Of a stretch of DNA of 64,000 nt, positions 1 to 64,000 are shown in pieces; the stretch's first letter is position 1, and every line of letters begins with the position of its first letter. The DNA is from an uncultured Porphyromonas sp. (GTDB lineage: Bacteria > Bacteroidota > Bacteroidia > Bacteroidales > Porphyromonadaceae): NCBI GenBank assembly GCA_934364985.1, contig CAKRMU010000002.1, positions 124,001-188,000 of the forward strand, given 5' to 3'. The notes beneath the pieces are model-generated. The model saw only the letters and a program-made list of their open reading frames with translations, did not search any database and was not told where the DNA came from. The position numbers and the translations under genes were made by a program.

Positions 1-30
1 GATGCTAAGCACGGAGGGGAAAAGAAGTAA
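1..30 (+). CDS. Possible C-terminal end of an upstream gene (partial)
   Basis: The first 30 bases are open from the window edge and end in TAA, giving a tail of nine residues rich in lysine. A second frame is also open from base 2 through an ATG to a TAG at 47-49, so the coding frame cannot be fixed from this window. The following bases contain GGTGG (72-76) and CCACC (82-86) around a 5-nt loop, then an AT-rich stretch, which could be a weak terminator before the porin gene. No function can be assigned. Confidence 0.3.
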   Translation, partial: DAKHGGEKK

Positions 31-118
31 TAAGCATTTACTAACATAGTTTTTCGGGTGGTGCGATCCTTGGTGGTCACACCACCTTATTATAAAACCC
101 AAAGAGCATACACGCGAT

Positions 119-1270
119 ATGACACCTCAGAAAATCCTGATATCTTTCGTTGCCCTTACGGCAATATCTGCTAACTTATTTGCTCAACAAGAGCCTTTTG
201 AGTCCGACACTTCGCTTGCCGAACGTATCGGTATCATCAAGCAGAAACAGGATAATTTTCAACTCTATTTTCACACCCACTTCTCTGGTGATTTACTATA
301 TGACAAGAATGGCTTAGTGAATGGGGCTTTTCGGATGCCCGAAATACGGATTGAGTCACAGGCTAAGCTCACGAACCGGCTCTCCTTTAGGTGGAGACAG
401 AGATTGAATAAAAACAATAAGGGGAGTAATAATGTCGATGCTCTTCCTCAGTCTATTGACATTGCAGGGCTGGGGATAACGCTCAGTGAGAAATGGAGTC
501 TATTTATCGGGAAGCAGTGTGCAGCAGTTGGCGGATTTGAGTTTGATCTCAACCCTATTGAGGTCTACGAATTTAGCAATATGGGCGAATACATCAACCC
601 TTACCTCACGGGTATCAGGGCTGTCTACCACCCTTCTGCTCGTCACGAGATACAAATAGAGGTGCTCAATTCGCTCAATGCTCCTTTTGCTGATAATTAC
701 CCACTTGTGGAGGAGGTGCAGAATGCCAAGCTCCCTTTTGTCTACACGGTCAATTGGAATGGTCGGATGTGGGATCACTTTAGCACCCGTTGGAGCTATA
801 GTTTTCTGCCACAAGGGGTGAAGGGCTCTCGGCATTATAATATGCACTACATCGCACTCGGAAATCAATTGGAGTTAGGCAAGGCCAAAAGCTATTTCGA
901 TATCATGTACTCTAATGAGGGACTAAACCGCAAAGGGATCATCAGTAATCCTTATGATGTTGAGTACCTATCTTTTGTCCTTGAGATGCGATATGCCTTT
1001 AAACCCCAATGGCAATTTTTCCTAAAGGGTATGTACGAGACAGCAGGTGCAAAGGGTAGCAAAAGAAAGTCAAATACCCCACTTTGCTATCCCTTGATTA
1101 TGAATAGCTACGGCTACTCAGCGGGGATCGAGTATTACCCCCTTGTGGGTCAAAACCTGCATTTTTTCCTCACCTACGTGGGGAGAAGTCACCGACATGT
1201 GGACACCCGACTATCGAAAGATAGCCACCGTGCATCCCTCGGTTTCATTTATCAGATTCCGATATTCTAA
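119..1270 (+). CDS. Secreted porin-like outer-membrane beta-barrel protein
   Basis: A 383-residue protein with a clear Sec signal peptide (hydrophobic residues 5-20, cleavage probably after the Ala in FAQ). The mature part has alternating aromatic/polar strands, short turns and a C-terminal aromatic strand ending in IPIF, as expected for an outer-membrane beta-barrel. Phrases such as RMPEIRIESQAKLTNRLSFRWRQ and LSEKWSLFIGKQ resemble the OprO/OprP phosphate-selective porin superfamily, so passive solute uptake is likely; the substrate cannot be read from the sequence. It starts at ATG 119 and appears monocistronic. It is convergent with the next gene, with 23-bp repeat array A filling the gap. 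The porin fold assignment is fairly sure; the subfamily is not. Confidence 0.7.
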   Translation: MTPQKILISFVALTAISANLFAQQEPFESDTSLAERIGIIKQKQDNFQLYFHTHFSGDLLYDKNGLVNGAFRMPEIRIESQAKLTNRLSFRWRQRLNKNNKGSNNVDALPQSIDIAGLGITLSEKWSLFIGKQCAAVGGFEFDLNPIEVYEFSNMGEYINPYLTGIRAVYHPSARHEIQIEVLNSLNAPFADNYPLVEEVQNAKLPFVYTVNWNGRMWDHFSTRWSYSFLPQGVKGSRHYNMHYIALGNQLELGKAKSYFDIMYSNEGLNRKGIISNPYDVEYLSFVLEMRYAFKPQWQFFLKGMYETAGAKGSKRKSNTPLCYPLIMNSYGYSAGIEYYPLVGQNLHFFLTYVGRSHRHVDTRLSKDSHRASLGFIYQIPIF

Positions 1271-1276
1271 ATTTTC

Positions 1277-1382
1277 TTATTGGGAATACAGTCAAGACGG
1301 ATACCCTATATTCATCGGGACAGATACCCTATATTCGTTAAAGCAAATACCCTATATTCGTCAAGACGAATATAGGGTATCC
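1277..1382. repeat. 23-bp dyad array A
   Basis: Three full units start at 1300, 1323 and 1346, exactly 23 bp apart, each with the core ATACCCTATAT. A degenerate unit precedes them (1277-1299), and a terminal mirrored half unit ATATAGGGTAT-CC follows (1370-1382). The array lies between convergent genes (porin and RluA-type synthase). Seen directly; the function is unknown. Confidence 0.9.
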
Positions 1383-1433
1383 TATTTTTCTATTCCGGTA
1401 CTATGTAATTATGATGCTCTATATAGGGACGAC

Positions 1434-2135
1434 TTAGATGCTCTCAAAGAAAGCCCATAATGCGTCATCTTTTGGGTAGGGTGCCGTAATCTCAATAACG
1501 TCTTTTGTGACTGGGTGGATAAAGGATACCGCACGTGCATGAAGCGAAATGGAGCCATTAGGAAGACTTCGTTTGGCACCATACTTGAGGTCGCCCCGAA
1601 TCACAGCTCCTACACTACCTAATTGTACCCTTATCTGATGGTGCCTGCCAGTCTTAAGAGCTACCTCAAGCAGCGTGTAGCGATCGCTATGTCCAATCGT
1701 AGAATAGTCGAGGACGGCTTTTTTGGCACCTTTGGTTCCCTCTGGGACGATATAGGATTTATTCTGCTTTTGATTTTTAAGTAACCAGTTCTGGAGTGTC
1801 GCACTTGGTTGCTTAGGAGACTGCTCTACGATGGCATGGTATACCTTCTTCACCCTATCTTCTCTAAATTGTTCATTCATCCGAGATAGGGCTTTTGACG
1901 TTTTGGCAAAGATAACAATGCCACTCACGGGTCTATCAAGGCGATGTACTACACCTAAATAAACGTTGCCCGGTTTATGGTATTTCTCTTTTAGATAAGC
2001 TTTGACCTTTTCAGGCAAAGGGGTATCCCCTGTGCAGTCACCCTGAGTGATTTCCCCCGCTCTTTTATTAACGGCGATGAGGTGATTATCCTCATAGAGG
2101 ATATCAAAAGCAGAGTTTATGCTTTCTTCTGCCAT
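1434..2135 (-). CDS. RluA-family 23S/tRNA pseudouridine synthase
   Basis: A 233-residue single-domain pseudouridine synthase that isomerises uridine to pseudouridine in rRNA or tRNA. The RluA signature HRLDRPVSG is at residues 64-72, with catalytic Asp67. The downstream motif with GRHHQIRVQL and the C-terminal RAVSFIHPVT segment are also family hallmarks. There is no N-terminal S4 domain, so it belongs to the short RluA/RluC-like branch; the target uridine cannot be deduced. Its ATG overlaps the end of folA by 19 bp, making it the last gene of the operon HU-SPOR, ThiL-like, thyA, folA, pseudouridine synthase. Confidence 0.88.
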   Translation of the reverse strand: MAEESINSAFDILYEDNHLIAVNKRAGEITQGDCTGDTPLPEKVKAYLKEKYHKPGNVYLGVVHRLDRPVSGIVIFAKTSKALSRMNEQFREDRVKKVYHAIVEQSPKQPSATLQNWLLKNQKQNKSYIVPEGTKGAKKAVLDYSTIGHSDRYTLLEVALKTGRHHQIRVQLGSVGAVIRGDLKYGAKRSLPNGSISLHARAVSFIHPVTKDVIEITAPYPKDDALWAFFESI

Positions 2136-2620
2136 ATAGTAAATGAGTAGGGAAATAGGTTACGCTCGTCCGCCTCGTGGTACTCATTTTTGACGCACTT
2201 CCACTTTTGGATGTCAATATCAGGGAAAAAGGTATCAGCGTTATCCCAAGTATGGTGCACGATGGTTACGTACAATTCGTCAGCCACGTCTATACCTTGA
2301 CGAAATAATTCTCCGCCACCTATTAGGAACAATTTCTCGCCTGTAGCGACCTTGATTGCCTCCTCTACACTATGGACGACCTCAGCCCCCTCTTGCTGGT
2401 ACTCTGTATTTCGGGTGACAATGATATTCTGACGACCTGGCAAAGCTCCCTTAGGTAGGCTTTCAAAAGTCTTTCTACCCATAACGATAGGGTAACCCAT
2501 AGTGGCTTCCTTAAAGTGCTTGAGGTCTGCAGGGAGATGGCGTTTCCACGGCATATCACCCTCAAGCCCAATCGCTCCGCTTTCGTCAATAGCTACAATG
2601 ATGATAAGCTCTGTTTTCAT
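2117..2620 (-). CDS. folA: Dihydrofolate reductase
   Basis: A 167-residue DHFR that reduces dihydrofolate to tetrahydrofolate with NADPH in the cytoplasm. The N-terminal strand [13 protein letters not shown], the substrate loop [11 protein letters not shown] with the catalytic acid Asp32, the NADPH-binding MGRKTFES, and IGGGELF are all present. The length is normal for bacterial FolA. The start codon overlaps the thyA stop (4-bp ATGA-type overlap). This pairs it with thymidylate synthase, whose product dihydrofolate it recycles. Nothing unusual was seen. Confidence 0.96.
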
Positions 2621-3411
2621 ACCGATACCTCTGCTTTGATGTGTGGATGTGGGTCATATCCGTCAAGCTGAAAGTCGTCATACGTAAAGTCTTCGATACG
2701 CTTTACGTCCGGATTGATGTGCATCATTGGCAAGGAGCGAGGTGTGCGACTGAGCTGCATGCGAGCTTGATCTAAATGGTTGAGATATAGATGAGCATCC
2801 CCCAAGGTATGTACAAAAGTGCCGGGCTCTAAATCGGTGACTTGTGCCACCATCATGAGGAGCAAAGCATAGCTCGCGATATTAAAAGGCACACCGAGAA
2901 ATACATCGGCACTCCTCTGATACAGCTGTAGGCTGAGCTTGCCATTCGCTACATAAAATTGATAAAGTAGGTGACAAGGAGGTAAGTGCATGTCATCAAG
3001 TGCTCCCACATTCCACGCACTTACAATGATTCTACGGCTATCCGGATTATGCTTAATGGCATTAATGGCATCGGCTAACTGGTCATGCTCGCACCCTTTG
3101 TCGTCCAACCAACGTCTCCATTGAGCTCCATAGATAGGGCCTAATTCGCCCTCTTCGTCCGCCCATTCATTCCATATTCGCACCCCGTTTTCCTGCAGAT
3201 AACGGACGTTGGTATCTCCTTTGATAAACCACAATAGCTCATAAATAATACTTTTGAGATGCAGCTTTTTCGTGGTCAATAAGGGGAAACCATTTGAGAG
3301 GTCAAACCGCATTTGATGCCCAAAGACACTGAGAGTGCCGGTGCCTGTTCGGTCACTTTTCTCCACCCCTTCTGTAAGAATCCTTTCTAATAGTTCTTGA
3401 TATTGCTTCAT
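2617..3411 (-). CDS. thyA: Thymidylate synthase
   Basis: A 264-residue ThyA, the same length as the E. coli enzyme. It converts dUMP to dTMP using methylene-tetrahydrofolate. The catalytic Cys146 sits in [11 protein letters not shown]; the phosphate-binding [11 protein letters not shown] and the [18 protein letters not shown] region are intact. It is followed by folA in the same operon (overlapping codons) and preceded by the ThiL-like gene 9 bp upstream. The thyA-folA coupling is common and functionally logical. Confidence 0.98.
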
Positions 3412-3420
3412 CTTTTATCT

Positions 3421-4437
3421 CTATTGCTCGTAGTGCTGAGGTACAATCGAGGTCTCACTTCCGCCTGAAGAGACGAGGCGTATTCCTTCATCAGTATCGG
3501 TAATATATCCTATTGTATGCACGCCCTCTATCGTCTCTATCATATCTTTAAGCCCCAAAGGGATGGTAAATAGCAACTCATAATCATCCCCCCCATGCAG
3601 ACCAATCATTGTAGGAGACAGCCCCAATTCATCTGCCATAGATACCGTTTCGTGATCGATAGGAAGACGTTGCTCATAAAGCTTTGCCCCTACTTGAGAG
3701 CGATCGCATAGGTGCAAAAGGGCATTTGATACGCCATTTATCACACCCGTCATTGCCGTGGGAATAATGCCGTTTTCCTTTAACTGCTTTAGGATATCTA
3801 TGCGAGCCGAAGGTTTCATTTGCCGACTTAGGATGTACTCACGCCCCTCAAACTTGGGCTGGAAATCCTCCTCTCCGTTAAAGGCTACTTTCTCTCTAAT
3901 CAATAATTGCAACCCCATATAAGCGGCACCGACATCGCCGGTAAGGCAGAGCAGATCGTGCAACCTCGCCCCTTTGCTTTGGAGTGCTTGACCTTTGGCA
4001 ACAGCTCCAATGGCTGTGACGGAGAGGGTAAGACCGGTATAGGACGTCGTGGCATTAAGCTCTATAAGGTCAATACCATAGTATGCCAAAGCATCCTTAA
4101 CGCCTAACATTAATACATCTACATCCTCTACTTGATATTTACGAGAGAGCCCAATAGATAGGCTGATATGGCGAGGCATAGCTCCCATAGCAACCACCTC
4201 AGATACCGCGGCTGTGACGACCTTAAACCCCAAATACTGCAAGGGGAAATAGACCAAATCAAAATGGATGCCCTCTAAAAATAATTTACTCCCTATGACA
4301 AGCTCCTCTCCCTTTTCCGTCTCTATCAGAGCTGCATCATCCGTAAGAGCTGACACAGTATTCGGGAATTTCGGCAGCTCCAAAGCCGATACAATATGCT
4401 TATGGAGCCCCTCCACTCCCAATTTTTCTATCTCCAT
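3421..4437 (-). CDS. ThiL-like protein (thiamine-monophosphate kinase family) with missing active-site residues
   Basis: A 338-residue member of the PurM/ThiL fold, collinear with thiamine-phosphate kinase from the N-terminal DDAAL (33-37) to HGGDDYELLFTI near residue 281. ThiL phosphorylates thiamine monophosphate to the pyrophosphate using Mg-coordinating aspartates. Here several of these are replaced: the usual S-T/K-D before the EGxHFD motif reads GSKLF (49-53), the usual GGDTT/S reads LNATTS (127-132), and the usual D(I/L)SDGL reads GVINGVSN (231-238). The scaffold is otherwise well preserved with no frameshift, so it is probably expressed but catalytically inactive or repurposed. It is encoded between the HU-SPOR gene (27 bp) and thyA (9 bp). 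Family is sure; loss of activity is inference. Confidence 0.82.
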   Translation of the reverse strand: MEIEKLGVEGLHKHIVSALELPKFPNTVSALTDDAALIETEKGEELVIGSKLFLEGIHFDLVYFPLQYLGFKVVTAAVSEVVAMGAMPRHISLSIGLSRKYQVEDVDVLMLGVKDALAYYGIDLIELNATTSYTGLTLSVTAIGAVAKGQALQSKGARLHDLLCLTGDVGAAYMGLQLLIREKVAFNGEEDFQPKFEGREYILSRQMKPSARIDILKQLKENGIIPTAMTGVINGVSNALLHLCDRSQVGAKLYEQRLPIDHETVSMADELGLSPTMIGLHGGDDYELLFTIPLGLKDMIETIEGVHTIGYITDTDEGIRLVSSGGSETSIVPQHYEQ

Positions 4438-4464
4438 TTATCTCGTGTGATTTTCCTAAATACA

Positions 4465-5445
4465 TTAATGCCTATATAACCATGAAGTGCTAAAAGGAGC
4501 GTGTGTCCTAAGCTCCCTTAGATAATCTCGAGCTTCGGCTTCATCGGCAAAACTCTCTGCAAAAAGCCGATACATGCCACTTTTGGAGACCAAAATACCT
4601 CCTTTATCAATAAAGGCATCAAACGAACTATTTTCCTCTAAAAAGCGTCTCATCTCTTCCTCCCCCGAAAGTGTCGCAATGACTACATAGTACCTGCCCT
4701 CTTCATCAGCTTCACTCATCAAAGGATAGCCATAAATCGTCGGCAATACCTCCTGCGATTCTACGGGTTCTACGACTTTTGTCGTCACTACTTCTGGTAT
4801 AGGCGAAGTCACAAGAGCCTTATTCTGTACAGCAACAAACCCCGCTTCGTACTGCTGAAGATCCTGAGGAGACGCGAGCTTATCATTAGGAATCAATAGG
4901 GCTATTGCCGTCAAAGCAACGGCTACACCCCCATATGCCAAATGTCTGATATTAATAGGCAGGTAATAGATATCGCCATCTCTTCTCGCCTTATTTTTAG
5001 ATACCAAAGGTGTCACATTAGTACCTATCGGAGGTAACATTGCGACAGGCTGCAAACCATAAGTATCAACCGAGAAAGGATGATTATCATTTGGGAAAAA
5101 AGAGAGTTGACCATTACGTGACCTGAGCAACTGACCTACCTCGCCCATTTGCACCACTCCGGACGAAAGAAGCTCGCTTTTAACCTCCTCAACATCCTTT
5201 TCTAACAAACGAAGCGAACGCTTATAACCATATGAATAAGCCTCACTATAGCTACGCACCAATATGCCATCATCTTTAGCCAATGCACTATTAAAACTGA
5301 TCCGAGAGCGACTCGGATAGATAAGTCCTTTGGGATGATCCACAACAGATTCCTCAGTGTGTCGAATGAAAGCCCCTAAATTAGGAACCACCACACAAGG
5401 CTCACGGTATAGCAAACGCTCAATATGCCTGATAAGTCTTTTCAT
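4465..5445 (-). CDS. HU-CCDC81/SPOR domain membrane protein
   Basis: A protein of about 326 residues. The N-terminal part (about 1-110) resembles the HU-CCDC81 domains of Bacteroidetes (IERLLYREPCVVVPNLGAF, then FNSALAKDDG). A single hydrophobic segment around residues 170-187 (YGGVAVALTAIALLI) follows. The C-terminal part (about 245-326) has the SPOR-like pattern YYVVIATLSGEEEMRRFL, LVSKSGMYRLFAESFADEAEARDYL, which binds denuded septal peptidoglycan in known members. A role in cell-division or envelope organisation is likely. ATG 5445 was chosen over an upstream GTG at 5451. A TACCTTTG promoter element lies 25 bp upstream, so this gene heads the five-gene operon ending with the pseudouridine synthase. 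Confidence 0.8.
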   Translation of the reverse strand: MKRLIRHIERLLYREPCVVVPNLGAFIRHTEESVVDHPKGLIYPSRSRISFNSALAKDDGILVRSYSEAYSYGYKRSLRLLEKDVEEVKSELLSSGVVQMGEVGQLLRSRNGQLSFFPNDNHPFSVDTYGLQPVAMLPPIGTNVTPLVSKNKARRDGDIYYLPINIRHLAYGGVAVALTAIALLIPNDKLASPQDLQQYEAGFVAVQNKALVTSPIPEVVTTKVVEPVESQEVLPTIYGYPLMSEADEEGRYYVVIATLSGEEEMRRFLEENSSFDAFIDKGGILVSKSGMYRLFAESFADEAEARDYLRELRTHAPFSTSWLYRH

Positions 5446-5469
5446 ACTCACTTCTATTTACTCCCCAAA

Positions 5470-5477
5470 CAAAGGTA
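5470..5477 (-). promoter_or_regulatory. -7 promoter element TACCTTTG for the HU-SPOR/thyA/folA operon
   Basis: A perfect Bacteroidetes TAnnTTTG element on the minus strand, 25 bp upstream of the first ATG of the operon. Confidence 0.65.
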
Positions 5478-6102
5478 CAAAAAAAAGGTAAATGGAGGAC
5501 AATAGATAAGACTCCCTAATAGTTTAAAAAAGCGAAAGAAAAGAGAGGGTTTCAAGCACATTAGCAAGTGCAAATTTAGACTATTGCACCAAAGAATTTT
5601 GGGCAATCAAATTGATTCATCCACTATTCGTTTGTCTATAATGCCATTGAAGCAGGCTAACAATTATTATATATTCACGGGAATTTGGTAGATTTGTATT
5701 TAGGGGGAAAGCTCTATTGCCTATCTGCAACAAGGTATTACATTGTAGAGAGAAGGCTATTAAATAAAAAGGGAATAGTCGTGATTTGTTTGGCTTGAAG
5801 AGGTTAGGCTTATCTGGTAGTTGCACCTTTATTACAATTGAAACCATATAGTTATTTAGACAACCATAACATTCTTTGCTTATGATACCAAAATTTGGAG
5901 AAATCTGGATACCAGCATTATAATACTTAGGATTTAGAAGTTTTTGCTCAAAATCGATTAGGTATATGGTTATGCCAAAATGTGCATCATACTATGTGTA
6001 ATACATCACTTTAAAAAAAGTACTACTTTTGCTCATTATATGATAGGTTGATTACAGCAAAGTCATCAACATAGTTGCTTTGCACCTTAAACTTATGTAG
6101 TA
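5478..6102. other. AT-rich non-coding stretch at the left end of an accessory patch
   Basis: About 600 bp visibly richer in A/T than the flanking operons, with no convincing gene. A minus-strand open frame of 76 codons at 5617-5847 has no recognisable features. The plus strand across about 5640-5850 is mostly open but has stops, so a decayed gene is possible. A TACTTTTG sequence at 6024-6031 fits a -7 promoter element for the genes that follow. Confidence 0.45.
6024..6031 (+). promoter_or_regulatory. Possible -7 promoter element TACTTTTG
   Basis: Matches TAnnTTTG and lies 72-87 bp upstream of the leader ORF at 6103/6118. No clear -33 box was seen, and the sequence context is AT-rich, so a chance match is possible. 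Confidence 0.4.
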
Positions 6103-6180
6103 ATGATAAAGAATACAATGGGAAAAACTTTGCAAGATTTGAGTTTGAAATCAAGAGAGCGTGTATCCAAGAAAGGATAA
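6103..6180 (+). CDS. Possible leader peptide (20-25 aa) 3 bp upstream of the accessory gene
   Basis: A small open frame starts at ATG 6103 (MIKNT...) or at an internal ATG 6118 (MGKTLQDLSL...) and ends at TAA 6178-6180. Only three bases separate the stop from the ATG of the downstream 375-residue gene. This spacing suggests translational coupling or a regulatory leader. The peptide is basic (SLKSRERVSKKG). I recognise no family, and an open frame this short could be chance. Confidence 0.4.
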   Translation: MIKNTMGKTLQDLSLKSRERVSKKG

Positions 6181-6183
6181 TCT

Positions 6184-7311
6184 ATGAAAAAATCAGATAT
6201 ATTTTGGCAGACATATTTGAGTCTCGAAAAAGAATTCATTAATGTTTCTAATTTCATATTTATAACGGATGAAATTACGACCCACGAGCATGGTCAAGAA
6301 ATTACTATACCTTGCAATTCCCAATTAGAGACATTTTCACCCTATATAGCAGATTTGCTTATACGATGTTGCGTCCAAATAGAAGCCATTTCCAAGGAAT
6401 TGTATTATGACAATGGCGGGACAAAATCACGTGGAGATAAAAATTTGTTTTTTGATGAGGATTGCTTAAAATTTATTGATATAAAATGGGAGACACATGC
6501 TAAACGAGTTTTGGTTGTTGCTCCATTCTTCAATTTGACCAAAGAAGATAATCGAGTCCTAAGTCCATTAAAGAATGCCCACAAAAGATCTGGTACATTT
6601 TGGGAAAAGGCATATCAAGCTGTAAAACATGATAGATTTGCGGCTCTCAAATATGGCAATATAAAAGCTCTTATACATTCAATGGCTGCACTTTATCTAT
6701 TGAACTTATATTATAGAAACGACTCTTGGATCATTAAATATCAAGAATTATCCAATAGTGATTTTAGTATGGGGTCTTCAATCTTTGCAGTAAAACGACC
6801 AGAGGCCGGTCCATTATGGTATGGCAATACACCGACCATAAGTGAAAGCCCTTATGTCGTAAGATACCAAGAAGAAGATTACAAGCGAATCGAGGCCATG
6901 CAAAAAGCCGATAAAGAAGCATTAAATCATTATTGGCAACAACAGCCAGAGATCAGGGAACCTGAGTTTTTGGCAATACTTGAAAAAGAAAGGAGAAAAC
7001 AGGAATTGGATCCTACTTATAGAATCTCGTATTTTAGGGAATTGGGTATTTATCGATTGAAAAAATTACTACCCACAAATCTGCCTTTTGAGGAAAGAAA
7101 AGAAGCATTCATCAAAAGCGACGCCTGGAATTGTTGGATAAATCAACATAACACCCATTTAAATCCTGAAGAAATAACGGAAAATAATATCGATGAGGAG
7201 ATTGAGAATGTTGGTAGACGGTGGGGTATGGATATAGAAAAGAAGTATAATACCATGAGTTGGATTCATTTGGCAATGGATGGTGCTATATGTAAAGTAT
7301 ATATACCATGA
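6184..7311 (+). CDS. Hypothetical accessory protein, helical, with W-Y-VKHDR motif
   Basis: A 375-residue cytoplasmic protein without signal peptide or membrane segments. The first 190 residues look all-helical and carry IRCCVQIEAISKELYYDNGG (about 61-80) and the motif W-EKA-Y-QA-VKHDR (140-151), followed by NIKALIHSMAALYLLNLYY. This layout reminds me of hypothetical proteins with HEPN-like helical bundles found in accessory and defence islands, but I see no canonical R-x(4-6)-H catalytic motif, so this is only a resemblance. The C-terminal half is charged and ends with an IHLAMDGAICKVYI segment. Codon use is AT-rich, unlike the housekeeping genes on both sides, which suggests recent transfer. 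It stands alone between two AT-rich non-coding stretches. Confidence 0.7.
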   Translation: MKKSDIFWQTYLSLEKEFINVSNFIFITDEITTHEHGQEITIPCNSQLETFSPYIADLLIRCCVQIEAISKELYYDNGGTKSRGDKNLFFDEDCLKFIDIKWETHAKRVLVVAPFFNLTKEDNRVLSPLKNAHKRSGTFWEKAYQAVKHDRFAALKYGNIKALIHSMAALYLLNLYYRNDSWIIKYQELSNSDFSMGSSIFAVKRPEAGPLWYGNTPTISESPYVVRYQEEDYKRIEAMQKADKEALNHYWQQQPEIREPEFLAILEKERRKQELDPTYRISYFRELGIYRLKKLLPTNLPFEERKEAFIKSDAWNCWINQHNTHLNPEEITENNIDEEIENVGRRWGMDIEKKYNTMSWIHLAMDGAICKVYIP

Positions 7312-7566
7312 TTCATTTTAAATTAAACGCGACAAGTGAAAGTTTCTGCTTCGTTAGTAGTCTGCATTTGATGTTAAAGAATTGGGTAACGGCTGATGTC
7401 AGAGCAATAATATTACCCACAAAAATGTAAAGCCTTGATGATTGCAACAGCCATATGGCGATAGATGGATGCAAAGCTAATACCTAAAAGGGTTGCAGTT
7501 TCAGCAGGGTGAGATACAATTAGCTTCCTATGTTACCGACTTCCTGCATGGGTTGCTTACAAGCCA
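7312..7566. other. Non-coding right flank of the accessory patch
   Basis: 255 bp, moderately AT-rich, with no gene or insertion sequence that I can support. Base composition returns to that of the neighbours as mnmE begins, so one boundary of the inserted patch probably lies here. No flanking direct repeat or tRNA end was recognised. Confidence 0.4.
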
Positions 7567-8997
7567 CTACTTGCCGATGCAGAAATGGCTGAAGATGGAA
7601 GCGAGAATGTCTTCGCTGGTCACTTCGCCAATAACGGAACCGAGGGTGTCGGTTGCCCGTCTGAGGTCTTGAGCTATTATCTCACCCGATAGACCTTCTT
7701 GGAGATTTCGTTCTACCGCAACTAATGAGTCGTTGGCATCTCGAAGGGCAATTGCTTGTCGGATATTTGTCGCCATTACTTCATCATCCGCCACGGTGAG
7801 CGTCTCGAAATGGTGGTGTAATAATGCCTTTACTCTCTCAATATCATCGTCGTCTTTAGCACTGATGGTGAGTGGATTTTCAAAACGCTCAGAAGCCAAC
7901 CACGTGAGAGTCAGTTCTAAAATCTCGCGTGGAGCAATGTCGGATTTATTGACGATGGGGACTATCTTAGTGGCGTCTTGGTGGCGTTGTAATTGTTGTA
8001 GGGTAGCCGCATTCGTTTCACGCCTCTCTGCTGGGTCTATCACCCATAGGAGTAGTTCCGCTTCATTTGCTTTTTTAAGTGCCTTCTCGATACCTATGTG
8101 TTCGATAACATCTTCGGTGTCTCTTAGCCCCGCTGTATCTACGAGCCTAAAGGTCTGCCCACATATATTGATTGTATCCTCAATGGCGTCTCTTGTGGTG
8201 CCGTGAATATCCGAAACGATCGCCTTTTCATCGCCTAAAAGTCCGTTGAGTAGGGTAGACTTCCCTGCATTAGTTGCCCCAACGATAGCAATAGGAATAC
8301 CATTTTTTATGACCTGACTTGTGGCATAGCTCGTAGCCAGGGTCTGCACCTCTCTCTGTATTGTCCTACATCTCTGAAGTATTTCATGCGGTGAGATGAT
8401 CTCTATATCCTCTTCAGAGAAGTCTAATCCCAGCTCAACGAGCGATGCGAGCTCAAGGACTTGCTCCCTCAGATGGCTTATCCTTTTGTGGAATAGACCC
8501 CTCATTTGAGCTATTGAAAGTCGCAATGCGGATCGATTGGAGGCGGCGATCACGTCGGCTACAGCTTCTGCTTCCGAGAGATTTAGTTTGCCATTAACTA
8601 AAGCCCGTCTTGTGTATTCTCCTGGTTCGGCCAATCTGGCTCCGGCATTAATCAATAGCTGTAATATGATCTGCGAAATATAGGGATTGCCATGATAAGA
8701 TATCTCCACTTGATCCTCACCTGTATAGGAGTGAGGTGCTCGCATGACGAGTACCAGAGCGTCGTCTATCTTACTATCATTGGTGGGATCGATGACCCAA
8801 CCATAAGTGACAGTATATGGTGGGATATCCGTCAGCTGTACCTCCTTTTTTGCCGGTTTAAATATGGCAGCAACCACTTGGCAGGCTCGGCTTCCGGACA
8901 CTTTGATAGTACTCTGAGCCCCTATGCCATTTGGCGTTGCCACGGCACAGATGGTATCGCTGTCTTTGGGCGTAAAGATATCCTCTATCATTGCCAT
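7567..8997 (-). CDS. mnmE: tRNA uridine-5-carboxymethylaminomethyl modification GTPase MnmE
   Basis: A 476-residue MnmE/TrmE that works with MnmG to modify U34 of tRNAs reading split codon boxes. The N-terminal formyl-THF-binding domain (DTICAVATPNGIG, SYTGEDQVEISYHG) is followed by the helical domain and an inserted G domain with GATNAGKS, the switch region DIHGTTRD and the DTAGLRDT motif, then NKSD. The protein ends with the diagnostic FCIGK containing the catalytic cysteine. ATG 8997 is preferred: an upstream in-frame extension lacks an ATG and is not conserved-looking. It is a single gene; the downstream side borders the AT-rich patch. Confidence 0.96.
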   Translation of the reverse strand: MAMIEDIFTPKDSDTICAVATPNGIGAQSTIKVSGSRACQVVAAIFKPAKKEVQLTDIPPYTVTYGWVIDPTNDSKIDDALVLVMRAPHSYTGEDQVEISYHGNPYISQIILQLLINAGARLAEPGEYTRRALVNGKLNLSEAEAVADVIAASNRSALRLSIAQMRGLFHKRISHLREQVLELASLVELGLDFSEEDIEIISPHEILQRCRTIQREVQTLATSYATSQVIKNGIPIAIVGATNAGKSTLLNGLLGDEKAIVSDIHGTTRDAIEDTINICGQTFRLVDTAGLRDTEDVIEHIGIEKALKKANEAELLLWVIDPAERRETNAATLQQLQRHQDATKIVPIVNKSDIAPREILELTLTWLASERFENPLTISAKDDDDIERVKALLHHHFETLTVADDEVMATNIRQAIALRDANDSLVAVERNLQEGLSGEIIAQDLRRATDTLGSVIGEVTSEDILASIFSHFCIGK

Positions 8998-9173
8998 AAA
9001 AATGGATACAACGAACCCACCCCGAGCGTCCACCTTTCCTCAAAAGAGGCACCCCAAAACGCCCAGGATGGATTCAAAAAACCTATCTCTTCCTTTTCAC
9101 TCAATCACCACTCATCGTACCACGATGCATTATCGCCATTACGTATATGGAGAGACGAAAGAGGGAAGATGTA

Positions 9174-9428
9174 TTACTTCTTGCTACGATTACCGTAACG
9201 GTTTCTAAACTTATCTACACGCCCTGCGGTATCTACGAGGGTAGCTACACCCGTATAGAATGGGTGAGAGCTACTGGACACCTCCACTTTGATTAGTGGA
9301 TAGGTGACACCATCAATCTCTATCTCCTCACGTGCATTAGCACAGGAGCGTGTGATAAAAGTCTCATCATTCGACATATCCTTAAAAACTACTTCGCGGT
9401 AGTTCTCAGGATGAATACCCTTCTTCAT
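9174..9428 (-). CDS. rpmE2: 50S ribosomal protein L31 type B
   Basis: An 84-residue L31 that starts [19 protein letters not shown], typical of the type B form. The zinc-binding CxxC pairs of type A L31 are absent (only one Cys, in RSCAN), which marks it as the zinc-independent paralogue. The characteristic SSSHPFYTG and [10 protein letters not shown] segments are present. It has its own strong promoter immediately upstream (TTTG, 19 bp, TACCTTTG) and a leader of about 40 nt. Monocistronic. Confidence 0.95.
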
Positions 9429-9472
9429 TATCTTATATCTTAATTAGTTTCTACTAACCCTATAACGGACTG

Positions 9473-9503
9473 CAAAGGTAAGTATATTATTTTGGAATAC
9501 AAA
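9473..9503 (-). promoter_or_regulatory. Promoter of rpmE2 (TTTG-N19-TACCTTTG)
   Basis: On the minus strand, TTTG at 9503-9500 is followed after 19 bp by TACCTTTG at 9480-9473. This is a textbook Bacteroidetes sigma-ABfr promoter. Confidence 0.8.
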
Positions 9504-9837
9504 ATATTTACACTTCATTTTTTGCAAGCCTTCACCTATATCAAGACAAAGTGGGTGCTGAGTGTGGTGACTTTTAAACCATCATGCTTCTACGTCACCG
9601 CTCTAAATAAGTGAATCTCTAAAGAGCGGATAATGTTGGTAGGGATATTTTCTGACACATTGAGTGTATGTGTCGTGACAATGAGGTACTATGGCAGGTC
9701 ATCTTTTCCGGACTATGTAACTATTGTCTGCGACATTTGCCGTGGCAGAGCTATTGCATTTATTCTTACGAAAGCCGAGCAGTAGCTCAGCAGAAGTGAT
9801 TGATAACTTAATAGATATATATAAGAAAGGATTGATT
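9504..9837. other. Intergenic region upstream of hsp20 with two dyads
   Basis: Between the divergent rpmE2 and hsp20 genes. It holds a CCGCTCT/AGAGCGG inverted repeat (about 9599-9629) and a GACACAT-N7-ATGTGTC inverted repeat (9654-9674). The second could be an operator controlling the heat-shock gene. It is not a CIRCE element. No clear TAnnTTTG promoter for hsp20 was found. The open frame that extends upstream of the hsp20 ATG (from 9724) is not conserved-looking and is not annotated. Confidence 0.4.
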
Positions 9838-10317
9838 ATGGGACGAACTATTTTTGATATGTTAGACGATTTCTTTAGCGATGACTTTGTAAGGCCTACC
9901 GTTGTAACACCTAAAAGAGCAGTAGCTCCTATGTGCAATGTTTTGGAAAGCGATACCGCTTACACCATCCAATTAGCCGCACCCGGACTTACTAAAGAGG
10001 ATGTTGAGGTCAAGCTTGATGAGGAGGATGCACTCGTTATCTCTATGGAAAAAAAGGAGGAGAAGTCTGAAAAACCTGCCGAGGAAAATACCGAAGAAGC
10101 GGAGTCCAAAGAGGTCGCTAAAGTGGAGACAAAACCTGTACACTACTTACGGAGAGAGTTTATGCACCAGAGCTTTGCTCAGAGATTACTTCTCCCTGAG
10201 GATGCCGATAAAGAGAGAATCAGTGCTAAGATGGAGCATGGTGTACTTGAGGTTATCATCCCTAAGATAGTGAAAGAAGAGAAGACTCCTATTGAGAGGA
10301 ATATCTCCATAGACTGA
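9838..10317 (+). CDS. Hsp20/alpha-crystallin small heat-shock protein
   Basis: A 159-residue holdase chaperone that prevents aggregation of unfolding proteins. The alpha-crystallin domain begins near residue 31 (APMCNVLESDTAYTIQLAAPGL) and ends with the conserved G-V-L-E-V motif (HGVLEVIIPK, 134-143) and a charged tail. The loop before YLRREF is expanded by about 30 highly charged Glu/Lys residues (about 71-100), longer than usual. ATG 9838 gives MGRTIFDMLDDFF, a typical Hsp20 N terminus; the in-frame extension upstream is rejected. It is followed by a strong terminator and is monocistronic. Confidence 0.92.
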   Translation: MGRTIFDMLDDFFSDDFVRPTVVTPKRAVAPMCNVLESDTAYTIQLAAPGLTKEDVEVKLDEEDALVISMEKKEEKSEKPAEENTEEAESKEVAKVETKPVHYLRREFMHQSFAQRLLLPEDADKERISAKMEHGVLEVIIPKIVKEEKTPIERNISID

Positions 10318-10360
10318 TACAATAGCAGAAAGATTGTAGGTTGTAATTGATGATTTGTGA

Positions 10361-10412
10361 AAGGAAGAGGATGTAGCGAGTAACTAATTCGCTATATCCT
10401 CTTTCTTTTTGT
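10361..10412 (+). terminator. Rho-independent terminator of hsp20
   Basis: The inverted repeat 10365-10379 / 10389-10403 (AAGAGGATGTAGCGA paired with TCGCTATATCCTCTT) with a 9-nt loop is followed by CTTTTTG. Confidence 0.8.
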
Positions 10413-10466
10413 CGTGCCGTTTTAATCGGGTTCACGCATAAGACGCACCCATACTCTTACGACATT

Positions 10467-10507
10467 GATACTGGCTATCCGCCTAAACGAATGTAGCCTA
10501 TACCTCG
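10467..10507. repeat. Remnant of a 23-bp dyad array
   Basis: One recognisable unit (10467-10489: GATACTGGCTAT core, linker CCGCCTAAACG), then a degenerate half unit (AATGTAGCCTATACC) that runs into the stop codon of pfp at 10498-10500. It lies between convergent hsp20 and pfp. It is more degenerate than the other arrays. Confidence 0.5.
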
Positions 10508-12147
10508 TGCTCTAAGCTGAGGGTCTTGGTAGGTCTGTCACACACTTCGCCGGGACCAAAGTACTGGATTGGCCCCGGATATACGAAACAGGTCTCCACT
10601 GCCCACCTATCTCTATTCTCCGCGAATGCCTTAAAGGGTCTACCATCAAGTACCACAAGGGCTTTCCGAATCACAGGCTTCATCTCACCATGTCTTCGCT
10701 CCATATTCATCATCATAGTGATAGGGATACCGCCTGCTATCCATTCAGAGGCCGGGCGTGTGGTATTGCGGATCGAACTCATATAGCCGGTTTTCCCGGC
10801 GGATATCAGCTGAGCCGCGTTATACCCTAAGCTATAGCAGTAGTTGGCATCAAAATTAGACGGAGCGGCACACCGACCTTCGTAACCGAAGAAATGTCTC
10901 TGGAAGGCGAACTTGCCTGTAAATCGTCCCTCTTTTCGCCACACCTCCAGCTTTGCTTTGACCATCTCGCCAAGGAGCTTTTCAGTCTCAATAAGTGACA
11001 CTTGGACATTGCCGTGTGGGTCTCTATCGAGCGTAAGCTGACGAGCTACATCCTCGGGCAACGACATAAATACCTCTCTATTCTCTTGCGATAGTTGGCT
11101 ACTTACGAAGTCTCTCTGTGCGTCTTTACTCAGCTTCGCAAAAGCATCTGCATTGTGTGCGAGGAGATCATTAAGCTCAGCTATAAGAGCATTCATTGCC
11201 GGGATAAATTCAATTAAGCCCTCAGGGATTAGGACTGTCCCGAAGTTTAGGCCTCGTTTTGCTCGTTCGTTAACGACCTCTGCGATGTAGGTGACAATGT
11301 CATTGAGGCTCTGATTTTTTGCCTCTACCTCCTCGGAAATAATACAAATATTAGGTTGCGTTTGTAGGGCACACTCGAGGGCGATATGGGATGCAGAGCG
11401 GCCCATTAGCTTAATAAAGTGCCAGTACTTACGGGCTGAGTTGCAGTCTCTTTGGATATTACCGATTACTTCGGAGTACACTTTTGTTGCCGTATCAAAG
11501 CCAAAGGAAATCTCGATCTGCTCATTCTTGAGGTCGCCATCTATGGTTTTAGGGCAACCTATCACCTGCACACCGGCTCCAATACTATCGTAATACTCTG
11601 CAAGTACGCAGGCATTGGTATTGGAGTCGTCGCCACCAATGATCACGAGGGCTTGTATATTCAGATCGCGGAGGATCTGCAGACCGCTATCAAACTGTTC
11701 TTGAGTCTCGAGCTTGGTACGCCCTGACCCAATGATATCAAACCCACCGGTATTGCGGTACTCATCTATGATATCACCGGTTAGCTCTATGTACTTATGA
11801 TCGATGAGACCGGCAGGCCCCATAAGGAAACCATACAACTTGCTCTCTTCATTGATCCTCTTGATGCCATCAAAGAGACCTGCTATCACGTTGTGCCCGC
11901 CAGGTGCCTGACCTCCTGAAAGTATCACACCCACATTAAGAGGCTTCGTAGATATCGGAGTATCACTCTCCTCAAAAGTGACCACAGGCAGACCATAAGT
12001 GTGGGGAAATAGCTTTTTGATATCAGCTTGGTCGCCTGCCGATTGTGTACCTTCCCCCTCTATCAAACGAATAGAGCCACGCAGACATTTAGGGAGTTGG
12101 GGCTCGTACTTAGCCCGAGCTTTCTGTAAAGGACTAATCTCTTTCAT
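10498..12147 (-). CDS. pfp: Pyrophosphate-dependent 6-phosphofructokinase
   Basis: A 549-residue long-form PFP that phosphorylates fructose 6-phosphate reversibly with PPi, a central glycolytic step in Bacteroidetes. The phosphate-donor motif is GGDD (about 171-174), the pyrophosphate-type signature, and PKTIDGD (about 199-205) carries the catalytic Asp and the Lys associated with PPi use. The [12 protein letters not shown] motif and the C-terminal helical part agree with the 550-residue class. ATG 12147 ([11 protein letters not shown]) is preferred over a TTG two codons upstream. It follows a small membrane-protein gene and shares its promoter. Confidence 0.96.
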
Positions 12148-12168
12148 AATCAATCATATTATAATGTT

Positions 12169-12423
12169 TCATCTATCTCTGTGGAAGTCAAAACGCCCCT
12201 CCTTCTCTCGCTGTTTCGCTGATGGGCGCTTATCGTCATTGACCCTCGTAAAGACATACATGAGGACTAAGTTGAGGACAAGTACCAATGACCCCATCCC
12301 AAATAACTTCCCTAAATTATTGGGCATCAATGTAAAGAATAGCACAGCAGCGACAATACCTACTGCTATAAGGATAAGCAGGGCTTTCTTAAACCCCCTA
12401 AAGAAACCAGGCGATGGTGCCAT
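12169..12423 (-). CDS. Small two-helix membrane protein, hypothetical
   Basis: An 84-residue protein with two hydrophobic segments (about residues 15-34 and 42-60) and a charged C-terminal tail rich in Arg/Lys/Asp. I recognise no family. It is encoded 21 bp upstream of pfp in the same direction with a TACCTTTG element upstream, so it is probably co-transcribed. ATG 12423 was chosen; the two-codon extension begins with TTG. Confidence 0.65.
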   Translation of the reverse strand: MAPSPGFFRGFKKALLILIAVGIVAAVLFFTLMPNNLGKLFGMGSLVLVLNLVLMYVFTRVNDDKRPSAKQREKEGRFDFHRDR

Positions 12424-12471
12424 AATCAACTAATCAATGGGTGATACATTCAAACGCTTTTTCTATCACTA

Positions 12472-12479
12472 CAAAGGTA
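12472..12479 (-). promoter_or_regulatory. -7 element TACCTTTG of the small membrane protein-pfp operon
   Basis: A perfect TAnnTTTG match, 49 bp upstream of the ATG on the minus strand. Confidence 0.6.
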
Positions 12480-12549
12480 CCTATTATTTATTACTCACAC
12501 TGAAAGCCTTATATCCATCCTTTACTATATAGAAAATGTCCTAAAAAAG

Positions 12550-12664
12550 AATACCCGGTATTCGTCGAGACAGATACTTGGTATTAGCCGAAACAAATAC
12601 CTGGTATTCGCCTATGCGTATTCCGTATATCCTCCTAAGCGTATTACGGATACCCCCTACGAGT
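12550..12664. repeat. 23-bp dyad array B
   Basis: Five units start at 12550, 12573, 12596, 12619 and 12642, exactly 23 bp apart. The cores run ATACCCGGTAT, ATACTTGGTAT, ATACCTGGTAT, ATTCCGTATAT, then a degenerate ATTACGGATAC. A CCTAAAAAAG leader precedes. It lies between two divergent promoters (12472-12479 and 12716-12723). Confidence 0.9.
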
Positions 12665-12715
12665 GACTAAAGACAAAACACGATCAATAGCCTACTCTGT
12701 GACGAAAATGTGTGT

Positions 12716-12723
12716 TATCTTTG
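12716..12723 (+). promoter_or_regulatory. -7 element TATCTTTG of the phosphodiesterase gene
   Basis: A TAnnTTTG match 30 bp upstream of ATG 12754. Its position shows that a longer in-frame reading from 12712 is not the real start. Confidence 0.6.
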
Positions 12724-12753
12724 CATAGACATTCACAAATAAGCACTTTTGAG

Positions 12754-14001
12754 ATGGAGAATAAAAAGAACCGCATAAGCACAACGACGTTGCTTTCACT
12801 CCTCGTAGCTCTTGCCGGCATATTAGTAGCTTTTGAGCTTTGGAGACCTCCGGAAAAAGCCCCACAAGAGAGGTATGTCGTCATCCTTTCGCTCGACGGC
12901 TTTCGCACCGAGTACCTGACCAGAGCAAATACCCCTGCTCTTGATGCGATGGCTGAGGAGGGTGTTAAGGGAGCTCTTATCCCCTCGTATCCCAGCAATA
13001 CCTTCCCCAATCATTATAGTATGGCCACAGGGTTATTCCCTGAGCATCACGGCATCGTCAACAACGCTTTTTACGACGAAGAGCTTCAGGACTATTACCA
13101 GTTAGGCGACATCGAGAAAGTGCATAATCCTGCTTTTTATTGGGGCGAACCTATATGGAATACTGCCGAAAAGCAAGGCGTTACTTCAGGAGCCTACTAC
13201 TGGGTGGGATCGGAGACAAAAGTCCAAGGAATGCACCCAACGTACTGGAAAGTGTACGACGAAAGTGACCCCTTTACGGCACGTGCCGACTCTGTTATCA
13301 GCTGGCTAAAAAAGCCTACCTCGGTTCGTCCACACTTCATTGCATGGTATCTGCAGGAGCCTGATGCGACAGGGCACCACCATGGCACCCGGAGTACGGA
13401 GGTGTTAGAGATGTGTTCAGAGGTCGATAGCATCGTGGGCTACTTCCGCCATGAGCTGAGCAAACTGGAGATTGCACCCCTTGTTGACTTCATCGTAGTG
13501 TCTGATCATGGCATGGTTGATTACGACCCAAATCGAGTAGTTAACCTACAAGACTATCTCCCACGAGATAGCTTTAACTTTGTTGTAGAGGGAGCACCCG
13601 CTCTGCTGTATTGCAAAGATTCGCTTTACATTGAGCACGTCATGACAGTCTTGGATAAGGTGCCTCATATCTCTGCATATAGGACGAAAGAGGTACCTGA
13701 GCGTCTACATTATAATAGCGGAAAGCGCTTAGGCGACATCGTCATTATCCCTGATAAGGGTGGATACATATACTTCCGCGAGGACGCCACATTTGATCGT
13801 GCGGCAGGGCATGGATTTGATAACAATCTACCCGAAATGCAGGCTATTTTCTTTGCTACCGGTCCATCATTTCCTAAGGGATACCAGGCTAAAGCAGTGC
13901 CTAATGTCACCATCTATCCGCTCTTATGCCGGTTATTGGGCATCACGCCAGCCCCCAACGACGCCACTGAAGCCGATGTCAATACGCTCATAGGTAGGTA
14001 A
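12754..14001 (+). CDS. Membrane-anchored type I phosphodiesterase/nucleotide pyrophosphatase (ENPP/alkaline phosphatase superfamily)
   Basis: A protein of about 415 residues that hydrolyses phosphodiester or nucleotide pyrophosphate bonds outside the cytoplasm. An N-terminal hydrophobic segment (about 10-27) acts as signal or anchor. The metal site begins with SLDGFR (Asp48); the catalytic threonine lies in YPSNTFPNHYSMATG (Thr83), followed by LFPEHHGIVNN; the second set of ligands is in VVSDHGM and in GHGFDN. These match the phosphodiesterase (PF01663) branch. ATG 12754 is chosen because the -7 promoter element overlaps the upstream frame. Monocistronic, followed by tRNA-Met. Confidence 0.88.
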   Translation: MENKKNRISTTTLLSLLVALAGILVAFELWRPPEKAPQERYVVILSLDGFRTEYLTRANTPALDAMAEEGVKGALIPSYPSNTFPNHYSMATGLFPEHHGIVNNAFYDEELQDYYQLGDIEKVHNPAFYWGEPIWNTAEKQGVTSGAYYWVGSETKVQGMHPTYWKVYDESDPFTARADSVISWLKKPTSVRPHFIAWYLQEPDATGHHHGTRSTEVLEMCSEVDSIVGYFRHELSKLEIAPLVDFIVVSDHGMVDYDPNRVVNLQDYLPRDSFNFVVEGAPALLYCKDSLYIEHVMTVLDKVPHISAYRTKEVPERLHYNSGKRLGDIVIIPDKGGYIYFREDATFDRAAGHGFDNNLPEMQAIFFATGPSFPKGYQAKAVPNVTIYPLLCRLLGITPAPNDATEADVNTLIGR

Positions 14002-14049
14002 AAGATACTAGGGATATCTATGGAGAAGTTATTTTTTCTCTAAAAAGGC

Positions 14050-14079
14050 TTGGTAGTATTAATAAAATTAGTACCTTTG
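14050..14079 (+). promoter_or_regulatory. Promoter of tRNA-Met (TTGG-N18-TACCTTTG)
   Basis: TTGG at 14050-14053 and TACCTTTG at 14072-14079, 25 bp before the tRNA 5' end. Confidence 0.7.
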
Positions 14080-14103
14080 CCCTCGCATCAATCAATTAAG
14101 GAT

Positions 14104-14177
14104 GGCGAGATAGCTCAGTTGGTTAGAGCGCAGGATTCATAATCCTGAGGTCGGGGGATCGTAGCCCCCTCTCGCTA
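14104..14177 (+). tRNA. tRNA-Met (anticodon CAT), elongator-type
   Basis: A 74-nt cloverleaf. Acceptor GGCGAGA pairs with TCTCGCT (position 1 is a G-T wobble), discriminator A. The D arm is TAGCTCAGTTGGTTAGAGC, and anticodon stem CAGGA/TCCTG encloses loop TTCATAA with anticodon CAT. The T stem is GGGGG/CCCCC. The body resembles elongator tRNA-Met more than initiator (no C1-A72 mismatch, no GGG/CCC anticodon stem); a lysidine-modified tRNA-Ile cannot be excluded. CCA is not encoded. The T loop reads ATCGTAG rather than TTCGAnn, so bases 54 and 58 are both changed. Confidence 0.88.
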
Positions 14178-14191
14178 CTTCTATTGTGTAT

Positions 14192-14240
14192 GAGAGTGGG
14201 GTACCCTGAATCTTCAGAGTAACCCACTCACTTTATATTC
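14192..14240 (+). terminator. Terminator hairpin after tRNA-Met
   Basis: A 17-bp stem with two mismatches, 14194-14210 / 14213-14229 (GAGTGGG...CCCACTC at the base), followed by the AT-rich ACTTTATATT. Confidence 0.65.
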
Positions 14241-14310
14241 TGCTCACAGCTCCGAATAATAACGGGGACCTTTATTTAGTATAGTCATTTTCGGCTATAA
14301 GGATGGCGGA

Positions 14311-15126
14311 CTAAGGCTGTCGCTCGTCGATGACTCTAAAAAGGTCTTGATCAGGAAGGAGAGGAAACGATTGCCGTTTCTCCTGTAGTCTTTGCCGTGA
14401 AATGGTAGCCCTTAGTAGCACTTCGTCAGGCAATTTACTCTCTGCCAAGCTATTACCCTCGTCGTCAATCACGAAAGAATAACCTGGGTACTGGAGTTTG
14501 GGATGTGGCGTACCCACTCTGTTGCATGCCCCGAGGTAGCATTGATTCTCTATGGCTCTGGCTCGAAGCAAACGCTCCCACGCGACATGCCGAGGGCGAG
14601 GCCAATTGGCAGTACACAATAGGAGGTCGTAATAGCCTAACTCCGGATCCTGCCTCAACCAAGTGGGAAAACGTAGATCATAGCATATCGCAAGACGGAT
14701 CTGCCAATCGCGGTACTCGACCTGCACCCTCTCCATACCGGCATCAAAAAGCTTTGCCTCTCCTCCATGGCTAAATAGATGTCTCTTGTGGTACTCCACC
14801 TCACCTCCTTCAGGCGTGATAAATAGCCCGGTATTGGCAGGTCGCCCACTCGGCAATAACTGGATAAGTGATCCATACACGGCACATTGATACTCCCTTG
14901 CCACGGCTTTCATCTCTTGCCTCCCCTCTTCGTAGGCATCTGCAAAGAATTGTGGCGACATACGATCGACATCCACGACAAATCCTGTAGTCCACATCTC
15001 GGGAAGTAGCAACACGTCAAAGCCCCCTTCATTCGCCTGAAGTAGCGATCTAAGATGACTGATATTAGCCTTTACCTCCTTGTGAGTGAGCATCATCTGG
15101 AGGGCTGCCACGGTTATCTCATCCAT
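14311..15126 (-). CDS. Carbon-nitrogen hydrolase (nitrilase superfamily, omega-amidase-like)
   Basis: A 271-residue nitrilase-fold amidase. The catalytic triad is visible: Glu43 in LLPEMWTTGF, Lys114 in EYHKRHLF and Cys148 in LAICYDLRFP. The EMWTTGF and YDLRFPxW patterns point to the YafV/Nit2 omega-amidase branch, which hydrolyses alpha-keto-glutaramate-type amides. It is the last gene of a four-gene envelope operon (DUF2723, deacetylase, acyltransferase, amidase), 6 bp after the acyltransferase gene. The functional connection to the envelope genes is unclear. Confidence 0.9.
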   Translation of the reverse strand: MDEITVAALQMMLTHKEVKANISHLRSLLQANEGGFDVLLLPEMWTTGFVVDVDRMSPQFFADAYEEGRQEMKAVAREYQCAVYGSLIQLLPSGRPANTGLFITPEGGEVEYHKRHLFSHGGEAKLFDAGMERVQVEYRDWQIRLAICYDLRFPTWLRQDPELGYYDLLLCTANWPRPRHVAWERLLRARAIENQCYLGACNRVGTPHPKLQYPGYSFVIDDEGNSLAESKLPDEVLLRATISRQRLQEKRQSFPLLPDQDLFRVIDERQP

Positions 15127-15132
15127 CGGAAG

Positions 15133-15711
15133 TTAAATCTCAGCAAAGTTTTTTGGGTACTTAGCCATACTGCTATTATAGAAGCGACGGATCTCTGCTA
15201 CCCTCTCCTCTATATTATCACCAAATGTTTGGATGGTATGAAATACCCCTACAACTTTATTTTTATAGTCAATTTTTGCTAGCTCAATGGGGACCCCGGC
15301 CTCAGCTGCTATCCTATAAAATCCGGTTTTCCAGTGCTCTCGTCTCTTACGTGTCCCCTCAGGGGTGATGCCGATATGCAACTTGGTCGCATTCTTTAGT
15401 AAGGCTATCGCTTGGTCCACAGTCGAGCTACCTGACTTCCTATCTACGGGCAAACCTCCAAGAGACTTAAAAAGCACATTAAAAGGAAATACGAACCACT
15501 CTTTTTTGATGAGGAAACGGGGCTTAAGCTTTGCTCCCCATGCCTTATAGTAGATATACCCGATGATAAAATCCCAATTGGAGGTATGCGGTGCCACGCA
15601 TATCACACTTTTGGGTTGAAATGTCTTGGGATAAAGAGGCGTCCATCCCAACCAATTGAGGAGACGTCCCCAAAAGTTCACCTTGCCTGTAATATTATCC
15701 GGAGCTTTCAT
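15133..15711 (-). CDS. 1-acyl-glycerol-3-phosphate acyltransferase-like (PlsC family)
   Basis: A short 192-residue acyltransferase with the HX4D catalytic motif (APHTSNWD, His42-Asp47), the substrate-binding GGLPVDR segment and ITPEGTRKRREHWKTGF. It probably transfers an acyl chain from acyl-ACP to a lysophospholipid or another glycerolipid at the inner membrane. It is shorter than typical PlsC and lacks a clear N-terminal membrane segment, so the acceptor is uncertain. It overlaps the deacetylase gene by 4 bp. Confidence 0.85.
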   Translation of the reverse strand: MKAPDNITGKVNFWGRLLNWLGWTPLYPKTFQPKSVICVAPHTSNWDFIIGYIYYKAWGAKLKPRFLIKKEWFVFPFNVLFKSLGGLPVDRKSGSSTVDQAIALLKNATKLHIGITPEGTRKRREHWKTGFYRIAAEAGVPIELAKIDYKNKVVGVFHTIQTFGDNIEERVAEIRRFYNSSMAKYPKNFAEI

Positions 15712-16376
15712 ATAGCGTGTAAAAGGAGCTGGGGAGTCTCGTTTCGTGACCTCCCATTAAGGGTTTTGAATTCATAGCCCTGCTCTAATAGATACTCTAA
15801 AGAGCGGGGCAAAGCATACCGGAGGTTGTACCAACTCTTGAGGGAGTCGTGGAATACAATGATCGAACCATCGCGGGTAAACCGCTCCACATTGTGTACT
15901 ACTTGCTGTGGGCTAACCCACTTGGAGTAATCCCGAGTAACGACATCCCACATCACGATTTGGAAATGGTCGCGAAGGGATGCCAATTGCTTCCACCCCA
16001 AATGCCCATGTGGAGGGCGAAAGAGAGGTGACTGAATGAGCTGGTCAGCACGGAGTGTGTCTCGGATATAGGTGCGAGTGGGAGTGGGCAACCCCTGCAA
16101 ATGATGATAGGTATGATTGCCCACCGTATGACCTTCGTCCAATATCCGCTCAAAAAGATGCCCAAATCGCCAGACATTTTCTCCCACACAAAAGAAAGTC
16201 GCTTTTACCCCAAAGCTCGCCAAAGTGTCCAACACCCATGGCGTCACTTCAGGAATCGGGCCATCATCAAAAGTGAGATAGACGCATGGATTTGTGTCAT
16301 ATAGAAGACTCGGTATACGCCACACCGTACCCGGCAAGAGGTACCGATATACTAAAGGAGGTTGCTCTATTGTCAT
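15708..16376 (-). CDS. Polysaccharide deacetylase (carbohydrate esterase 4 family)
   Basis: A 222-residue NodB-type deacetylase. Motif 1 is TFDDGP (35-40) with catalytic base and metal aspartates; motif 2 is GNHTYHH with the HxxxH metal ligands (His88, His92); motif 3 is RPPHGH; a later IIVFHDS provides the final conserved His. No signal peptide is evident, although the first residues could be membrane-associated. The substrate is probably peptidoglycan or another envelope glycan. It overlaps both neighbours by 4 bp, so translation is coupled. Confidence 0.9.
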   Translation of the reverse strand: MTIEQPPLVYRYLLPGTVWRIPSLLYDTNPCVYLTFDDGPIPEVTPWVLDTLASFGVKATFFCVGENVWRFGHLFERILDEGHTVGNHTYHHLQGLPTPTRTYIRDTLRADQLIQSPLFRPPHGHLGWKQLASLRDHFQIVMWDVVTRDYSKWVSPQQVVHNVERFTRDGSIIVFHDSLKSWYNLRYALPRSLEYLLEQGYEFKTLNGRSRNETPQLLLHAI

Positions 16377-19300
16377 CCGTTATTCAGTAATTGATACAGG
16401 CTAATAAAGTCTTTCTGATACTTTAATACCCTTTCGCCATACTTCGACTTTAGGGAACCACCAAGGGATTCGCTTAACTTAATGGCCTCGGTAAGTATCA
16501 AAACGTCATTGTCGACTGCACTAAGTGAATTGACCAATTGTTCGGAATTAAGTCTAAAGAACCAGTCAAGCTCCCTTAGCCTTGTCTCAATTATGATACC
16601 ACCTATTCTATCACCTTCGTCGTGCAAACCCGATAAGTAATAAGCTTCAACTAACGGCAATGAATTGACATCATGCGGGACATTCTCCTCAAGGATAGCG
16701 ACCTCAGAGAGCTTTAATATCTCACGAGCCCTTACCCTATCGCCCCCAAGAGCTAACCCTTTAGCGAGTGGTGCAAAAATCATACTCCGATAAGTCTCTA
16801 CAAGTCTTCGGCAATTCTCATCAAAGTAAGTCCCAGGAACTTCAGCACCTCCCCACCTAAATCGCTCCGTCACATTACGGTACATCCGCTCAAGGTCTAC
16901 CTCATTTCCAGTCGCTTTGACATTGATAGGCAACACTTGATATGCCATACCTGTCTGACGGAAATTACGGGTCAAACCGACACGCTGATCCTCACCAACG
17001 GTAATAGCATAGTACACTGGTCGCTCAAAGCGATTGGTATCTAACATATCCAGTATTATCAACTCGTGCCTTCCTAAATACTGCTTTGTGGAGAAGTCAA
17101 ATACCATATTAGGACTAATCCACATGGTATCACTCTTGAGAAGAGTGCCATTCTCAATAAGTCGCTTCCCATTATACGGCAAGGACAGATATTCAGCAGG
17201 GAGATAATCTATTGGCTGAGCTATCCGAGGTACTTGCTTAAACTTAGGATCATCGGAAGCCACAAAGTCAAGACCAATTCTTAAGGGTATGGTGTCTCGC
17301 GTAGTGGGGATAACGTATGCCACTAATCGCTTCTCTCCGCCATATTGCTGAGGCGTCCAGCTGATAGGCATAGGTGAATTTTTCTCGCCCTTACGTTTCA
17401 TCTGGTCAATGTACCAATCGGCTTGTAGGTAAGATGTATTGCAGACCTTGACATCGGTTCGTATGCCTTCCACATCTTGTGCATACCAGAGAGGGAAGGT
17501 ATCGTTGTCGCCATTACAAAAGATGATAGCGTTATCTTCGCAACTCTCAAGGTAGTTATTTCCGAAGTCGGATGCCAGCCTTCTGCCGTCGCGATTATGG
17601 TCATCGAGGTTTTGCTGAAATACCAATGCCACTACGCCTAATCCGATAAGCGTGAGGACGGAAGCCACAATAGGCTTTTCCTTATTGTGCTTAACAACCA
17701 TTGCATATAGTGCAGGGATGGCGAAACCTATCCATATGCTAAAGGCGTAGAAAGACCCAGCATACGAGTAGTCGCGTTCCCGCACCTGATAAGGTGGTTG
17801 ATTGACATAAAGGACGATGGCTAAGCCTGTCATAAAGAAAAGGGACAGGATAATCCAGAAGTTTTCGTTGCTCCTCTTATTGCCATACAATTGTGCAACT
17901 AATCCTATTAGGCCTAAGAGTAGAGGGAGGAGGAAGTACCTGTTATGAGCTTTATTTTGGGCAATAAAGTCGGGCATATTGTCCTGAGGTCCGAGGAAGA
18001 TACCATCTAAAAAGGGGATGCCGGTTATCCAATTGCCTTTGTATATTTCGCCTTGTCCTTGCAGGTCATTTTGCCTTCCGCTAAAGTTCCATAAGAAATA
18101 CCGCCAATACATATAGTTGACTTGGTAGCTAAAGAAGTACCGGAGATTCTCGAGGAAAGTAGGCACCACGACCGTCTTGGCTTGTCCTCTCTCGTTGACG
18201 TTTACGGTATGACCTTTGACCTCTCCCCATACTTCGTAACCCTGTTTGTAGTGGGGCATCATATTACTATACATACGAGGGAAGAACGTCATCATATCTT
18301 TGCGGTAAACGATCTCCTCACTCACCTGCTTCTCGTATCTATCCTTTTCGTCCGGAGATGCCTTAATGGCTCGTCGGTAAGAGGTCGTCTTAGTTGTTAT
18401 TGCTCTACCACCGGCATCGTACTCAGGTAGAGATGCGTAGGTCTGACCATATAGAAGTGGCGTGCTTCCATACTGCTCTCTGGATAGGTAATACCTAAGA
18501 GAGAAAACATCAGAGGGGCTATTTTGATTCATCGGAATATCCGAATTAGCACGGATAAGCGTCACACCATAAGTACTCATCCCGAAGAGGAATAGCATCA
18601 TACTCATCGTGCATACATTCATAATGTGGACGGGCAAATGCTTTGCTGTAAGTAGATACGTCCCTAATCCCAATATGATTATCACGGGGATGACCCACCC
18701 ATTTCCGATAAAAGGAATACCGATAAGCACCACGGAGAGGAGGAAGACCATCCTTAGGAGTTTGTCACGTACCGGCCGAGCTATAGTCAGGTAGTAGGTG
18801 AATGCCAAAAGAGCAATCATCAGGATAAGATATACCACTAAGCCACTATTATAATGGAGACCTAAGGTATTGACAAAGAATAGATCGAAGTAGCCTGCTA
18901 CCTGAGGCACCCCTTGCATAATACCAAACATCAGCACGACGATAAGGGCAAAAGAAAAGAGTAAAGCGAGGACTCCGCCCTTCCAGTCTGGATGCTCAAA
19001 CTTTCGGAAGTAGTACAGGAGAGCCATCGCAGGGATGGTTAAGAGGTTGAGCAAGTGTACCCCTACACTTAGTCCCATCAGATATGCTATGAGGATGATC
19101 CACCTATCCGAATTATCCTTGTCAGCATCCTCCTCCCACCTCAGCATAATATAAAAGACGAGAGCGGTAAAGAAGCTACTCATCGAATACACCTCAGCCT
19201 CCACTGCACTGTACCAAAAGGTGTCAGTGAATGCATATAAGAGTGCAGCCACTGCACCGCCTCCTAAGTAGAGAATCGCCTCCGAGGTGCTGATATGAGT

Positions 19301-19651
19301 CGGAGCGACCCACGTCTTCCTCAGCCATTCGCTCCGCCGTATTAGGTGCGATGTCGTAAGGAATAGTAGCATAATGGTAAGCCCGGAGAATACTGCACTG
19401 ATCGCATTAGCGGCAGTCGCCACCCATTGTCCCCCACTTGGGAAGAAGTTAGAGAGGGCATTATAAACAAGCATGTAGAATGGTGCGCCAGGCGGATGCC
19501 CTACTTCCATTTTGCTAAACGTAGCAATAAATTCGGGACAATCCCATACACTGGCACTCTTCCCCATAGTGAAGAGATACACCGTGGTACTGATGAGGAA
19601 GCAAAACCACCCGAGTAGTTTTTCCCACCTTTTATATATCTTTATCTCCAT
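16373..19651 (-). CDS. DUF2723 large membrane protein (O-mannosyltransferase-like)
   Basis: A 1092-residue multi-spanning protein with about a dozen hydrophobic segments in the first 700 residues and a soluble C-terminal region. The start KRWEKLLGWFCFLISTTVYLFTMGKSASVWDCPEFIATFSKMEVGHPPGAPFY is the DUF2723 signature. It resembles GT-C fold O-mannosyltransferases: the acidic WDCPEF in the first periplasmic loop fits a catalytic Asp/Glu position. Such proteins are abundant in Bacteroidetes and are suspected to glycosylate envelope proteins; activity here is inference. It heads the envelope operon, with TATCTTTG 32 bp upstream. Confidence 0.85.
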   Translation of the reverse strand: MEIKIYKRWEKLLGWFCFLISTTVYLFTMGKSASVWDCPEFIATFSKMEVGHPPGAPFYMLVYNALSNFFPSGGQWVATAANAISAVFSGLTIMLLFLTTSHLIRRSEWLRKTWVAPTHISTSEAILYLGGGAVAALLYAFTDTFWYSAVEAEVYSMSSFFTALVFYIMLRWEEDADKDNSDRWIILIAYLMGLSVGVHLLNLLTIPAMALLYYFRKFEHPDWKGGVLALLFSFALIVVLMFGIMQGVPQVAGYFDLFFVNTLGLHYNSGLVVYLILMIALLAFTYYLTIARPVRDKLLRMVFLLSVVLIGIPFIGNGWVIPVIIILGLGTYLLTAKHLPVHIMNVCTMSMMLFLFGMSTYGVTLIRANSDIPMNQNSPSDVFSLRYYLSREQYGSTPLLYGQTYASLPEYDAGGRAITTKTTSYRRAIKASPDEKDRYEKQVSEEIVYRKDMMTFFPRMYSNMMPHYKQGYEVWGEVKGHTVNVNERGQAKTVVVPTFLENLRYFFSYQVNYMYWRYFLWNFSGRQNDLQGQGEIYKGNWITGIPFLDGIFLGPQDNMPDFIAQNKAHNRYFLLPLLLGLIGLVAQLYGNKRSNENFWIILSLFFMTGLAIVLYVNQPPYQVRERDYSYAGSFYAFSIWIGFAIPALYAMVVKHNKEKPIVASVLTLIGLGVVALVFQQNLDDHNRDGRRLASDFGNNYLESCEDNAIIFCNGDNDTFPLWYAQDVEGIRTDVKVCNTSYLQADWYIDQMKRKGEKNSPMPISWTPQQYGGEKRLVAYVIPTTRDTIPLRIGLDFVASDDPKFKQVPRIAQPIDYLPAEYLSLPYNGKRLIENGTLLKSDTMWISPNMVFDFSTKQYLGRHELIILDMLDTNRFERPVYYAITVGEDQRVGLTRNFRQTGMAYQVLPINVKATGNEVDLERMYRNVTERFRWGGAEVPGTYFDENCRRLVETYRSMIFAPLAKGLALGGDRVRAREILKLSEVAILEENVPHDVNSLPLVEAYYLSGLHDEGDRIGGIIIETRLRELDWFFRLNSEQLVNSLSAVDNDVLILTEAIKLSESLGGSLKSKYGERVLKYQKDFISLYQLLNNG

Positions 19652-19682
19652 AAATTATAATGCCAATAGTGCATAACTGCCA

Positions 19683-19690
19683 CAAAGATA
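19683..19690 (-). promoter_or_regulatory. -7 element TATCTTTG of the DUF2723 envelope operon
   Basis: A TAnnTTTG match on the minus strand, 32 bp before the DUF2723 ATG. Confidence 0.55.
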
Positions 19691-19716
19691 CCAAAAGGCA
19701 CCCACTTAAAGAGCTA

Positions 19717-20697
19717 TTATTGCCAAGGCAAAGGCACCTCATACTTCTCTCTCGCCTTGAATGATTTATTTAGTGGCTCCCCATTAAGCACCTTTTCGTA
19801 CTTCTCTATGTACCGCATAGCCATATTTTTTGCACTGAATGTATCCGAAACGTATTCGTGACAAACTTGAGGGGAATAATCTCCTATGGTATATTTGAGA
19901 TGAGTAGCAAGATCTGTGGAATCTGCCGAGAGGTAACCACACTCCTCAGGCACCAGCTCGGGCAAAGAGCCATATGGTGTCCCGAATACAGGGGCTCCAA
20001 AGTACATTGACTCTATGATAGCCAGCCCAAAAGGTTCGTGCCAACGGACGGGGAATAACAGCCCTTTAGAGCCTTGGATTATCTGCTTTTTCTGAGCATC
20101 TTCTACCATGCCATGAAAGTGGATCTTAGGATTAAAGGTAAAACGCCAGCCCATTTTGAAGTTAAATCGATAGCCCCCCATCACTTCAAGCTCCCCATCA
20201 TCGATCTTTTTAATCGTATCAATAGCCCCGGCTAAATTCTTGACTTTCCACGAAGCATTAGCCAAGAAATGGAAGCCCTTACGTGACTTATCTAAATCCG
20301 GCACCCCATAACTATCCCAATCAAGACCATTATATACGAATGAATCAGACCCAAATCTTTCTGCATGGTTGTGCGAGACAAAGATCGAATTAGCGTCCAA
20401 CACCTCCGGCGGACGATTGCCATGAATCGTCACTACATAAGGCTTGCTCAAGCCATCCGCACTTGCATGATCATTAAAGTGAACGATATCAGTATCCCCC
20501 GGCACTTGCTTAGATATAGGTACCTTAGGGTCAATATCCCTCACCTCGGCAAAAGGACACTCAGACCCTTTCTCCACCAAAAAGCAGACCTTATGCCCCA
20601 TACCCACTAATTCCTTACCTAACCCCCATATCACCCGTTGTGTGCCACCATACTTCTTTGATGGTATCAATCCGGGATACACGATTGTAACTTTCAT
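19717..20697 (-). CDS. Glycosyltransferase (GT4-like, GT-B fold)
   Basis: A 326-residue glycosyltransferase with the N-terminal acceptor domain start MKVTIVYPGLIPSKKYGGTQRVIWGLGKEL and the C-terminal sugar-nucleotide domain GLLFPVRWHEPFGLAIIESMYFGAPVFGTPYGSLPE, in which the E-P-F-G-L-x-x-I-E motif is the donor-binding GT4 signature. The acceptor and sugar are unknown. It is a separate transcription unit upstream of the DUF2723 operon, probably involved in envelope glycan synthesis. Array C lies upstream. Confidence 0.85.
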   Translation of the reverse strand: MKVTIVYPGLIPSKKYGGTQRVIWGLGKELVGMGHKVCFLVEKGSECPFAEVRDIDPKVPISKQVPGDTDIVHFNDHASADGLSKPYVVTIHGNRPPEVLDANSIFVSHNHAERFGSDSFVYNGLDWDSYGVPDLDKSRKGFHFLANASWKVKNLAGAIDTIKKIDDGELEVMGGYRFNFKMGWRFTFNPKIHFHGMVEDAQKKQIIQGSKGLLFPVRWHEPFGLAIIESMYFGAPVFGTPYGSLPELVPEECGYLSADSTDLATHLKYTIGDYSPQVCHEYVSDTFSAKNMAMRYIEKYEKVLNGEPLNKSFKAREKYEVPLPWQ

Positions 20698-20860
20698 AAG
20701 CCACTCATCTTACTATCATCTCCGGCGAACATAGCCATCCGCCCCATTCCCTTTAGAGTAAAATACCCTCCAATACCCACCTCGCAATGTACATTATTTC
20801 AGACAAATTGGACGTGCGTGTAACTCACTGGAATACAGACGTGTGCAACTCTCTAAAATA

Positions 20861-20943
20861 GATACTTGGTATTAGTACTAAGAAATACCTGGTATCAGCC
20901 TCAACGAATATAGGGTATTCGTCACGGCGAATATCAGGTATCC
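20861..20943. repeat. 23-bp dyad array C
   Basis: Units start at 20861, 20884, 20907 and 20930 (last one partial). Cores: ATACTTGGTAT, ATACCTGGTAT, ATATAGGGTAT, ATATCAGGTAT-CC. A CTCTAAAATA leader precedes. It lies between the glycosyltransferase and tpx genes. Confidence 0.9.
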
Positions 20944-21014
20944 TTAACTAACAATTTTCAAAACAAACAGAACGCTAAGTAGAGTTTAATTACACTCCAT
21001 ATAGATTCTGATCA

Positions 21015-21052
21015 AGGTCTATGGCTGACCAATGAGACCTCGCCATAGACCT
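21015..21052 (-). terminator. Hairpin downstream of tpx
   Basis: A perfect 11-bp inverted repeat AGGTCTATGGC (21015-21025) / GCCATAGACCT (21042-21052), 13 bp past the tpx stop. The T-run on the minus strand is weak, so terminator efficiency is uncertain. Confidence 0.55.
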
Positions 21053-21065
21053 AAGACGGTGTTAC

Positions 21066-21566
21066 TTACTTGAGTACACTGAGAGCGGCCTCGTAGTTAG
21101 GCTCCTGAGCTATCTCAGGGACAAGCTCAGTATATACCACTTTTCCCTCCTCGTCTATCACCACAACGGAGCGAGCCTCTAAGCCCTTCAGTGGACCATC
21201 GGTCATCTCTACGCCATAGCCATCCCTAAAGCAGTTGCACCTAAATACCGATGCCGTCTTTACGTTTTCGATACCCTCTGCAGCACAGAAGCGTGATTGA
21301 GCAAAAGGAAGATCGCGAGAGAGACAGAGTACCACGGTATTCGTTGCCTCCGTAGCACGCTTATTAAACGTGCGGACACTCTGAGCACACACCCCCGTAT
21401 CTACACTTGGGAAGATGTTTAGCACCACACGCTTGCCACGATAGTCACTAAGTTTGCCCTCTGAAAGGTCGCCATAAACAAAAGTAAACTCAGGAGCACT
21501 GCTCCCTACCTTTGGTAAATTACCTGCCGTCTGCACAGGATTTCCTGATAATGTAACTTGTGCCAT
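21066..21566 (-). CDS. tpx: Thiol peroxidase Tpx
   Basis: A 166-residue atypical 2-Cys peroxiredoxin that reduces hydroperoxides using thioredoxin. Peroxidatic Cys60 lies in [12 protein letters not shown] and resolving Cys94 in SRFCAAEG, the spacing of the Tpx subfamily. The N-terminal [18 protein letters not shown] is also typical. Monocistronic; useful for oxygen tolerance in an anaerobe. No clear promoter element was recognised. Confidence 0.96.
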
Positions 21567-21673
21567 AAAACTTTCTTTTATTATTGTATTAAATATTTGT
21601 ATGTCCGTATTCTCTAATTATATAACAAGGGTATAAGGTCAGCGGTTCAATAATATCTATGATGAGTACATAT

Positions 21674-22162
21674 CTATTTCGTCACTTGATTAGTGGGGAG
21701 ATATGCTCGAAGTAATGCCCCAATCGAGGCTTCAAGGAGATCCAAAACGAGGTCGAAGCCCTTTGTCCCACCATAGTACGGATCTGGGACATAGTCAAGC
21801 TCTACATCCGTAGGGAAGTAATCCCTCATCTTGATTATCTTGCGAGCTTCTTCAAGAGTGGGTGCTCGGTGATATAGCTCTGTAGCATTGCCATCATCCA
21901 TAGCCACAATGAGGTCGAAGTATTCAAAATCGTGCCACTCTATCTCTCGGCTACGGCTTGACAATTGGTACCCTCGCACTTCAGCCACACTTCGCATCCG
22001 AGGGTCCGGCAATTCTCCATGGTGATAGCTATGCAGACCGGCCGAATCAATCTCGAAAAAGTCTGACCAGCCATTAGCATTTACCAAATGCTTAGCTACC
22101 CCCTCAGCAGCAGGGCTTCGGCATATATTGCCGAGGCAAACGAATAGGATCTTTGTTTTCAT
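21674..22162 (-). CDS. Low-molecular-weight protein-tyrosine phosphatase
   Basis: A 162-residue LMW-PTP with the P-loop C9-LGNIC-R15-S near the N terminus (CX5R) and the general-acid Asp in VPDPYYGG (about 127). It could act on tyrosine-phosphorylated envelope polysaccharide regulators, as Wzb-type enzymes do, but no kinase is present here. It starts 3 bp after the PriA-like gene, so it is the last gene of that unit. Confidence 0.92.
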   Translation of the reverse strand: MKTKILFVCLGNICRSPAAEGVAKHLVNANGWSDFFEIDSAGLHSYHHGELPDPRMRSVAEVRGYQLSSRSREIEWHDFEYFDLIVAMDDGNATELYHRAPTLEEARKIIKMRDYFPTDVELDYVPDPYYGGTKGFDLVLDLLEASIGALLRAYLPTNQVTK

Positions 22163-22165
22163 ACA

Positions 22166-24367
22166 CTATATAGGATCAACATCATAGTAAATAGACATCT
22201 TTGGACCTCTGTAGCCACTAAGGAGCCTATCAGACATCGCCCACAACACTTCTCGTACTTTGTGCGAAGGATGGTAGAGAGGGACAAAAAGCGAGACCTT
22301 ATAACCCACAGTGGCATTAGCCTTCCTCACTGGTATCGGGGCAGGGCCTAACGCCGTGGCATCGGTCATCCCTTCATTAAGGATACCCACAGAATGCTCT
22401 GCAAGAGCGTAAGCCTCCGCCTGTGCTAAACTCTCAAAATAGATATCAATATGCCGAGAGAATGGTGGAAATTGTACCAAATGACGCTGCTCCAATTCGT
22501 AGTCAAGGAGCTGTGAATAGTCCGACGAGAGAAACGCCGAGAGAGCATTAGGATGCTCAGCGAAATGCTGGATGAAGAGATGCTTTAATAAAGGAGATTC
22601 ATCGCGACATTTCACAATAAAGCGGTACGCCAATTCGTTACTTCGGTAGTCAGTAGTGGCACTTAGGAGATCAAGCTGTACGATACCTATCATAGACACT
22701 TTCTGATGAAGGTCAAGGAGCGGGACGGCACTCGCGGATAAAATAATATCAGGGAGGTGAGTACGTCTGTCCAATTCCTCCTCCAAGCAAACGGACATCT
22801 GAGGAAAACCCTCCTGAATAGCCCGCCGAAGTCTCTCTATACCTGTCCCCTCTAATTTCATAGAAGGACTCCCACAAATAGGGCAAGCGTGAGGCAAAGG
22901 GATATGGTATCCACAGATGCCACAGACCAAATTGCCCGTCTCCTCAATATACCTTAGGGGTGTATGACAGGTAGGACACGTGGGTGTGCTGTGGCAACTT
23001 TGGCACGTGGCTCTCCTCGCAAAGCCTTTGCGATGATAGTACAAAAGCGTATGCCCACCGCTATCTAAGGTCGCACTCATAGCCTCAAGCATCTCAAACG
23101 ATAGCATTCTCGCCTGCACACTATTCTGCTCATAGGCTTTGGGCATCCACACACCTTTAACCGCTAAGTGTGGGACTTCAGAGGGACTTTCCGCAAAACT
23201 ATACTTCTTTTGTAGTGCCAAAGTGTAGCTCTCAATAGCAGGCGTAGACGACACCAATATCGTACTCTTGTGGGCATAATGTGCCAACATCAAAGCAACA
23301 TTAGTAGCAGTGTAGCGTGGCGAAGGCTCAAACTGCCTATAGTTAGTATCCTCCTCATCAATAACGACGACCGCCTCCAGTCTTCCCAAAGGTAGCAACA
23401 CGGCAGAACGTACCCCCACATAAAGCCCACCCTTTCCCGATAATGCTTGCACCCAAGTCATCTGCTGCTCCCTACTCGAAAGCCCGGAGTGGTAGTATCT
23501 AATACGCTCACCAAAGACCCGATATAGCGTGTCAGAAAGGATGCTAAGTGCCTCCTTCGTTGGCACCAATAGCAATACCTGTCGCTCGTCCTTTAGGGTA
23601 TCAAGAATAAAGTCGTACGGGATCCGTTGCTCCAACCGGCTATTCGGGCAATGAAGAAGTAGGATATTCCGCCCGCCTATATGCACCTTTTCTGAGAGCT
23701 GATCCCCTACTTTACGACGTGGGAATATTAGATCGTCAGGGAGATCAGAAGCGATAACTTCGGCACTCTCTATGGCACCTACGCTCCTCAGCTTAGTAAT
23801 TACAGAGGGAGAAACCCCTATCCACTCCGATAGTTTTTTAAGAGTCATCGGAGGCTTAGACCCTATTTGATAATTCTCTAAGATATATCTCACCGCCTCC
23901 TTATGTCTATCATTTTTAAGAGCAATATCCAGAATATACTGCTGAAAGAGGGCATCCTCCATCAAGCGTTTTGCCGGAAGAAAACCGCGGAGAATGGTAG
24001 CTGTAGCTCGAATCGGCTGGGTTTCTTGATAGCCATCAGGGCGAAATCCGTATTGGACAGAAGCCACAAAGACATCGCCCAAGCTACACATATAGTAATC
24101 CGAAATCCAGTGCCAAAGCTTCAGGATAATGGGGGCAATGGGAGCATAGGGTAGTATCTTAGAGATCGTTTTTATCTTGATATCAGGGTGCGGATTTGAG
24201 GTATTCTGTCGTATGACTACGCCCGTATAGGTCTTCCGGATGCCAAAAGGAACGATGACTAATTTCCCCACAAGACTATCACCGACCTCTGCCTCTACGC
24301 TGTATGTAAATACTGGTTCGCGTAGGGGAAGCGGCATCAATACTTCTATGAATATCCTTTGAGACAT
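22166..24367 (-). CDS. priA: PriA-like primosomal protein without helicase motifs
   Basis: A 733-residue homologue of the replication-restart helicase PriA. Preserved: the N-terminal DNA-binding domain (about 1-110), the zinc module with four CxxC pairs (Cys455/458, 464/467, 482/485, 495/498), and recognisable helicase landmarks such as YYHSGLSSRE (291-300), VGVRSAVLLPLG (318-328), VVIDEEDTNYRQ (335-344) and SSTPAIESY. Altered: the Walker A G-x-T-G-S-G-K-T-E reads HCPNSRLEQ (about 239-247), DEEH reads DEED, and the C-terminal motifs G-T-Q-x-x-x-K-G-x-D-F and Q-V-A-G-R-A-G-R are not found (the region 543-595 reads LSASAVPL... and RFIVKCRDES). The frame is intact. It probably retains DNA and primosome binding but not ATP-driven unwinding (inference). 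Confidence 0.85.
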   Translation of the reverse strand: MSQRIFIEVLMPLPLREPVFTYSVEAEVGDSLVGKLVIVPFGIRKTYTGVVIRQNTSNPHPDIKIKTISKILPYAPIAPIILKLWHWISDYYMCSLGDVFVASVQYGFRPDGYQETQPIRATATILRGFLPAKRLMEDALFQQYILDIALKNDRHKEAVRYILENYQIGSKPPMTLKKLSEWIGVSPSVITKLRSVGAIESAEVIASDLPDDLIFPRRKVGDQLSEKVHIGGRNILLLHCPNSRLEQRIPYDFILDTLKDERQVLLLVPTKEALSILSDTLYRVFGERIRYYHSGLSSREQQMTWVQALSGKGGLYVGVRSAVLLPLGRLEAVVVIDEEDTNYRQFEPSPRYTATNVALMLAHYAHKSTILVSSTPAIESYTLALQKKYSFAESPSEVPHLAVKGVWMPKAYEQNSVQARMLSFEMLEAMSATLDSGGHTLLYYHRKGFARRATCQSCHSTPTCPTCHTPLRYIEETGNLVCGICGYHIPLPHACPICGSPSMKLEGTGIERLRRAIQEGFPQMSVCLEEELDRRTHLPDIILSASAVPLLDLHQKVSMIGIVQLDLLSATTDYRSNELAYRFIVKCRDESPLLKHLFIQHFAEHPNALSAFLSSDYSQLLDYELEQRHLVQFPPFSRHIDIYFESLAQAEAYALAEHSVGILNEGMTDATALGPAPIPVRKANATVGYKVSLFVPLYHPSHKVREVLWAMSDRLLSGYRGPKMSIYYDVDPI

Positions 24368-24436
24368 AGGCTAAGACCTCACATACTGCACCTCTAAGTC
24401 ACCAATAATGGCTCCTACTTTAGGCGAAATACTTCA

Positions 24437-25543
24437 TCACCGAGGGGCTTTTAGGTAGAGAATAAATGCGATGGCACTAAAGATGATATTGGGTAACCAT
24501 GCCGCTACAAATGGAGACATGGTACCGCTAACGGCATATGCGGAGGAGATAGTAAATAGTAAGATGTAAGCGAAAGCGAGGAAAAGCCCTATCGCCATAT
24601 TGATACCCAAACCCCCTTTCACCTTACGTGCCGATAGCGAGGCCCCGATAATGGTAAGGATAAATGCCGCCATTATGGAAGCATATCTTCGATGATATTC
24701 CACCTGAAAAGTCTCAATATTGCCCACACCTCTATCCATTTGGCTGGAGATGTATTTCGACAATTGTGTATTCGTTAGTTGCTCTCCATCCTCTGGAGAG
24801 ATCAAGAGGTCATTAGGTGTTAATATTAATAATGTATCCTTCTGCGTCCCATATTCATTGGTTTCTTTGAGACCCTCAAACATCCGAATATGATAATCAT
24901 ACACCGTCCAGTGGTGTAGGCTGTCGTAGCTGATGGTACTTGCCGTCAGCTGGCTCGTCAATGCGTTGCCATCAAATTGCTGAAGGGAGAAGTTGTATCC
25001 CTTATTTTCTCTCGCGTCAAATGTACTAAAGTAAGCGACAACACCGGGAGCGACAGCGGCCTGAATATTCTGATCCACTTCGATCTTTTTGTTATTGATC
25101 CAAGTGTTAGTAAAATTAATCCGCGTCACATTCAGCTGTGGTATGATCCAACCGCTAAATACGAAAGAAACGAGAGCAATGATAGCTGCTGAGATCATAT
25201 AAGGGCGGAGGATTCGATTGAAGCTCATCCCCGCTGCTTGCATAGCAATAATCTCTGAGCGTGCCGCCAATTTACTCGTAAAGAACACCACGGTGATAAA
25301 GATAAATAGCGGCGATAGGAGGTTGGCAAAATAGGGTATCAGTGCCACATAATACTCAAATATCTCGCCAAAATGTAGGGAGGGATTGAGGAACTCCTCC
25401 ATCTTCTCCATGATGTCGATCACCACAATGATGAGCATAATCAGTAGGAGAGCGAAAAGGAATGTGCCGATAAAGCGACTGATGACATACCGATCCAGTC
25501 GCTTGACACCTAATTTGCTATAAAAATGATGGCGAAAACTCAT
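24437..25543 (-). CDS. LptF/LptG-family permease (YjgP/YjgQ)
   Basis: A 368-residue inner-membrane component of the lipopolysaccharide export ABC transporter. The N terminus DRYVISRFIGTFLFALLLIMLIIVV and the following membrane helices, a large periplasmic beta-jellyroll segment (about 140-260), then three more helices form the standard LptF/G topology. It would pair with LptB, whose gene is at 54.9 kb in this window. Bacteroidales often carry one or two such genes, so F or G cannot be told. It lies 21 bp after tgt and is probably co-transcribed. Confidence 0.9.
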   Translation of the reverse strand: MSFRHHFYSKLGVKRLDRYVISRFIGTFLFALLLIMLIIVVIDIMEKMEEFLNPSLHFGEIFEYYVALIPYFANLLSPLFIFITVVFFTSKLAARSEIIAMQAAGMSFNRILRPYMISAAIIALVSFVFSGWIIPQLNVTRINFTNTWINNKKIEVDQNIQAAVAPGVVAYFSTFDARENKGYNFSLQQFDGNALTSQLTASTISYDSLHHWTVYDYHIRMFEGLKETNEYGTQKDTLLILTPNDLLISPEDGEQLTNTQLSKYISSQMDRGVGNIETFQVEYHRRYASIMAAFILTIIGASLSARKVKGGLGINMAIGLFLAFAYILLFTISSAYAVSGTMSPFVAAWLPNIIFSAIAFILYLKAPR

Positions 25544-25564
25544 CTCTCGTAAATGCTTATGTCT

Positions 25565-26695
25565 TTACCTACGTTGACTGAGCTGTGGAAGGACGCTCTT
25601 CTTCCAACTCCTAAAATCTCCCACCTCAATATGCTTACGAGCCTGACGCACTAAGTCGAGGTAAAATGCTAAGTTGTGGATGCTCGCAATCTGTAATCCT
25701 AAGATTTCATCTGCCTTCATCAGGTGCCGTAAATAGGCTTTGGTGTATGTGCGATCGACATAACTTGTCCCCTCGGGGTCAAGAATCGTGTGGTCGTCTT
25801 TCCACTTTTCGTTACGCATATTCATAGTCCCTTGCCAGGTAAAAAGCTGACCATTACGACCATTACGAGTAGGCATAATGCAATCAAACATATCCACTCC
25901 TCGCTCAATACCCTCTAATATATTAGCAGGCGTACCCACACCCATGAGGTAACGTGGCTTATCTTTAGGGAGGACGGCATTGACGACTTCGATCATCTCA
26001 TACATCACCTCCGTCGGTTCGCCTACGCTCAACCCTCCTATCGCATTACCATCGGCACCAAGCTCAGCGACTCGCTCGGCGGCCTCACAACGCAGGTCGC
26101 GGTGACCGGCACCTTGCACAATCGGGAAAAGGCTTTGCTCGTAACCATACACAGGCTCAGTCTCACTCAGACGCTTCCGACACCGCTCCAGCCACCTCAG
26201 TGTTAGGTCAAGTGACTTACGGGCATATTGCCAATCGCAAGCACCGGGAGGACATTCATCAAAAGCCATAATAATATCTGCCCCTATGACCCTCTGAATA
26301 TCCATCACCCGCTCCGGCGTAAAAAGGTGAGACGAGCCATCGATATGGCTCTGAAACCTCACCCCCTCTTCCGTAATTTTTCGTATATCTGTGAGCGAAA
26401 AAACTTGGAAGCCTCCGCTATCCGTGAGCATCGGCCCGCCCCACGCATTAAACCTCTGTATGCCACCAGCTTGTCGGATAATCTCTGTACCTGGTCGCAA
26501 ATAAAGGTGATACGTATTCCCTAATATTATCTCAGCCTTTATATCCTCTCGAAGCTCCCACGCGTGCACTGCTTTGACACTTCCTACCGTCCCCACAGGC
26601 ATAAAAATGGGGGTATGGACATCTCCGTGTGGTGTATGTAGGACACCGGCACGTGCCGAAGTCTCGGAGTCTCTATATTCAATATCAAACTTCAT
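25565..26695 (-). CDS. tgt: Queuine tRNA-ribosyltransferase (tRNA-guanine transglycosylase)
   Basis: A protein of about 376 residues that exchanges G34 for preQ1 in tRNAs with GUN anticodons. The general-acid/base Asp is in MLTDSGGFQVFS and the nucleophile Asp in DMFDCIMPTRNGRNG; ADIIMAFDECPPG and the GGLSVGE loop are present. The usual C-terminal zinc site (CxCxxC) is replaced by DPEGTSYVDRTYTKAYLRHL without cysteines; I recall the same in other Bacteroidales Tgt. ATG 26695 is chosen because a TATCTTTG promoter element ends only 6 bp upstream, so the in-frame extension to 26716 cannot be translated from this promoter. The mRNA would be nearly leaderless. Confidence 0.95.
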   Translation of the reverse strand: MKFDIEYRDSETSARAGVLHTPHGDVHTPIFMPVGTVGSVKAVHAWELREDIKAEIILGNTYHLYLRPGTEIIRQAGGIQRFNAWGGPMLTDSGGFQVFSLTDIRKITEEGVRFQSHIDGSSHLFTPERVMDIQRVIGADIIMAFDECPPGACDWQYARKSLDLTLRWLERCRKRLSETEPVYGYEQSLFPIVQGAGHRDLRCEAAERVAELGADGNAIGGLSVGEPTEVMYEMIEVVNAVLPKDKPRYLMGVGTPANILEGIERGVDMFDCIMPTRNGRNGQLFTWQGTMNMRNEKWKDDHTILDPEGTSYVDRTYTKAYLRHLMKADEILGLQIASIHNLAFYLDLVRQARKHIEVGDFRSWKKSVLPQLSQRR

Positions 26696-26701
26696 ACAGA
26701 G

Positions 26702-26709
26702 CAAAGATA
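26702..26709 (-). promoter_or_regulatory. -7 element TATCTTTG of tgt, 6 bp from the ATG
   Basis: A minus-strand TAnnTTTG. With transcription normally starting a few bases downstream, the tgt transcript would begin at or almost at the ATG. Confidence 0.6.
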
Positions 26710-26830
26710 CCATCAATTTCTTTTATGAAAGACCCGCGATGGGATTTCAATACCTAACTGCCGCCAAATACCGCTCTATATGCACGTGAAAGCCATATCA
26801 CATTACTTGCATGGAAATAGCCTAAAAAGA

Positions 26831-26937
26831 GATACCCTATATTAGCTCCGACGGATATAGGGAATACGCCACAACGGATATAGGGAATTAGCTCTGACGA
26901 ATATAGGGAATTAGCCGAGGCTGATATCCGGCATACA
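26831..26937. repeat. 23-bp dyad array D
   Basis: Units start at 26831, 26854, 26877, 26900 and 26923 (partial). Cores: ATACCCTATAT, then three copies of ATATAGGGAAT, then ATATCCGGCAT. A CCTAAAAAGA leader precedes. It lies between prfC (end) and tgt (start). Confidence 0.9.
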
Positions 26938-27009
26938 GGATGGCTTAACTTTGAATCTACCTAAGTGGCTGTCTACAATAGGCTAAGCTACGTGATGGAA
27001 TCCGTGATT

Positions 27010-28590
27010 TTAAAATTCGCTGGTAAAGTGGAAGGTTATCTCAGGGAATTCTTGCTTTGCCATATTGAGGAGGTAGGCACTATCGGAGAGATAGACATCT
27101 CGCCCGTGGGTATCCACTGCCATATACTGCATCTTTCGTCGCTTAAATTCCTCAAGTATTTTCTCGTCCTCACACGACAACCAGCACGCTTTGTATAGGC
27201 TTATGGGCTCCCACCGACAGCTGGCTTGATACTCGTGAAGGAGGCGATATTGGATCACTTCAAACTGCAACTGACCCACGGTGCCTATTATCTTTCGTCC
27301 ATTAAATGAATTGATAAACAATTGTGCTACACCCTCATCCATGAGCTGGCTAAGTCCTTTTTGGAGCTGTTTTGCTTTTTGGGGATCGGCATTCTCAATG
27401 TACTTAAACATCTCGGGGGAGAAGCTAGGTAATCCCTTGAAATGAAGCTCCTCTCCTGAGGTGAGGGTGTCGCCTATCTTAAAGTTACCTGTGTCGGGAA
27501 GACCTACGATATCTCCGGCATACGCTTCGTCTACGATCTCTTTTTTCTGTGCCATAAAAGCAGTGGGCGAACTGAAGCGCATCTGCTTTTGGTGGCGGAC
27601 GTGAGTGTAATAAGTGTTGCGCTCAAACTTACCTGAGCAGACTTTGACAAAAGCTATGCAACTCCGATGATTGGGATCCATATTGGCGTGTATCTTAAAT
27701 ACAAAGCCGGTGAATGGCTCTTCGTAAGGATCCACGACCCGCTCCTCAGCTTTTATGGGGTGCGGACTTGGGGCTATCTTTACGAAGGTATCAAGGAGCT
27801 CTTTGACCCCGAAGTTATTGAGAGCTGAACCAAAAAAGACGGGTGCGAGTGTGGCACTGAGGTATTCTTTTTCGTCTAACTTGGGATAAACACCCTCAAT
27901 AACCTCAAGGTCGTTTTTTAGTCTTTGGGCTTGTGCTTTTGTGATATGTGTCTCAATCTCCGGGGCATTGATGTCTACCGCTATCCGCTCTGTGACGTGG
28001 CTTTTGTCTTGACCTGAAAAGAGCTGAAGCTCTTTATCGTAGATATTGTACACCCCCTTAAAGCGGTCGCCTGAGTCTATAGGCCAGGTGAGGGGAGTGG
28101 TGGTAATTTGTAGCTCTTTTTCGATCTCGTCAAGGAGGTCAAAGGGATCTTGTGCCTCTCTATCCATCTTATTAACGAATACGATTACGGGCGTTTGCCG
28201 CATCCGGCATACCTCCATCAATCGCTTTGTCTGCAGCTCCACTCCTCTCGCTCCGTCAATAACGATGATCACGGAGTCAACTGCAGTGAGGGTACGATAG
28301 GTATCCTCGGCGAAGTCTTGGTGACCCGGAGTGTCAAGAATATTGACTTTGTAGCCTTCGTACTCAAAACCCATCACAGAGGTCGCCACTGATATGCCCC
28401 TCTGCTTCTCTATCTCCATCCAGTCGGAAGTGGCACTTTTGCGTATCTTATTGCTTTTTACAGCTCCTGCTACGTGTATAGCACCTCCAAAAAGTAGTAG
28501 CTTCTCGGTGAGGGTAGTCTTACCGGCATCGGGGTGTGCAATGACGGCAAAGGTGCGTCGACGTTGTATCTCAGTTTCGTTGTATTTCAT
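27010..28590 (-). CDS. prfC: Peptide chain release factor 3
   Basis: A 526-residue RF3 GTPase that removes RF1/RF2 from the ribosome after termination. G1 is AHPDAGKT near residue 20, the switch region contains RGISVATSVMGFEY, G3 is LDTPGHQDF, and G4 is VNKMD. The length matches E. coli RF3. It is the last gene of the operon dxr-rseP-mutS2-DUF5063-rfbD-prfC, beginning 1 bp after the rfbD stop. Confidence 0.96.
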   Translation of the reverse strand: MKYNETEIQRRRTFAVIAHPDAGKTTLTEKLLLFGGAIHVAGAVKSNKIRKSATSDWMEIEKQRGISVATSVMGFEYEGYKVNILDTPGHQDFAEDTYRTLTAVDSVIIVIDGARGVELQTKRLMEVCRMRQTPVIVFVNKMDREAQDPFDLLDEIEKELQITTTPLTWPIDSGDRFKGVYNIYDKELQLFSGQDKSHVTERIAVDINAPEIETHITKAQAQRLKNDLEVIEGVYPKLDEKEYLSATLAPVFFGSALNNFGVKELLDTFVKIAPSPHPIKAEERVVDPYEEPFTGFVFKIHANMDPNHRSCIAFVKVCSGKFERNTYYTHVRHQKQMRFSSPTAFMAQKKEIVDEAYAGDIVGLPDTGNFKIGDTLTSGEELHFKGLPSFSPEMFKYIENADPQKAKQLQKGLSQLMDEGVAQLFINSFNGRKIIGTVGQLQFEVIQYRLLHEYQASCRWEPISLYKACWLSCEDEKILEEFKRRKMQYMAVDTHGRDVYLSDSAYLLNMAKQEFPEITFHFTSEF

Positions 28591-28591
28591 C

Positions 28592-29503
28592 TTATTTATT
28601 GTCGTATTGGTATATCTCTTGTAGTCTTTCGTGCCAAGGTCTAATGAGTGAGGGGTAGTAGCTCTGGATCTTCTGTGTGGAGAGGGTGCTATAATTGGGG
28701 CGATGAGCAGGGAGCTGTAAGTCTCTCTGCGTGATCGAGGTGATGGGCATGGCGGCAGTTTTTGGCGAGAGCTTTAGAATGGCTTCGGCAAACTGGTATC
28801 TGGAGGCTTCGCCTTCGTCCGTGACATGGTAGGTACCAAGGGGTAATTGATGAGAGGTATTGTAGTCAGCAATGATCTGTAAGATGACCTCAGCGAGAGT
28901 GCATACACTTGTGGGGGTACTCACTTCGTCTGTGACGACAGATAAGCTCTCTCCCGCTTCGCCTTTCTGGAGGATACTACGATAAAAGCTCTTATGTCCC
29001 CACGACATAGGCGAATAGAGCCACGAGGTGCGGAGGATATAATAGCAAGCATTCGTCAATCGAAGAACCTCCTCACCGAGGTATTTACTCAACCCATATG
29101 CATTAGTAGGGTGCGGAGTATCTGTCTCTATGTAAGGAGTTCGTGGGTGAAGTGTCTCGCACCCATAGATATAATCGGTGCTGATATGTAGCATCGTAAT
29201 ACCTGCTTTCTCGGCCGCTAAGGCCAAACAATAGGGGATACGGGCATTAGCTTTCACCGCCTCTATGTACCGGCTTTCGGCAAGGTCTACGTTAGTGAAT
29301 GCGATACCATTAATCAAAAAGTTTGGTTGGTTTTCCTCGATGAATTGCTCTACCTCCTTGGAGGATGTATGATCTAATGTTTGTCGAGTGGATAAAACGA
29401 GACGCGGTGCACTAGGATGCCGTTTTGCGACTTCCTGAATGGCATGGGCTAATTGTCCCTTGGCACCAGCTATCCATATAGTGTTATCACTCCTCGTCAT
29501 CAT
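28592..29503 (-). CDS. rfbD: dTDP-4-dehydrorhamnose reductase
   Basis: A 303-residue SDR-type enzyme that makes dTDP-L-rhamnose, a precursor of surface polysaccharide. The Rossmann motif is WIAGAKGQLAHAI, the catalytic Tyr-Lys pair is in NAYGLSKYLGEE, and STDYIYG is preserved. There is no other rhamnose gene beside it; its place in a housekeeping operon is common in Bacteroidales. It overlaps the end of the DUF5063 gene by 17 bp. Alternative ATG codons at 29503 and 29500 are adjacent. Confidence 0.9.
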   Translation of the reverse strand: MMTRSDNTIWIAGAKGQLAHAIQEVAKRHPSAPRLVLSTRQTLDHTSSKEVEQFIEENQPNFLINGIAFTNVDLAESRYIEAVKANARIPYCLALAAEKAGITMLHISTDYIYGCETLHPRTPYIETDTPHPTNAYGLSKYLGEEVLRLTNACYYILRTSWLYSPMSWGHKSFYRSILQKGEAGESLSVVTDEVSTPTSVCTLAEVILQIIADYNTSHQLPLGTYHVTDEGEASRYQFAEAILKLSPKTAAMPITSITQRDLQLPAHRPNYSTLSTQKIQSYYPSLIRPWHERLQEIYQYDNK

Positions 29504-30050
29504 CGTCTTTTAGGATCAGCTTCCCCTCCTCTATATCGCGAAATCTATCGGCAAGCATCGCAAGGAATGTGCTAAACTGCTTGATGGCAATAGTAGTGGC
29601 AGACGATATCTCTTCGCCCTTAGCCTTTAGGGTGAGATAGCCATAGATGCCCACGAAGCAGGTCTTAACCTCACCCATTTCCTCGCCCCCGCTCAGCTCT
29701 CGTAGCTGGATAATACTTGGCAGAGTCTCGAAATAAACCGACGAATAGAGGCTCTGACTAGGCTCTTTAAGTAGCTTTTGGCAAAGCTCTTGCAGGGTAT
29801 CCACAAGCTCATCGAGCTCTTTGAGGTGCCCCGATTGTGTGATCCCCTCTGCCTTCATCTCGTCTGCTAAAGTGAGATACCATAGGAGTACCTTATCCAT
29901 CATTTCGGGCTGTAGGTGATACCCATCGTCAACGTAGGCTTTGATTTTGGCGTCATCAAACTCCAAGGCTCTGATGATATCTTCGATTTGCCACATATAT
30001 AATATGTACTCCGAGATATTCTCTTTCCTTTTTAATTCTGCTACTATCAT
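29487..30050 (-). CDS. DUF5063 domain protein
   Basis: A 187-residue helical cytoplasmic protein. The pattern of acidic helices and AMLADRFRDIEEGKLILKDDDDEE at the C terminus matches the DUF5063 family found in Bacteroidetes, without known function. It lies 19 bp downstream of mutS2 and overlaps rfbD. An internal start (MWQIEDII) is possible because the first 18 residues look less conserved. Confidence 0.7.
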   Translation of the reverse strand: MIVAELKRKENISEYILYMWQIEDIIRALEFDDAKIKAYVDDGYHLQPEMMDKVLLWYLTLADEMKAEGITQSGHLKELDELVDTLQELCQKLLKEPSQSLYSSVYFETLPSIIQLRELSGGEEMGEVKTCFVGIYGYLTLKAKGEEISSATTIAIKQFSTFLAMLADRFRDIEEGKLILKDDDDEE

Positions 30051-30069
30051 GGTGTCGATTTTCTTATTA

Positions 30070-32448
30070 TCATAGAGTTACGACCGTAATACCTGCTCCC
30101 CCGAGGTCTACATGCTCTTCCTCGAAGTGGGTAACGGCACTATTCGTTTTGAGATACTCAGAAATGGCTTCTTTAAGGGCTCCCGTACCGGTACCATGGA
30201 GTATCCTCACCGGACTGTATCCAAAGTGGACGGCATCGTCTATGAATTGCGTCGTTGCCGATAAAGCTTCATCCACTCTCATACCCCGGCAATCAAGCTG
30301 AGGTTTGAAGTTAAGTCGTCGCTCGTTAGACTGCTCTTGGATGACTTGAGGCGGGCGATTAGCGACCTTGGATATCATCTTCTCAGTAGGCGTAAGGCGG
30401 TCTAAGGCGATGTCCATTGTGAGAATCCCCATCTGCACTTTTGCCTTTTGCCCCTCAATACTTATGACCTCGCCCACCTCATTACCCTGCTTTAGGGTCA
30501 CTCGGCTTCCCACAACAATTAGCTCCTTATCTACTCGTGACGTCTGGGGCTTTTGTTGCTTACGCCTTAGGTGCTGTCGCTTCTTTTCGAGCTTAGCACG
30601 TGCTATCTGCGTCTCCGCTTTGTTGGCATTCGCTTCCTTGATTTCCTTGATAGTTCTTTCAATAGTAGCATTAGCACCGCTCACAATATCAAGAGCTTCT
30701 TTTTCGGCTTTATCGATAAGTCCTTTACGCTTTTGTGCAATACTATCAAGCTGTCTATCCAGTTTTTCCTGCTTTTGAAGGAGAATTCTTTCTTCGCGTT
30801 TTACCTCTTCACGCTTCCGCTTCCAGTAAGCTTTGTCGCGAATAATATCCTGAAGGAACTTATCTTGTTGCAGGTAATCGGTGCCGACAAGTTGGCTTGC
30901 ATAGTCAATGATTTCGGCAGGTAATCCTATCTTTTTTGCGACCTCGATACCGAAGGAGCTTCCAGGTTGCCCGATGAATAATTCGTACAAAGGCTCGATA
31001 CGACCGCGGTCAAAGAGCATAGCACCATTGACAATACCTTCCTGCTTTTCGGCATAATCCTTGAGGTTCCCATAGTGTGTAGTGATGACGCCGAAGCACT
31101 CTCTGAGACGCAATTGCTCGAGTATAGCCTGTGCGATAGCCCCACCTATGGCAGGCTCGGTACCCGAACCAAATTCGTCGATAAGTACGAGACTATCCTT
31201 AGTGGATTCCCTAAGGGTGGTCTTCATATAGTGCAAGTGGCTGGAGTAGGTACTGAGATCGTTTTCGAGGGATTGTGCGTCTCCGATATCGAGGAATATC
31301 GCATCAAAAAAACGACAAGTGCTATGGGGCATCATCGGGATAGCCATACCACACTGGAGCATATACTGTAGTAGCCCGACTGTTTTTAGGGCAATGGACT
31401 TGCCCCCGGCATTGGGTCCAGAGATGAGTAATATACGATTTTCGGGATTCAGACGTATGGTAAGCGGGACGATCATCCTACCAAGTGCGTTGAGGTGTCT
31501 TTCGAGTATTGGGTGTCTTGCCACCTGCCATTCCATCGCATCTTCTCTCGATATATGGGGTACCGTAGCGGACAATTGTTCAGCAAAAAGTGCCTTAGCA
31601 TGGTTAAAGTCAAGTAGCCCTATCTTATTGCAATTACTCTGAATGATCGAAATATTCTCTCTTACAAAGAGAGTGAATTCTTTGAGTATCCTCTTGACCT
31701 CCTGCTCCTCTTCGCTCTGTTTTTGGCGTATCTTATTATTCATTACAACCATTTGTGCCGGCTCCAAATATAGGGTGCGGCCAGTGGCTGATTCTTCGTG
31801 TACGATACCGTCTATCTCTCTTTTGGCTGAAGGTATTATGGGGAGGAGTAGTCTTCCGTCCCTCATTGTGGGGGTTGCCGTTGCCTCTACCCATCCGGCG
31901 GATTGTGCCTCTCGGAGGATGCTTTGCATCGTCTTACCAAGTGAGCTTTGGAGATCTCGTAGCTCCTGACGTATCGCATTGAGTTGATGACTTGCTGTGT
32001 CTTTGATGCCTCCATCCTCACTCAGGATGTTATTTAGCCGCCGACGGATGTCCACGAGATCTATTAAGCGGTCGGCAATTTGCCGTAATAAAGGGGATCC
32101 TTCAAGGGGCATTAGGCACTGCTTGGCAGCTACTACTGACTGCAGTAGATCGCGTAATGGTCTTAGGGAGGATACCTCTAAATAGCTTCCTTCTGGGCGA
32201 ATCCTAATGAGGGCACTTCGGAGCTCGCCGAAATGAAATGAGGGTATCTCGATGCCTTCAGCTCTGATCTCCATCATCTCAGAAAGCACTTGGAGGGACT
32301 TCCGTAGCTGCTTCTCGTCCGTCATAAAGCTCATCTGAGCCACAAGGTATCTGCTGACCTCGTTGTGGCAAAGCCCCATTAACTCTTGCCTTAGGATGCC
32401 AAACTCCAGTCGCTCCTCCAGAGAATCGTATGCTCTAATATGCCCCAC
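30070..32448 (-). CDS. mutS2: Endonuclease MutS2 (Smr-domain MutS homologue)
   Basis: A 792-residue MutS2, a homologue that suppresses recombination or rescues collided ribosomes rather than repairing mismatches. It has a core helical region, the ATPase Walker A GPNAGGKS with LIDEFGSGTEP as Walker B, and a long coiled coil rich in Lys/Glu/Arg (about 510-630). The C-terminal Smr nuclease domain contains LDCRGMRVDEAL and ILHGTGTGAL. The start codon is GTG 32448, 3 bp after the rseP stop. It is part of the dxr operon. Confidence 0.95.
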   Translation of the reverse strand: MGHIRAYDSLEERLEFGILRQELMGLCHNEVSRYLVAQMSFMTDEKQLRKSLQVLSEMMEIRAEGIEIPSFHFGELRSALIRIRPEGSYLEVSSLRPLRDLLQSVVAAKQCLMPLEGSPLLRQIADRLIDLVDIRRRLNNILSEDGGIKDTASHQLNAIRQELRDLQSSLGKTMQSILREAQSAGWVEATATPTMRDGRLLLPIIPSAKREIDGIVHEESATGRTLYLEPAQMVVMNNKIRQKQSEEEQEVKRILKEFTLFVRENISIIQSNCNKIGLLDFNHAKALFAEQLSATVPHISREDAMEWQVARHPILERHLNALGRMIVPLTIRLNPENRILLISGPNAGGKSIALKTVGLLQYMLQCGMAIPMMPHSTCRFFDAIFLDIGDAQSLENDLSTYSSHLHYMKTTLRESTKDSLVLIDEFGSGTEPAIGGAIAQAILEQLRLRECFGVITTHYGNLKDYAEKQEGIVNGAMLFDRGRIEPLYELFIGQPGSSFGIEVAKKIGLPAEIIDYASQLVGTDYLQQDKFLQDIIRDKAYWKRKREEVKREERILLQKQEKLDRQLDSIAQKRKGLIDKAEKEALDIVSGANATIERTIKEIKEANANKAETQIARAKLEKKRQHLRRKQQKPQTSRVDKELIVVGSRVTLKQGNEVGEVISIEGQKAKVQMGILTMDIALDRLTPTEKMISKVANRPPQVIQEQSNERRLNFKPQLDCRGMRVDEALSATTQFIDDAVHFGYSPVRILHGTGTGALKEAISEYLKTNSAVTHFEEEHVDLGGAGITVVTL

Positions 32449-32450
32449 AG

Positions 32451-33770
32451 TTAAAATAGAAACCTTATAACGTCGTTGATATTAGCGTATAGTACGAGGA
32501 TGATAAGTAGAGCCATTCCTATGATTTGCAGGCGAGTTTGCCACTTGAGTGATGGCTTTCGGCGGGTGATGGCTTCGTAAAGCAGAAATAAGAGATGCCC
32601 TCCATCGAGTCCGGGGATTGGCAAAATATTCATCACTGCGAGTATGATCGAGAGGAATGCCGTCATGCTCCAGAAGGCTCTCCAATCGAATGTCGAGGGG
32701 AAAAGACTGCCCATTGTCCCAAGGCCGCCTAAGCTTTGAGCTCCCTCCGGAGTAGCCACATACTTGAGCTGATCGGCATAATTGACGAGCTGCCTATGGG
32801 CTTGTGAGATGCCGGCAGGAATGGCTTCGACGAGGTTATAAGTCTGCTTCTCTGTGACAAAGATTTTATTAGGAGACACAAAGGCAATGCCTATTCCATT
32901 CTCCGGGTCGGCATATGTGTGGATGTCGATCTCCTCACCTTGACGCTCAATGGTTAGGGTGAGGCTATCCCCTCGTAGCTCCTTAATGGCAGGCATTATT
33001 TTGGATATCTTATTAGACCTGATACCATTAACCCCCACAATGAGATCCCCCTTTTGTAAACCTGTACTTTGGGCAGCACTACCAGCTACTATCGAATCAA
33101 TGCGTGCGGGCATATCGAGCATAAAGAAGGGTTCTTTGCTAGCTAATACGGCTCGCATAAGGTCAATAGGGATGGCGATATCCATACGATGACCATCTCT
33201 AAGGATTGTTAGCTCTTCTCCATTAGCGATGTCTTGCAGGAGAGTGCCCTCAAAATATACGAGCGGTTTGCCGTCTACCTCAAGTAATTGGTCACCATCC
33301 TCCAGCCCCATTTGATGCCCAACGCTCGAATAGATGATGTTATCTCCGATATTCTTTAGGGGCAATCGCTCTGTCCCCCAATGATATGCCAGCCCACCAT
33401 AGATGAGCGTAGCGAGTAGCACATTAAATAGTACCCCCCCAATAAGGACCAAAAACCTCTGGATGATGGGACGACTTCTGAACTCCCAAGGCTGTGGCTC
33501 GCTCTCCAGACCTTCGTAGGCAAGTGACTCATCAACCATGCCTGAGATTTTGCAATACCCTCCAAGGGGCACCCACCCCATACCGTATTCCGTATCGCTT
33601 TTTTTGGGCTTATGACGCCAGAGAGCTTTTCCTCCTATGTCAAAGAAGAGGAAGAATTTATCCACCCTGATCTTGAATATCTTGGCAAAGGTAAAGTGCC
33701 CTAACTCGTGGATAAATACCAGTATCGTGAGGGAGAGAAGGAGCTGAATAATCTTAATTAAAATACCCAT
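32451..33770 (-). CDS. rseP: Site-2 intramembrane metalloprotease RseP
   Basis: A 439-residue zinc protease of the inner membrane. The HELGH active-site motif is at 21-25 in the first transmembrane helix and the distal LDGGH ligand is in the C-terminal helices; at least one PDZ domain lies between (about 205-290). Known members cleave anti-sigma factors and remnant signal peptides. It follows dxr by 23 bp, a very common bacterial arrangement (dxr-rseP). Confidence 0.95.
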   Translation of the reverse strand: MGILIKIIQLLLSLTILVFIHELGHFTFAKIFKIRVDKFFLFFDIGGKALWRHKPKKSDTEYGMGWVPLGGYCKISGMVDESLAYEGLESEPQPWEFRSRPIIQRFLVLIGGVLFNVLLATLIYGGLAYHWGTERLPLKNIGDNIIYSSVGHQMGLEDGDQLLEVDGKPLVYFEGTLLQDIANGEELTILRDGHRMDIAIPIDLMRAVLASKEPFFMLDMPARIDSIVAGSAAQSTGLQKGDLIVGVNGIRSNKISKIMPAIKELRGDSLTLTIERQGEEIDIHTYADPENGIGIAFVSPNKIFVTEKQTYNLVEAIPAGISQAHRQLVNYADQLKYVATPEGAQSLGGLGTMGSLFPSTFDWRAFWSMTAFLSIILAVMNILPIPGLDGGHLLFLLYEAITRRKPSLKWQTRLQIIGMALLIILVLYANINDVIRFLF

Positions 33771-33793
33771 TATCGTTCGTCTAATATACCTAT

Positions 33794-34948
33794 TTAGATG
33801 CCCTCATGCCAAGCTCTTGCAATGCTACGTGCCTGAATATCCGCCTCTTGTAGCACTGCTAAGTTAGTGGCATTGCGTTCCGGAGCCTTATCCATTGTGT
33901 ACTTAATTATACGTGGAATGTCTGTAAAGCGGATTTGTTTATCCAAAAACCGCTCCACAGCTATCTCATTAGCGGCATTCATCGTACAGGTAGCCGTGCC
34001 ACCTCTGTTGAGAGCTTCGTAAGCAAGAGATAAGCATGGGAAAGCATCGCGTCGGGGCTCCTCAAAAGTCAAGTGTGCCATCTCCCCTATCGTTAGTAGA
34101 GGTCGGAGGCCCTCCAATCGGTTCGGAAAAAGAAGGGCATAAGCAATAGGGTGCCGCATATCGGGGTGTGAGAGCTGGGCTTTTATCGAGCCATCTTTGT
34201 ACCCGACCATGGAATGAATGATGCTCTGACGGTGCACTACGACCTCAATTTGCTCGGGTGCTACATTAAATAGATGATGGGCTTCGATCATCTCAAGACC
34301 CTTATTCATCATCGTAGCTGAGTCGATAGTCACTTTTTGCCCCATCGACCAATTGGGGTGCCGAAGTGCCTCTTCGGGCGTCACACTTTCTAATCTCTCG
34401 ATAGGGAAGTCAACAAAAGGACCGCCTGACGCGGTAAGGTAGATTTTCTCTACCGCCTGAAGCCTCTCCCCCACTAAGCACTGATATATCGCCGAATGCT
34501 CTGAGTCGACAGGCAAGATCACTGACCGGTGCTTACGGCATAGCTCCTTGATGAGATCGCCGGCGACCACTAAAGTCTCCTTATTCGCCAAAGCTATCGT
34601 CCTGCCACTCTCAATAGCACTAATGGTAGGGGCTAAGCCTGCAAAGCCAACCATGGCAGTAAGTACCACGTCAGCCTCAATCGAAGCTGCCACTTCGTTG
34701 ATCGCATCGCTCCCTGATGCCACCTCAATATCTTCGCCTTTTAGCCTCCTTTTGAGCTCTTTTTCGTAGGATGAGTTACCGATAACTACCACCTTAGGGC
34801 GAAACGCAAGGGCCTGCTCAGCGAGTTTCTCCACACTATTATTCGCCACAAGAGCATATACCGATAGCTCCTCTTTGTGCTGAGTCACTACATCAAGCGC
34901 CTGAGTACCTATCGAACCCGTAGAGCCAAGGATCGTAATATTTTTCAT
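33794..34948 (-). CDS. dxr: 1-deoxy-D-xylulose 5-phosphate reductoisomerase
   Basis: A 384-residue enzyme catalysing the committed step of the MEP isoprenoid pathway. The NADPH-binding start ITILGSTGSIGTQALDVV, the metal/substrate residues in PVDSEHSAIYQ, the flexible loop TASGGPF, and IDSATMMNKGLEMIEAHHLF are all present. It is the first gene of a six-gene operon. A TACCTTTG element sits about 114 bp upstream, giving a leader of about 110 nt. Confidence 0.97.
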   Translation of the reverse strand: MKNITILGSTGSIGTQALDVVTQHKEELSVYALVANNSVEKLAEQALAFRPKVVVIGNSSYEKELKRRLKGEDIEVASGSDAINEVAASIEADVVLTAMVGFAGLAPTISAIESGRTIALANKETLVVAGDLIKELCRKHRSVILPVDSEHSAIYQCLVGERLQAVEKIYLTASGGPFVDFPIERLESVTPEEALRHPNWSMGQKVTIDSATMMNKGLEMIEAHHLFNVAPEQIEVVVHRQSIIHSMVGYKDGSIKAQLSHPDMRHPIAYALLFPNRLEGLRPLLTIGEMAHLTFEEPRRDAFPCLSLAYEALNRGGTATCTMNAANEIAVERFLDKQIRFTDIPRIIKYTMDKAPERNATNLAVLQEADIQARSIARAWHEGI

Positions 34949-35061
34949 CTAATCATCATTCTAATTCATGACAAAGTCACAACCCTATGAGAAAAATCCC
35001 CATAAGTCCTATAGCTAACGCATACCGGCCACATTCCTCTATGCCATTAACTAATAGTTTA

Positions 35062-35069
35062 CAAAGGTA
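35062..35069 (-). promoter_or_regulatory. -7 element TACCTTTG of the dxr operon
   Basis: A minus-strand TAnnTTTG in the gap between dxr and array E. Confidence 0.6.
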
Positions 35070-35162
35070 CCAAAAAATGAAGAGCTGACTTTCCATAAAA
35101 CAATAGATACGCCACGATACTCCCACCTTTCGCCATCACACACCGCACTATATCTCAAAACG

Positions 35163-35246
35163 GATACCCGAAATTCGCCACAGCTAATTCCCTATATCCA
35201 TCGTGACGAATTCCCTATATTCGTTGAGGCTGATACAGGGTATCCG
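35163..35246. repeat. 23-bp dyad array E
   Basis: Units start at 35163, 35186, 35209 and 35232 (partial). Cores: ATACCCGAAAT, ATTCCCTATAT twice, ATACAGGGTAT. The array is bounded by CGGATACCC on the left and GGGTATCCG on the right, an exact inverted pair. It lies between divergent dxr and the 98-residue gene. Confidence 0.9.
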
Positions 35247-35396
35247 ATTTAGGTGCATACTGAAAGGGCTTTCAAGAGGTTGGGACTTTGGTCGACTTAT
35301 GGTTATATTTACACCTATGCGAACCTGACTAACCTTTTGACTAACAAGTGAATATATTTTTCGCCATATGGTTAATAACTTTTTATGCGAATTATA

Positions 35397-35428
35397 TTTG
35401 CATATATAATTATTTCTCTCTACCTTTG
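35397..35428 (+). promoter_or_regulatory. Promoter TTTG-N20-TACCTTTG of the small gene at 35478
   Basis: TTTG at 35397-35400 and TACCTTTG at 35421-35428, 49 bp upstream of the ATG. This strong match supports the reality of the downstream small gene. Confidence 0.75.
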
Positions 35429-35477
35429 CCGTGAGTGAGGATTCACTTGACAATAATATGACAGAAAAACAAAAGCT

Positions 35478-35774
35478 ATGGAGCAATTAAAGTTTTACAA
35501 AGTCCGGCGAGAAGAAGGGCTATCGGACGAATTTTTGGAGCGACTTCCGCACTTACCCCCCTCAATGATGGGGAGCTCGGGCGTTATGTATACGGCAAGC
35601 CTATATTTCCCGGACATATCAGCGAAGAGTGCAAGTAGGGCATTACGGCGTGAAATAGAGACCTACCCTGCCTTGCGAAAGGCACTTGAAGCCACCAACT
35701 GGTCGCCACAAAAGCGTATCTTAACGCCCTTGCAACTACAAATAATACTTTTTTACCTCGGGGAACCCGTATAG
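35478..35774 (+). CDS. Small hypothetical protein (98 aa)
   Basis: A 98-residue protein beginning MEQLKFYKVRREEGLSDEFLERLP, with no signal peptide or membrane segment. It is rich in Arg/Leu and ends in a hydrophobic helix (LTPLQLQIILFYLGEPV). I recognise no family. It stands alone on the plus strand, convergent with smpB, whose stop is only 9 bp away. A strong Bacteroidetes promoter 50 bp upstream makes it likely to be expressed. It may be a lineage-specific protein. Confidence 0.65.
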   Translation: MEQLKFYKVRREEGLSDEFLERLPHLPPSMMGSSGVMYTASLYFPDISAKSASRALRREIETYPALRKALEATNWSPQKRILTPLQLQIILFYLGEPV

Positions 35775-35782
35775 AGACGCTC

Positions 35783-36265
35783 TTAGTAGGACACCTTGCG
35801 GGCATTATCAAGCTCCCGCTTAAGGTCCCTCTCACGCATATCCTGACGTTTGTCGTACTGCTTCTTGCCTCGAGCAACGGCTATGTCAAGCTTGGCTAAA
35901 CCTTTAGAATTAATGTAAAGCTTTAGGGGGACAATGGTGAGCCCCACATTCTTAACCACATCGGCGAGATTGCGAATTTCTTTTTTATTGAGTAGGAGTT
36001 TGCGGTCTCGCCGAGCGGCATGATTATTATACGTGCCATAGAAATACTCCGCAATGTAGATATTCTTTGCCCACACCTCCCCCTTATCTACGATGCAGAA
36101 AGTATCCACTAATGAGGCTTTCCCCAACCGCAATGACTTGATCTCGGTACCCGTTAGCACAATGCCTGCCGTGTAGGTATCAAGAATCTCGTAGTCGAAG
36201 GTGGCACGCCGGTTTTTGATAAGGACGCGACCGCCTATCTTTCCTTTTTCTTTACTCTTTGCCAT
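35783..36265 (-). CDS. smpB: SsrA-binding protein SmpB
   Basis: A protein of about 160 residues that binds tmRNA and brings it to stalled ribosomes. The start [44 protein letters not shown], and the basic tail with [20 protein letters not shown] are all characteristic. ATG 36265 was chosen over an upstream in-frame start (36304), because a TAACTTTG promoter element lies 8 bp before it, which also suggests a nearly leaderless mRNA. tmRNA itself is not in this window. Confidence 0.95.
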
Positions 36266-36273
36266 AGTGCCGG

Positions 36274-36281
36274 CAAAGTTA
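36274..36281 (-). promoter_or_regulatory. -7 element TAACTTTG of smpB, 8 bp from the ATG
   Basis: A minus-strand TAnnTTTG. The expected transcription start falls within a few bases of the ATG. Confidence 0.5.
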
Positions 36282-36442
36282 CAAATAATCAGAGATCTTT
36301 GCATAATCCTACCTCCCTTTAGAGGCTAGTCGGACATCCACGACACCAAAACTCCGCCATTATTAAGACATATGAATAAAAACCTACAAGGACCTATCTA
36401 ATCTTTTATATTTTTTGTCACTAAAAATAAATGGTCAAATTC

Positions 36443-36473
36443 TTGGCAAACTAATAATAAAATACTACCTTTG
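36443..36473 (+). promoter_or_regulatory. Promoter of the MacB-type efflux operon (TTGG-N19-TACCTTTG)
   Basis: TTGG at 36443-36446 and TACCTTTG at 36466-36473, 23 bp before the first ATG (36497). It also shows that an in-frame GTG at 36473 is not the start. Confidence 0.75.
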
Positions 36474-36496
36474 TGCTATACATAGAACCGAACAAT

Positions 36497-37198
36497 ATGA
36501 TTTCTGATAGTAAAAAAGCCATCATCGATGTGCGGGAGCTCCATAAGACTTACCCCGGAGCTCAGCCTCTACATGTGCTGAAGGGCGTGAATATGAGCAT
36601 CTACGAGGGGGAGATGGTAGCCCTCATGGGGGCGAGTGGCAGTGGCAAAAGTACACTCCTTAATGTATTAGGGATACTGGACGACTATGATGAGGGAAGC
36701 TATCACCTTGATCGTACTCTCGTCAAGGATCTATCCGAGGATGAGGCGGCAGAGATGCGAGGTCATAAAATTGGCTTTGTATTCCAAAGCTTCAACCTTA
36801 TCCCATTTAAGACGGCACTTGAAAACGTAGCTTTGCCTCTCTACTATCAGGGAGTACCTCACGCCGAGCGGACAGCTCTTGCCCGCGAATATCTGGATCG
36901 CGTGGGGCTTTTACCCTGGGCAGACCATTTGCCTAATGAGATGTCGGGAGGTCAGAAACAGCGTGTCTCTATGGCAAGAGCCCTGATTACTCACCCTGCT
37001 ATCCTATTGGCCGATGAGCCCACAGGGGCACTTGATAGTAAGACGACCGTAGAAGTGATGAACCTTCTACAAGACCTTAATCAGAGCGAACACCTCACGA
37101 TGCTCATCGTGACCCACGAGCAAGCGGTCGGCGATGCCTGCCAGCGGATAATCCATATTAAGGATGGCTTGATTACCAGCGAGGAGGATTTGGCATGA
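36497..37198 (+). CDS. ABC transporter ATP-binding protein (MacB/LolD type)
   Basis: A 233-residue ATPase of the MacB/LolD subfamily. Walker A is GASGSGKST, the Q-loop is FVFQSFNLIPF, the ABC signature is MSGGQKQR, and Walker B is ILLADEP followed by the H-loop VTHE. It powers the two permeases that follow. The next gene overlaps by 4 bp (ATGA). ATG 36497 is chosen because the promoter element covers the upstream start. Confidence 0.95.
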   Translation: MISDSKKAIIDVRELHKTYPGAQPLHVLKGVNMSIYEGEMVALMGASGSGKSTLLNVLGILDDYDEGSYHLDRTLVKDLSEDEAAEMRGHKIGFVFQSFNLIPFKTALENVALPLYYQGVPHAERTALAREYLDRVGLLPWADHLPNEMSGGQKQRVSMARALITHPAILLADEPTGALDSKTTVEVMNLLQDLNQSEHLTMLIVTHEQAVGDACQRIIHIKDGLITSEEDLA

Positions 37199-38478
37199 GG
37201 GCTTACTTTAGTGAACTTCTTAACTCATTACGGAACAACAAGCTGAGGACTGCCCTCACAGGCTTCTCCATTGCTTGGGGTATCATCATCCTCGTAGTGA
37301 TGCTCGGAGCTGGTAAAGGTGTGGAGAACGGCATTCGCCAAATGTCAGTCATGACGGGCGTGGCTCGGCAAGAGATCAAGATCACGCTCAGCTATACGAC
37401 TAAGCCGTATGCCGGTTTTAAGGAGGATCGAGCCCTTAATTTACTAAACGAACAGATAGAATACCTCAATACTCAGTATAAAGATCAGGTAGAAGCCATT
37501 GTCCCTCAAGTAATAGACTTTTGTAACGTCTCCACCAACTATGGTTCGGATGACCTACAAGTAAAGACAATCTCCGAGGAGCAACAATCCTTTAATAAGC
37601 TGGAGCTCCTCCAAGGACGGCTTTTCACACCACAAGACCACAAGAATGGGCTGAGGAAGATCATTCTCTCAGAGAATGCCATATCTCGTCTTTTTGCTAA
37701 AGACGATAGCCCTATTGGGCAATTGGTTAGTATCTATGGAGTGAGCTACGAAGTAATAGGTATCGTTAAGACCGATAGCCCATATTTTGGTAACGCCTAT
37801 TACCCCTTCACGACTTACGCCAACATTTACCCAAACTCAATCATCAAGATCACCCAACTGATGGTATACCCTAAAATAGGGTCCAGCAATCAGACGGAGG
37901 CACTCACGAAGAACATCAAAAACGATATCTACACGATGCTAAAAGTCGACCCGACCGACGATGGAGCATTATACACCTTCAATGCTGCAGATAGAGCAAA
38001 GTTTATGGACAAAGTATTTATGTTGCTCCAAGTCTTGCTCTGGGTAATGGGCATAGGGAGCCTCAGCGTCGGCACCATCGGCGTGTCAAATATAATGTAC
38101 GTGACTGTGCAGGAGAGAATGCGGGAGATCGGTATCCGAAAAGCCATAGGTGCAAAGCCAAAAGACATCATGAAGCTTGTCCTCGGAGAGAGTGTCCTAC
38201 TATCACTTCTCTCAGGTATTATTGGGCTTTTGATAGGTATTGGCATCGTACAGCTATTAGGCTATCTCGCTATCATTAATCATTGGGGAGAAGAGATGGT
38301 ACCAAGCGGACCTGGGATGGAGATGAAGCTCACATTTTTCTCCAATCCAGAGGTCAATATGGGCATGGCAATAGGAGCATTGATCGTGCTTGTAATAGCG
38401 GGTCTCGTCGCTGGAAGAGGACCTGCGAGGAAAGCTATTAAGGTACCTGCCATTGTAGCGATGCGAGATTTGAAGTAA
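37195..38478 (+). CDS. MacB-type ABC transporter permease (first copy)
   Basis: A 427-residue permease with an N-terminal membrane helix (GFSIAWGIIILVVML), a large periplasmic MacB core domain (about 45-280) and three C-terminal helices of the FtsX type (LLWVMGIGSLSVGTIGVSNIM, LLSGIIGLLIGIGIVQ, AIGALIVLVIAGLVAG). The conserved coupling segment MREIGIRKAIGAKPKDI is present. It works with the ATPase upstream and the second permease downstream, probably as a heterodimer. Confidence 0.92.
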   Translation: MRAYFSELLNSLRNNKLRTALTGFSIAWGIIILVVMLGAGKGVENGIRQMSVMTGVARQEIKITLSYTTKPYAGFKEDRALNLLNEQIEYLNTQYKDQVEAIVPQVIDFCNVSTNYGSDDLQVKTISEEQQSFNKLELLQGRLFTPQDHKNGLRKIILSENAISRLFAKDDSPIGQLVSIYGVSYEVIGIVKTDSPYFGNAYYPFTTYANIYPNSIIKITQLMVYPKIGSSNQTEALTKNIKNDIYTMLKVDPTDDGALYTFNAADRAKFMDKVFMLLQVLLWVMGIGSLSVGTIGVSNIMYVTVQERMREIGIRKAIGAKPKDIMKLVLGESVLLSLLSGIIGLLIGIGIVQLLGYLAIINHWGEEMVPSGPGMEMKLTFFSNPEVNMGMAIGALIVLVIAGLVAGRGPARKAIKVPAIVAMRDLK

Positions 38479-38494
38479 TAAGGAGGCAATAGTT

Positions 38495-39760
38495 ATGAAA
38501 TTCGGTAGAGAACAATGGTCGGAGCTGTGGTACACACTCAAGAGAAACAAAAAGAGAAGTATCCTCACCTCGCTTGGGGTTTTCGCTGGTATGTTTTTCT
38601 TTACTTGCCTCAATAGTATTAGTGAGGGGCTCAAAAATACTGCCTTTGAAGGAATGGAGGGGGTCAGTAGCGAACTCGTTTATTTTACACCTGGGCGAAC
38701 CACAAAACCATACAAAGGATACAAAGCAAATAGACCTATTAACATCACTTACAGGGATTACCTCAACCTCCAAAGGGCAAAAAGCGTGGGGGCGATAGCT
38801 GCATTTACCTCTTATGGCTCGTCACAATTCTGGAGCGAGATCCTCATAAAAGTGGGAAATAAAAGTGGGAAAGAGACCGTCTGGGGTGTGACAAGTAACT
38901 ACTTCGAAGAGGTAGAGACAATGGTGCCTCTATACGGAAGAATCATCACCCGAGAGGAGATCGAGCAGTCGCTCCCTGTATGTATGGTCGGAAAAGTTGC
39001 AGCGAAAAAGTATTGTGACGATATCAGCAAAATGGTCGGGACGTATGTCGCCATGAATGGCGTCGCATTTAAAGTTATTGGTGTCGTCGAACCGCTTTCC
39101 GATACCTTTTCTATCGCCGATATGGGCAGAGAAAGTGTTATGATCCCGATACATTTTGCCGTAGGCAGCAACCTCGATAAGGGTGTTTTCGTACTCGCCA
39201 AAGCAGGAAAGGGCTACTCAATGGATGACCTCAAAGCAGAAGCTTTTCAGATAATCTCCCAACGCCAAAATATAGACCCGACAGACACAGGTGCCATCTC
39301 CACTATCGACATGCAACTATTTAATCGCATCTTTAATGTGGTAGGCAATGGTATCAATTTCCTCGTTTGGATCGTAGGAATTGGGACACTCATCACAGGC
39401 GTTATCAGCGTTTCAAACATCCTACTTGTGACTGTACGCGAGCGTCAGAGGGAGATCGGCGTTAGGAGAGCCTTGGGGGCAAAGCCTCGGGATATCCGTA
39501 TTCAGTATATGGCAGAGTCAATACTCATAATACTATTAGCAGGGTCTATTGGCATGGTTTGTGGACTGGTATTCTCGCTTATCCTCGGAGTCGTGGCGGA
39601 GAATACCTCGTTAGGGGATTCCATCCTTAGACCATATCCGACAGTGGGGATACTGCTATTATCTGTATTGATTATGCTTATTAGCGGTGTTTTAGCGGGG
39701 CTATTACCCGTGCAGAAAGCCCTACAAGTTAAGGCAATAGATGCGATAAGAGATGAATAA
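38495..39760 (+). CDS. MacB-type ABC transporter permease (second copy)
   Basis: A 421-residue paralogue of the preceding permease with the same topology: helix at about 25-45, a periplasmic domain, then three FtsX-type helices, with the coupling segment QREIGVRRALGAKPRDI. Divergence between the two suggests an old duplication and a heterodimeric transporter. It is separated from the first permease by 16 bp. Confidence 0.92.
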   Translation: MKFGREQWSELWYTLKRNKKRSILTSLGVFAGMFFFTCLNSISEGLKNTAFEGMEGVSSELVYFTPGRTTKPYKGYKANRPINITYRDYLNLQRAKSVGAIAAFTSYGSSQFWSEILIKVGNKSGKETVWGVTSNYFEEVETMVPLYGRIITREEIEQSLPVCMVGKVAAKKYCDDISKMVGTYVAMNGVAFKVIGVVEPLSDTFSIADMGRESVMIPIHFAVGSNLDKGVFVLAKAGKGYSMDDLKAEAFQIISQRQNIDPTDTGAISTIDMQLFNRIFNVVGNGINFLVWIVGIGTLITGVISVSNILLVTVRERQREIGVRRALGAKPRDIRIQYMAESILIILLAGSIGMVCGLVFSLILGVVAENTSLGDSILRPYPTVGILLLSVLIMLISGVLAGLLPVQKALQVKAIDAIRDE

Positions 39761-39783
39761 ATATGGCATTATTATAAAGAATT

Positions 39784-40908
39784 ATGGCTGAAAAAAAGAA
39801 AGGTAAGAAGCGGGGGAAGTGGATACTTTGGGTGCTATTAGGAATAGTGGTATTAGGGATTATCATCGCGGTGATCTCCAAAGGAAAGGGCAGAGAAAGT
39901 AGCTATCAGCTGCTTTCTGTTACGGCTAATGATACCGTCGTAATGAGTACAATCCTCACCGGAGCTATCGAGGCTCGGGACGAGGTGAAGGTGAAACCCG
40001 AGATGAATGGCATCATCTCTGAGCTCTTGCATGTACCTGGTGACTATGTGGAAGCAGGTGACCTTGTGGCTCGCTTAAGTATCGTCCCAGACGTGGCTAC
40101 AATACAGAATGCGGCTGCCAAAGTAGAGAGTTCTCGTGTCCGCACTTCCCAGCTAAAAGAGGTCTTTGAGCGTGATAAAGCCCTTTACGAGGAGGGGATA
40201 TTACCTAAAGAGCAATTCGAAGCCAGTGATGCCAATTATAAGAATGCAGAGATAGAGCTTAGCATAGCTGAGGAGACCTTACAGCTGGTATCTACGGGGT
40301 CGAGCTCAAGTACTGCACAAAAGAATAACACACTTGTAAGAGCGACGGTGAGTGGTACTATCCTTGAGCAACCCGTGAAAGTTGGTAATACGGTTATCCA
40401 AGCCAATGCTTTCAATGAGGGTACCACGATTATCTCGATTGCCGATCTTAGGGATCTTCTCTTTGTGGGCGATGTCAATGAGAGTGATGTAAATAAGGTG
40501 CACCCCGGTGACCAAGTGGTTATCCACATCGGGGCTCTTAAAGATCAGACTTTTTCGGCAATCATCGAGTACGTATCCCCAAAAGGCGTGGAGAAGAATG
40601 GTACCATACTCTTTGAGGTAAAGGCGGCATTGTCGCAGGATCATTTAGAGGGTATCAAAGCCGGATTTAGCTCTAATGCCGAAGTAGTTTTGGAGAAAGC
40701 TGAAGGTGTTATGACCATCCCCGAGAGTGCAGTGTACTATCGGGATGGAAAGAGTTACGTAATGGTTTCCAATAATGGCGGTAATAAAGATGGTGATTTT
40801 ACGGAAACGGAGGTAGAGCTTGGGGTATCTGACGGCCTTAAAGTGGAGGTAAAGAGTGGTCTTACAGGCACAGAACAGCTACAAGGTAATCGGGTAACCA
40901 CAAAATAA
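39784..40908 (+). CDS. Periplasmic adaptor (membrane fusion protein, HlyD/MacA-like)
   Basis: A 374-residue adaptor with a very basic N terminus (KKKGKKRGK), one membrane anchor (about 12-29), a lipoyl/barrel-sandwich domain split around a helical hairpin (coiled coil about 100-165), and beta-barrel and membrane-proximal domains. It links the inner-membrane permeases to the outer-membrane channel encoded next. The substrate of the pump is unknown; MacB systems export macrolides, toxins or lipopeptides in other bacteria. Confidence 0.92.
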   Translation: MAEKKKGKKRGKWILWVLLGIVVLGIIIAVISKGKGRESSYQLLSVTANDTVVMSTILTGAIEARDEVKVKPEMNGIISELLHVPGDYVEAGDLVARLSIVPDVATIQNAAAKVESSRVRTSQLKEVFERDKALYEEGILPKEQFEASDANYKNAEIELSIAEETLQLVSTGSSSSTAQKNNTLVRATVSGTILEQPVKVGNTVIQANAFNEGTTIISIADLRDLLFVGDVNESDVNKVHPGDQVVIHIGALKDQTFSAIIEYVSPKGVEKNGTILFEVKAALSQDHLEGIKAGFSSNAEVVLEKAEGVMTIPESAVYYRDGKSYVMVSNNGGNKDGDFTETEVELGVSDGLKVEVKSGLTGTEQLQGNRVTTK

Positions 40909-40919
40909 AATAGCGTATT

Positions 40920-42293
40920 ATGAAGTCTTTATTTAGAGGAATCCTTGCCGTTATTGCCCTATTTTCCTTGTCGCTTATAGCGTCCGCACAGACCTCTCGT
41001 ATCGAGATGAGCCTCTCGGAGTGCGTTGCTTTTGCTCAGGAAAATAGCCCATTACTCTTGACGCTTCAGCCCAAGTTGCAAAGCCTTGATCTTGATTACA
41101 GCGTAGCTCGTCAGGCATTTTTGCCAAGTCTTAATGCCTCTATTGGCGAAAACTTTTCCTTTGGTCGGGCTCAGGGGCGTGATAACATTGTGACTAATAC
41201 AAGCAATGCCAGCACATCCTTTTCGATAGGAGCAGAGATGCCGATATTCAGTGGCGGTGAGAATTGGTATCAGCTACAAAAAAGCCGTGCGGCTTTAGAT
41301 ACAAAAGGCTATATTATTGCTGATGTTGAGGATAATATCGCTCTTCGAGTGGCAGAAAGCTACATCCAGTTGCTCCTCTCAAAGCAATTAGCTGCCACGG
41401 CTCGCGAAAACTTAGCCCTCACAGAGAAATATTTCAATCAGGTAAAACAGCAAGTAGCAGTAGGAAAGGCGGCGCCTGCCGATCAGATAGATATAGAAAG
41501 CCAGATTGCTCGTGACCAATTATCCGTTACGGAGACCGAGGCTGACGTCGTGCGATCCCTACGCATCCTGCTCCTTGATATGGGAATGGATCTTGACAAA
41601 GTGCGAGAGGGAGAGCTTGATATTGCGGAGATATCTCCTGAGATGGTGGTCGCCAACTTAGAGAAAGTATCTCCTAACCGCGTGGACACTGCGTGGGTAC
41701 TTCCTGCGACTGCCCGCTTAGAGAAAGACTTAGAGAATGCCGCCTATGATGCCAAGATAGCACGCAGCGGTTACTTCCCTCGCCTATCACTCTCAGCCGG
41801 TTACTCAAATGGCTACTACTACAATCTGGATGAGGAGTATAAGAGTGCCAATATCCCCTTTAAGGATCAGATAAAAGACAATGGCCGTTTTATGGTCGGG
41901 GTATCCCTTAGTATCCCTATCTACAACCGCGGACAGGTGCAGAGGGCGACACAGATGGCAGACTTGCAGCTAAATAACCTTAGGGGGCAGCTGATTCAAA
42001 AACGCTTCGATGACAACCGAAATATCCAACTTGCTCGCACCGACCTTGAGAAAGCCACGGAGCAGTATCGGGTATCGAAAGAGAACCTTGAGTTAGCTAC
42101 ACAGGCTCTAAAAGTGGCTGATGCCAAGTACAGCTCAGGCAGAATGAATACTTATGAATGGGAGCAGGTCAAGAATCGTAGGCTACAAGCTCAGGCCACA
42201 TATCTGCAAGCCATCTACATGAGATTACTCCGCACAATCAATCTGATTTACTTTAATACAGGAGAGATACCCACACAGTTAGCATCTTTTTAG
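40920..42293 (+). CDS. TolC-family outer-membrane efflux protein
   Basis: A 457-residue outer-membrane channel with a signal peptide (ILAVIALFSLSLIASAQ), the internal duplication of TolC (two long helical and beta repeats, conserved patterns ESYIQLLLSKQLAATARENLALTEKYFNQV and EKATEQYRVSKENLELATQALKVADAKY), and no lipobox. It completes the tripartite pump and is the last gene of the operon; a long perfect hairpin follows. Confidence 0.93.
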   Translation: MKSLFRGILAVIALFSLSLIASAQTSRIEMSLSECVAFAQENSPLLLTLQPKLQSLDLDYSVARQAFLPSLNASIGENFSFGRAQGRDNIVTNTSNASTSFSIGAEMPIFSGGENWYQLQKSRAALDTKGYIIADVEDNIALRVAESYIQLLLSKQLAATARENLALTEKYFNQVKQQVAVGKAAPADQIDIESQIARDQLSVTETEADVVRSLRILLLDMGMDLDKVREGELDIAEISPEMVVANLEKVSPNRVDTAWVLPATARLEKDLENAAYDAKIARSGYFPRLSLSAGYSNGYYYNLDEEYKSANIPFKDQIKDNGRFMVGVSLSIPIYNRGQVQRATQMADLQLNNLRGQLIQKRFDDNRNIQLARTDLEKATEQYRVSKENLELATQALKVADAKYSSGRMNTYEWEQVKNRRLQAQATYLQAIYMRLLRTINLIYFNTGEIPTQLASF

Positions 42294-42320
42294 GCTATTC
42301 TCACCAACCATAATTCTATA

Positions 42321-42367
42321 ACGAGAGGCAAGTAGACAAACCCTAAGGGTTACTACTTGCCTCTCGT
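42321..42367. terminator. Long perfect hairpin between tolC-like gene and DUF2284 gene
   Basis: A perfect 15-bp inverted repeat (42321-42335 / 42353-42367), ACGAGAGGCAAGTAG and its complement, with an inner ACCC-TAA-GGGT stem. It sits between convergent genes and may terminate both. There is no T-run, so intrinsic termination is not certain. Confidence 0.6.
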
Positions 42368-42384
42368 GTATCAATGAGACTAAC

Positions 42385-42954
42385 CTAATACAGCAATCCC
42401 GATATCAGCAGATAGTAATCGGGGAGATAGCCATCACGACCCCAAAGCATAGGGATCCCCAATAGTTCGGATGCTGTCTTTCCGAGGTCAAAACCATAGT
42501 TCTCCAGAGAGTGCCTCGCCTCTTCAGGGTGCCGACAGGGGGATTGTGGTGTAGCGATACGCGTACATGCTCCCTCAGGACATAGCTTACAGCTCCCTGC
42601 GTAGCAGGCTCTACTCCTCGGATGCTCGCCCTCCAGACGCAACATCATGGGGTCAGTCTCGTGCCTTGCCCACGACATTATTTGACTGATGATCTTAGTT
42701 TGCTCCTCAGGGTTATTGTATTTCCTGACCTTAAGAGATGGCGAAAGGACGATCTGATGACCAAATATATCGACGTGGTGATACGGCTTAAGCTCCTCTT
42801 GAATATCGCATTCGTACGGCGGGCAAACCCACTGCTGAGCATAATTGTGGCATCGCTTACAGCATTCTATAAATTGCTCAATATGCTGATACCGCTTCCG
42901 GTACTCCATAAGCGATATCGTAGCAGTATGTAGGATTATTTCCCCATACTTCAT
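42385..42954 (-). CDS. DUF2284 putative metal-binding protein
   Basis: A 189-residue protein with conserved cysteine clusters ([19 protein letters not shown] near the N terminus and [29 protein letters not shown] in the middle), the DUF2284 pattern. It probably binds an iron-sulfur cluster or zinc; the biochemical role is unknown. Its ATG overlaps the guaB stop in an ATGA arrangement, so it is translationally coupled to IMP dehydrogenase. Confidence 0.85.
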
Positions 42955-44444
42955 CTCTCCTTAAGGATAACATCGTGTGCACCGCCCTCGACAATAGAGG
43001 TCGCGGATATGAGCGTTATCTTACTATTATGGCGAAGCTCATTAAGGTCGGTAGTACCACAGCTACACATCGTAGCGGTGATCTTGCCTAAGGTGAGCAT
43101 CAGGTTATCCTTGAGCTTACCCGCGTATGGCACATAGCTATCTACCCCCTCTTCAAACTTCATCCCCTCTGTAGTACTTCCGCTGTCGTACCGCTGCCAG
43201 TTTTTGGCTCTATTTGAGCCCTCACCCCAGTATTCCTTGACATAATTGTTATTGATCTTGAGTTTCTTCGTAGGGCTTTCGTCAAAGCGTGCAAAGTACC
43301 TACCCATCATCAAGAAGTCAGCTCCCATAGCGAGGGCAAGTGTCATATGATAATCATGTACGATACCGCCATCAGAGCAGATGGGGATATATACACCTTG
43401 CTCCTCAAAATACTTATCACGAGCGGCCGCGATATCCATAACGGCAGACGCCTGACCCCTACCTATACCTTTTTGCTCTCGGGTAATACAGATCGAGCCC
43501 CCACCGATACCCACCTTAATGAAGTCGGCACCGGCCTCTACGAGATAGTGGAAGCCATCGGGGTCAACCACGTTACCTGCTCCTATCGGAATATCGGGAT
43601 AGTTAGCTTTGACCCACGCAAGGGTATCTCTTTGCCATACCGAATAGCCGTCCGAGCTATCGATACAGAGGACATCTGCACCTGCAGCGACGAGAGCCGG
43701 CACTCGCTCCCTGTAGTCACGGGTATTGATACCTGCACCCACAAGCAACTCCTTAGAGACCTTGTGCGATAGCTCTAATGGGTTCTCCCTATGGCTATCG
43801 TAGTCCTTACGGAATACAAAGAAATGGAGGTGTTGTGCGTCATCTATAATGGGCAAAGTATTGAGCTTATGATCCCAGATAATATCATTAGCCTCAGAAA
43901 GTGTTATGCCAAGCTTCCCCACGGTGAGCTTATCAAAGGGCGTCATAAATGTGGATATAGGTGTATCCAAAGGCGTAGTACTCAAGCGATAATCACGGCT
44001 CGTAACGATACCGAGCAGCTTACCATTGGGTGTGCCATCCTCCGTTATCGCCAGAGTTGAGTGCCCTGTCTTTTGGGTAAGAGCCAAGACATCATGCAGG
44101 GTATGCCGGGGCGTAAGATTGGAGTCACTCGTGACAAATCCTGCCTTAAACTTCTTGACACGACGAACCATTTCGGCTTGGTTCTCTATCGGTTGCGAAC
44201 CGAAGATGAACGAAAGACCGCCATTGCGTGCCAGCTCAATTGCCAGTGTGTCGTTTGAGACGGACTGCATGATAGCACTCACAAAGGGTATATTGAGGCT
44301 GATCTTGGGGTCCTCGCCTCGCCTGTATTTGACTAATGGTGTGTGTAGGTCAATTTTCTCGGGCGTACACTCCTCGGTGGTCAGCCCCGGGATGAGTAGA
44401 TACTCCCCAAAGGTGTGTGAGACTTGCTCTAAAACTTTTGCCAT
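42951..44444 (-). CDS. guaB: Inosine-5'-monophosphate dehydrogenase
   Basis: A 497-residue IMPDH that oxidises IMP to XMP with NAD, the committed step to GTP. The catalytic Cys is in [13 protein letters not shown]; two CBS domains are inserted at about 95-215 ([21 protein letters not shown]); the flap with [12 protein letters not shown] is present. ATG 44444 gives [27 protein letters not shown] sequence directly before the ATG is a genuine Shine-Dalgarno, rare in this window. Upstream TAAATTTG at 44488-44481 is the likely promoter. Confidence 0.95.
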
Positions 44445-44453
44445 GTTTCCTCC
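44445..44453 (-). promoter_or_regulatory. Shine-Dalgarno of guaB
   Basis: GGAGG, 4 bp before the ATG on the minus strand. Most genes here lack one, so it fixes the start and suggests a strongly translated or regulated message. Confidence 0.7.
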
Positions 44454-44480
44454 AAAAAATAATAGGGTACAACTTGCCTG

Positions 44481-44488
44481 CAAATTTA
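44481..44488 (-). promoter_or_regulatory. -7 element TAAATTTG of guaB
   Basis: A TAnnTTTG on the minus strand, 36 bp upstream of the ATG. Confidence 0.55.
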
Positions 44489-44592
44489 CTAAAAAAGAAA
44501 TAGACTTACCCCGATTTCTTGGTGCAGATAATATTGGTATCATGAGGATGTGTGAACACCCGCCAAAAACGAAGCGACAACACCACAAACCG

Positions 44593-44699
44593 GATACATA
44601 GTATTAGTCAAAACGAATATAGGGTATTCGTCGGAGCATATTCCGTATATTCGTCAAGTCATATTCCAGGTATCCACTTGAGCGAATACCTGATATCCA
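44593..44699. repeat. 23-bp dyad array F
   Basis: Units start at 44593, 44616, 44639, 44662 and 44685 (partial). Cores: ATACATAGTAT, ATATAGGGTAT, ATTCCGTATAT, ATTCCAGGTAT, ATACCTGATAT-CC. It lies between divergent guaB and the META lipoprotein gene and shows the widest mix of half-sites. Confidence 0.9.
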
Positions 44700-44777
44700 C
44701 AATCGCTATGTGGCACCTTAGGGGTGTTCATCAACGACAAAAAGCGATTCAAATATAGGGATAACCTTCTATTTTGG

Positions 44778-44785
44778 TATATTTG
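44778..44785 (+). promoter_or_regulatory. -7 element TATATTTG of the META lipoprotein gene
   Basis: A TAnnTTTG match 56 bp before ATG 44842. Confidence 0.55.
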
Positions 44786-44841
44786 TATCGTTACTATTAC
44801 GTGGCATAACATTTCATTCATTATATTAATACTTATAGATT

Positions 44842-45684
44842 ATGAAAAAGATAACATTATTGGCTGTAGCTGTAATGGCTCTCATCGCGGTGGGATGCAC
44901 GTCAAAAAAGAGTACGATAGCAGACCTTAAAGGGCAGTGGAATATCACTCAAGTGAATGGTCAGACGATGACCGACCCTGAGTTGCTCCTTTCTTTTGAC
45001 CCATCCGCAGGCACCGTATTTGGGTATACCGGGTGCAATAACTATAATGCGAGATTTGACACGGACAAAAAGCCCGGGGATATTGAGTTTGATGATCCCA
45101 TCTCGACCCTTATGAGTTGCCCTGACACCGACCAAGAGTTGGTCATCATGCAGGCACTTGACAATGTAGAGCACTTTAAAGTATCTGAAGACAGCCGGAT
45201 GGCTACCTTCTACGATGACGACAACTTAGTGGTACTTGTACTGAAGCGAGCATCTGATGACCTACCTGACATACGACAGGATTCCGAACCTACCGAAGCG
45301 GCATCCAACCCCGAGGGAGCTATTATTGCATGTGGTGAGATCTACGAAGGGAGCATCGAAGGAGCGTGGACTCTGGAGCAATTGGCAGGGCAAGAAATCA
45401 ACTCCGAGGGCGAGCGCCCCTTTATGGAAGTGGATCTAAAGGCCGGATCCGTTAGTGGACACCTCGGATGCAATACCTTTAATGCAAATATCAAAGAGGA
45501 GGACAAAGGGCATATCGATATCGATGACATTGTATCCACACGTATGGCATGCGACAATATGGATGTAGAGCATGCCTTTGCCGAAATGCTGGACAAAGTG
45601 GATCACTATGGCGTTAATGGTGAGGGGAAACTGGTGCTTTTGGAGGACAATGCAGCCCTCGCCATCTTCAGTCCAAAGAAGTAA
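44842..45684 (+). CDS. Lipoprotein with two META domains (HslJ-like)
   Basis: A 280-residue protein with a lipoprotein signal (LLAVAVMALIAVGC, Cys20 as lipidation site). Two META domains are in tandem: the first (about 28-135) contains GQWNITQVNGQTM and GYTGCNNYNARFD, the second (about 172-278) contains GAWTLEQLAGQEI and GHLGCNTFNANIK. Each has a DIxxIxSTxMxC-type segment (ISTLMSC, VSTRMAC). META proteins such as HslJ are linked to envelope stress or novobiocin resistance; the exact role is not known. The internal repeat indicates a duplication. Confidence 0.85.
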   Translation: MKKITLLAVAVMALIAVGCTSKKSTIADLKGQWNITQVNGQTMTDPELLLSFDPSAGTVFGYTGCNNYNARFDTDKKPGDIEFDDPISTLMSCPDTDQELVIMQALDNVEHFKVSEDSRMATFYDDDNLVVLVLKRASDDLPDIRQDSEPTEAASNPEGAIIACGEIYEGSIEGAWTLEQLAGQEINSEGERPFMEVDLKAGSVSGHLGCNTFNANIKEEDKGHIDIDDIVSTRMACDNMDVEHAFAEMLDKVDHYGVNGEGKLVLLEDNAALAIFSPKK

Positions 45685-45723
45685 TACGCACCCCTGATAT
45701 GTGGAATTCTAAATTATTATATT

Positions 45724-45731
45724 TAGATTTG
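45724..45731 (+). promoter_or_regulatory. -7 element TAGATTTG of the MFS gene
   Basis: A TAnnTTTG, 35 bp before ATG 45767, in the short gap after the META lipoprotein gene. It suggests independent transcription. Confidence 0.55.
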
Positions 45732-45766
45732 TCGCATTGTACAAAATAATATAATCCAATACAATT

Positions 45767-47197
45767 ATGACATCAAAGATTACCGGCAATACGCTCCGCG
45801 ATAAACCTGCAGTAAGGTGGACGGTCTTAGTGATGATAGCACTCACTATGCTTTTCGCCTATATGTTCGTGGACGTGCTATCGCCACTTAAGACACAGCT
45901 CAATCAAGTTATGGGCTGGGATGGTACCGTATTCGGCACCTACGCAGGGAGTGAATTTTTTATCAATGTATTCCTACTCTTCCTTATCTTCGCAGGTATT
46001 ATCCTCGATAAGATGGGAGTACGCTTCACCGCGATACTCTCAGGCTCGTTAATGGTATTGGGGGCAGGCATCAAGGTGTATGCCCTTAGTCCGGCATTTA
46101 ATAATGGAGCATTCCCCTACCATCTATTAGAGAATTGGTTCCCAGGATTTCCGCCTTCAGCAGCTCTTGCATGTTGCGGCTTCGCTATCTTTGGTATGGG
46201 TACCGAGATGGGCGGTGTCACCGTATCCCGTGCCATCGTTAAGTGGTTCTCAGGGTACGAGATGGCTATGGCAATGGGTATCGAGATGGCTGTGGCTCGT
46301 CTCGGAGTATTCGCTGTCTTCCAGACGTCACCCCGTATCAATCAAGCTATAGTGGAGAAGTTAGGCGTATCAAGTGGGCTTGAAGCAATTCAGACAGTAC
46401 AGGCACCGGTACTCTTCGTATTCATCCTACTCTGTATTGGTTTGCTATTATACCTTATATATGGTGTATTAGACAAGAAGCTGGAGCAGCAATCCTCCGC
46501 TTTGGATGTCGAGGAGGAGGATCCATTTAGGTTCAAGGACCTCGGCAAGGTATTCGGAAGTAGTGCATTCTGGCTTGTGGCATTGCTCTGCGTGCTATAC
46601 TACTCCGCAATTTTCCCATTCCAGAAATACGCCACTAATATGCTTGAGAGTAACTTAGGGCTAAGCACCACTAAGGCATCGAGTATATTCAGTCTCTTCC
46701 CCATCGGAGCTATGATCATCACTCCTTTCCTTGGGCTATTCCTTGACCGCAAAGGTAAGGGTGCATCGATGCTTATTGTGGGTTCTATCCTAATGATAGT
46801 GTGCCACGGGACATTTGCCCTTTACCCATTTGATAATAGCACAAGCTCATTTATCGTTGCCATTATTGCCATTGTACTGCTCGGGATATCCTTTAGTCTT
46901 GTGCCGGCAGCACTATGGCCAAGCGTGCCTAAGTTGATAGATAACAAGGTGCTTGGCTCGGCTTACTCCTCGATATTCTATGTACAAAACATCGGCTTAA
47001 TGGTAGTGCCAATGGTCATTGGTTCGGTTTTAGACAAGACGAATCCCGGCATCCCTGCCGGCGACCCACTCAATTACACACCGGCTATGCTCATCTTTAC
47101 GAGCTTCGGAGTGGTAGCCCTCCTACTGAGCTTATACCTAAAGGCAGTCGACAAGCGTAGACACTACGGACTTGAGGAGCCTAATATCAAGAAGTAA
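45767..47197 (+). CDS. Major facilitator superfamily transporter
   Basis: A 476-residue inner-membrane carrier with 12 predicted helices in two halves separated by a charged loop (about 238-260, LEQQSSALDVEEEDPFRF). The motif DKMGVRF after helix 2 and FLDRKGKG in the second half correspond to the MFS motif A (G-x-x-x-D-R/K-x-G-x-R/K). It resembles Bacteroidetes MFS proteins near the MFSD1/dipeptide-transporter group, but the substrate cannot be decided. The N-terminal cytoplasmic segment is short. Confidence 0.88.
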   Translation: MTSKITGNTLRDKPAVRWTVLVMIALTMLFAYMFVDVLSPLKTQLNQVMGWDGTVFGTYAGSEFFINVFLLFLIFAGIILDKMGVRFTAILSGSLMVLGAGIKVYALSPAFNNGAFPYHLLENWFPGFPPSAALACCGFAIFGMGTEMGGVTVSRAIVKWFSGYEMAMAMGIEMAVARLGVFAVFQTSPRINQAIVEKLGVSSGLEAIQTVQAPVLFVFILLCIGLLLYLIYGVLDKKLEQQSSALDVEEEDPFRFKDLGKVFGSSAFWLVALLCVLYYSAIFPFQKYATNMLESNLGLSTTKASSIFSLFPIGAMIITPFLGLFLDRKGKGASMLIVGSILMIVCHGTFALYPFDNSTSSFIVAIIAIVLLGISFSLVPAALWPSVPKLIDNKVLGSAYSSIFYVQNIGLMVVPMVIGSVLDKTNPGIPAGDPLNYTPAMLIFTSFGVVALLLSLYLKAVDKRRHYGLEEPNIKK

Positions 47198-47249
47198 CTA
47201 ACTCTGTCAATCATTGAGTGCTATTGCCGAAGTAAACGGCAGGCGATAT

Positions 47250-47293
47250 CAGAATGTTGTAGCGAGGGCCCCATGTCCTCTCTGCAACATTCT
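47250..47293 (+). terminator. Hairpin downstream of the MFS gene
   Basis: CAGAATGTTG (47250-47259) pairs with CAACATTCTG (47284-47293); an inner GAGG/CCTC stem extends it. There is no T-run. It is located before the promoter of the next gene, so termination or 3'-end protection of the MFS transcript is likely. Confidence 0.5.
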
Positions 47294-47376
47294 GCGTATT
47301 CAGTTGCGAAAAAACTTGAAATACGCTCCTTTTACATTGTATATCAGCCAAAGAGTGTTAAATAAAGGAAGATTAG

Positions 47377-47407
47377 TTGGTAGGCATATCATTTATTCCT
47401 ACATTTG
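47377..47407 (+). promoter_or_regulatory. Promoter of the beta-barrel gene (TTGG-N19-TACATTTG)
   Basis: TTGG at 47377-47380 and TACATTTG at 47400-47407, 73 bp before ATG 47481. Confidence 0.65.
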
Positions 47408-47480
47408 TCATACGAAACAGGGGTTGGGCGAGTGGATACTCTGCCGGTGACCCTTTAAGTTTAACGCAAATAAGACTTTT

Positions 47481-48146
47481 ATGAACAAGAAGATTTTTTT
47501 AGCGGCACTTCTAAGTGCTATTTTCGCAGTAGGTGCTATGGCACAATATCGTCCGGGCATCATCGTTAGTGCTGGTTATCAAGGTGCAAATATCAGCAAT
47601 ATGAAAGACACCAAGATAGCTTCTGGTGCTCGTGTAGGTGTTGCTCTTGACTTTGCTGTATACAATTCAGGCAATATGCAATTAAGCATCCAGCCGGGTC
47701 TTAACTTCTCTATGAAGGGTGCCTCTCTAAACCTAACGGATAATAAAAAGGCGACAACTTCTCTTTACTATTTAGACCTTCCAATCCTCGCTAACCTTCG
47801 CTTTGCTGCAGGTAACGGCATCAATGCTTTCGTAAATGCAGGTCCATACTTAGCTTATGGTGTAGGAGGTAAAAATAAATCTGGAAACCAGTCAGATAGT
47901 ACCAATCCATTCAAGAAAACCAAGATCGCTGGAAAGGAAATTAGTGCTTTCAATCCTTTTGACTGGGGTTTACAAGTTGGTGCTGGCGTAGAGTACAACC
48001 GCGTAATGCTTGGTATCGGTACTCAGATCGGTTTGTATGACATAACCACAAATTACGATTACGATCTTCCACTTGTTGGTAAGGGTACGGTTGGTGACGT
48101 CAACAAGAATACCAGCTTCTTCGTCAGCGTAGGCTACAGATTCTAA
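47481..48146 (+). CDS. PorT-like outer-membrane beta-barrel protein
   Basis: A 221-residue secreted protein with a signal peptide (KKIFLAALLSAIFAVGAMAQ) and amphipathic strands throughout, ending in the aromatic C-terminal strand SFFVSVGYRF. The pattern SAGYQGANISN and YYLDLPILANLRF matches the outer-membrane beta-barrel family of Bacteroidetes (PF13568-like, 8-10 strands). The function is unknown; members range from secretion-system components to abundant surface proteins. Monocistronic with a clear promoter and a perfect terminator. Confidence 0.82.
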   Translation: MNKKIFLAALLSAIFAVGAMAQYRPGIIVSAGYQGANISNMKDTKIASGARVGVALDFAVYNSGNMQLSIQPGLNFSMKGASLNLTDNKKATTSLYYLDLPILANLRFAAGNGINAFVNAGPYLAYGVGGKNKSGNQSDSTNPFKKTKIAGKEISAFNPFDWGLQVGAGVEYNRVMLGIGTQIGLYDITTNYDYDLPLVGKGTVGDVNKNTSFFVSVGYRF

Positions 48147-48173
48147 GTTTAGAATACGATAACAAATAGTTTT

Positions 48174-48216
48174 GTAGGTCGGAAAACGAACGTTTTCCGA
48201 CCTACTTTCTTTTTCT
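48174..48216 (+). terminator. Rho-independent terminator of the beta-barrel gene
   Basis: A perfect 15-bp stem, GTAGGTCGGAAAACG (48174-48188) / CGTTTTCCGACCTAC (48191-48205), followed by TTTCTTTTTC. Confidence 0.9.
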
Positions 48217-48479
48217 GTACACTTACCTTAACACTCCAAGAGCAAGGAGGACTACGATACTACGGCACCCGTACATACCATTAATAAGTGGCACATCTCT
48301 TTTACGCTATTCTTTAAGCTTTGGAAAACTACACCCGCTATGAGTGTAAGCGGATATCACACACGCATAGATAGGATGTACGATACACTCCCTCCACCCT
48401 ATGCTATATCCCCAATTCGTTAAGCGTGATACATCCCCGCAGCAAGATAGACTTTAATAAAGAGCTCACGCATATAGCA

Positions 48480-48514
48480 GGCAAAAAAAGGGCGACATCT
48501 ATCGTGTCGCCCTT
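48480..48514 (-). terminator. Rho-independent terminator of the rnf operon
   Basis: On the minus strand, AAGGGCGACA and TGTCGCCCTT (48514-48505 / 48497-48488) form a 10-bp stem followed by a T-run of seven. It lies 34 bp past the rnfA stop. Confidence 0.88.
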
Positions 48515-48547
48515 AATTATAGTTTTTCTCGGAAAGAGAGTTCTCTA

Positions 48548-49120
48548 CTACACGAGACCAGCAAAACCCATAAATGCCATAGATAATATTCCTGCCACAA
48601 TGAGGGCAATTGGTATACCTGCTAAGGCAGGGGGTACTTTAGTTTTAGCTAACTGCTCACGAATAACTGAGAATATCACAATCGCGAGTGTGTACCCAAG
48701 AGCTGTCGAGATGGCATACACGATAGCCTCACCAAGGGTATAACTTTTCTGGATAACAAGGATGGCGACACCAAGGATCATACAATTTGTTGTGATCAAA
48801 GGAAGAAATACACCTAGTGCTTGGAATAAAGCAGGCGAAATCTTTTTAAGTATCATCTCCAGCATCTGTACCACAGCCGCAATAACAAGGATAAAAGCTA
48901 TATTCTGCATAAACTCGATATGGAATGGATCCAAGACGAGACGCTGTATGCCGTAAGTTATCAATGTGGCAATGGTCACTACGAATGTAACCGCAGCCCC
49001 CATACCAAGTGCCGTATCCATCTTCTTGGAAACACCTAAGAATGGGCATATACCTAAGAACTGCGAGAATACAACATTATTGACAAGTATTGCACTAATA
49101 AAAAGTATCAAATATTCCAT
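48548..49120 (-). CDS. rnfA: Rnf complex subunit RnfA
   Basis: A 190-residue, six-helix membrane subunit of the ion-translocating ferredoxin:NAD oxidoreductase. VNNVVFSQFLGICPFLGVSKKMDTALGMGAAVTFV contains the conserved cysteine thought to help ligate an intramembrane iron-sulfur cluster with RnfE. It is the last gene of the rnf operon, 8 bp after rnfE. Confidence 0.96.
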   Translation of the reverse strand: MEYLILFISAILVNNVVFSQFLGICPFLGVSKKMDTALGMGAAVTFVVTIATLITYGIQRLVLDPFHIEFMQNIAFILVIAAVVQMLEMILKKISPALFQALGVFLPLITTNCMILGVAILVIQKSYTLGEAIVYAISTALGYTLAIVIFSVIREQLAKTKVPPALAGIPIALIVAGILSMAFMGFAGLV

Positions 49121-49128
49121 ATTCCAAA

Positions 49129-49734
49129 TTAAGCAGTCTGATTACGTTTACGATCAATAGCATTCTTTATCCCAATGATAAAGCCCAAAACAATGAAAGC
49201 TCCCGGGGCAAGAACGAATACCAAAGCCCCATATTCATTAGAATACAATTGGGTACCAAAAGCCATCCCAGAGCCAAGGATCTCACGTACCAACCCGATA
49301 ACGGTGAGAGCTGCAGTAAAACCTAACCCTATTCCAATGCCGTCCATTGCTGAATCAATGACGTTATTTTTCGCAGCAAAAGACTCTGCACGCCCAAGGA
49401 CAATACAGTTAACAACGATCAAAGGGAGGAATATACCTAAGGACGCATACAGGGATGGGACATAAGCCTCAAGTAACATCTGCACGAGCGTAGTAAAGGT
49501 GGCGATGATGACTATATAGGCTGGGATACGCACCGCATCAGGGATAAGCTTCTTAACGCTTGAGACAACCATATTAGAGCAAATCAGCACAAAGGTAGTC
49601 GCCAAACCCATACCTAATCCATTGAATGCACTGGATGTAGTACCTAAAGTAGGGCACATACCGAGAAGCAATACCAGCGTAGGATTCTCCTTAGTTAGCC
49701 CATTAAGTATTATCTTTAACTTATTCATAGCCAT
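49129..49734 (-). CDS. rnfE: Rnf complex subunit RnfE
   Basis: A 201-residue, six-helix membrane subunit, related to RnfA with opposite topology. LLLGMCPTLGTTSSAFNGLGMGLATTFVLICSN carries the conserved cysteine. It follows rnfG with a 5-bp gap. Confidence 0.96.
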   Translation of the reverse strand: MAMNKLKIILNGLTKENPTLVLLLGMCPTLGTTSSAFNGLGMGLATTFVLICSNMVVSSVKKLIPDAVRIPAYIVIIATFTTLVQMLLEAYVPSLYASLGIFLPLIVVNCIVLGRAESFAAKNNVIDSAMDGIGIGLGFTAALTVIGLVREILGSGMAFGTQLYSNEYGALVFVLAPGAFIVLGFIIGIKNAIDRKRNQTA

Positions 49735-49739
49735 TCTAA

Positions 49740-50321
49740 TTACTTGATCTTTCCTTCGTTAAGTGCTCTCTGCATAACGTCATAAGCACCATTAAGGGTT
49801 TCCAAAAAGGCACGGCTCGAGATGGTCGCAGCACTGATCGCATCTATCGTACCACCATCTTTCGAGACAACAAGAGGGGTAGTAAGGCTTTGACCTATGA
49901 CACACTTAGGTGTACCGACCTCCCTAAACCATGCATCCATTTTACTACCTAATCCCGGGGTTTCAGACTGCTCCAGCACGGTGTAATTGACGACATTCCC
50001 CTCAATATCTATACCTACTAATACTTTTACATACCCTGCAAAGCCATTATTGGTATAGCTCTCAACAGCGACGCCAGTAAGATTTCCCGCCATCCGAGCC
50101 GGATATATCATATAGTCATCTACCTCGATTCGCTCATCGTAAGGGTTATTATCGTGCTCTGGGACTACGTTATCAATGCCCTTCTGGAGGGTAATTAGCT
50201 TCGACGCATCTATCGTAGGCTTGGTGGTTTGATATACAAACGCCAATAATGCGGCCGCTACCGCCGCAATCAAAGTGAGCGAAAGCAACATATTAGGTAG
50301 CGTTGATGACAACTTCTTCAT
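49740..50321 (-). CDS. rnfG: Rnf complex FMN-binding subunit RnfG
   Basis: A 193-residue subunit with one N-terminal membrane helix and an outward-facing FMN-binding domain. DAISAATISSRAF contains the S-A-A-T form of the flavinylation motif, whose threonine carries covalent FMN; QSETPGLGSKM is also conserved. It overlaps rnfD by 4 bp. Confidence 0.95.
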   Translation of the reverse strand: MKKLSSTLPNMLLSLTLIAAVAAALLAFVYQTTKPTIDASKLITLQKGIDNVVPEHDNNPYDERIEVDDYMIYPARMAGNLTGVAVESYTNNGFAGYVKVLVGIDIEGNVVNYTVLEQSETPGLGSKMDAWFREVGTPKCVIGQSLTTPLVVSKDGGTIDAISAATISSRAFLETLNGAYDVMQRALNEGKIK

Positions 50322-51340
50322 GACTTCTTAGCTTTTCCAAATAGATGAGGGTGCATATACCTATTAATGATAGGCACAATGCCATTCATCACCAATATGG
50401 CGAATGACATTCCTTCAGGATAAGCACCGAATAACCGAATGAGCATCGTGATGATACCGATCATCACTCCATAGACTATCATCCCTCCCTTTGTCATAGG
50501 GCTGGTCACATAGTCGGTCGCCATATATATAGCCCCGAGGAGTAAGCCACCACTAAGGATGTGGAATAGCGGACCTGCGTAAAGCGTTGGATTCACTCCA
50601 TGCATAATCGCAGCGAAAACAGCCACGGACGCGATGATAGAAATGGGGACATGCCAAGTGATGACCCGGCGGATAAGTAAGTAGATAAAGCCTATCAGCA
50701 ATGCCACAGCACTGACCTCTCCAAGCGACCCTCCAATGCTACCCAATAAGGTATCAGTAAGGTCAGGGAGCTTATCAAGACTAAAGCCGTCTGTGCCACG
50801 CAGCACCCCTTTAGCTATACCTAAGGGAGTAGCCCCTGAGGTAGCATCAAGAGCCGAAGCGGCACTCGCAGCATCGGGGAGCTCATATCCGCGAGGCATA
50901 GGGTAGCTCGTCATCTGTACCGGGAAAGATATCAGCAACATCACACGCCCCACAATCGCGGGGTTAAATATGTTACAACCCAAGCCTCCAAATGACATTT
51001 TGCCAATGCCAATAGCGACCAATGCTCCCACTACCACTATCCAAAGCGGAAGTGTAGAGGGGAGATTCATCGCTAATAATAGCCCTGTAAGGATCGCCGA
51101 ACCATCTAATATCGTCAACTCTCGTTGCTTAAGTAAGAAGCGACTAATAAGCCACTCAAAGAGGACGCATGCCACAATCGAAGTGAGCGTAACCCAGATA
51201 GAATCCCAGCCAAAGTAGTATATCGAAACGCCCCAAGCTGGCAATAGAGCGATGATCACATCATACATATTCCGCTCGATAGTGTCGGCACTATGTAGGT
51301 GTGGTGATGGTGAAACGAGTAGTTTCTGTGTACTATTCAT
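50318..51340 (-). CDS. rnfD: Rnf complex subunit RnfD
   Basis: A 340-residue membrane subunit with about ten helices. The DATSGATPLG motif is the covalent FMN attachment site (threonine of S-G-A-T). The N terminus KLLVSPSPHLHSADTIERNMYDVIIALLP is diagnostic. It follows rnfC by 28 bp. Confidence 0.96.
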   Translation of the reverse strand: MNSTQKLLVSPSPHLHSADTIERNMYDVIIALLPAWGVSIYYFGWDSIWVTLTSIVACVLFEWLISRFLLKQRELTILDGSAILTGLLLAMNLPSTLPLWIVVVGALVAIGIGKMSFGGLGCNIFNPAIVGRVMLLISFPVQMTSYPMPRGYELPDAASAASALDATSGATPLGIAKGVLRGTDGFSLDKLPDLTDTLLGSIGGSLGEVSAVALLIGFIYLLIRRVITWHVPISIIASVAVFAAIMHGVNPTLYAGPLFHILSGGLLLGAIYMATDYVTSPMTKGGMIVYGVMIGIITMLIRLFGAYPEGMSFAILVMNGIVPIINRYMHPHLFGKAKKS

Positions 51341-51368
51341 ATCTCTCTTGTCCCTAAATATTTCGTTA

Positions 51369-52700
51369 CTACTTACGACTTCTGATGATGCCCATCACGA
51401 TCTTTTTGCCTTGACGTATGTGATCAAGGAGCGGGCGATTGGCGGGGCAGGTAAAGCTACATGAGCCACACTCGATGCAATCTACCACGTGTGCTTTCTC
51501 CAGTTCTTCCCAATCTTTGAAGACGGTATCCCTCATCAGGAATGCCGGATTTAAACCCATGGGGCAAGCATTAACGCACTTCGCACAGCGGATGCAGTTA
51601 CGCATGGGTTTCCGAATGGCTTCTTTCGTCTCAAGGAGTAGGATGCCACTGGTTCCTTTGGTCACAGGTACGCTGTCGCCAACAAGGGCTTTACCCATCA
51701 TTGGACCGCCACTTATGATCTTGCCACAGTCCTCTGGTACACCGCCGGCCGCCTCAATTAAATAGGAGGAATTGGTACCAATCCGCACGAGGAAGTTGGA
51801 TGGCTTTGCGAGTGCTTTACCGGTTACTGTGACAACGCGCTCAATTAATGGCTTATTCTTTTGTACCGCTTCGTACACGGCAAGTGCTGTACCCACGTTT
51901 TGGACTATGGCACCTACCGAAATCGGAAGCTTACCACTGCCTACCTGACGCCTCAATACCGCATCGATGAGTTGCTTCTCTCCGCCCTGCGGATATTTCA
52001 TTTTGAGTGGCTGAATCTCTACACCCGGGTACTGCTTTGCAAGCTCTTGGAGGAGCTGAATAGCGTCTTTTTTGTTATTCTCTATCCCGATAACGCCACG
52101 AGCTACACCAGCAGCTTTCATGAGGATTGTAGTGCCTATCAGCAGCTCCTCGCCCCGCTCCAGCATCACACGATGGTCGGCAGTGAGGTAAGGCTCACAC
52201 TCCACTCCGTTGATGATGACTACCTCGGGAGTAGCATCTTTAGGCGGAAGGAGCTTCACGTTAGTGGGGAAAGTAGCTCCACCCATACCCACGATCCCGC
52301 ACTCTGCTATCTTAGCTACGATATCCTGAGGTGCCATTGTAATGTCTCGGATAATATCCTTAGAGCGATCTATAGCCTCCTCCCAAGTGTCGTTGCCATC
52401 AGTTTTAATCGTGATGACTGTCTTAGGATACCCGGATGCATCAACGACCTCTTCGAGTTTTTGTACCTCACCCGATACGCTGGAATGGATATTCGCAGAG
52501 ATAAAACCACCTGCTTTTGCGATCAGCGTTCCTACCTTTACGGTATCACCTTTTTTCACTAAAGGTTCGGCCGGAGCCCCAATATGCTGTGCAATAGGTA
52601 TCTGCACAACTTCAGGGATAGGTAGCACCTCAATAGGACTTCCACTCGATAGTTTCCTCTCAGGAGGGTGAACACCGCCTATTCTAAATGTTTTCAACAT
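51369..52700 (-). CDS. rnfC: Rnf complex subunit RnfC (NADH-binding)
   Basis: A 443-residue cytoplasmic subunit that binds NADH and FMN. The GGVHPPERK start, the glycine-rich GMGGATFPTNVKL and the two 4Fe-4S motifs CIRCAKCVNACPMG and CIECGSCSFTCPANRP are present. It is shorter than the E. coli version, as usual outside Enterobacteria. It is located between rnfB and rnfD. Confidence 0.96.
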   Translation of the reverse strand: MLKTFRIGGVHPPERKLSSGSPIEVLPIPEVVQIPIAQHIGAPAEPLVKKGDTVKVGTLIAKAGGFISANIHSSVSGEVQKLEEVVDASGYPKTVITIKTDGNDTWEEAIDRSKDIIRDITMAPQDIVAKIAECGIVGMGGATFPTNVKLLPPKDATPEVVIINGVECEPYLTADHRVMLERGEELLIGTTILMKAAGVARGVIGIENNKKDAIQLLQELAKQYPGVEIQPLKMKYPQGGEKQLIDAVLRRQVGSGKLPISVGAIVQNVGTALAVYEAVQKNKPLIERVVTVTGKALAKPSNFLVRIGTNSSYLIEAAGGVPEDCGKIISGGPMMGKALVGDSVPVTKGTSGILLLETKEAIRKPMRNCIRCAKCVNACPMGLNPAFLMRDTVFKDWEELEKAHVVDCIECGSCSFTCPANRPLLDHIRQGKKIVMGIIRSRK

Positions 52701-52752
52701 ACTCCTATATATATTATAAGGTATCTATATTCAATAACGATTCATCCGCCCC

Positions 52753-53601
52753 TTATGCCTGAGCCGTTGTCTCCTCTACCTTAGGTTTGCGAGGGGGAAA
52801 ATTGACATCATGGATGGCACCGGTAGGGCATACGTCTACGCACTTACGGCACAAACGGCACTTATTGTGGTCAATATAAGATAGATTGTTGCTAATGGTG
52901 ATGGCATCAAACCGGCACTCTTTAAGACACTTAGAGCACCCTATGCAGGCATTGTTGCAGGCTTTCTTAGCCACGCCACCCTTATCTTTATTGACACAAC
53001 TAACGAATACTCGCCTTCCCTTTGGTCCTTTTTTACGAAGCTCAATAATCATCTTGGGGCAAGCTTTAACGCAAGCACCGCACGAGGTACACTTATTCTC
53101 ATCCACTTCGGGTAGCCCGGTTGCAGGATTGATATGTATGGCATCAAAACCGCATGCTAAGGTACAATCACCCAGCCCGAGGCAACCAAAAGTACAGCCG
53201 GTCTCACCTCCATAAGTAGCGGCAGCTATAGCACAGCTCTTGGCACCATCATAACTATTAAGCCGTGGACGTGCTTCGCAGGTACCATTACACCGCACCA
53301 CGGCGACCTTAGGCTCCTCTTGTACCGGTGCACGACCGAGTAAATCAGCCACTTTAAGCATCGTCTCGTTGCCCCCCACAGTGCAATACAATCCATCCAT
53401 TGCGTCAGCTTCGACGCAAGCCCTTGCAAAACCCGAGCAACCAGGATACCCACATCCACCACAATTGGCACCCGGCAATATCTCGGTCACCAATTCGATA
53501 CGAGGGTCCTCATCCACGTGAAATTTCTTAGAGACCAGATAGAGAAGCCCTGCCGCAAGAGCCCCCACAACGGCTAAAAAAATAATAGTAGTTCCAACCA
53601 T
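52753..53601 (-). CDS. rnfB: Rnf complex ferredoxin-interacting subunit RnfB
   Basis: A 282-residue subunit with an N-terminal helix (TTIIFLAVVGALAAGLLYLV), the CGGCGYPGC cluster motif and several 4Fe-4S motifs (CTSCGACVKACP, CIGCSKCLKECR, CRLCRKCVDVCP). It accepts electrons from ferredoxin and passes them into the complex. It follows the RseC-like gene by 28 bp. Confidence 0.96.
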   Translation of the reverse strand: MVGTTIIFLAVVGALAAGLLYLVSKKFHVDEDPRIELVTEILPGANCGGCGYPGCSGFARACVEADAMDGLYCTVGGNETMLKVADLLGRAPVQEEPKVAVVRCNGTCEARPRLNSYDGAKSCAIAAATYGGETGCTFGCLGLGDCTLACGFDAIHINPATGLPEVDENKCTSCGACVKACPKMIIELRKKGPKGRRVFVSCVNKDKGGVAKKACNNACIGCSKCLKECRFDAITISNNLSYIDHNKCRLCRKCVDVCPTGAIHDVNFPPRKPKVEETTAQA

Positions 53602-53629
53602 AAGACCTATATCTATAGTATCAATATCA

Positions 53630-54040
53630 TCAACTCAAGCGCTCTACTTTGAGCCTAAACTTACGCTCAAAAAAGCCCCGTAACAAAACCAGCAAAAGCG
53701 AATATAAAAGCAGGAATCCTATCAAAACAGCCAGCATTATTTCATCCCCAAGCCCCCTATTATTCATCACGATAGCACCCACTGCCATAATGACTAAAGG
53801 GATAACAAAAGCGAATAACACCGCCTTTAATGGCGTACCCCCCTCTACCGGGATGATACGCACCCGCTCACCCACTTGCAAACCTTCCGGATAGTCACTC
53901 ACCACTATCTCCTCCGAAGTCTTGTCTGAAGTGATACAGAAACCCTTAGCATGGCATGCACTACAAGCAGATTGCCGCTCAATGACTACCACTACGCCCT
54001 CGGGCTTTAAGTCCTTTACTATCCCAATGTTGCACTCCAT
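53630..54040 (-). CDS. RseC/SoxR-reducing family protein
   Basis: A 136-residue membrane protein. The N-terminal part has the cysteine pattern CSACHAKGFC, followed by VRIIPVEGGTPLKAVLFAFVIPLVIMAVGAIVM and a second hydrophobic segment. In other bacteria RseC is encoded with Rnf/Rsx genes and may help keep SoxR reduced. Here it heads the rnf operon (rseC-rnfB-C-D-G-E-A), so it may assist assembly or redox tuning. A TATTTTTG element lies at 54135-54128. Confidence 0.88.
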   Translation of the reverse strand: MECNIGIVKDLKPEGVVVVIERQSACSACHAKGFCITSDKTSEEIVVSDYPEGLQVGERVRIIPVEGGTPLKAVLFAFVIPLVIMAVGAIVMNNRGLGDEIMLAVLIGFLLLYSLLLVLLRGFFERKFRLKVERLS

Positions 54041-54127
54041 AAATAGTATCCCGGTGCACTATGTGCTACCTCATGCACTCGCATCCGTCCCCTACCAATT
54101 TTGATACGGTTAAAGTAAACTTACGCA

Positions 54128-54135
54128 CAAAAATA
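54128..54135 (-). promoter_or_regulatory. Possible -7 element TATTTTTG of the rnf operon
   Basis: A TAnnTTTG match, 87 bp upstream of the rseC-like ATG; no obvious -33 box. Confidence 0.4.
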
Positions 54136-54385
54136 CCTAAATATTGTGACACTTCCCAAAAGGAAGGTCCACTATCATCCTCCATCAGATACCCCAATAC
54201 ACTTGGACGAATCACATATCATCCGCCCTATTTCGCACAACCAATAGAAATAATAATACCCACAACATGGTCACAGCATTCACTTTATGACCATGGATAG
54301 AGTACCATCACAATGCATTTCTGCCCCCATTCTTCAGCCCGTGGCAGCACACCTCCAATCCTTTTACCTGCACATCCTCAAAACG

Positions 54386-54477
54386 GATACCCTATATTCG
54401 CCGAGACGAATACCAGGTATTCGTGTAAACGGATACCCTATATTCGTCCGAGCTAATACCAGGTATTCGCTCCACCA
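54386..54477. repeat. 23-bp dyad array G
   Basis: Units start at 54386, 54409, 54432 and 54455. Cores alternate: ATACCCTATAT, ATACCAGGTAT, ATACCCTATAT, ATACCAGGTAT. A CCTCAAAACG leader precedes. It is in the 630-bp gap between the divergent rnf operon and tRNA-Ala; I see no gene elsewhere in that gap. Confidence 0.9.
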
Positions 54478-54655
54478 ATTTTTCCAGGCGCCATTAAAAC
54501 ATCCGCCACCCTTGAGGGCAGAAATACGATACTAAAAAATAGGGATGCCAATAGCAAAAATCCTTTATATCTAAAGTCCCCAAGAGGGATGGTAGAATGC
54601 CCGGCAGAGTGACCAACAATATTACAATGGTGTTGCAGATATTAAAACTAATAGG

Positions 54656-54663
54656 TAGATTTG
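54656..54663 (+). promoter_or_regulatory. -7 element TAGATTTG of tRNA-Ala
   Basis: A TAnnTTTG element 9 bp before the tRNA 5' end, with a TTG at 54633-54635 as possible -33 box. Confidence 0.6.
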
Positions 54664-54672
54664 CAGGGGAAT

Positions 54673-54746
54673 GGGGAATTAGCTCATCTGGCTAGAGCGC
54701 GACAATGGCATTGTCGAGGCGACCGGTTCGAGTCCGGTATTCTCCA
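54673..54746 (+). tRNA. tRNA-Ala (anticodon GGC)
   Basis: A 74-nt cloverleaf. Acceptor GGGGAAT pairs with ATTCTCC, giving the G3-U70 wobble that is the alanine identity element. Anticodon stem CGACA/TGTCG encloses ATGGCAT with anticodon GGC. The T arm ACCGG-TTCGAGT-CCGGT is standard. Discriminator A; CCA is not fully encoded. Confidence 0.94.
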
Positions 54747-54800
54747 CAATCAGAATTTTATCTCTAAGAACACTAGTTTAAGATCATTGATTTTCCAGAA

Positions 54801-54836
54801 GGCTTCGAACTCGTGAGAGCTCGGAGCCATCGTTTT
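54801..54836 (+). terminator. Terminator after tRNA-Ala
   Basis: A stem of 12 positions (one G-T wobble, one mismatch), 54801-54812 / 54817-54828, with a GTGA loop, followed by CGTTTT. Confidence 0.65.
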
Positions 54837-54874
54837 ATATCACCTCCATTATCACCTTGATCCCTAATATTTAG

Positions 54875-54882
54875 TATCTTTG
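54875..54882 (+). promoter_or_regulatory. -7 element TATCTTTG of lptB-recR
   Basis: A TAnnTTTG, 22 bp before the lptB ATG; TTGA at 54857-54860 may be the -33 region with short spacing. Confidence 0.6.
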
Positions 54883-54904
54883 TGGGTACTCAATAGCAAT
54901 ATAT

Positions 54905-55675
54905 ATGAAGCTTAGGACTGAAGACTTAGTCAAGAAATACAAAAGCCGTACGGTAGTCAACCACGTCTCTATTAACGTAGAGCAGGGTGAGATCGTGGGG
55001 CTCCTCGGGCCAAATGGTGCAGGAAAAACCACTACATTTTATATGACCGTAGGGCTCGTTACTCCCAATCAAGGGAAAATCTTTTTGGACGACAACGATA
55101 TCACCAAAGAGCCTATTTACAAAAGAGCAAGGATGGGCATCAGCTACCTTGCACAGGAGGAGTCGGTCTTCCGAAAGATGAGTGTAGAAGACAACATACT
55201 GGGCGTCCTTGAGATGACCTCCCTAAATAGAGAGCAACAAGTAGCCAAGCTTGAGAGTCTGATAGACGAGTTTGGGCTTGAGAAAGTCCGCAAAAACAAT
55301 GGCGATAGACTCTCAGGTGGCGAGCGTCGCCGTGTGGAGATAGCTCGTTGCCTTGCAATAGACCCTAAGTTCATTATGCTGGATGAGCCTTTTGCCGGTG
55401 TAGACCCTATCGCAGTGCAAGATATCCAGTTAATTGTCTCTAAACTCCGCGAGCAGAATATCGGGATCCTCATCACCGACCACAACGTACACGAAACCCT
55501 CTCCATCACAGACCGTGCCTACCTCCTATTTGAGGGGCAAGTCCTCTTTCAGGGTACGGCAGAAGAGCTCGCAGAGAATCCGATAGTACGTGAGAAGTAT
55601 CTCGGGAAAGACTTTATCCTGAGACGGCGTAAGTTTGACAACATGACGATGAGAGGCGAAGATGCTAATCGGTGA
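54905..55675 (+). CDS. lptB: LPS export ABC transporter ATP-binding protein LptB
   Basis: A 256-residue ATPase that drives lipopolysaccharide extraction from the inner membrane with LptF/LptG. The start [22 protein letters not shown], Walker [10 protein letters not shown], the Q-loop [12 protein letters not shown], signature LSGGERRR, Walker [14 protein letters not shown] and the H-loop [10 protein letters not shown] are typical of LptB. The gene overlaps recR by 14 bp. Confidence 0.96.
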
Positions 55676-56288
55676 CGAGTACCCACAACTATTACAACAA
55701 GCAGTAGAGGCTTTCGCATCTCTCCCCGGCGTAGGCGAGAAAAGCGCCCTTCGTTTAGCCCTGCACCTCCTACGGGAAGATAAGGCTTACACCTATCAGA
55801 TTGCTGATAGTCTTAAGGCCTATATCGATGGTATCACCTACTGCGAGCGGTGCCACAACATCAGCGATAGCACGATCTGCAGCATTTGTTCCGACGAAAA
55901 CCGCGACAGCACTACGCTATGCATCGTCGAGAATATACGCGACGTGATGGCAATAGAGCGTACCGGACAGTACCGAGGCCTCTACCACGTGTTAGGCGGT
56001 ATCATAGATGCTATGGACGGGATCGGACCTAACGACCTTTTTATTCAAGATTTACCCAAAAGGATAGAGGCGGAAGGCGTTAAAGAGGTGATACTCGCCC
56101 TCAGCACCACAATGCCGGGAGACACCACCAATTTTTACATATACCGTCTGCTCAAAGACCTCAACATTAAGGTGTCGACCATCGCAAGAGGGATTGCCAT
56201 AGGGGACGAACTCGAGTACACCGATGATGTCACTTTGGGGAGAAGTATTCAGCAAAGAGTAGACTTTTTATTCACACTTCGGCGGTAG
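55662..56288 (+). CDS. recR: Recombination protein RecR
   Basis: A 208-residue RecR that helps load RecA at gaps with RecO/RecF. The helix-hairpin-helix [17 protein letters not shown], the zinc finger [16 protein letters not shown] and the Toprim domain ([28 protein letters not shown]) are all present. It starts inside the end of lptB, so the two are translationally coupled. Confidence 0.96.
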
Positions 56289-56298
56289 CGTTAACCCC

Positions 56299-57114
56299 CT
56301 ATTCCATAGCCCGTAGTGCCACAAAACATTGCCACGTATAGTAGACATTCCGTAAAGATACCGGGCGTATTGAGTAAAACTCCGTGGGGGTAATCGCGAG
56401 GAGGTATTCCGATAACTGCAAGAGCCGAGGGTAGTATTCAAGGCACTCTTTTTCCTCAACCAAATACTTCATAGTGCAGAATGTAGGGCAAGCGTCTATC
56501 CTCTCTACGCTTTCAGGCATCACACGTAATATGGTTGAGCGAAGTATGGGTAAATCAAATGCCACATTGTGCATCACGAGTGTGATCTTATCAGGGAGCT
56601 CCTGAAAGAATATTTCAAGAAAAGCTCGCTCCGAAATGCCACACTTCGCTAACGTCTCTTCCGAGACTTCGTGGATGCTACGTGCTTCATCCCCTCCGAG
56701 CGAATCCTGCTTCACCCAGACCGTATGCCGGCTTATCTCATGGTATTTTTCGTCAAGAAGCAACCACGAAGCCTCCACTATGTGATCCTCAAATCCGGAT
56801 TTAGTACTCAGCCCTGTAGTCTGTAGATCGAGTATCATCCAAGAAGGCACAGCTCCCGAGAGGGCAATAGGGATCGAAGGAATGGAAATACCATTGTCTT
56901 TTAACACCCTATTTTCTGACCTCTCCCTATCGTAATCCTCCTCATCTAATTGGGGTTGATGCCTGCACCGGCATCCCTTTTCACTCGCCTTGAGACACCT
57001 TTCCTTTCGGGTGAAAACGAGTATCAGGGCGAGGATAATTGCGAATATCCCCAACCCCCATATTACAGGGGAAGTCTCTACGACAAGCAGATGAAAGACC
57101 ACCTGATGTGCCAT
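56299..57114 (-). CDS. Membrane-anchored DnaQ-like (DEDDh exonuclease fold) protein with altered active site
   Basis: A 271-residue protein with one N-terminal membrane helix (about 16-34), a basic and acidic linker (35-70) and a C-terminal RNase H-like exonuclease domain. The first motif, normally D-x-E-T-T-G, reads DLQTTG (96-101), so the metal-binding Glu is Gln. The second motif MHNVAFDLP keeps Asp187. The final H-x(4)-D of DEDDh enzymes is not visible; the C terminus reads SLRNVYYTWQCFVALRAME. It is probably not an active exonuclease; a role in membrane-associated nucleic-acid binding or 3'-end recognition is speculation. It is downstream of proS (30 bp) and convergent with recR. Confidence 0.78.
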   Translation of the reverse strand: MAHQVVFHLLVVETSPVIWGLGIFAIILALILVFTRKERCLKASEKGCRCRHQPQLDEEDYDRERSENRVLKDNGISIPSIPIALSGAVPSWMILDLQTTGLSTKSGFEDHIVEASWLLLDEKYHEISRHTVWVKQDSLGGDEARSIHEVSEETLAKCGISERAFLEIFFQELPDKITLVMHNVAFDLPILRSTILRVMPESVERIDACPTFCTMKYLVEEKECLEYYPRLLQLSEYLLAITPTEFYSIRPVSLRNVYYTWQCFVALRAME

Positions 57115-57144
57115 AGAGACTTCCTTTAATATTGAAATATCTAC

Positions 57145-58629
57145 TTAGTAAGCCCGAGCAAAAAGTACCCTTCGTGCCGATGGCTTCCCGCTATAAATGC
57201 AGGTCCCCGGGGTTGTGTCATAACCATTAGGGATACATCGAATCGTCGCTTTTGTCTCCTCCTTTATCGCTGCTTCTGTCTCCGGAGTGCCGTCCCAGTG
57301 AGCGAGGATAAAGCCGCCTTTTTCGTCTAAAACCTGCTTAAATTCGTCATAGCTATCAACGATTGTGGTGTGCTCTTCGCGGTATTTCAGAGCTTTTTGG
57401 TAGATATTCTGTTGCATCTCCTCAAGCAGATCCTCTACCTTTTGTACGATACCATCTATTGGCAAAGTAGCCTTCTCAAGCGTATCTCGCCGTACCACTT
57501 CGATGGAGCCATTCTCAAGATCCCTTCCGCCCATTGTCAAGCGAACCGGCACGCCTTTAAGCTCATATTCAGCAAATTTCCAACCTGGTTTTTTATTATC
57601 CGAGTCATCCAATTTGACTGAAATACCTTTGCTCTTAAGTTCGTTGATAATAGGCATCAGTCGCTCGCGGATGCTCGAGAGCTGCTCGTCAGAATTATAA
57701 ATAGGTACAATGACAACCTGAATAGGAGCGAGGTGCGGTGGCAATACGAGTCCATTATCATCAGAATGGCTCATAATCAAAGCCCCCATCAAACGAGTAG
57801 AGACACCCCACGAAGTCGCCCATACAAGTTGCTGATTCCCCTCCTTGTCAGTAAATGTTACATCAAAAGCTTTAGCAAAATTCTGCCCCAAGAAATGTGA
57901 GGTACCGCTCTGGAGGGCTTTACCATCCTGCATCAATGCCTCAATAGTATAGGTATCGACGGCACCTGCAAAGCGCTCCGTCTCACTTTTGTGTCCCACG
58001 ATGACAGGCATTGCCATATAGCTCTCAGCGAATTGCCTATAAACATCGATCATACGCTCAGCCTCTGCACGTGCTTCCTCCGATGTTGCATGAGCCGTAT
58101 GCCCCTCCTGCCAGAGAAATTCTGCAGTCCGTAAGAAAAGTCGTGTCCGCATCTCCCATCGAACTACATTTGCCCACTGATTACAGAGGATGGGCAAATC
58201 GCGCCACGACTGAATCCATCCTTTGTAGGTATTCCATATAATAGTCTCAGAGGTGGGCCGCACGATCAACTCTTCCTCAAGCTTAGCGTCAGGATCTACC
58301 ACCACGCCACTACCATCAGGGTTGCTCTTGAGCCTATAGTGCGTAACAACGGCACATTCCTTAGCAAAACCCTCCACATGGTCAGCTTCCTTACTCAGGA
58401 AAGACTTCGGGATAAAAAGCGGGAAATAAGCATTCACATGCCCGGTTTCCTTAAACATCCGATCCAATTCGTGCTGCATCTTTTCCCATATCGCATAGCC
58501 ATAAGGCTTAATGACCATACAGCCACGCACATCACTACTCTCGGCTAAGTCGGCTTTAACCACCAACTCATTATACCATTTAGAGTAGTCCTCTGCCCGA
58601 GGTGTGAGAGCGTCTATCTTCTTTGCCAT
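57145..58629 (-). CDS. proS: Prolyl-tRNA synthetase (archaeal/eukaryotic type)
   Basis: A 494-residue class II synthetase. The start [44 protein letters not shown] and motif 2/3 regions ([32 protein letters not shown]) match the ProRS form without the bacterial editing insertion; the C-terminal domain ends in Tyr as in this class. A TATCTTTG promoter lies 27 bp upstream. It likely shares a transcript with the DnaQ-like gene. Confidence 0.96.
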
Positions 58630-58656
58630 ACCATTAATGATTTATAATAACTTTCG

Positions 58657-58664
58657 CAAAGATA
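58657..58664 (-). promoter_or_regulatory. -7 element TATCTTTG of proS
   Basis: A minus-strand TAnnTTTG, 27 bp before the ATG. Confidence 0.6.
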
Positions 58665-58770
58665 CCAAAAAAGCCATTGTGAAAGCCGACCTATTAAGAG
58701 AATAAATGAAGAGGGCGAGAAAGAATAATCATAAAATGAGGGTAAGAGTTACGACACCCAACGAAAAACG

Positions 58771-58853
58771 GATTCCCTGAATTCGTCACAGCGAATATAG
58801 GGAATTAACCGCCACGAATACCAAGTATTTGCTTCGAGGTATTCCAGGTACCC
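58771..58853. repeat. 23-bp dyad array H
   Basis: Units start at 58771, 58794, 58817 and 58840 (partial). Cores: ATTCCCTGAAT, ATATAGGGAAT, ATACCAAGTAT, ATTCCAGGTAC-CC. A CGAAAAACG leader precedes. It lies between divergent proS and the ribosomal-protein operon. Confidence 0.9.
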
Positions 58854-59036
58854 GACTATGACCATCGCGAGACATTGATACTCAAAGTGTTATAAAAAGA
58901 GATAAAACGACACAACTCACAATCGTCAAAGCCCTCAGCCACAACATTATAATCCATCTCCTCGTACCAAGCAAAACGAAGTACCCTCTCAGTAAAATAC
59001 AGAGCGAGACAAGAGATAAAAAAGATAACGAAACCC

Positions 59037-59067
59037 TTTGTGGTCTAATTAAATATTGCTACCTTTG
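59037..59067 (+). promoter_or_regulatory. Promoter of the rplM-rpsI operon (TTTG-N19-TACCTTTG)
   Basis: TTTG at 59037-59040 and TACCTTTG at 59060-59067. It is a perfect match to the Bacteroidetes consensus, as expected for a highly expressed operon. Confidence 0.85.
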
Positions 59068-59228
59068 CGTGCCGATTATTATCAAGAGGAAGATGGCACT
59101 TAGACGTGACCCGGGGTACCCACTTTCGCAACAGGCGAGAGAATGATTAGCACTCAACGCCCCAGAGAACGCGAGTAGACCATACTTCTCAATTGATTGT
59201 AAAACAACGAATAACAGAAAGAAGTAAA
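59068..59228 (+). promoter_or_regulatory. Long 5' leader of rplM, possible r-protein autoregulatory element
   Basis: About 160 nt between the promoter and the L13 start, without an open gene. It has local complementary segments (TCGC/GCGA around 59129-59142). Leaders of this length before rplM often bind L13 for feedback control; no family was identified with certainty. A TTAGCACTC at about 59146 has no partner, so it is not CIRCE. Confidence 0.4.
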
Positions 59229-59684
59229 GTGGATACTTTAAGTTATAAGACCATTTCTGCCAATAAAGCAACTGCAGACAAAGAATGGGTGGTTATTGAT
59301 GCCACAGGGCATTCATTAGGTCGCTTAGCAAGTGAGGTGGCTAAGATTTTGAGAGGTAAGCACAAGGCTTGCTACACTCCTCACGTAGACTGTGGCGACA
59401 ACGTGATCATCATCAACGCCGAGAAGGCTATTCTAACCGGTGCCAAGTGGACTGAACGCACCTACCTAAGCTACTCACTCTACCCGGGTGGTCAAAAAGC
59501 CATGTCGCCAGAGAGGATGGTTAAAGTACGTGGATGGGAAGCTCTGTACCGCAAGGTAGTCAAAGGAATGCTCCCCAAAAATAAATTAGCGGCTCAGCTC
59601 CTCAATAATCTCTACGTTTACGAAGGTAGCGAGCACAAACACGAGGCACAACAACCACGTACAATTGAAATAAAAACCAGATAA
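59229..59684 (+). CDS. rplM: 50S ribosomal protein L13
   Basis: A 151-residue L13 starting at GTG 59229 (MDTLSYKTISANKATADKEW), as in related Bacteroidales; the in-frame TTG extension upstream is rejected. ATGHSLGRLASEVAKILRGKH and the HVDCGDNVIIINAEKAILTG segment are diagnostic. It is the first gene of the operon rplM-rpsI-rpsB-tsf. Confidence 0.96.
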   Translation: MDTLSYKTISANKATADKEWVVIDATGHSLGRLASEVAKILRGKHKACYTPHVDCGDNVIIINAEKAILTGAKWTERTYLSYSLYPGGQKAMSPERMVKVRGWEALYRKVVKGMLPKNKLAAQLLNNLYVYEGSEHKHEAQQPRTIEIKTR

Positions 59685-59701
59685 GTAGTTAGAGACAAGA
59701 C

Positions 59702-60088
59702 ATGGAAATAATTAATGCTTTAGGCAGAAGAAAATCGGCTGTAGCACGTGTCTATCTACGTGCTGGTAGCGGTAAGATTACAATTAACGACAAGGATATT
59801 GAGACCTATTTCCCTAATCCATTGCTACAATTTGTAGTGCGTCAGCCATTGAATAAACTTGGCGTAGAGGGGCAATACGATATCACCATTAACATTAAAG
59901 GCGGTGGTTATACCGGGCAAAGCGAAGCAGCTCGTCTCGGTATCGCTCGTGCTTTAGTGAAGATTAATCCTGAAGACAAGCCGGTACTTAAGTCCGAAGG
60001 CTTTATGACCCGTGACCCACGTATCGTAGAGCGTAAGAAGCCGGGACAGCCAGGTGCACGCCGCAAGTTCCAATTCTCAAAGCGTTGA
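59702..60088 (+). CDS. rpsI: 30S ribosomal protein S9
   Basis: A 128-residue S9. The start MEIINALGRRKSAVARVYL and the basic C-terminal tail (RKKPGQPGARRKFQFSKR) that reaches the P-site tRNA are present. It is 17 bp downstream of rplM. Confidence 0.97.
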   Translation: MEIINALGRRKSAVARVYLRAGSGKITINDKDIETYFPNPLLQFVVRQPLNKLGVEGQYDITINIKGGGYTGQSEAARLGIARALVKINPEDKPVLKSEGFMTRDPRIVERKKPGQPGARRKFQFSKR

Positions 60089-60239
60089 TCGCTATATCAT
60101 TGGACTTTCATACGACAATTTATTCGTTTAGTATCTAAGCTTGAGAGATGGCTTCTTTCACAAAAAAGCAAGCTCTACTCCCCATGCTGAGGTCAAGACG
60201 ATTGAGGAATGTAAACGAAATAAACTAAGAAATCAGACA

Positions 60240-61109
60240 ATGTCTACAAGAGTATCATTTGAACAGCTATTAGAGGCTGGCTCGCACTTTGGTCACCTTA
60301 CCCGTAGGTGGAATCCCGCTATGGCTCCTTATATATTTATGGAGCGTAATGGCATCCATATCATAGATCTTTATAAGACAGCAGCCAAAATAGACGAGGC
60401 TGCTGAGGCTCTTAAAAAGATGGCACAGCAGGGTAAGACCGTCCTTTTTGTAGGGACTAAGAAACAGGCACAAGAGGTAGTAGCCGAGCAGGCTCAGGCA
60501 TGCGGAATGCCTTATGTTACCGAGCGGTGGCCGGGTGGTATGCTCACCAACTTCCCCACTATCCGTAAAACCGTTAGCAAAATGGATAACATCGACACGA
60601 TGCTTTCTAATGGGACATTTGAGAATTTATCAAAACGAGAGAAGCTTCAGATAACTCGCCAAAGAGAGAAACTTGAAAAGAACTTCGGCTCTATCAAGAA
60701 TATGAAGTCTATCCCAGCAGCACTATTCGTAGTGGACGTATGCAAAGAGCACATCGCTATCCGGGAAGCTCTACGCCTTGGGATACCTATCTTTGCCATC
60801 TGCGACACCAATGCCGACCCACGTAATATCGACTACGTTATCCCCGCTAATGATGATGCAACGACTTCGATTGAGACCATCTTAGGAGTTATGGCAGAAG
60901 CTATCAAAGAGGGAGCAGTGGAGCACAAGATCACTCAAGCCGATGAAAATGCAGCCGCTGAGCAGAATGAAGGCGAATCTAACACCGGACGCCGTCGTGG
61001 CGGAAGGGGTGTTCGTAGAGAGCGTGTCAAGAGAGAAGATACCGACGCAATGAACGCACGGCTAGCCGATAAGTTCGCAAGTAACGAAGATAAGGAAGAG
61101 GACAAATAA
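60240..61109 (+). CDS. rpsB: 30S ribosomal protein S2
   Basis: A protein of about 289 residues that starts MSTRVSFEQLLEAGSHFGHLTRRWNP; FVGTKKQAQEV, RWPGGMLTNF and ICDTNADP are conserved S2 motifs. A C-terminal extension rich in Gly/Arg and Asp/Glu (from about residue 245) is typical of Bacteroidetes S2. ATG 60240 is chosen; the 33-residue in-frame extension upstream is not conserved. The gap to rpsI is 151 bp. Confidence 0.96.
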   Translation: MSTRVSFEQLLEAGSHFGHLTRRWNPAMAPYIFMERNGIHIIDLYKTAAKIDEAAEALKKMAQQGKTVLFVGTKKQAQEVVAEQAQACGMPYVTERWPGGMLTNFPTIRKTVSKMDNIDTMLSNGTFENLSKREKLQITRQREKLEKNFGSIKNMKSIPAALFVVDVCKEHIAIREALRLGIPIFAICDTNADPRNIDYVIPANDDATTSIETILGVMAEAIKEGAVEHKITQADENAAAEQNEGESNTGRRRGGRGVRRERVKREDTDAMNARLADKFASNEDKEEDK

Positions 61110-61180
61110 AGTCACATTTGCACTCCCTTGACCAAACGATGATAGCTTACGGCTAATAGACTTTGGGAAGAGAGACTAAG

Positions 61181-61230
61181 CACCTCCTTGCCCACGTAAC
61201 ATCAAATACTCGTAGGGCGAGGAGGTGTTT
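61181..61230 (+). terminator. Attenuator-like hairpin between rpsB and tsf
   Basis: CACCTCCTTGCCC (61181-61193) pairs with GGGCGAGGAGGTG (61215-61227) over 13 bp with one wobble, followed by TTTGACTT. It could reduce read-through into tsf or protect the rpsB 3' end. Confidence 0.55.
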
Positions 61231-61274
61231 GACTTAAACGAAACAACGATAAGAAATAATAAAGGAGAAAGATT

Positions 61275-62099
61275 ATGGCAGTATCTATGCAAGATATTAA
61301 GCACCTACGCGAATTGACAGGTGCTGGTATGATGGACGTCAAAAAGGCTTTAGAGGAGGCTAATGGCGACCATGACAAAGCTATTGAAATACTTAGGAAA
61401 AAAGGACAAGCTATCGCAGCTAAACGTTCGGACAGAGAAGCTGCTGAAGGTTGTGTAATGGCACATACCGAGAATGGCTTAGCCACCCTTGTCGCACTCA
61501 AGTGTGAGACCGACTTTGTTGCTAAAAACGAAGATTTTGTTAAGCTGACTAAGGCTATCCTTGATAAGGCTGTCGCTGAGAAGCCTGCCACGATGGAAGC
61601 ACTCCTTGGATTGCAAATAGATGGGCGGACAATCGAGTCTCTTATCACTGAGCGCTCAGGTGTAACTGGCGAAAAGATGGAGCTCGGTGCTTACGAACAA
61701 TTCACTGCACCTGCAGTTGCATCCTACATCCACGCTGGTAGTATGCTCGGAACCATCGTAGGCTTTAATGAACCTCTTGATGCAGAGCTGGCTAAAGAGA
61801 TTGCCATGCAGATAGCCTCTATGAATCCTATTGCTGTCACCGAAGAAGGTGTACCTGAGCATGTAAAGCAACAAGAGTTGGAGATCGCCATGGATAAAGC
61901 TCGCCAAGCCGGCAAACCAGAGAACCTACTTGAGCGTATCGCACAAGGCACTCTTGAGAAGTATTATAAGGAGAATACACTCCTCAAGCAAGAGTTTGTC
62001 TTTAGCGAGAACAAACAAACCGTAAACGATGTATTACACGCAGCGTCAAAGTCTTTAACAGTAACTGAGTTTAAGCGGTTCAACCTTAATCAGGACTAA
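61275..62099 (+). CDS. tsf: Elongation factor Ts
   Basis: A 274-residue EF-Ts that exchanges GDP on EF-Tu. The UBA-like start IKHLRELTGAGMMDVKKALEEANGDHDKAIEILRKKG and the core TDFVAKNEDF are canonical. It is the last gene of the operon and is followed by a perfect terminator. Confidence 0.97.
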   Translation: MAVSMQDIKHLRELTGAGMMDVKKALEEANGDHDKAIEILRKKGQAIAAKRSDREAAEGCVMAHTENGLATLVALKCETDFVAKNEDFVKLTKAILDKAVAEKPATMEALLGLQIDGRTIESLITERSGVTGEKMELGAYEQFTAPAVASYIHAGSMLGTIVGFNEPLDAELAKEIAMQIASMNPIAVTEEGVPEHVKQQELEIAMDKARQAGKPENLLERIAQGTLEKYYKENTLLKQEFVFSENKQTVNDVLHAASKSLTVTEFKRFNLNQD

Positions 62100-62128
62100 G
62101 TTTCGGGGATCATAAACAAAAAAAATTA

Positions 62129-62168
62129 GCGAGGAGTGTATTTCGAAATACACTCCTCGCTTCATTAT
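62129..62168 (+). terminator. Hairpin terminator of tsf
   Basis: A perfect 15-bp stem, GCGAGGAGTGTATTT (62129-62143) / AAATACACTCCTCGC (62146-62160), followed by TTCATTAT; preceded by an A-run, so it may also act on the opposite strand. Confidence 0.8.
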
Positions 62169-62210
62169 AATTCCCTTCTTCTGTACTTAGTTTCCCCAAA
62201 ATAGACGAGA

Positions 62211-62279
62211 AATACCTGATAATAACCGAAGTACAGATCCGGCATACGTCACAGCTAATAACAGGAGGCACCCTAACGT
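62211..62279. repeat. 23-bp dyad array I (degenerate)
   Basis: Units start at 62211, 62234 and 62257 in 23-bp register; cores are eroded (ATACCTGATAA, then AGATCCGGCATAC, then ATAACAGGAGGCACC) but the linkers still read ACCGAAGTA and GTCACAGCT. It lies between convergent tsf and comM. Confidence 0.65.
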
Positions 62280-62337
62280 ATCACCGGTATCAAATTCGCA
62301 CAGCTCACGTAATTCTTACCTCAGATGTAGGGGTTGC

Positions 62338-63915
62338 TCAAAAGCCTATTTGACTTCCCCAATTACTTCTATCCAGTTTTCGATAGCCGACCGCTTCGCC
62401 GATATGCTTTATCGTAATATCCTTAGAAGCATCAAGATCTGCGATAGTGCGAGAGACTTTGAGTATCCTATCGTATGCACGGGCAGACAACTTGAATTTT
62501 TCCATTGCCTGCTTTAGCCGATCCATACATTGAGTATCGATATGCACAAACTCCTCCATCATCGCTGGCGTCATCTGAGCATTGGTGTAAATTCCTTCTA
62601 AATCCTTAAATCGTTCTTTCTGTATCGCCCGAGCTTGAATCACTCTTTCTCTGATACGGCTACTCGATTCGCCAGGCTCTTTACTTGAAAGTGCCTCAAA
62701 AGGAACAGGGACAATCTCAACCTGAATATCAATTCTGTCAAGAAGTGGACCAGATATTCGCCCCAAGTAATTTTTGACCTGCATCTCGGTGCATTCGCAT
62801 TTTTTATTCGGGTTGTTGTAGTGACCACAAGGACAGGGATTCATAGAAGCGACAAGCATAAAAGAGGCTGGGAATGTGACTGTTTGACGAGCTCTAGAAA
62901 CTGTTATCTGCCTATCCTCAAGAGGTTGTCTCAGCACTTCAAGCACGTTACGTGCAAACTCAGGTAATTCGTCAAGGAATAAAACTCCATTGTGGGCTAA
63001 GGATATCTCACCTGGCTTAGGGTAACTACCACCACCGACAAGAGCGACATTAGATGTGCTGTGGTGCGGAGCTCTGTAGGGTCTTTCCCGCATAAGAGCA
63101 ATATTCGTTGGCAATGTACCTGCCACAGAGTGTATCATTGTCGTCTCCTGAGCTTCCTCTTTACTAAAGGGGGGAAGGATACTCGGTACACGCTTAGCCA
63201 TCATTGACTTACCGCTACCTGGGGGACCAATCATAATGATATTGTGCATACCAGCGGCAGCGACTTCGATAGCTCTCTTGACGTTTTCCTGTCCTTTGAC
63301 TTCACGGAAATCCGGATACCCGAGGAGCGGATACTCAATATCTTCTTCCTTGTATTGCACCTCTTTGAGAGCTAAGTCGTCACCTTCGATATAGTTAATG
63401 ACGTCCTTAAGGGTCTCTGCGCCCAATACTCTAATGCCCTCGACTACGGATGCCTCTTTGGCATTAGCCATAGGGACGATGATTCGCTTAAAGCCTTCCC
63501 TTTTGGCAGATATTGTCATAGGCAATATTCCATTTATAGGACGGATGTGACCATCAAGCGATAGCTCGCCCATGATCATGGTATCAGAGAGACGATCCGT
63601 AGGGAGCTTCGCACTGAGAGTAAGGATAGCGACGGCAAGAGGAAGATCGTAAGCAGCACCCTCTTTTCGCATATCTGCGGGAGCCATATTGATGATATAA
63701 CGGCGTTCGATATACTCAAATCCGCTCTCGACGATTGCCGCTTGAATGCGTTGATGACTCTCCTTAACCGCAGTATCAGGAAGCCCAACAAGCATAAACT
63801 TAACTCCCGGACTAATCTGAGCCTCAATGGTTACTTTGGTAGCTTCAATACCACTAACAGCCGCTCCATATACTTTAACTAATGCTCGCTCGACAGATAC
63901 ATCTTCCCAATCCAT
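62338..63915 (-). CDS. comM: YifB/ComM family Mg-chelatase-like AAA ATPase
   Basis: A protein of about 525 residues. It has an N-terminal Lon-like domain (MLVGLPDTAVKESHQRIQAAI, MGELSLDGHIRPINGILPM), a central AAA module with Walker A GPPGSGKSMMAKR and the Walker B region NGVLFLDELPEF, and a C-terminal Mg-chelatase domain with CPCGHYNNPNKKCEC. ComM-type helicases promote branch migration in natural transformation and recombination. ATG 63915 is chosen; codons upstream begin with TTG. It begins 1 bp after the stop of the upstream gene. Confidence 0.94.
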   Translation of the reverse strand: MDWEDVSVERALVKVYGAAVSGIEATKVTIEAQISPGVKFMLVGLPDTAVKESHQRIQAAIVESGFEYIERRYIINMAPADMRKEGAAYDLPLAVAILTLSAKLPTDRLSDTMIMGELSLDGHIRPINGILPMTISAKREGFKRIIVPMANAKEASVVEGIRVLGAETLKDVINYIEGDDLALKEVQYKEEDIEYPLLGYPDFREVKGQENVKRAIEVAAAGMHNIIMIGPPGSGKSMMAKRVPSILPPFSKEEAQETTMIHSVAGTLPTNIALMRERPYRAPHHSTSNVALVGGGSYPKPGEISLAHNGVLFLDELPEFARNVLEVLRQPLEDRQITVSRARQTVTFPASFMLVASMNPCPCGHYNNPNKKCECTEMQVKNYLGRISGPLLDRIDIQVEIVPVPFEALSSKEPGESSSRIRERVIQARAIQKERFKDLEGIYTNAQMTPAMMEEFVHIDTQCMDRLKQAMEKFKLSARAYDRILKVSRTIADLDASKDITIKHIGEAVGYRKLDRSNWGSQIGF

Positions 63916-63916
63916 T

Positions 63917-64000
63917 TTACTCAACCCTTACCTCTTTTTTGCGATTATAATCCTCAATAAATTGTATTAAACTATCAGCAACGCTCCAGTTTCGCCAAAC
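63917..64000 (-). CDS. C-terminal 27 residues of an upstream gene (partial)
   Basis: An open frame entering from the right edge ends at TAA 63919-63917, 1 bp before the comM ATG. The tail contains WSVADSLIQFIEDYNRKK and looks helical and charged. It is not recognisable. The spacing implies co-transcription with comM. Confidence 0.55.
   Translation of the reverse strand, partial: VWRNWSVADSLIQFIEDYNRKKEVRVE

Follow-up and report, generated by a model that had tools for sequence, protein, structure and literature searches.

Dispersed repeats in bacteria are normally grouped by their sequence. In Porphyromonas gingivalis, the BrickBuilt description reports many intergenic copies of a MITE that contains a 23-nt tandem repeat (1 to 22.8 repeats), a leader of up to 285 nt, a tail of up to 318 nt and IS5-like terminal inverted repeats (PMC4596501). 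REPs, the CGTC-tagged repeats among them, form stem-loops of 20-40 bp whose tag is unpaired, and the REP/BIME/REPIN families are described as intergenic palindromes of many copies that are often species-specific, with BIMEs alternating in orientation (PMC3733652). The STAR elements of Staphylococcus likewise form interspersed intergenic repeat arrays that vary between species (PMC3532100). BrickBuilt apart, titles and abstract openings, largely outside the subscription literature, gave no description of arrays such as those analyzed here.

Nine intergenic arrays of 23-bp units had been proposed for the window, the whole stretch of 64,000 nucleotides under analysis. Each array was scored by a 23-bp weight matrix derived from the other arrays only (leave-one-out, LOO), with ten whole-window shuffles as the null, and independently by a motif-free detector that uses only period and dyad pairing and whose shuffle maximum was 42 at period 23. 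Eight of the arrays were clear at the places proposed (Table 1). Their top units scored 23.8-28.7 bits LOO versus a mean shuffle maximum of 13.7-14.1 bits, and the detector peaked at period 23 in 8/8 (37-55, compared with 22-37 at periods 19-22 and 24-26). The detector value exceeded the shuffle maximum in six of the eight; the arrays at 35163 and 58771 fell below it, yet are clear by the matrix. The ninth, at 62211, did not rise above chance in either analysis and could perhaps be a decayed array. The single-unit remnant predicted at 10467 was confirmed as one unit exceeding all ten shuffles. The original prediction counted about 29 complete units; we found 35 in register in the eight arrays, partial ends included.

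Table 1. Array features in the window. Detector values are for period 23 unless another period is given.
Positions	Feature	Support
1278..1382	Array, 4 clear units (the first at 1300) and a decayed one at 1278	LOO 27.2 bits; detector 52
10467..10502	Single-unit remnant	19.4 bits; ten-shuffle maximum 15.8; without array signal
12550..12655	Array, 5 units, divergent gene pair	LOO 28.3 bits; detector 55
20861..20942	Array, 4 units	LOO 26.6 bits; detector 47
26831..26935	Array, 5 units	LOO 25.2 bits; detector 50
35163..35244	Array, 4 units	LOO 25.8 bits; detector 41, just below shuffle maximum 42
44593..44698	Array, 5 units, divergent gene pair	LOO 23.8 bits; detector 43
54386..54468	Array, 4 units with a 46-bp superperiod, flanked by a - strand gene and a + strand tRNA-Ala	LOO 28.7 bits; detector 51; TRF period 46, 93% matches
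58771..58853	Array, 4 units, upstream of prolyl-tRNA synthetase	LOO 25.0 bits; detector 37, below shuffle maximum 42
62211..62279	Claimed ninth array, unsupported	LOO best 11.8 bits versus mean shuffle maximum 13.8; detector 28 at period 23, 33 at period 22

Within the window, the units keep an exact register: the 35 units carry 279 substitutions from the consensus and 0 indels, the absence of indels being as originally claimed. The description of the unit as two palindromes also held, by the both-strand consensus ATACCnGGTATTCGTCnnGACGAATACC, which is symmetric partly by construction since both strands were aligned, and by dyad pairing in the best register, which averaged 0.56 over the eight arrays versus 0.38 in random windows (99th percentile, 0.475). 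The ends described for the arrays, GGATACC at the start and GGTATCC at the close, were found in several arrays but not in all, and only about 10 A-rich bases recur by eye at the left edges.

The window arrays resemble BrickBuilt in their 23-nt tandem period, intergenic location and many copies, and by eye in two dyads 11.5 bp apart, but their sequence is different, and they comprise 4-5 units as against 1 to 22.8 repeats in BrickBuilt (PMC4596501). The best window match to the BrickBuilt repeat AGAYCATARTATCCTCTCRTRTG had 5/23 mismatches and lay at 32420, off any array, which rules out identity with BrickBuilt. The five best window matches to the GAGACCTTTGCA-like, 12-nt BrickBuilt terminal inverted repeat had one mismatch (once, at 36292), two (three times) and three (once); none of these five was within 600 bp of an array, that at 36292 being about 1 kb from the nearest. 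No long leader or tail common to the window arrays was seen by eye, and the BrickBuilt repeat occurred with at most 3 mismatches in 2/38 family genomes. With neither the repeat nor the terminal inverted repeats matched at the arrays, the suggestion that they are diverged BrickBuilt MITEs failed and must be regarded as extremely improbable.

A sequence-blind detector was run over periods 16 to 30 on 22 sampled Porphyromonadaceae genomes, and intergenic arrays of period 22 or 23 were found in 18 of them. Pooled with the window, the genomes gave 44 calls at period 22, 17 at period 23 and 16 at the other periods, and shuffles gave no call at period 22 or 23. Within the window the units are strictly 23 bp, as originally stated, but most array-bearing relatives use 22 bp; relative to the 22-bp units of one such genome, G029, the extra base of the window unit is at the core dyad. 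The unit sequences, as read, are mostly unrelated between genomes with such arrays, and the array family had shifted between two species that are 79-93% identical. CCGG was the core centre of 20 cores in G029, out of at least 33 (the eight commonest kinds listed), versus TCGG in 20/35 and CCGA in 10/35 cores of G034. Across species, in the window and its relatives, the 22/23-bp geometry outlasts the unit sequence.

The register is also kept within single genomes. Of 101 anchored elements in G040, 86 have their first and last cores 68 bp apart, although those 86 carry 617 substitutions; the remaining 15 distances (24, -20, 125) arise where a core is mutated or a match is stray, and are consistent with the same register. 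Steps were mixed in G019 (86 of 22 bp, 11 of 23 bp). The strict dyad measure was 0.40 in G040, 0.39 in G004 and 0.46 in G028, none of them above the 99th percentile of random windows. The arrays of these three genomes are phased, but only part of their cores are palindromic. In genomes whose arrays came from the dyad-using detector, this measure is biased upward.

Median array intervals were 7.2-9 kb in the four genomes tested, the window included. Close pairs were too few in two of the four and variance was low in three: spacing was even by CV in the window (CV 0.26, P 0.003), G029 (smallest interval 5.5 kb, P 0.0008) and G040, and in G019 for close pairs only. No G040 interval of 95 was below 2 kb and two were below 3 kb, whereas the null means were 16 and 25 and 0/2000 draws were as low. 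In G019, 4/53 intervals were below 3 kb versus a null of 13.7, but the interval CV was not significantly low (P 0.12-0.36). Close pairs were also weakly depleted among E. coli REP loci, taken for comparison (P 0.055-0.066, n=26), and these loci were not even by CV. Array positions were not detectably conserved between species in an ortholog test (16/34 versus 46/132, P 0.23), nor between G040 and other species (P 0.09-0.20); a second ortholog test of shared array slots comprised 30 orthologs only and was without power. About 40% of intergenic regions of at least 110 bp carry an array in G040 and G019, and chance sharing is therefore common. Conserved slots with changed sequence were suggested by some cases by eye and rejected, the ortholog test being non-significant.

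Selfish MITE- or REP-like elements deserve consideration; they would be spread by a putative transposase binding the phased units and spaced by transposition immunity or by selection against recombination of nearby copies. The G040 elements resemble a single ordered unit copied many times, and they lie either way round (53 +, 51 -, which look even by counts alone); an array of G029 is absent at the orthologous place in G034 in one case, and two contig-internal synteny breaks between these genomes fall at arrays, others at N runs or contig ends being uncounted. Two imported-looking gaps of G040, one ICE-like and one prophage-like, lack the main G040 family, and each bears one period-22 array with its own sequence; the genus, moreover, has other dispersed families (BrickBuilt). 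However, a crude comparison of the flanks of 85 G040 elements showed no direct similarity of the target-site-duplication kind (z -0.8), and G040 flank complementarity likewise lacked signal (z 0.9). RAYT-type transposases (PF01797) occurred in 7/38 genomes, with gene-array proximity about as expected from density, and among the places examined an array lay near the gene only in G033 and G040, so that no consistent RAYT/REP link emerged. A REP tag (GTAG/CGTC) needs an unpaired end tetranucleotide, whereas CGTC in the window consensus sits inside the linker dyad, paired with GACG; the units of G040 also contain CGTC, whereas those of G033, by eye, do not. The REP/BIME/REPIN descriptions compared contain no 22/23-bp phasing (PMC3733652), and the E. 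coli loci are not evenly spaced by CV; STAR elements combine a short motif with 40-44 bp spacers and vary in repeat number, and the passages compared do not describe helical dyad phasing (PMC3532100). One mobile family also leaves the 22/23 geometry in unrelated sequences unexplained, and we consider a selfish origin somewhat unlikely.

Were the arrays species-specific DNA-uptake signals, with competent cells preferring array DNA and molecular drive spacing the arrays, they would be, to our knowledge, the first in the phylum Bacteroidota. Known uptake signals consist of one motif of about 10 bp and do not form arrays, in contrast to the phased 90-bp arrays here. USS/DUS dialects differ between species (PMC7811141; PMC3630211), and in Haemophilus the sequences are described as relatively even in distribution, about 1 kb apart on average, and as underrepresented in newly acquired segments (PMC7811141). 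The arrays, too, are spaced and species-different, and both imported-looking gaps are devoid of the main G040 family; yet each gap holds a phased array of other sequence, and a single literature search gave, by title, no Porphyromonas uptake sequence, which leaves this reading improbable. Palindromic DNA that extrudes as cruciforms and buffers supercoils would explain the alternating inverted repeats, and the sequence could drift because structure alone matters; such a function does not need an exact 22/23-bp step or a species-wide consensus, and the G040 and G004 arrays are weakly palindromic, making it decidedly improbable. The original prediction also raised RNA hairpin chains, to which bidirectional terminators may be added. 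A and T runs flank the G040 arrays, but in co-directional regions the sense strand carried about as many G-U as A-C mismatches (144 v 155 in G040a, 88 v 74 in G019), and arrays showed no gene-direction bias and no excess in convergent regions (G040, G019). Orientation relative to the gene strand was likewise neutral in G019 (P 0.10, 0.40, 0.79; runs of like orientation, P 0.06), and at the one G029 array inspected for this, the ordinary terminator-like hairpins are separate from it. In non-co-directional regions, A-C exceeded G-U on the arbitrary + strand (G019, 110 v 49; window, 36 v 14), which we guess reflects element orientation. An RNA role is accordingly very improbable.

The remaining suggestion of the original prediction, protein-binding arrays or nucleoid organizers, became the leading possibility by virtue of the phasing, the zero indels, the conservation of geometry free of sequence, and the spacing. 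That geometry outlives sequence argues for selection acting on a DNA-protein assembly and not on a mobile copy, and the neutrality to gene direction is observed as well. We tentatively propose that the arrays are phased binding platforms for a putative oligomeric protein that coevolves with its site and probably organizes the chromosome. Each array would be a platform of about 4-5 phased dyads (80-110 bp), with the DNA-binding oligomer docked along a single helix face, a dimer on every core, and neighbours held in contact by the 22-/23-bp repeat of about two turns. Platforms every ~7-9 kb may mark and organize the chromosome, e.g. by anchoring it or by setting topological barriers that separate supercoiled domains. 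Species would lose the unit sequence and keep the geometry because the protein, whose existence we infer, and its site change together. Against the platforms stand the low strict dyad scores in G040, G004 and G028, the step mix and non-significant CV of G019, the phased arrays of other sequence in the imported-looking G040 gaps, the G029 array absent in G034, the weak close-pair shortage that E. coli REP loci share, and the undetected conservation of position, such conservation being what one might expect of a fixed architectural role.

An extension of the platform proposal, a family-wide chromosome-organizing system of Porphyromonadaceae in which spaced platforms of fixed geometry persist while site and predicted protein turn over by species, is an unlikely possibility; it would be the bacterial counterpart of rapidly evolving centromere repeats with the proteins that bind them. 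In these arrays, geometry persists beyond sequence, with 22/23-bp phasing, about 4-5 units and one array per 7-9 kb where measured. If a binding protein were found, rapid coevolution of site and protein, and perhaps the marking of supercoil domains in Bacteroidota, would have a tractable example.

The 23-bp arrays of the window were apparent both from Tandem Repeats Finder and from direct reading. Since a weight matrix trained on the arrays favors them, the 23-bp matrix was rebuilt for each array with only the remaining arrays as training set. Nine arrays had been proposed in the original prediction; eight of them held several units each far above shuffled sequence, but the one at 62211 had no such unit and no 23-bp peak. 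The proposed remnant at 10467 was supported by one unit above shuffled sequence. The claim that no array contains an indel held: the 35 in-register units of the eight arrays carried 279 substitutions from the consensus and 0 indels. The symmetrised consensus was ATACCnGGTATTCGTCnnGACGAATACC; as both strands were entered, its symmetry is partly by construction, and the dyad measure served as the independent check. Hybrid cores (e.g. ATACC joined to ATATA) were seen in the window arrays and in the cores of genomes G040 and G034, which suggests two half-site classes. The genes flanking the eight arrays were convergent in 1 case, co-directional in 3 and divergent in 4, and 20 window proteins scanned with Pfam and NCBIfam were mostly ordinary housekeeping and envelope proteins. 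The prolyl-tRNA synthetase had its best match in a Porphyromonas contig (79%), and the nearest genomes by protein among the 38 of the family group were G033, G038 and G032 (88-89%).

A three-core sequence model matched 3 of the 38 genomes at E ≤0.01: it had 41 matches in G029 with both strands included, 6 in G034 and 2 in G025, the last without the appearance of an array. Among at most 148 candidates scored per genome, it matched none of the genomes nearest to the window by protein. The arrays of G029 and G034 consist of CTAATACCGGTATTAG units at period 22, compared with 23 in the window. A core-linker-core pattern with up to 3 mismatches occurred at 210 places in G029 and at 0 in the backward control; being palindromic, the pattern is found on both strands.

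The same geometry was found with other sequences in a sample of 22 genomes (8 to about 81 kb each, save G040 at 860 kb). Intergenic tandem-repeat rows, which may overlap, had maxima at periods 22 (57 rows) and 23 (19), followed by 21 (12). A motif-free detector, which scores direct repetition together with dyads at half the period, made 44 calls at 22, 17 at 23, 7 at 21 and 9 over the remaining periods from 16 to 30 in the intergenic DNA of these genomes and the window; in 1.33 Mb of shuffled sequence its calls were a single one at 26 and another at 29, with 0 at 22 or 23. Considering periods 22 and 23 only, 22 alone was called in 13 genomes, 23 alone in 3, both in 2 (G009 and G019) and neither in 4 (G020, G017, G010 and G032, the last sampled over just 8 kb), and the window itself showed 23 only. 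Six of the 18 genomes with calls at 22 or 23 (G035, G038, G036, G008, G012 and G015) had a single call each. Sensitivity was low in G040, with 4 intergenic calls at its threshold versus 104 arrays by profile. Calls are not all of array build, as the one in G038 resembles an 11-bp direct repeat, not alternating palindromes. The TCCACGTGGA arrays adjoin 21-bp GATTCCTCCGAAGTTTCATTT-type repeats in composite elements (L177 and L179 in G004; L180 and L182 in G028). In 79 other loci, mostly from Bacteroidota (1.42 Mb including coding DNA), calls by the detector numbered 9 at period 22 and 2 at period 23, versus 21 at 18, 21 at 21, 19 at 24 and 15 at 27. Because a few of the nine period-22 calls resemble true palindromic arrays, the phenomenon may reach beyond Porphyromonadaceae.

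Array units read directly and positions of individual arrays (G, genome; C, contig; L, sampled locus)
Source	Position	Unit	Remark
Window	1278, 12550, 20861, 26831, 35163, 44593, 54386, 58771		array starts
G033		AGTTGCAACT	direct reading
G039		AGTTCnGAACT	direct reading
G015		GTTTTAGCTAAAAC	direct reading
G019		GAGGGATATCCCTC	direct reading
G009		TTTCCACnnGTGGAAA	direct reading
G004, G028		TCCACGTGGA	direct reading
G029	C2:31410		in segment absent from G034
G034	C73 (L275:3846-3972)		joined flanks
G034	C92 (L272:2904-3023)		at synteny break
G040	C4:160963-161086		first gap
G040	C4:257227-257310		second gap
G038	L142:2693-2796		detector call, resembles direct repeat
Bacteroides-/Prevotella-type loci	L012:2229-2304, L066:537-630, L014:4430-4510, L075:5376-5454		palindromic, period 22

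The profile search of G040 yielded 104 arrays in 860 kb. The distance from first to last core was exactly 68 bp in 86 of 101 anchored elements; these 86 carried 617 substitutions from consensus, and the remaining 15 kept the same register, allowing for a mutated core or stray match. Arrays occupied 93 of the 232 intergenic regions of at least 110 bp (about 40%) in G040 and 55 of 144 in G019 (GC 62%; 55 arrays in 460 kb). Core-core distances in G019 were 22 (86), 44 (15), 66 (8), 88 (2), 23 (11) and 21 (1), with 8 others. No bias by flanking-gene direction was seen in G040 (-- 36, -+ 21, +- 21, ++ 12, omitting one array that lacks two neighbors and 13 that fall in predicted ORFs; background of regions ≥120 bp, -- 83, -+ 49, +- 51, ++ 45) or in G019 (+- 13/32, ++ 18/48, -- 11/35, -+ 13/29). 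The 13 arrays, of 104, lie within predicted ORFs of at least 100 aa, several of which are probably spurious gene calls.

The DNA of G029 and G034 is 79-93% identical across long stretches. Of the G029 cores read, at least 33, the centre was CCGG in 20, whereas in G034 it was TCGG (20/35) or CCGA (10/35); the array family has therefore shifted between them. One G029 array sits in a 353-bp segment absent from G034, where G034 has one terminator-like hairpin and G029 two. Two G034 arrays sit at synteny breaks relative to G029: one has on its left the left flank of a G029 array and on its right the right flank of a different G029 array, and the second lies exactly at the break. Arrays can therefore mark rearrangement points. 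RAYT-type transposase genes occur in L244 (G034) and L245 (G029) amid other repeats, visible as recurring translated stretches in several frames.

Three gaps of more than 15 kb in G040 lacked the main array family. The first (150-182 kb) looks like an ICE, given five proteins including two integrases, a topoisomerase, a DUF4099/DUF3945 protein and PcfJ. The second (225-268 kb), with one Mu-type portal protein, one Mur ligase and three proteins without family among five, is a likely, if thinly supported, prophage. Each of these two gaps held one period-22 array of a sequence unlike the main family, which leads us to conjecture that imported elements may carry the array dialect of another host.

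Arrays were spaced along the chromosome. In G040, 96 arrays in 800 kb had a median interval of 7.2 kb, with 0 intervals below 2 kb and 2 below 3 kb versus 16 and 25 for random eligible intergenic regions (0 of 2000 draws as low). This lack of close pairs persisted with length-matched draws, where the coefficient of variation (CV) was also low (0.65, P 0.0013). The median in G019 was 7.2 kb as well, and 4 of 53 intervals fell below 3 kb versus 13.7 expected (so few in 0 of 2000 draws; 0.0005 length-weighted); its CV was not significantly low (P 0.12-0.36). The minimum interval among 11 G029 arrays was 5.5 kb (P 0.0008), with a CV of 0.43 (P 0.004; 0.006-0.01 in a second computation), and the eight window arrays had a CV of 0.26 (P 0.003) and a minimum of 4.4 kb (P 0.015). 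A control with a known repeat used 300 kb of E. coli K-12, whose 26 REP loci were not even by CV (0.99 versus a null of 0.90). Considering that these loci weakly lacked close pairs (P 0.055-0.066), dispersed repeats in general may share part of the spacing effect. Mobile-element immunity or a DNA-uptake drive could also be the source of the spacing.

The arrays had been proposed as possible diverged relatives of BrickBuilt, the P. gingivalis MITE with a 23-nt repeat. The two have the same period and, judged by eye, the same dyad spacing; neither sequence nor terminal repeats are shared. Given that G009 (probably P. gingivalis) carries both BrickBuilt and short arrays of the present kind, our conjecture is that BrickBuilt may be a MITE that arose around an array of this type. 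The short G009 arrays (L165 and L166) are not BrickBuilt and have differing units (TTTCCACnnGTGGAAA, ATTTATATATAAA and TTTATACTATAAA). REP, STAR and uptake sequences each have some traits in common with the arrays, but the phased geometry is absent from the portions of their descriptions compared. RAYTs are too rare for a consistent link to the arrays, and in regions of known sense strand there was no sign of RNA-level selection. Collectively, the fixed, indel-free phase, the nearly constant size, the spacing and the turnover of sequence would be best explained by a predicted DNA-binding oligomer. Judged from sequence, the spacing of the arrays points to a putative role in chromosome organisation.
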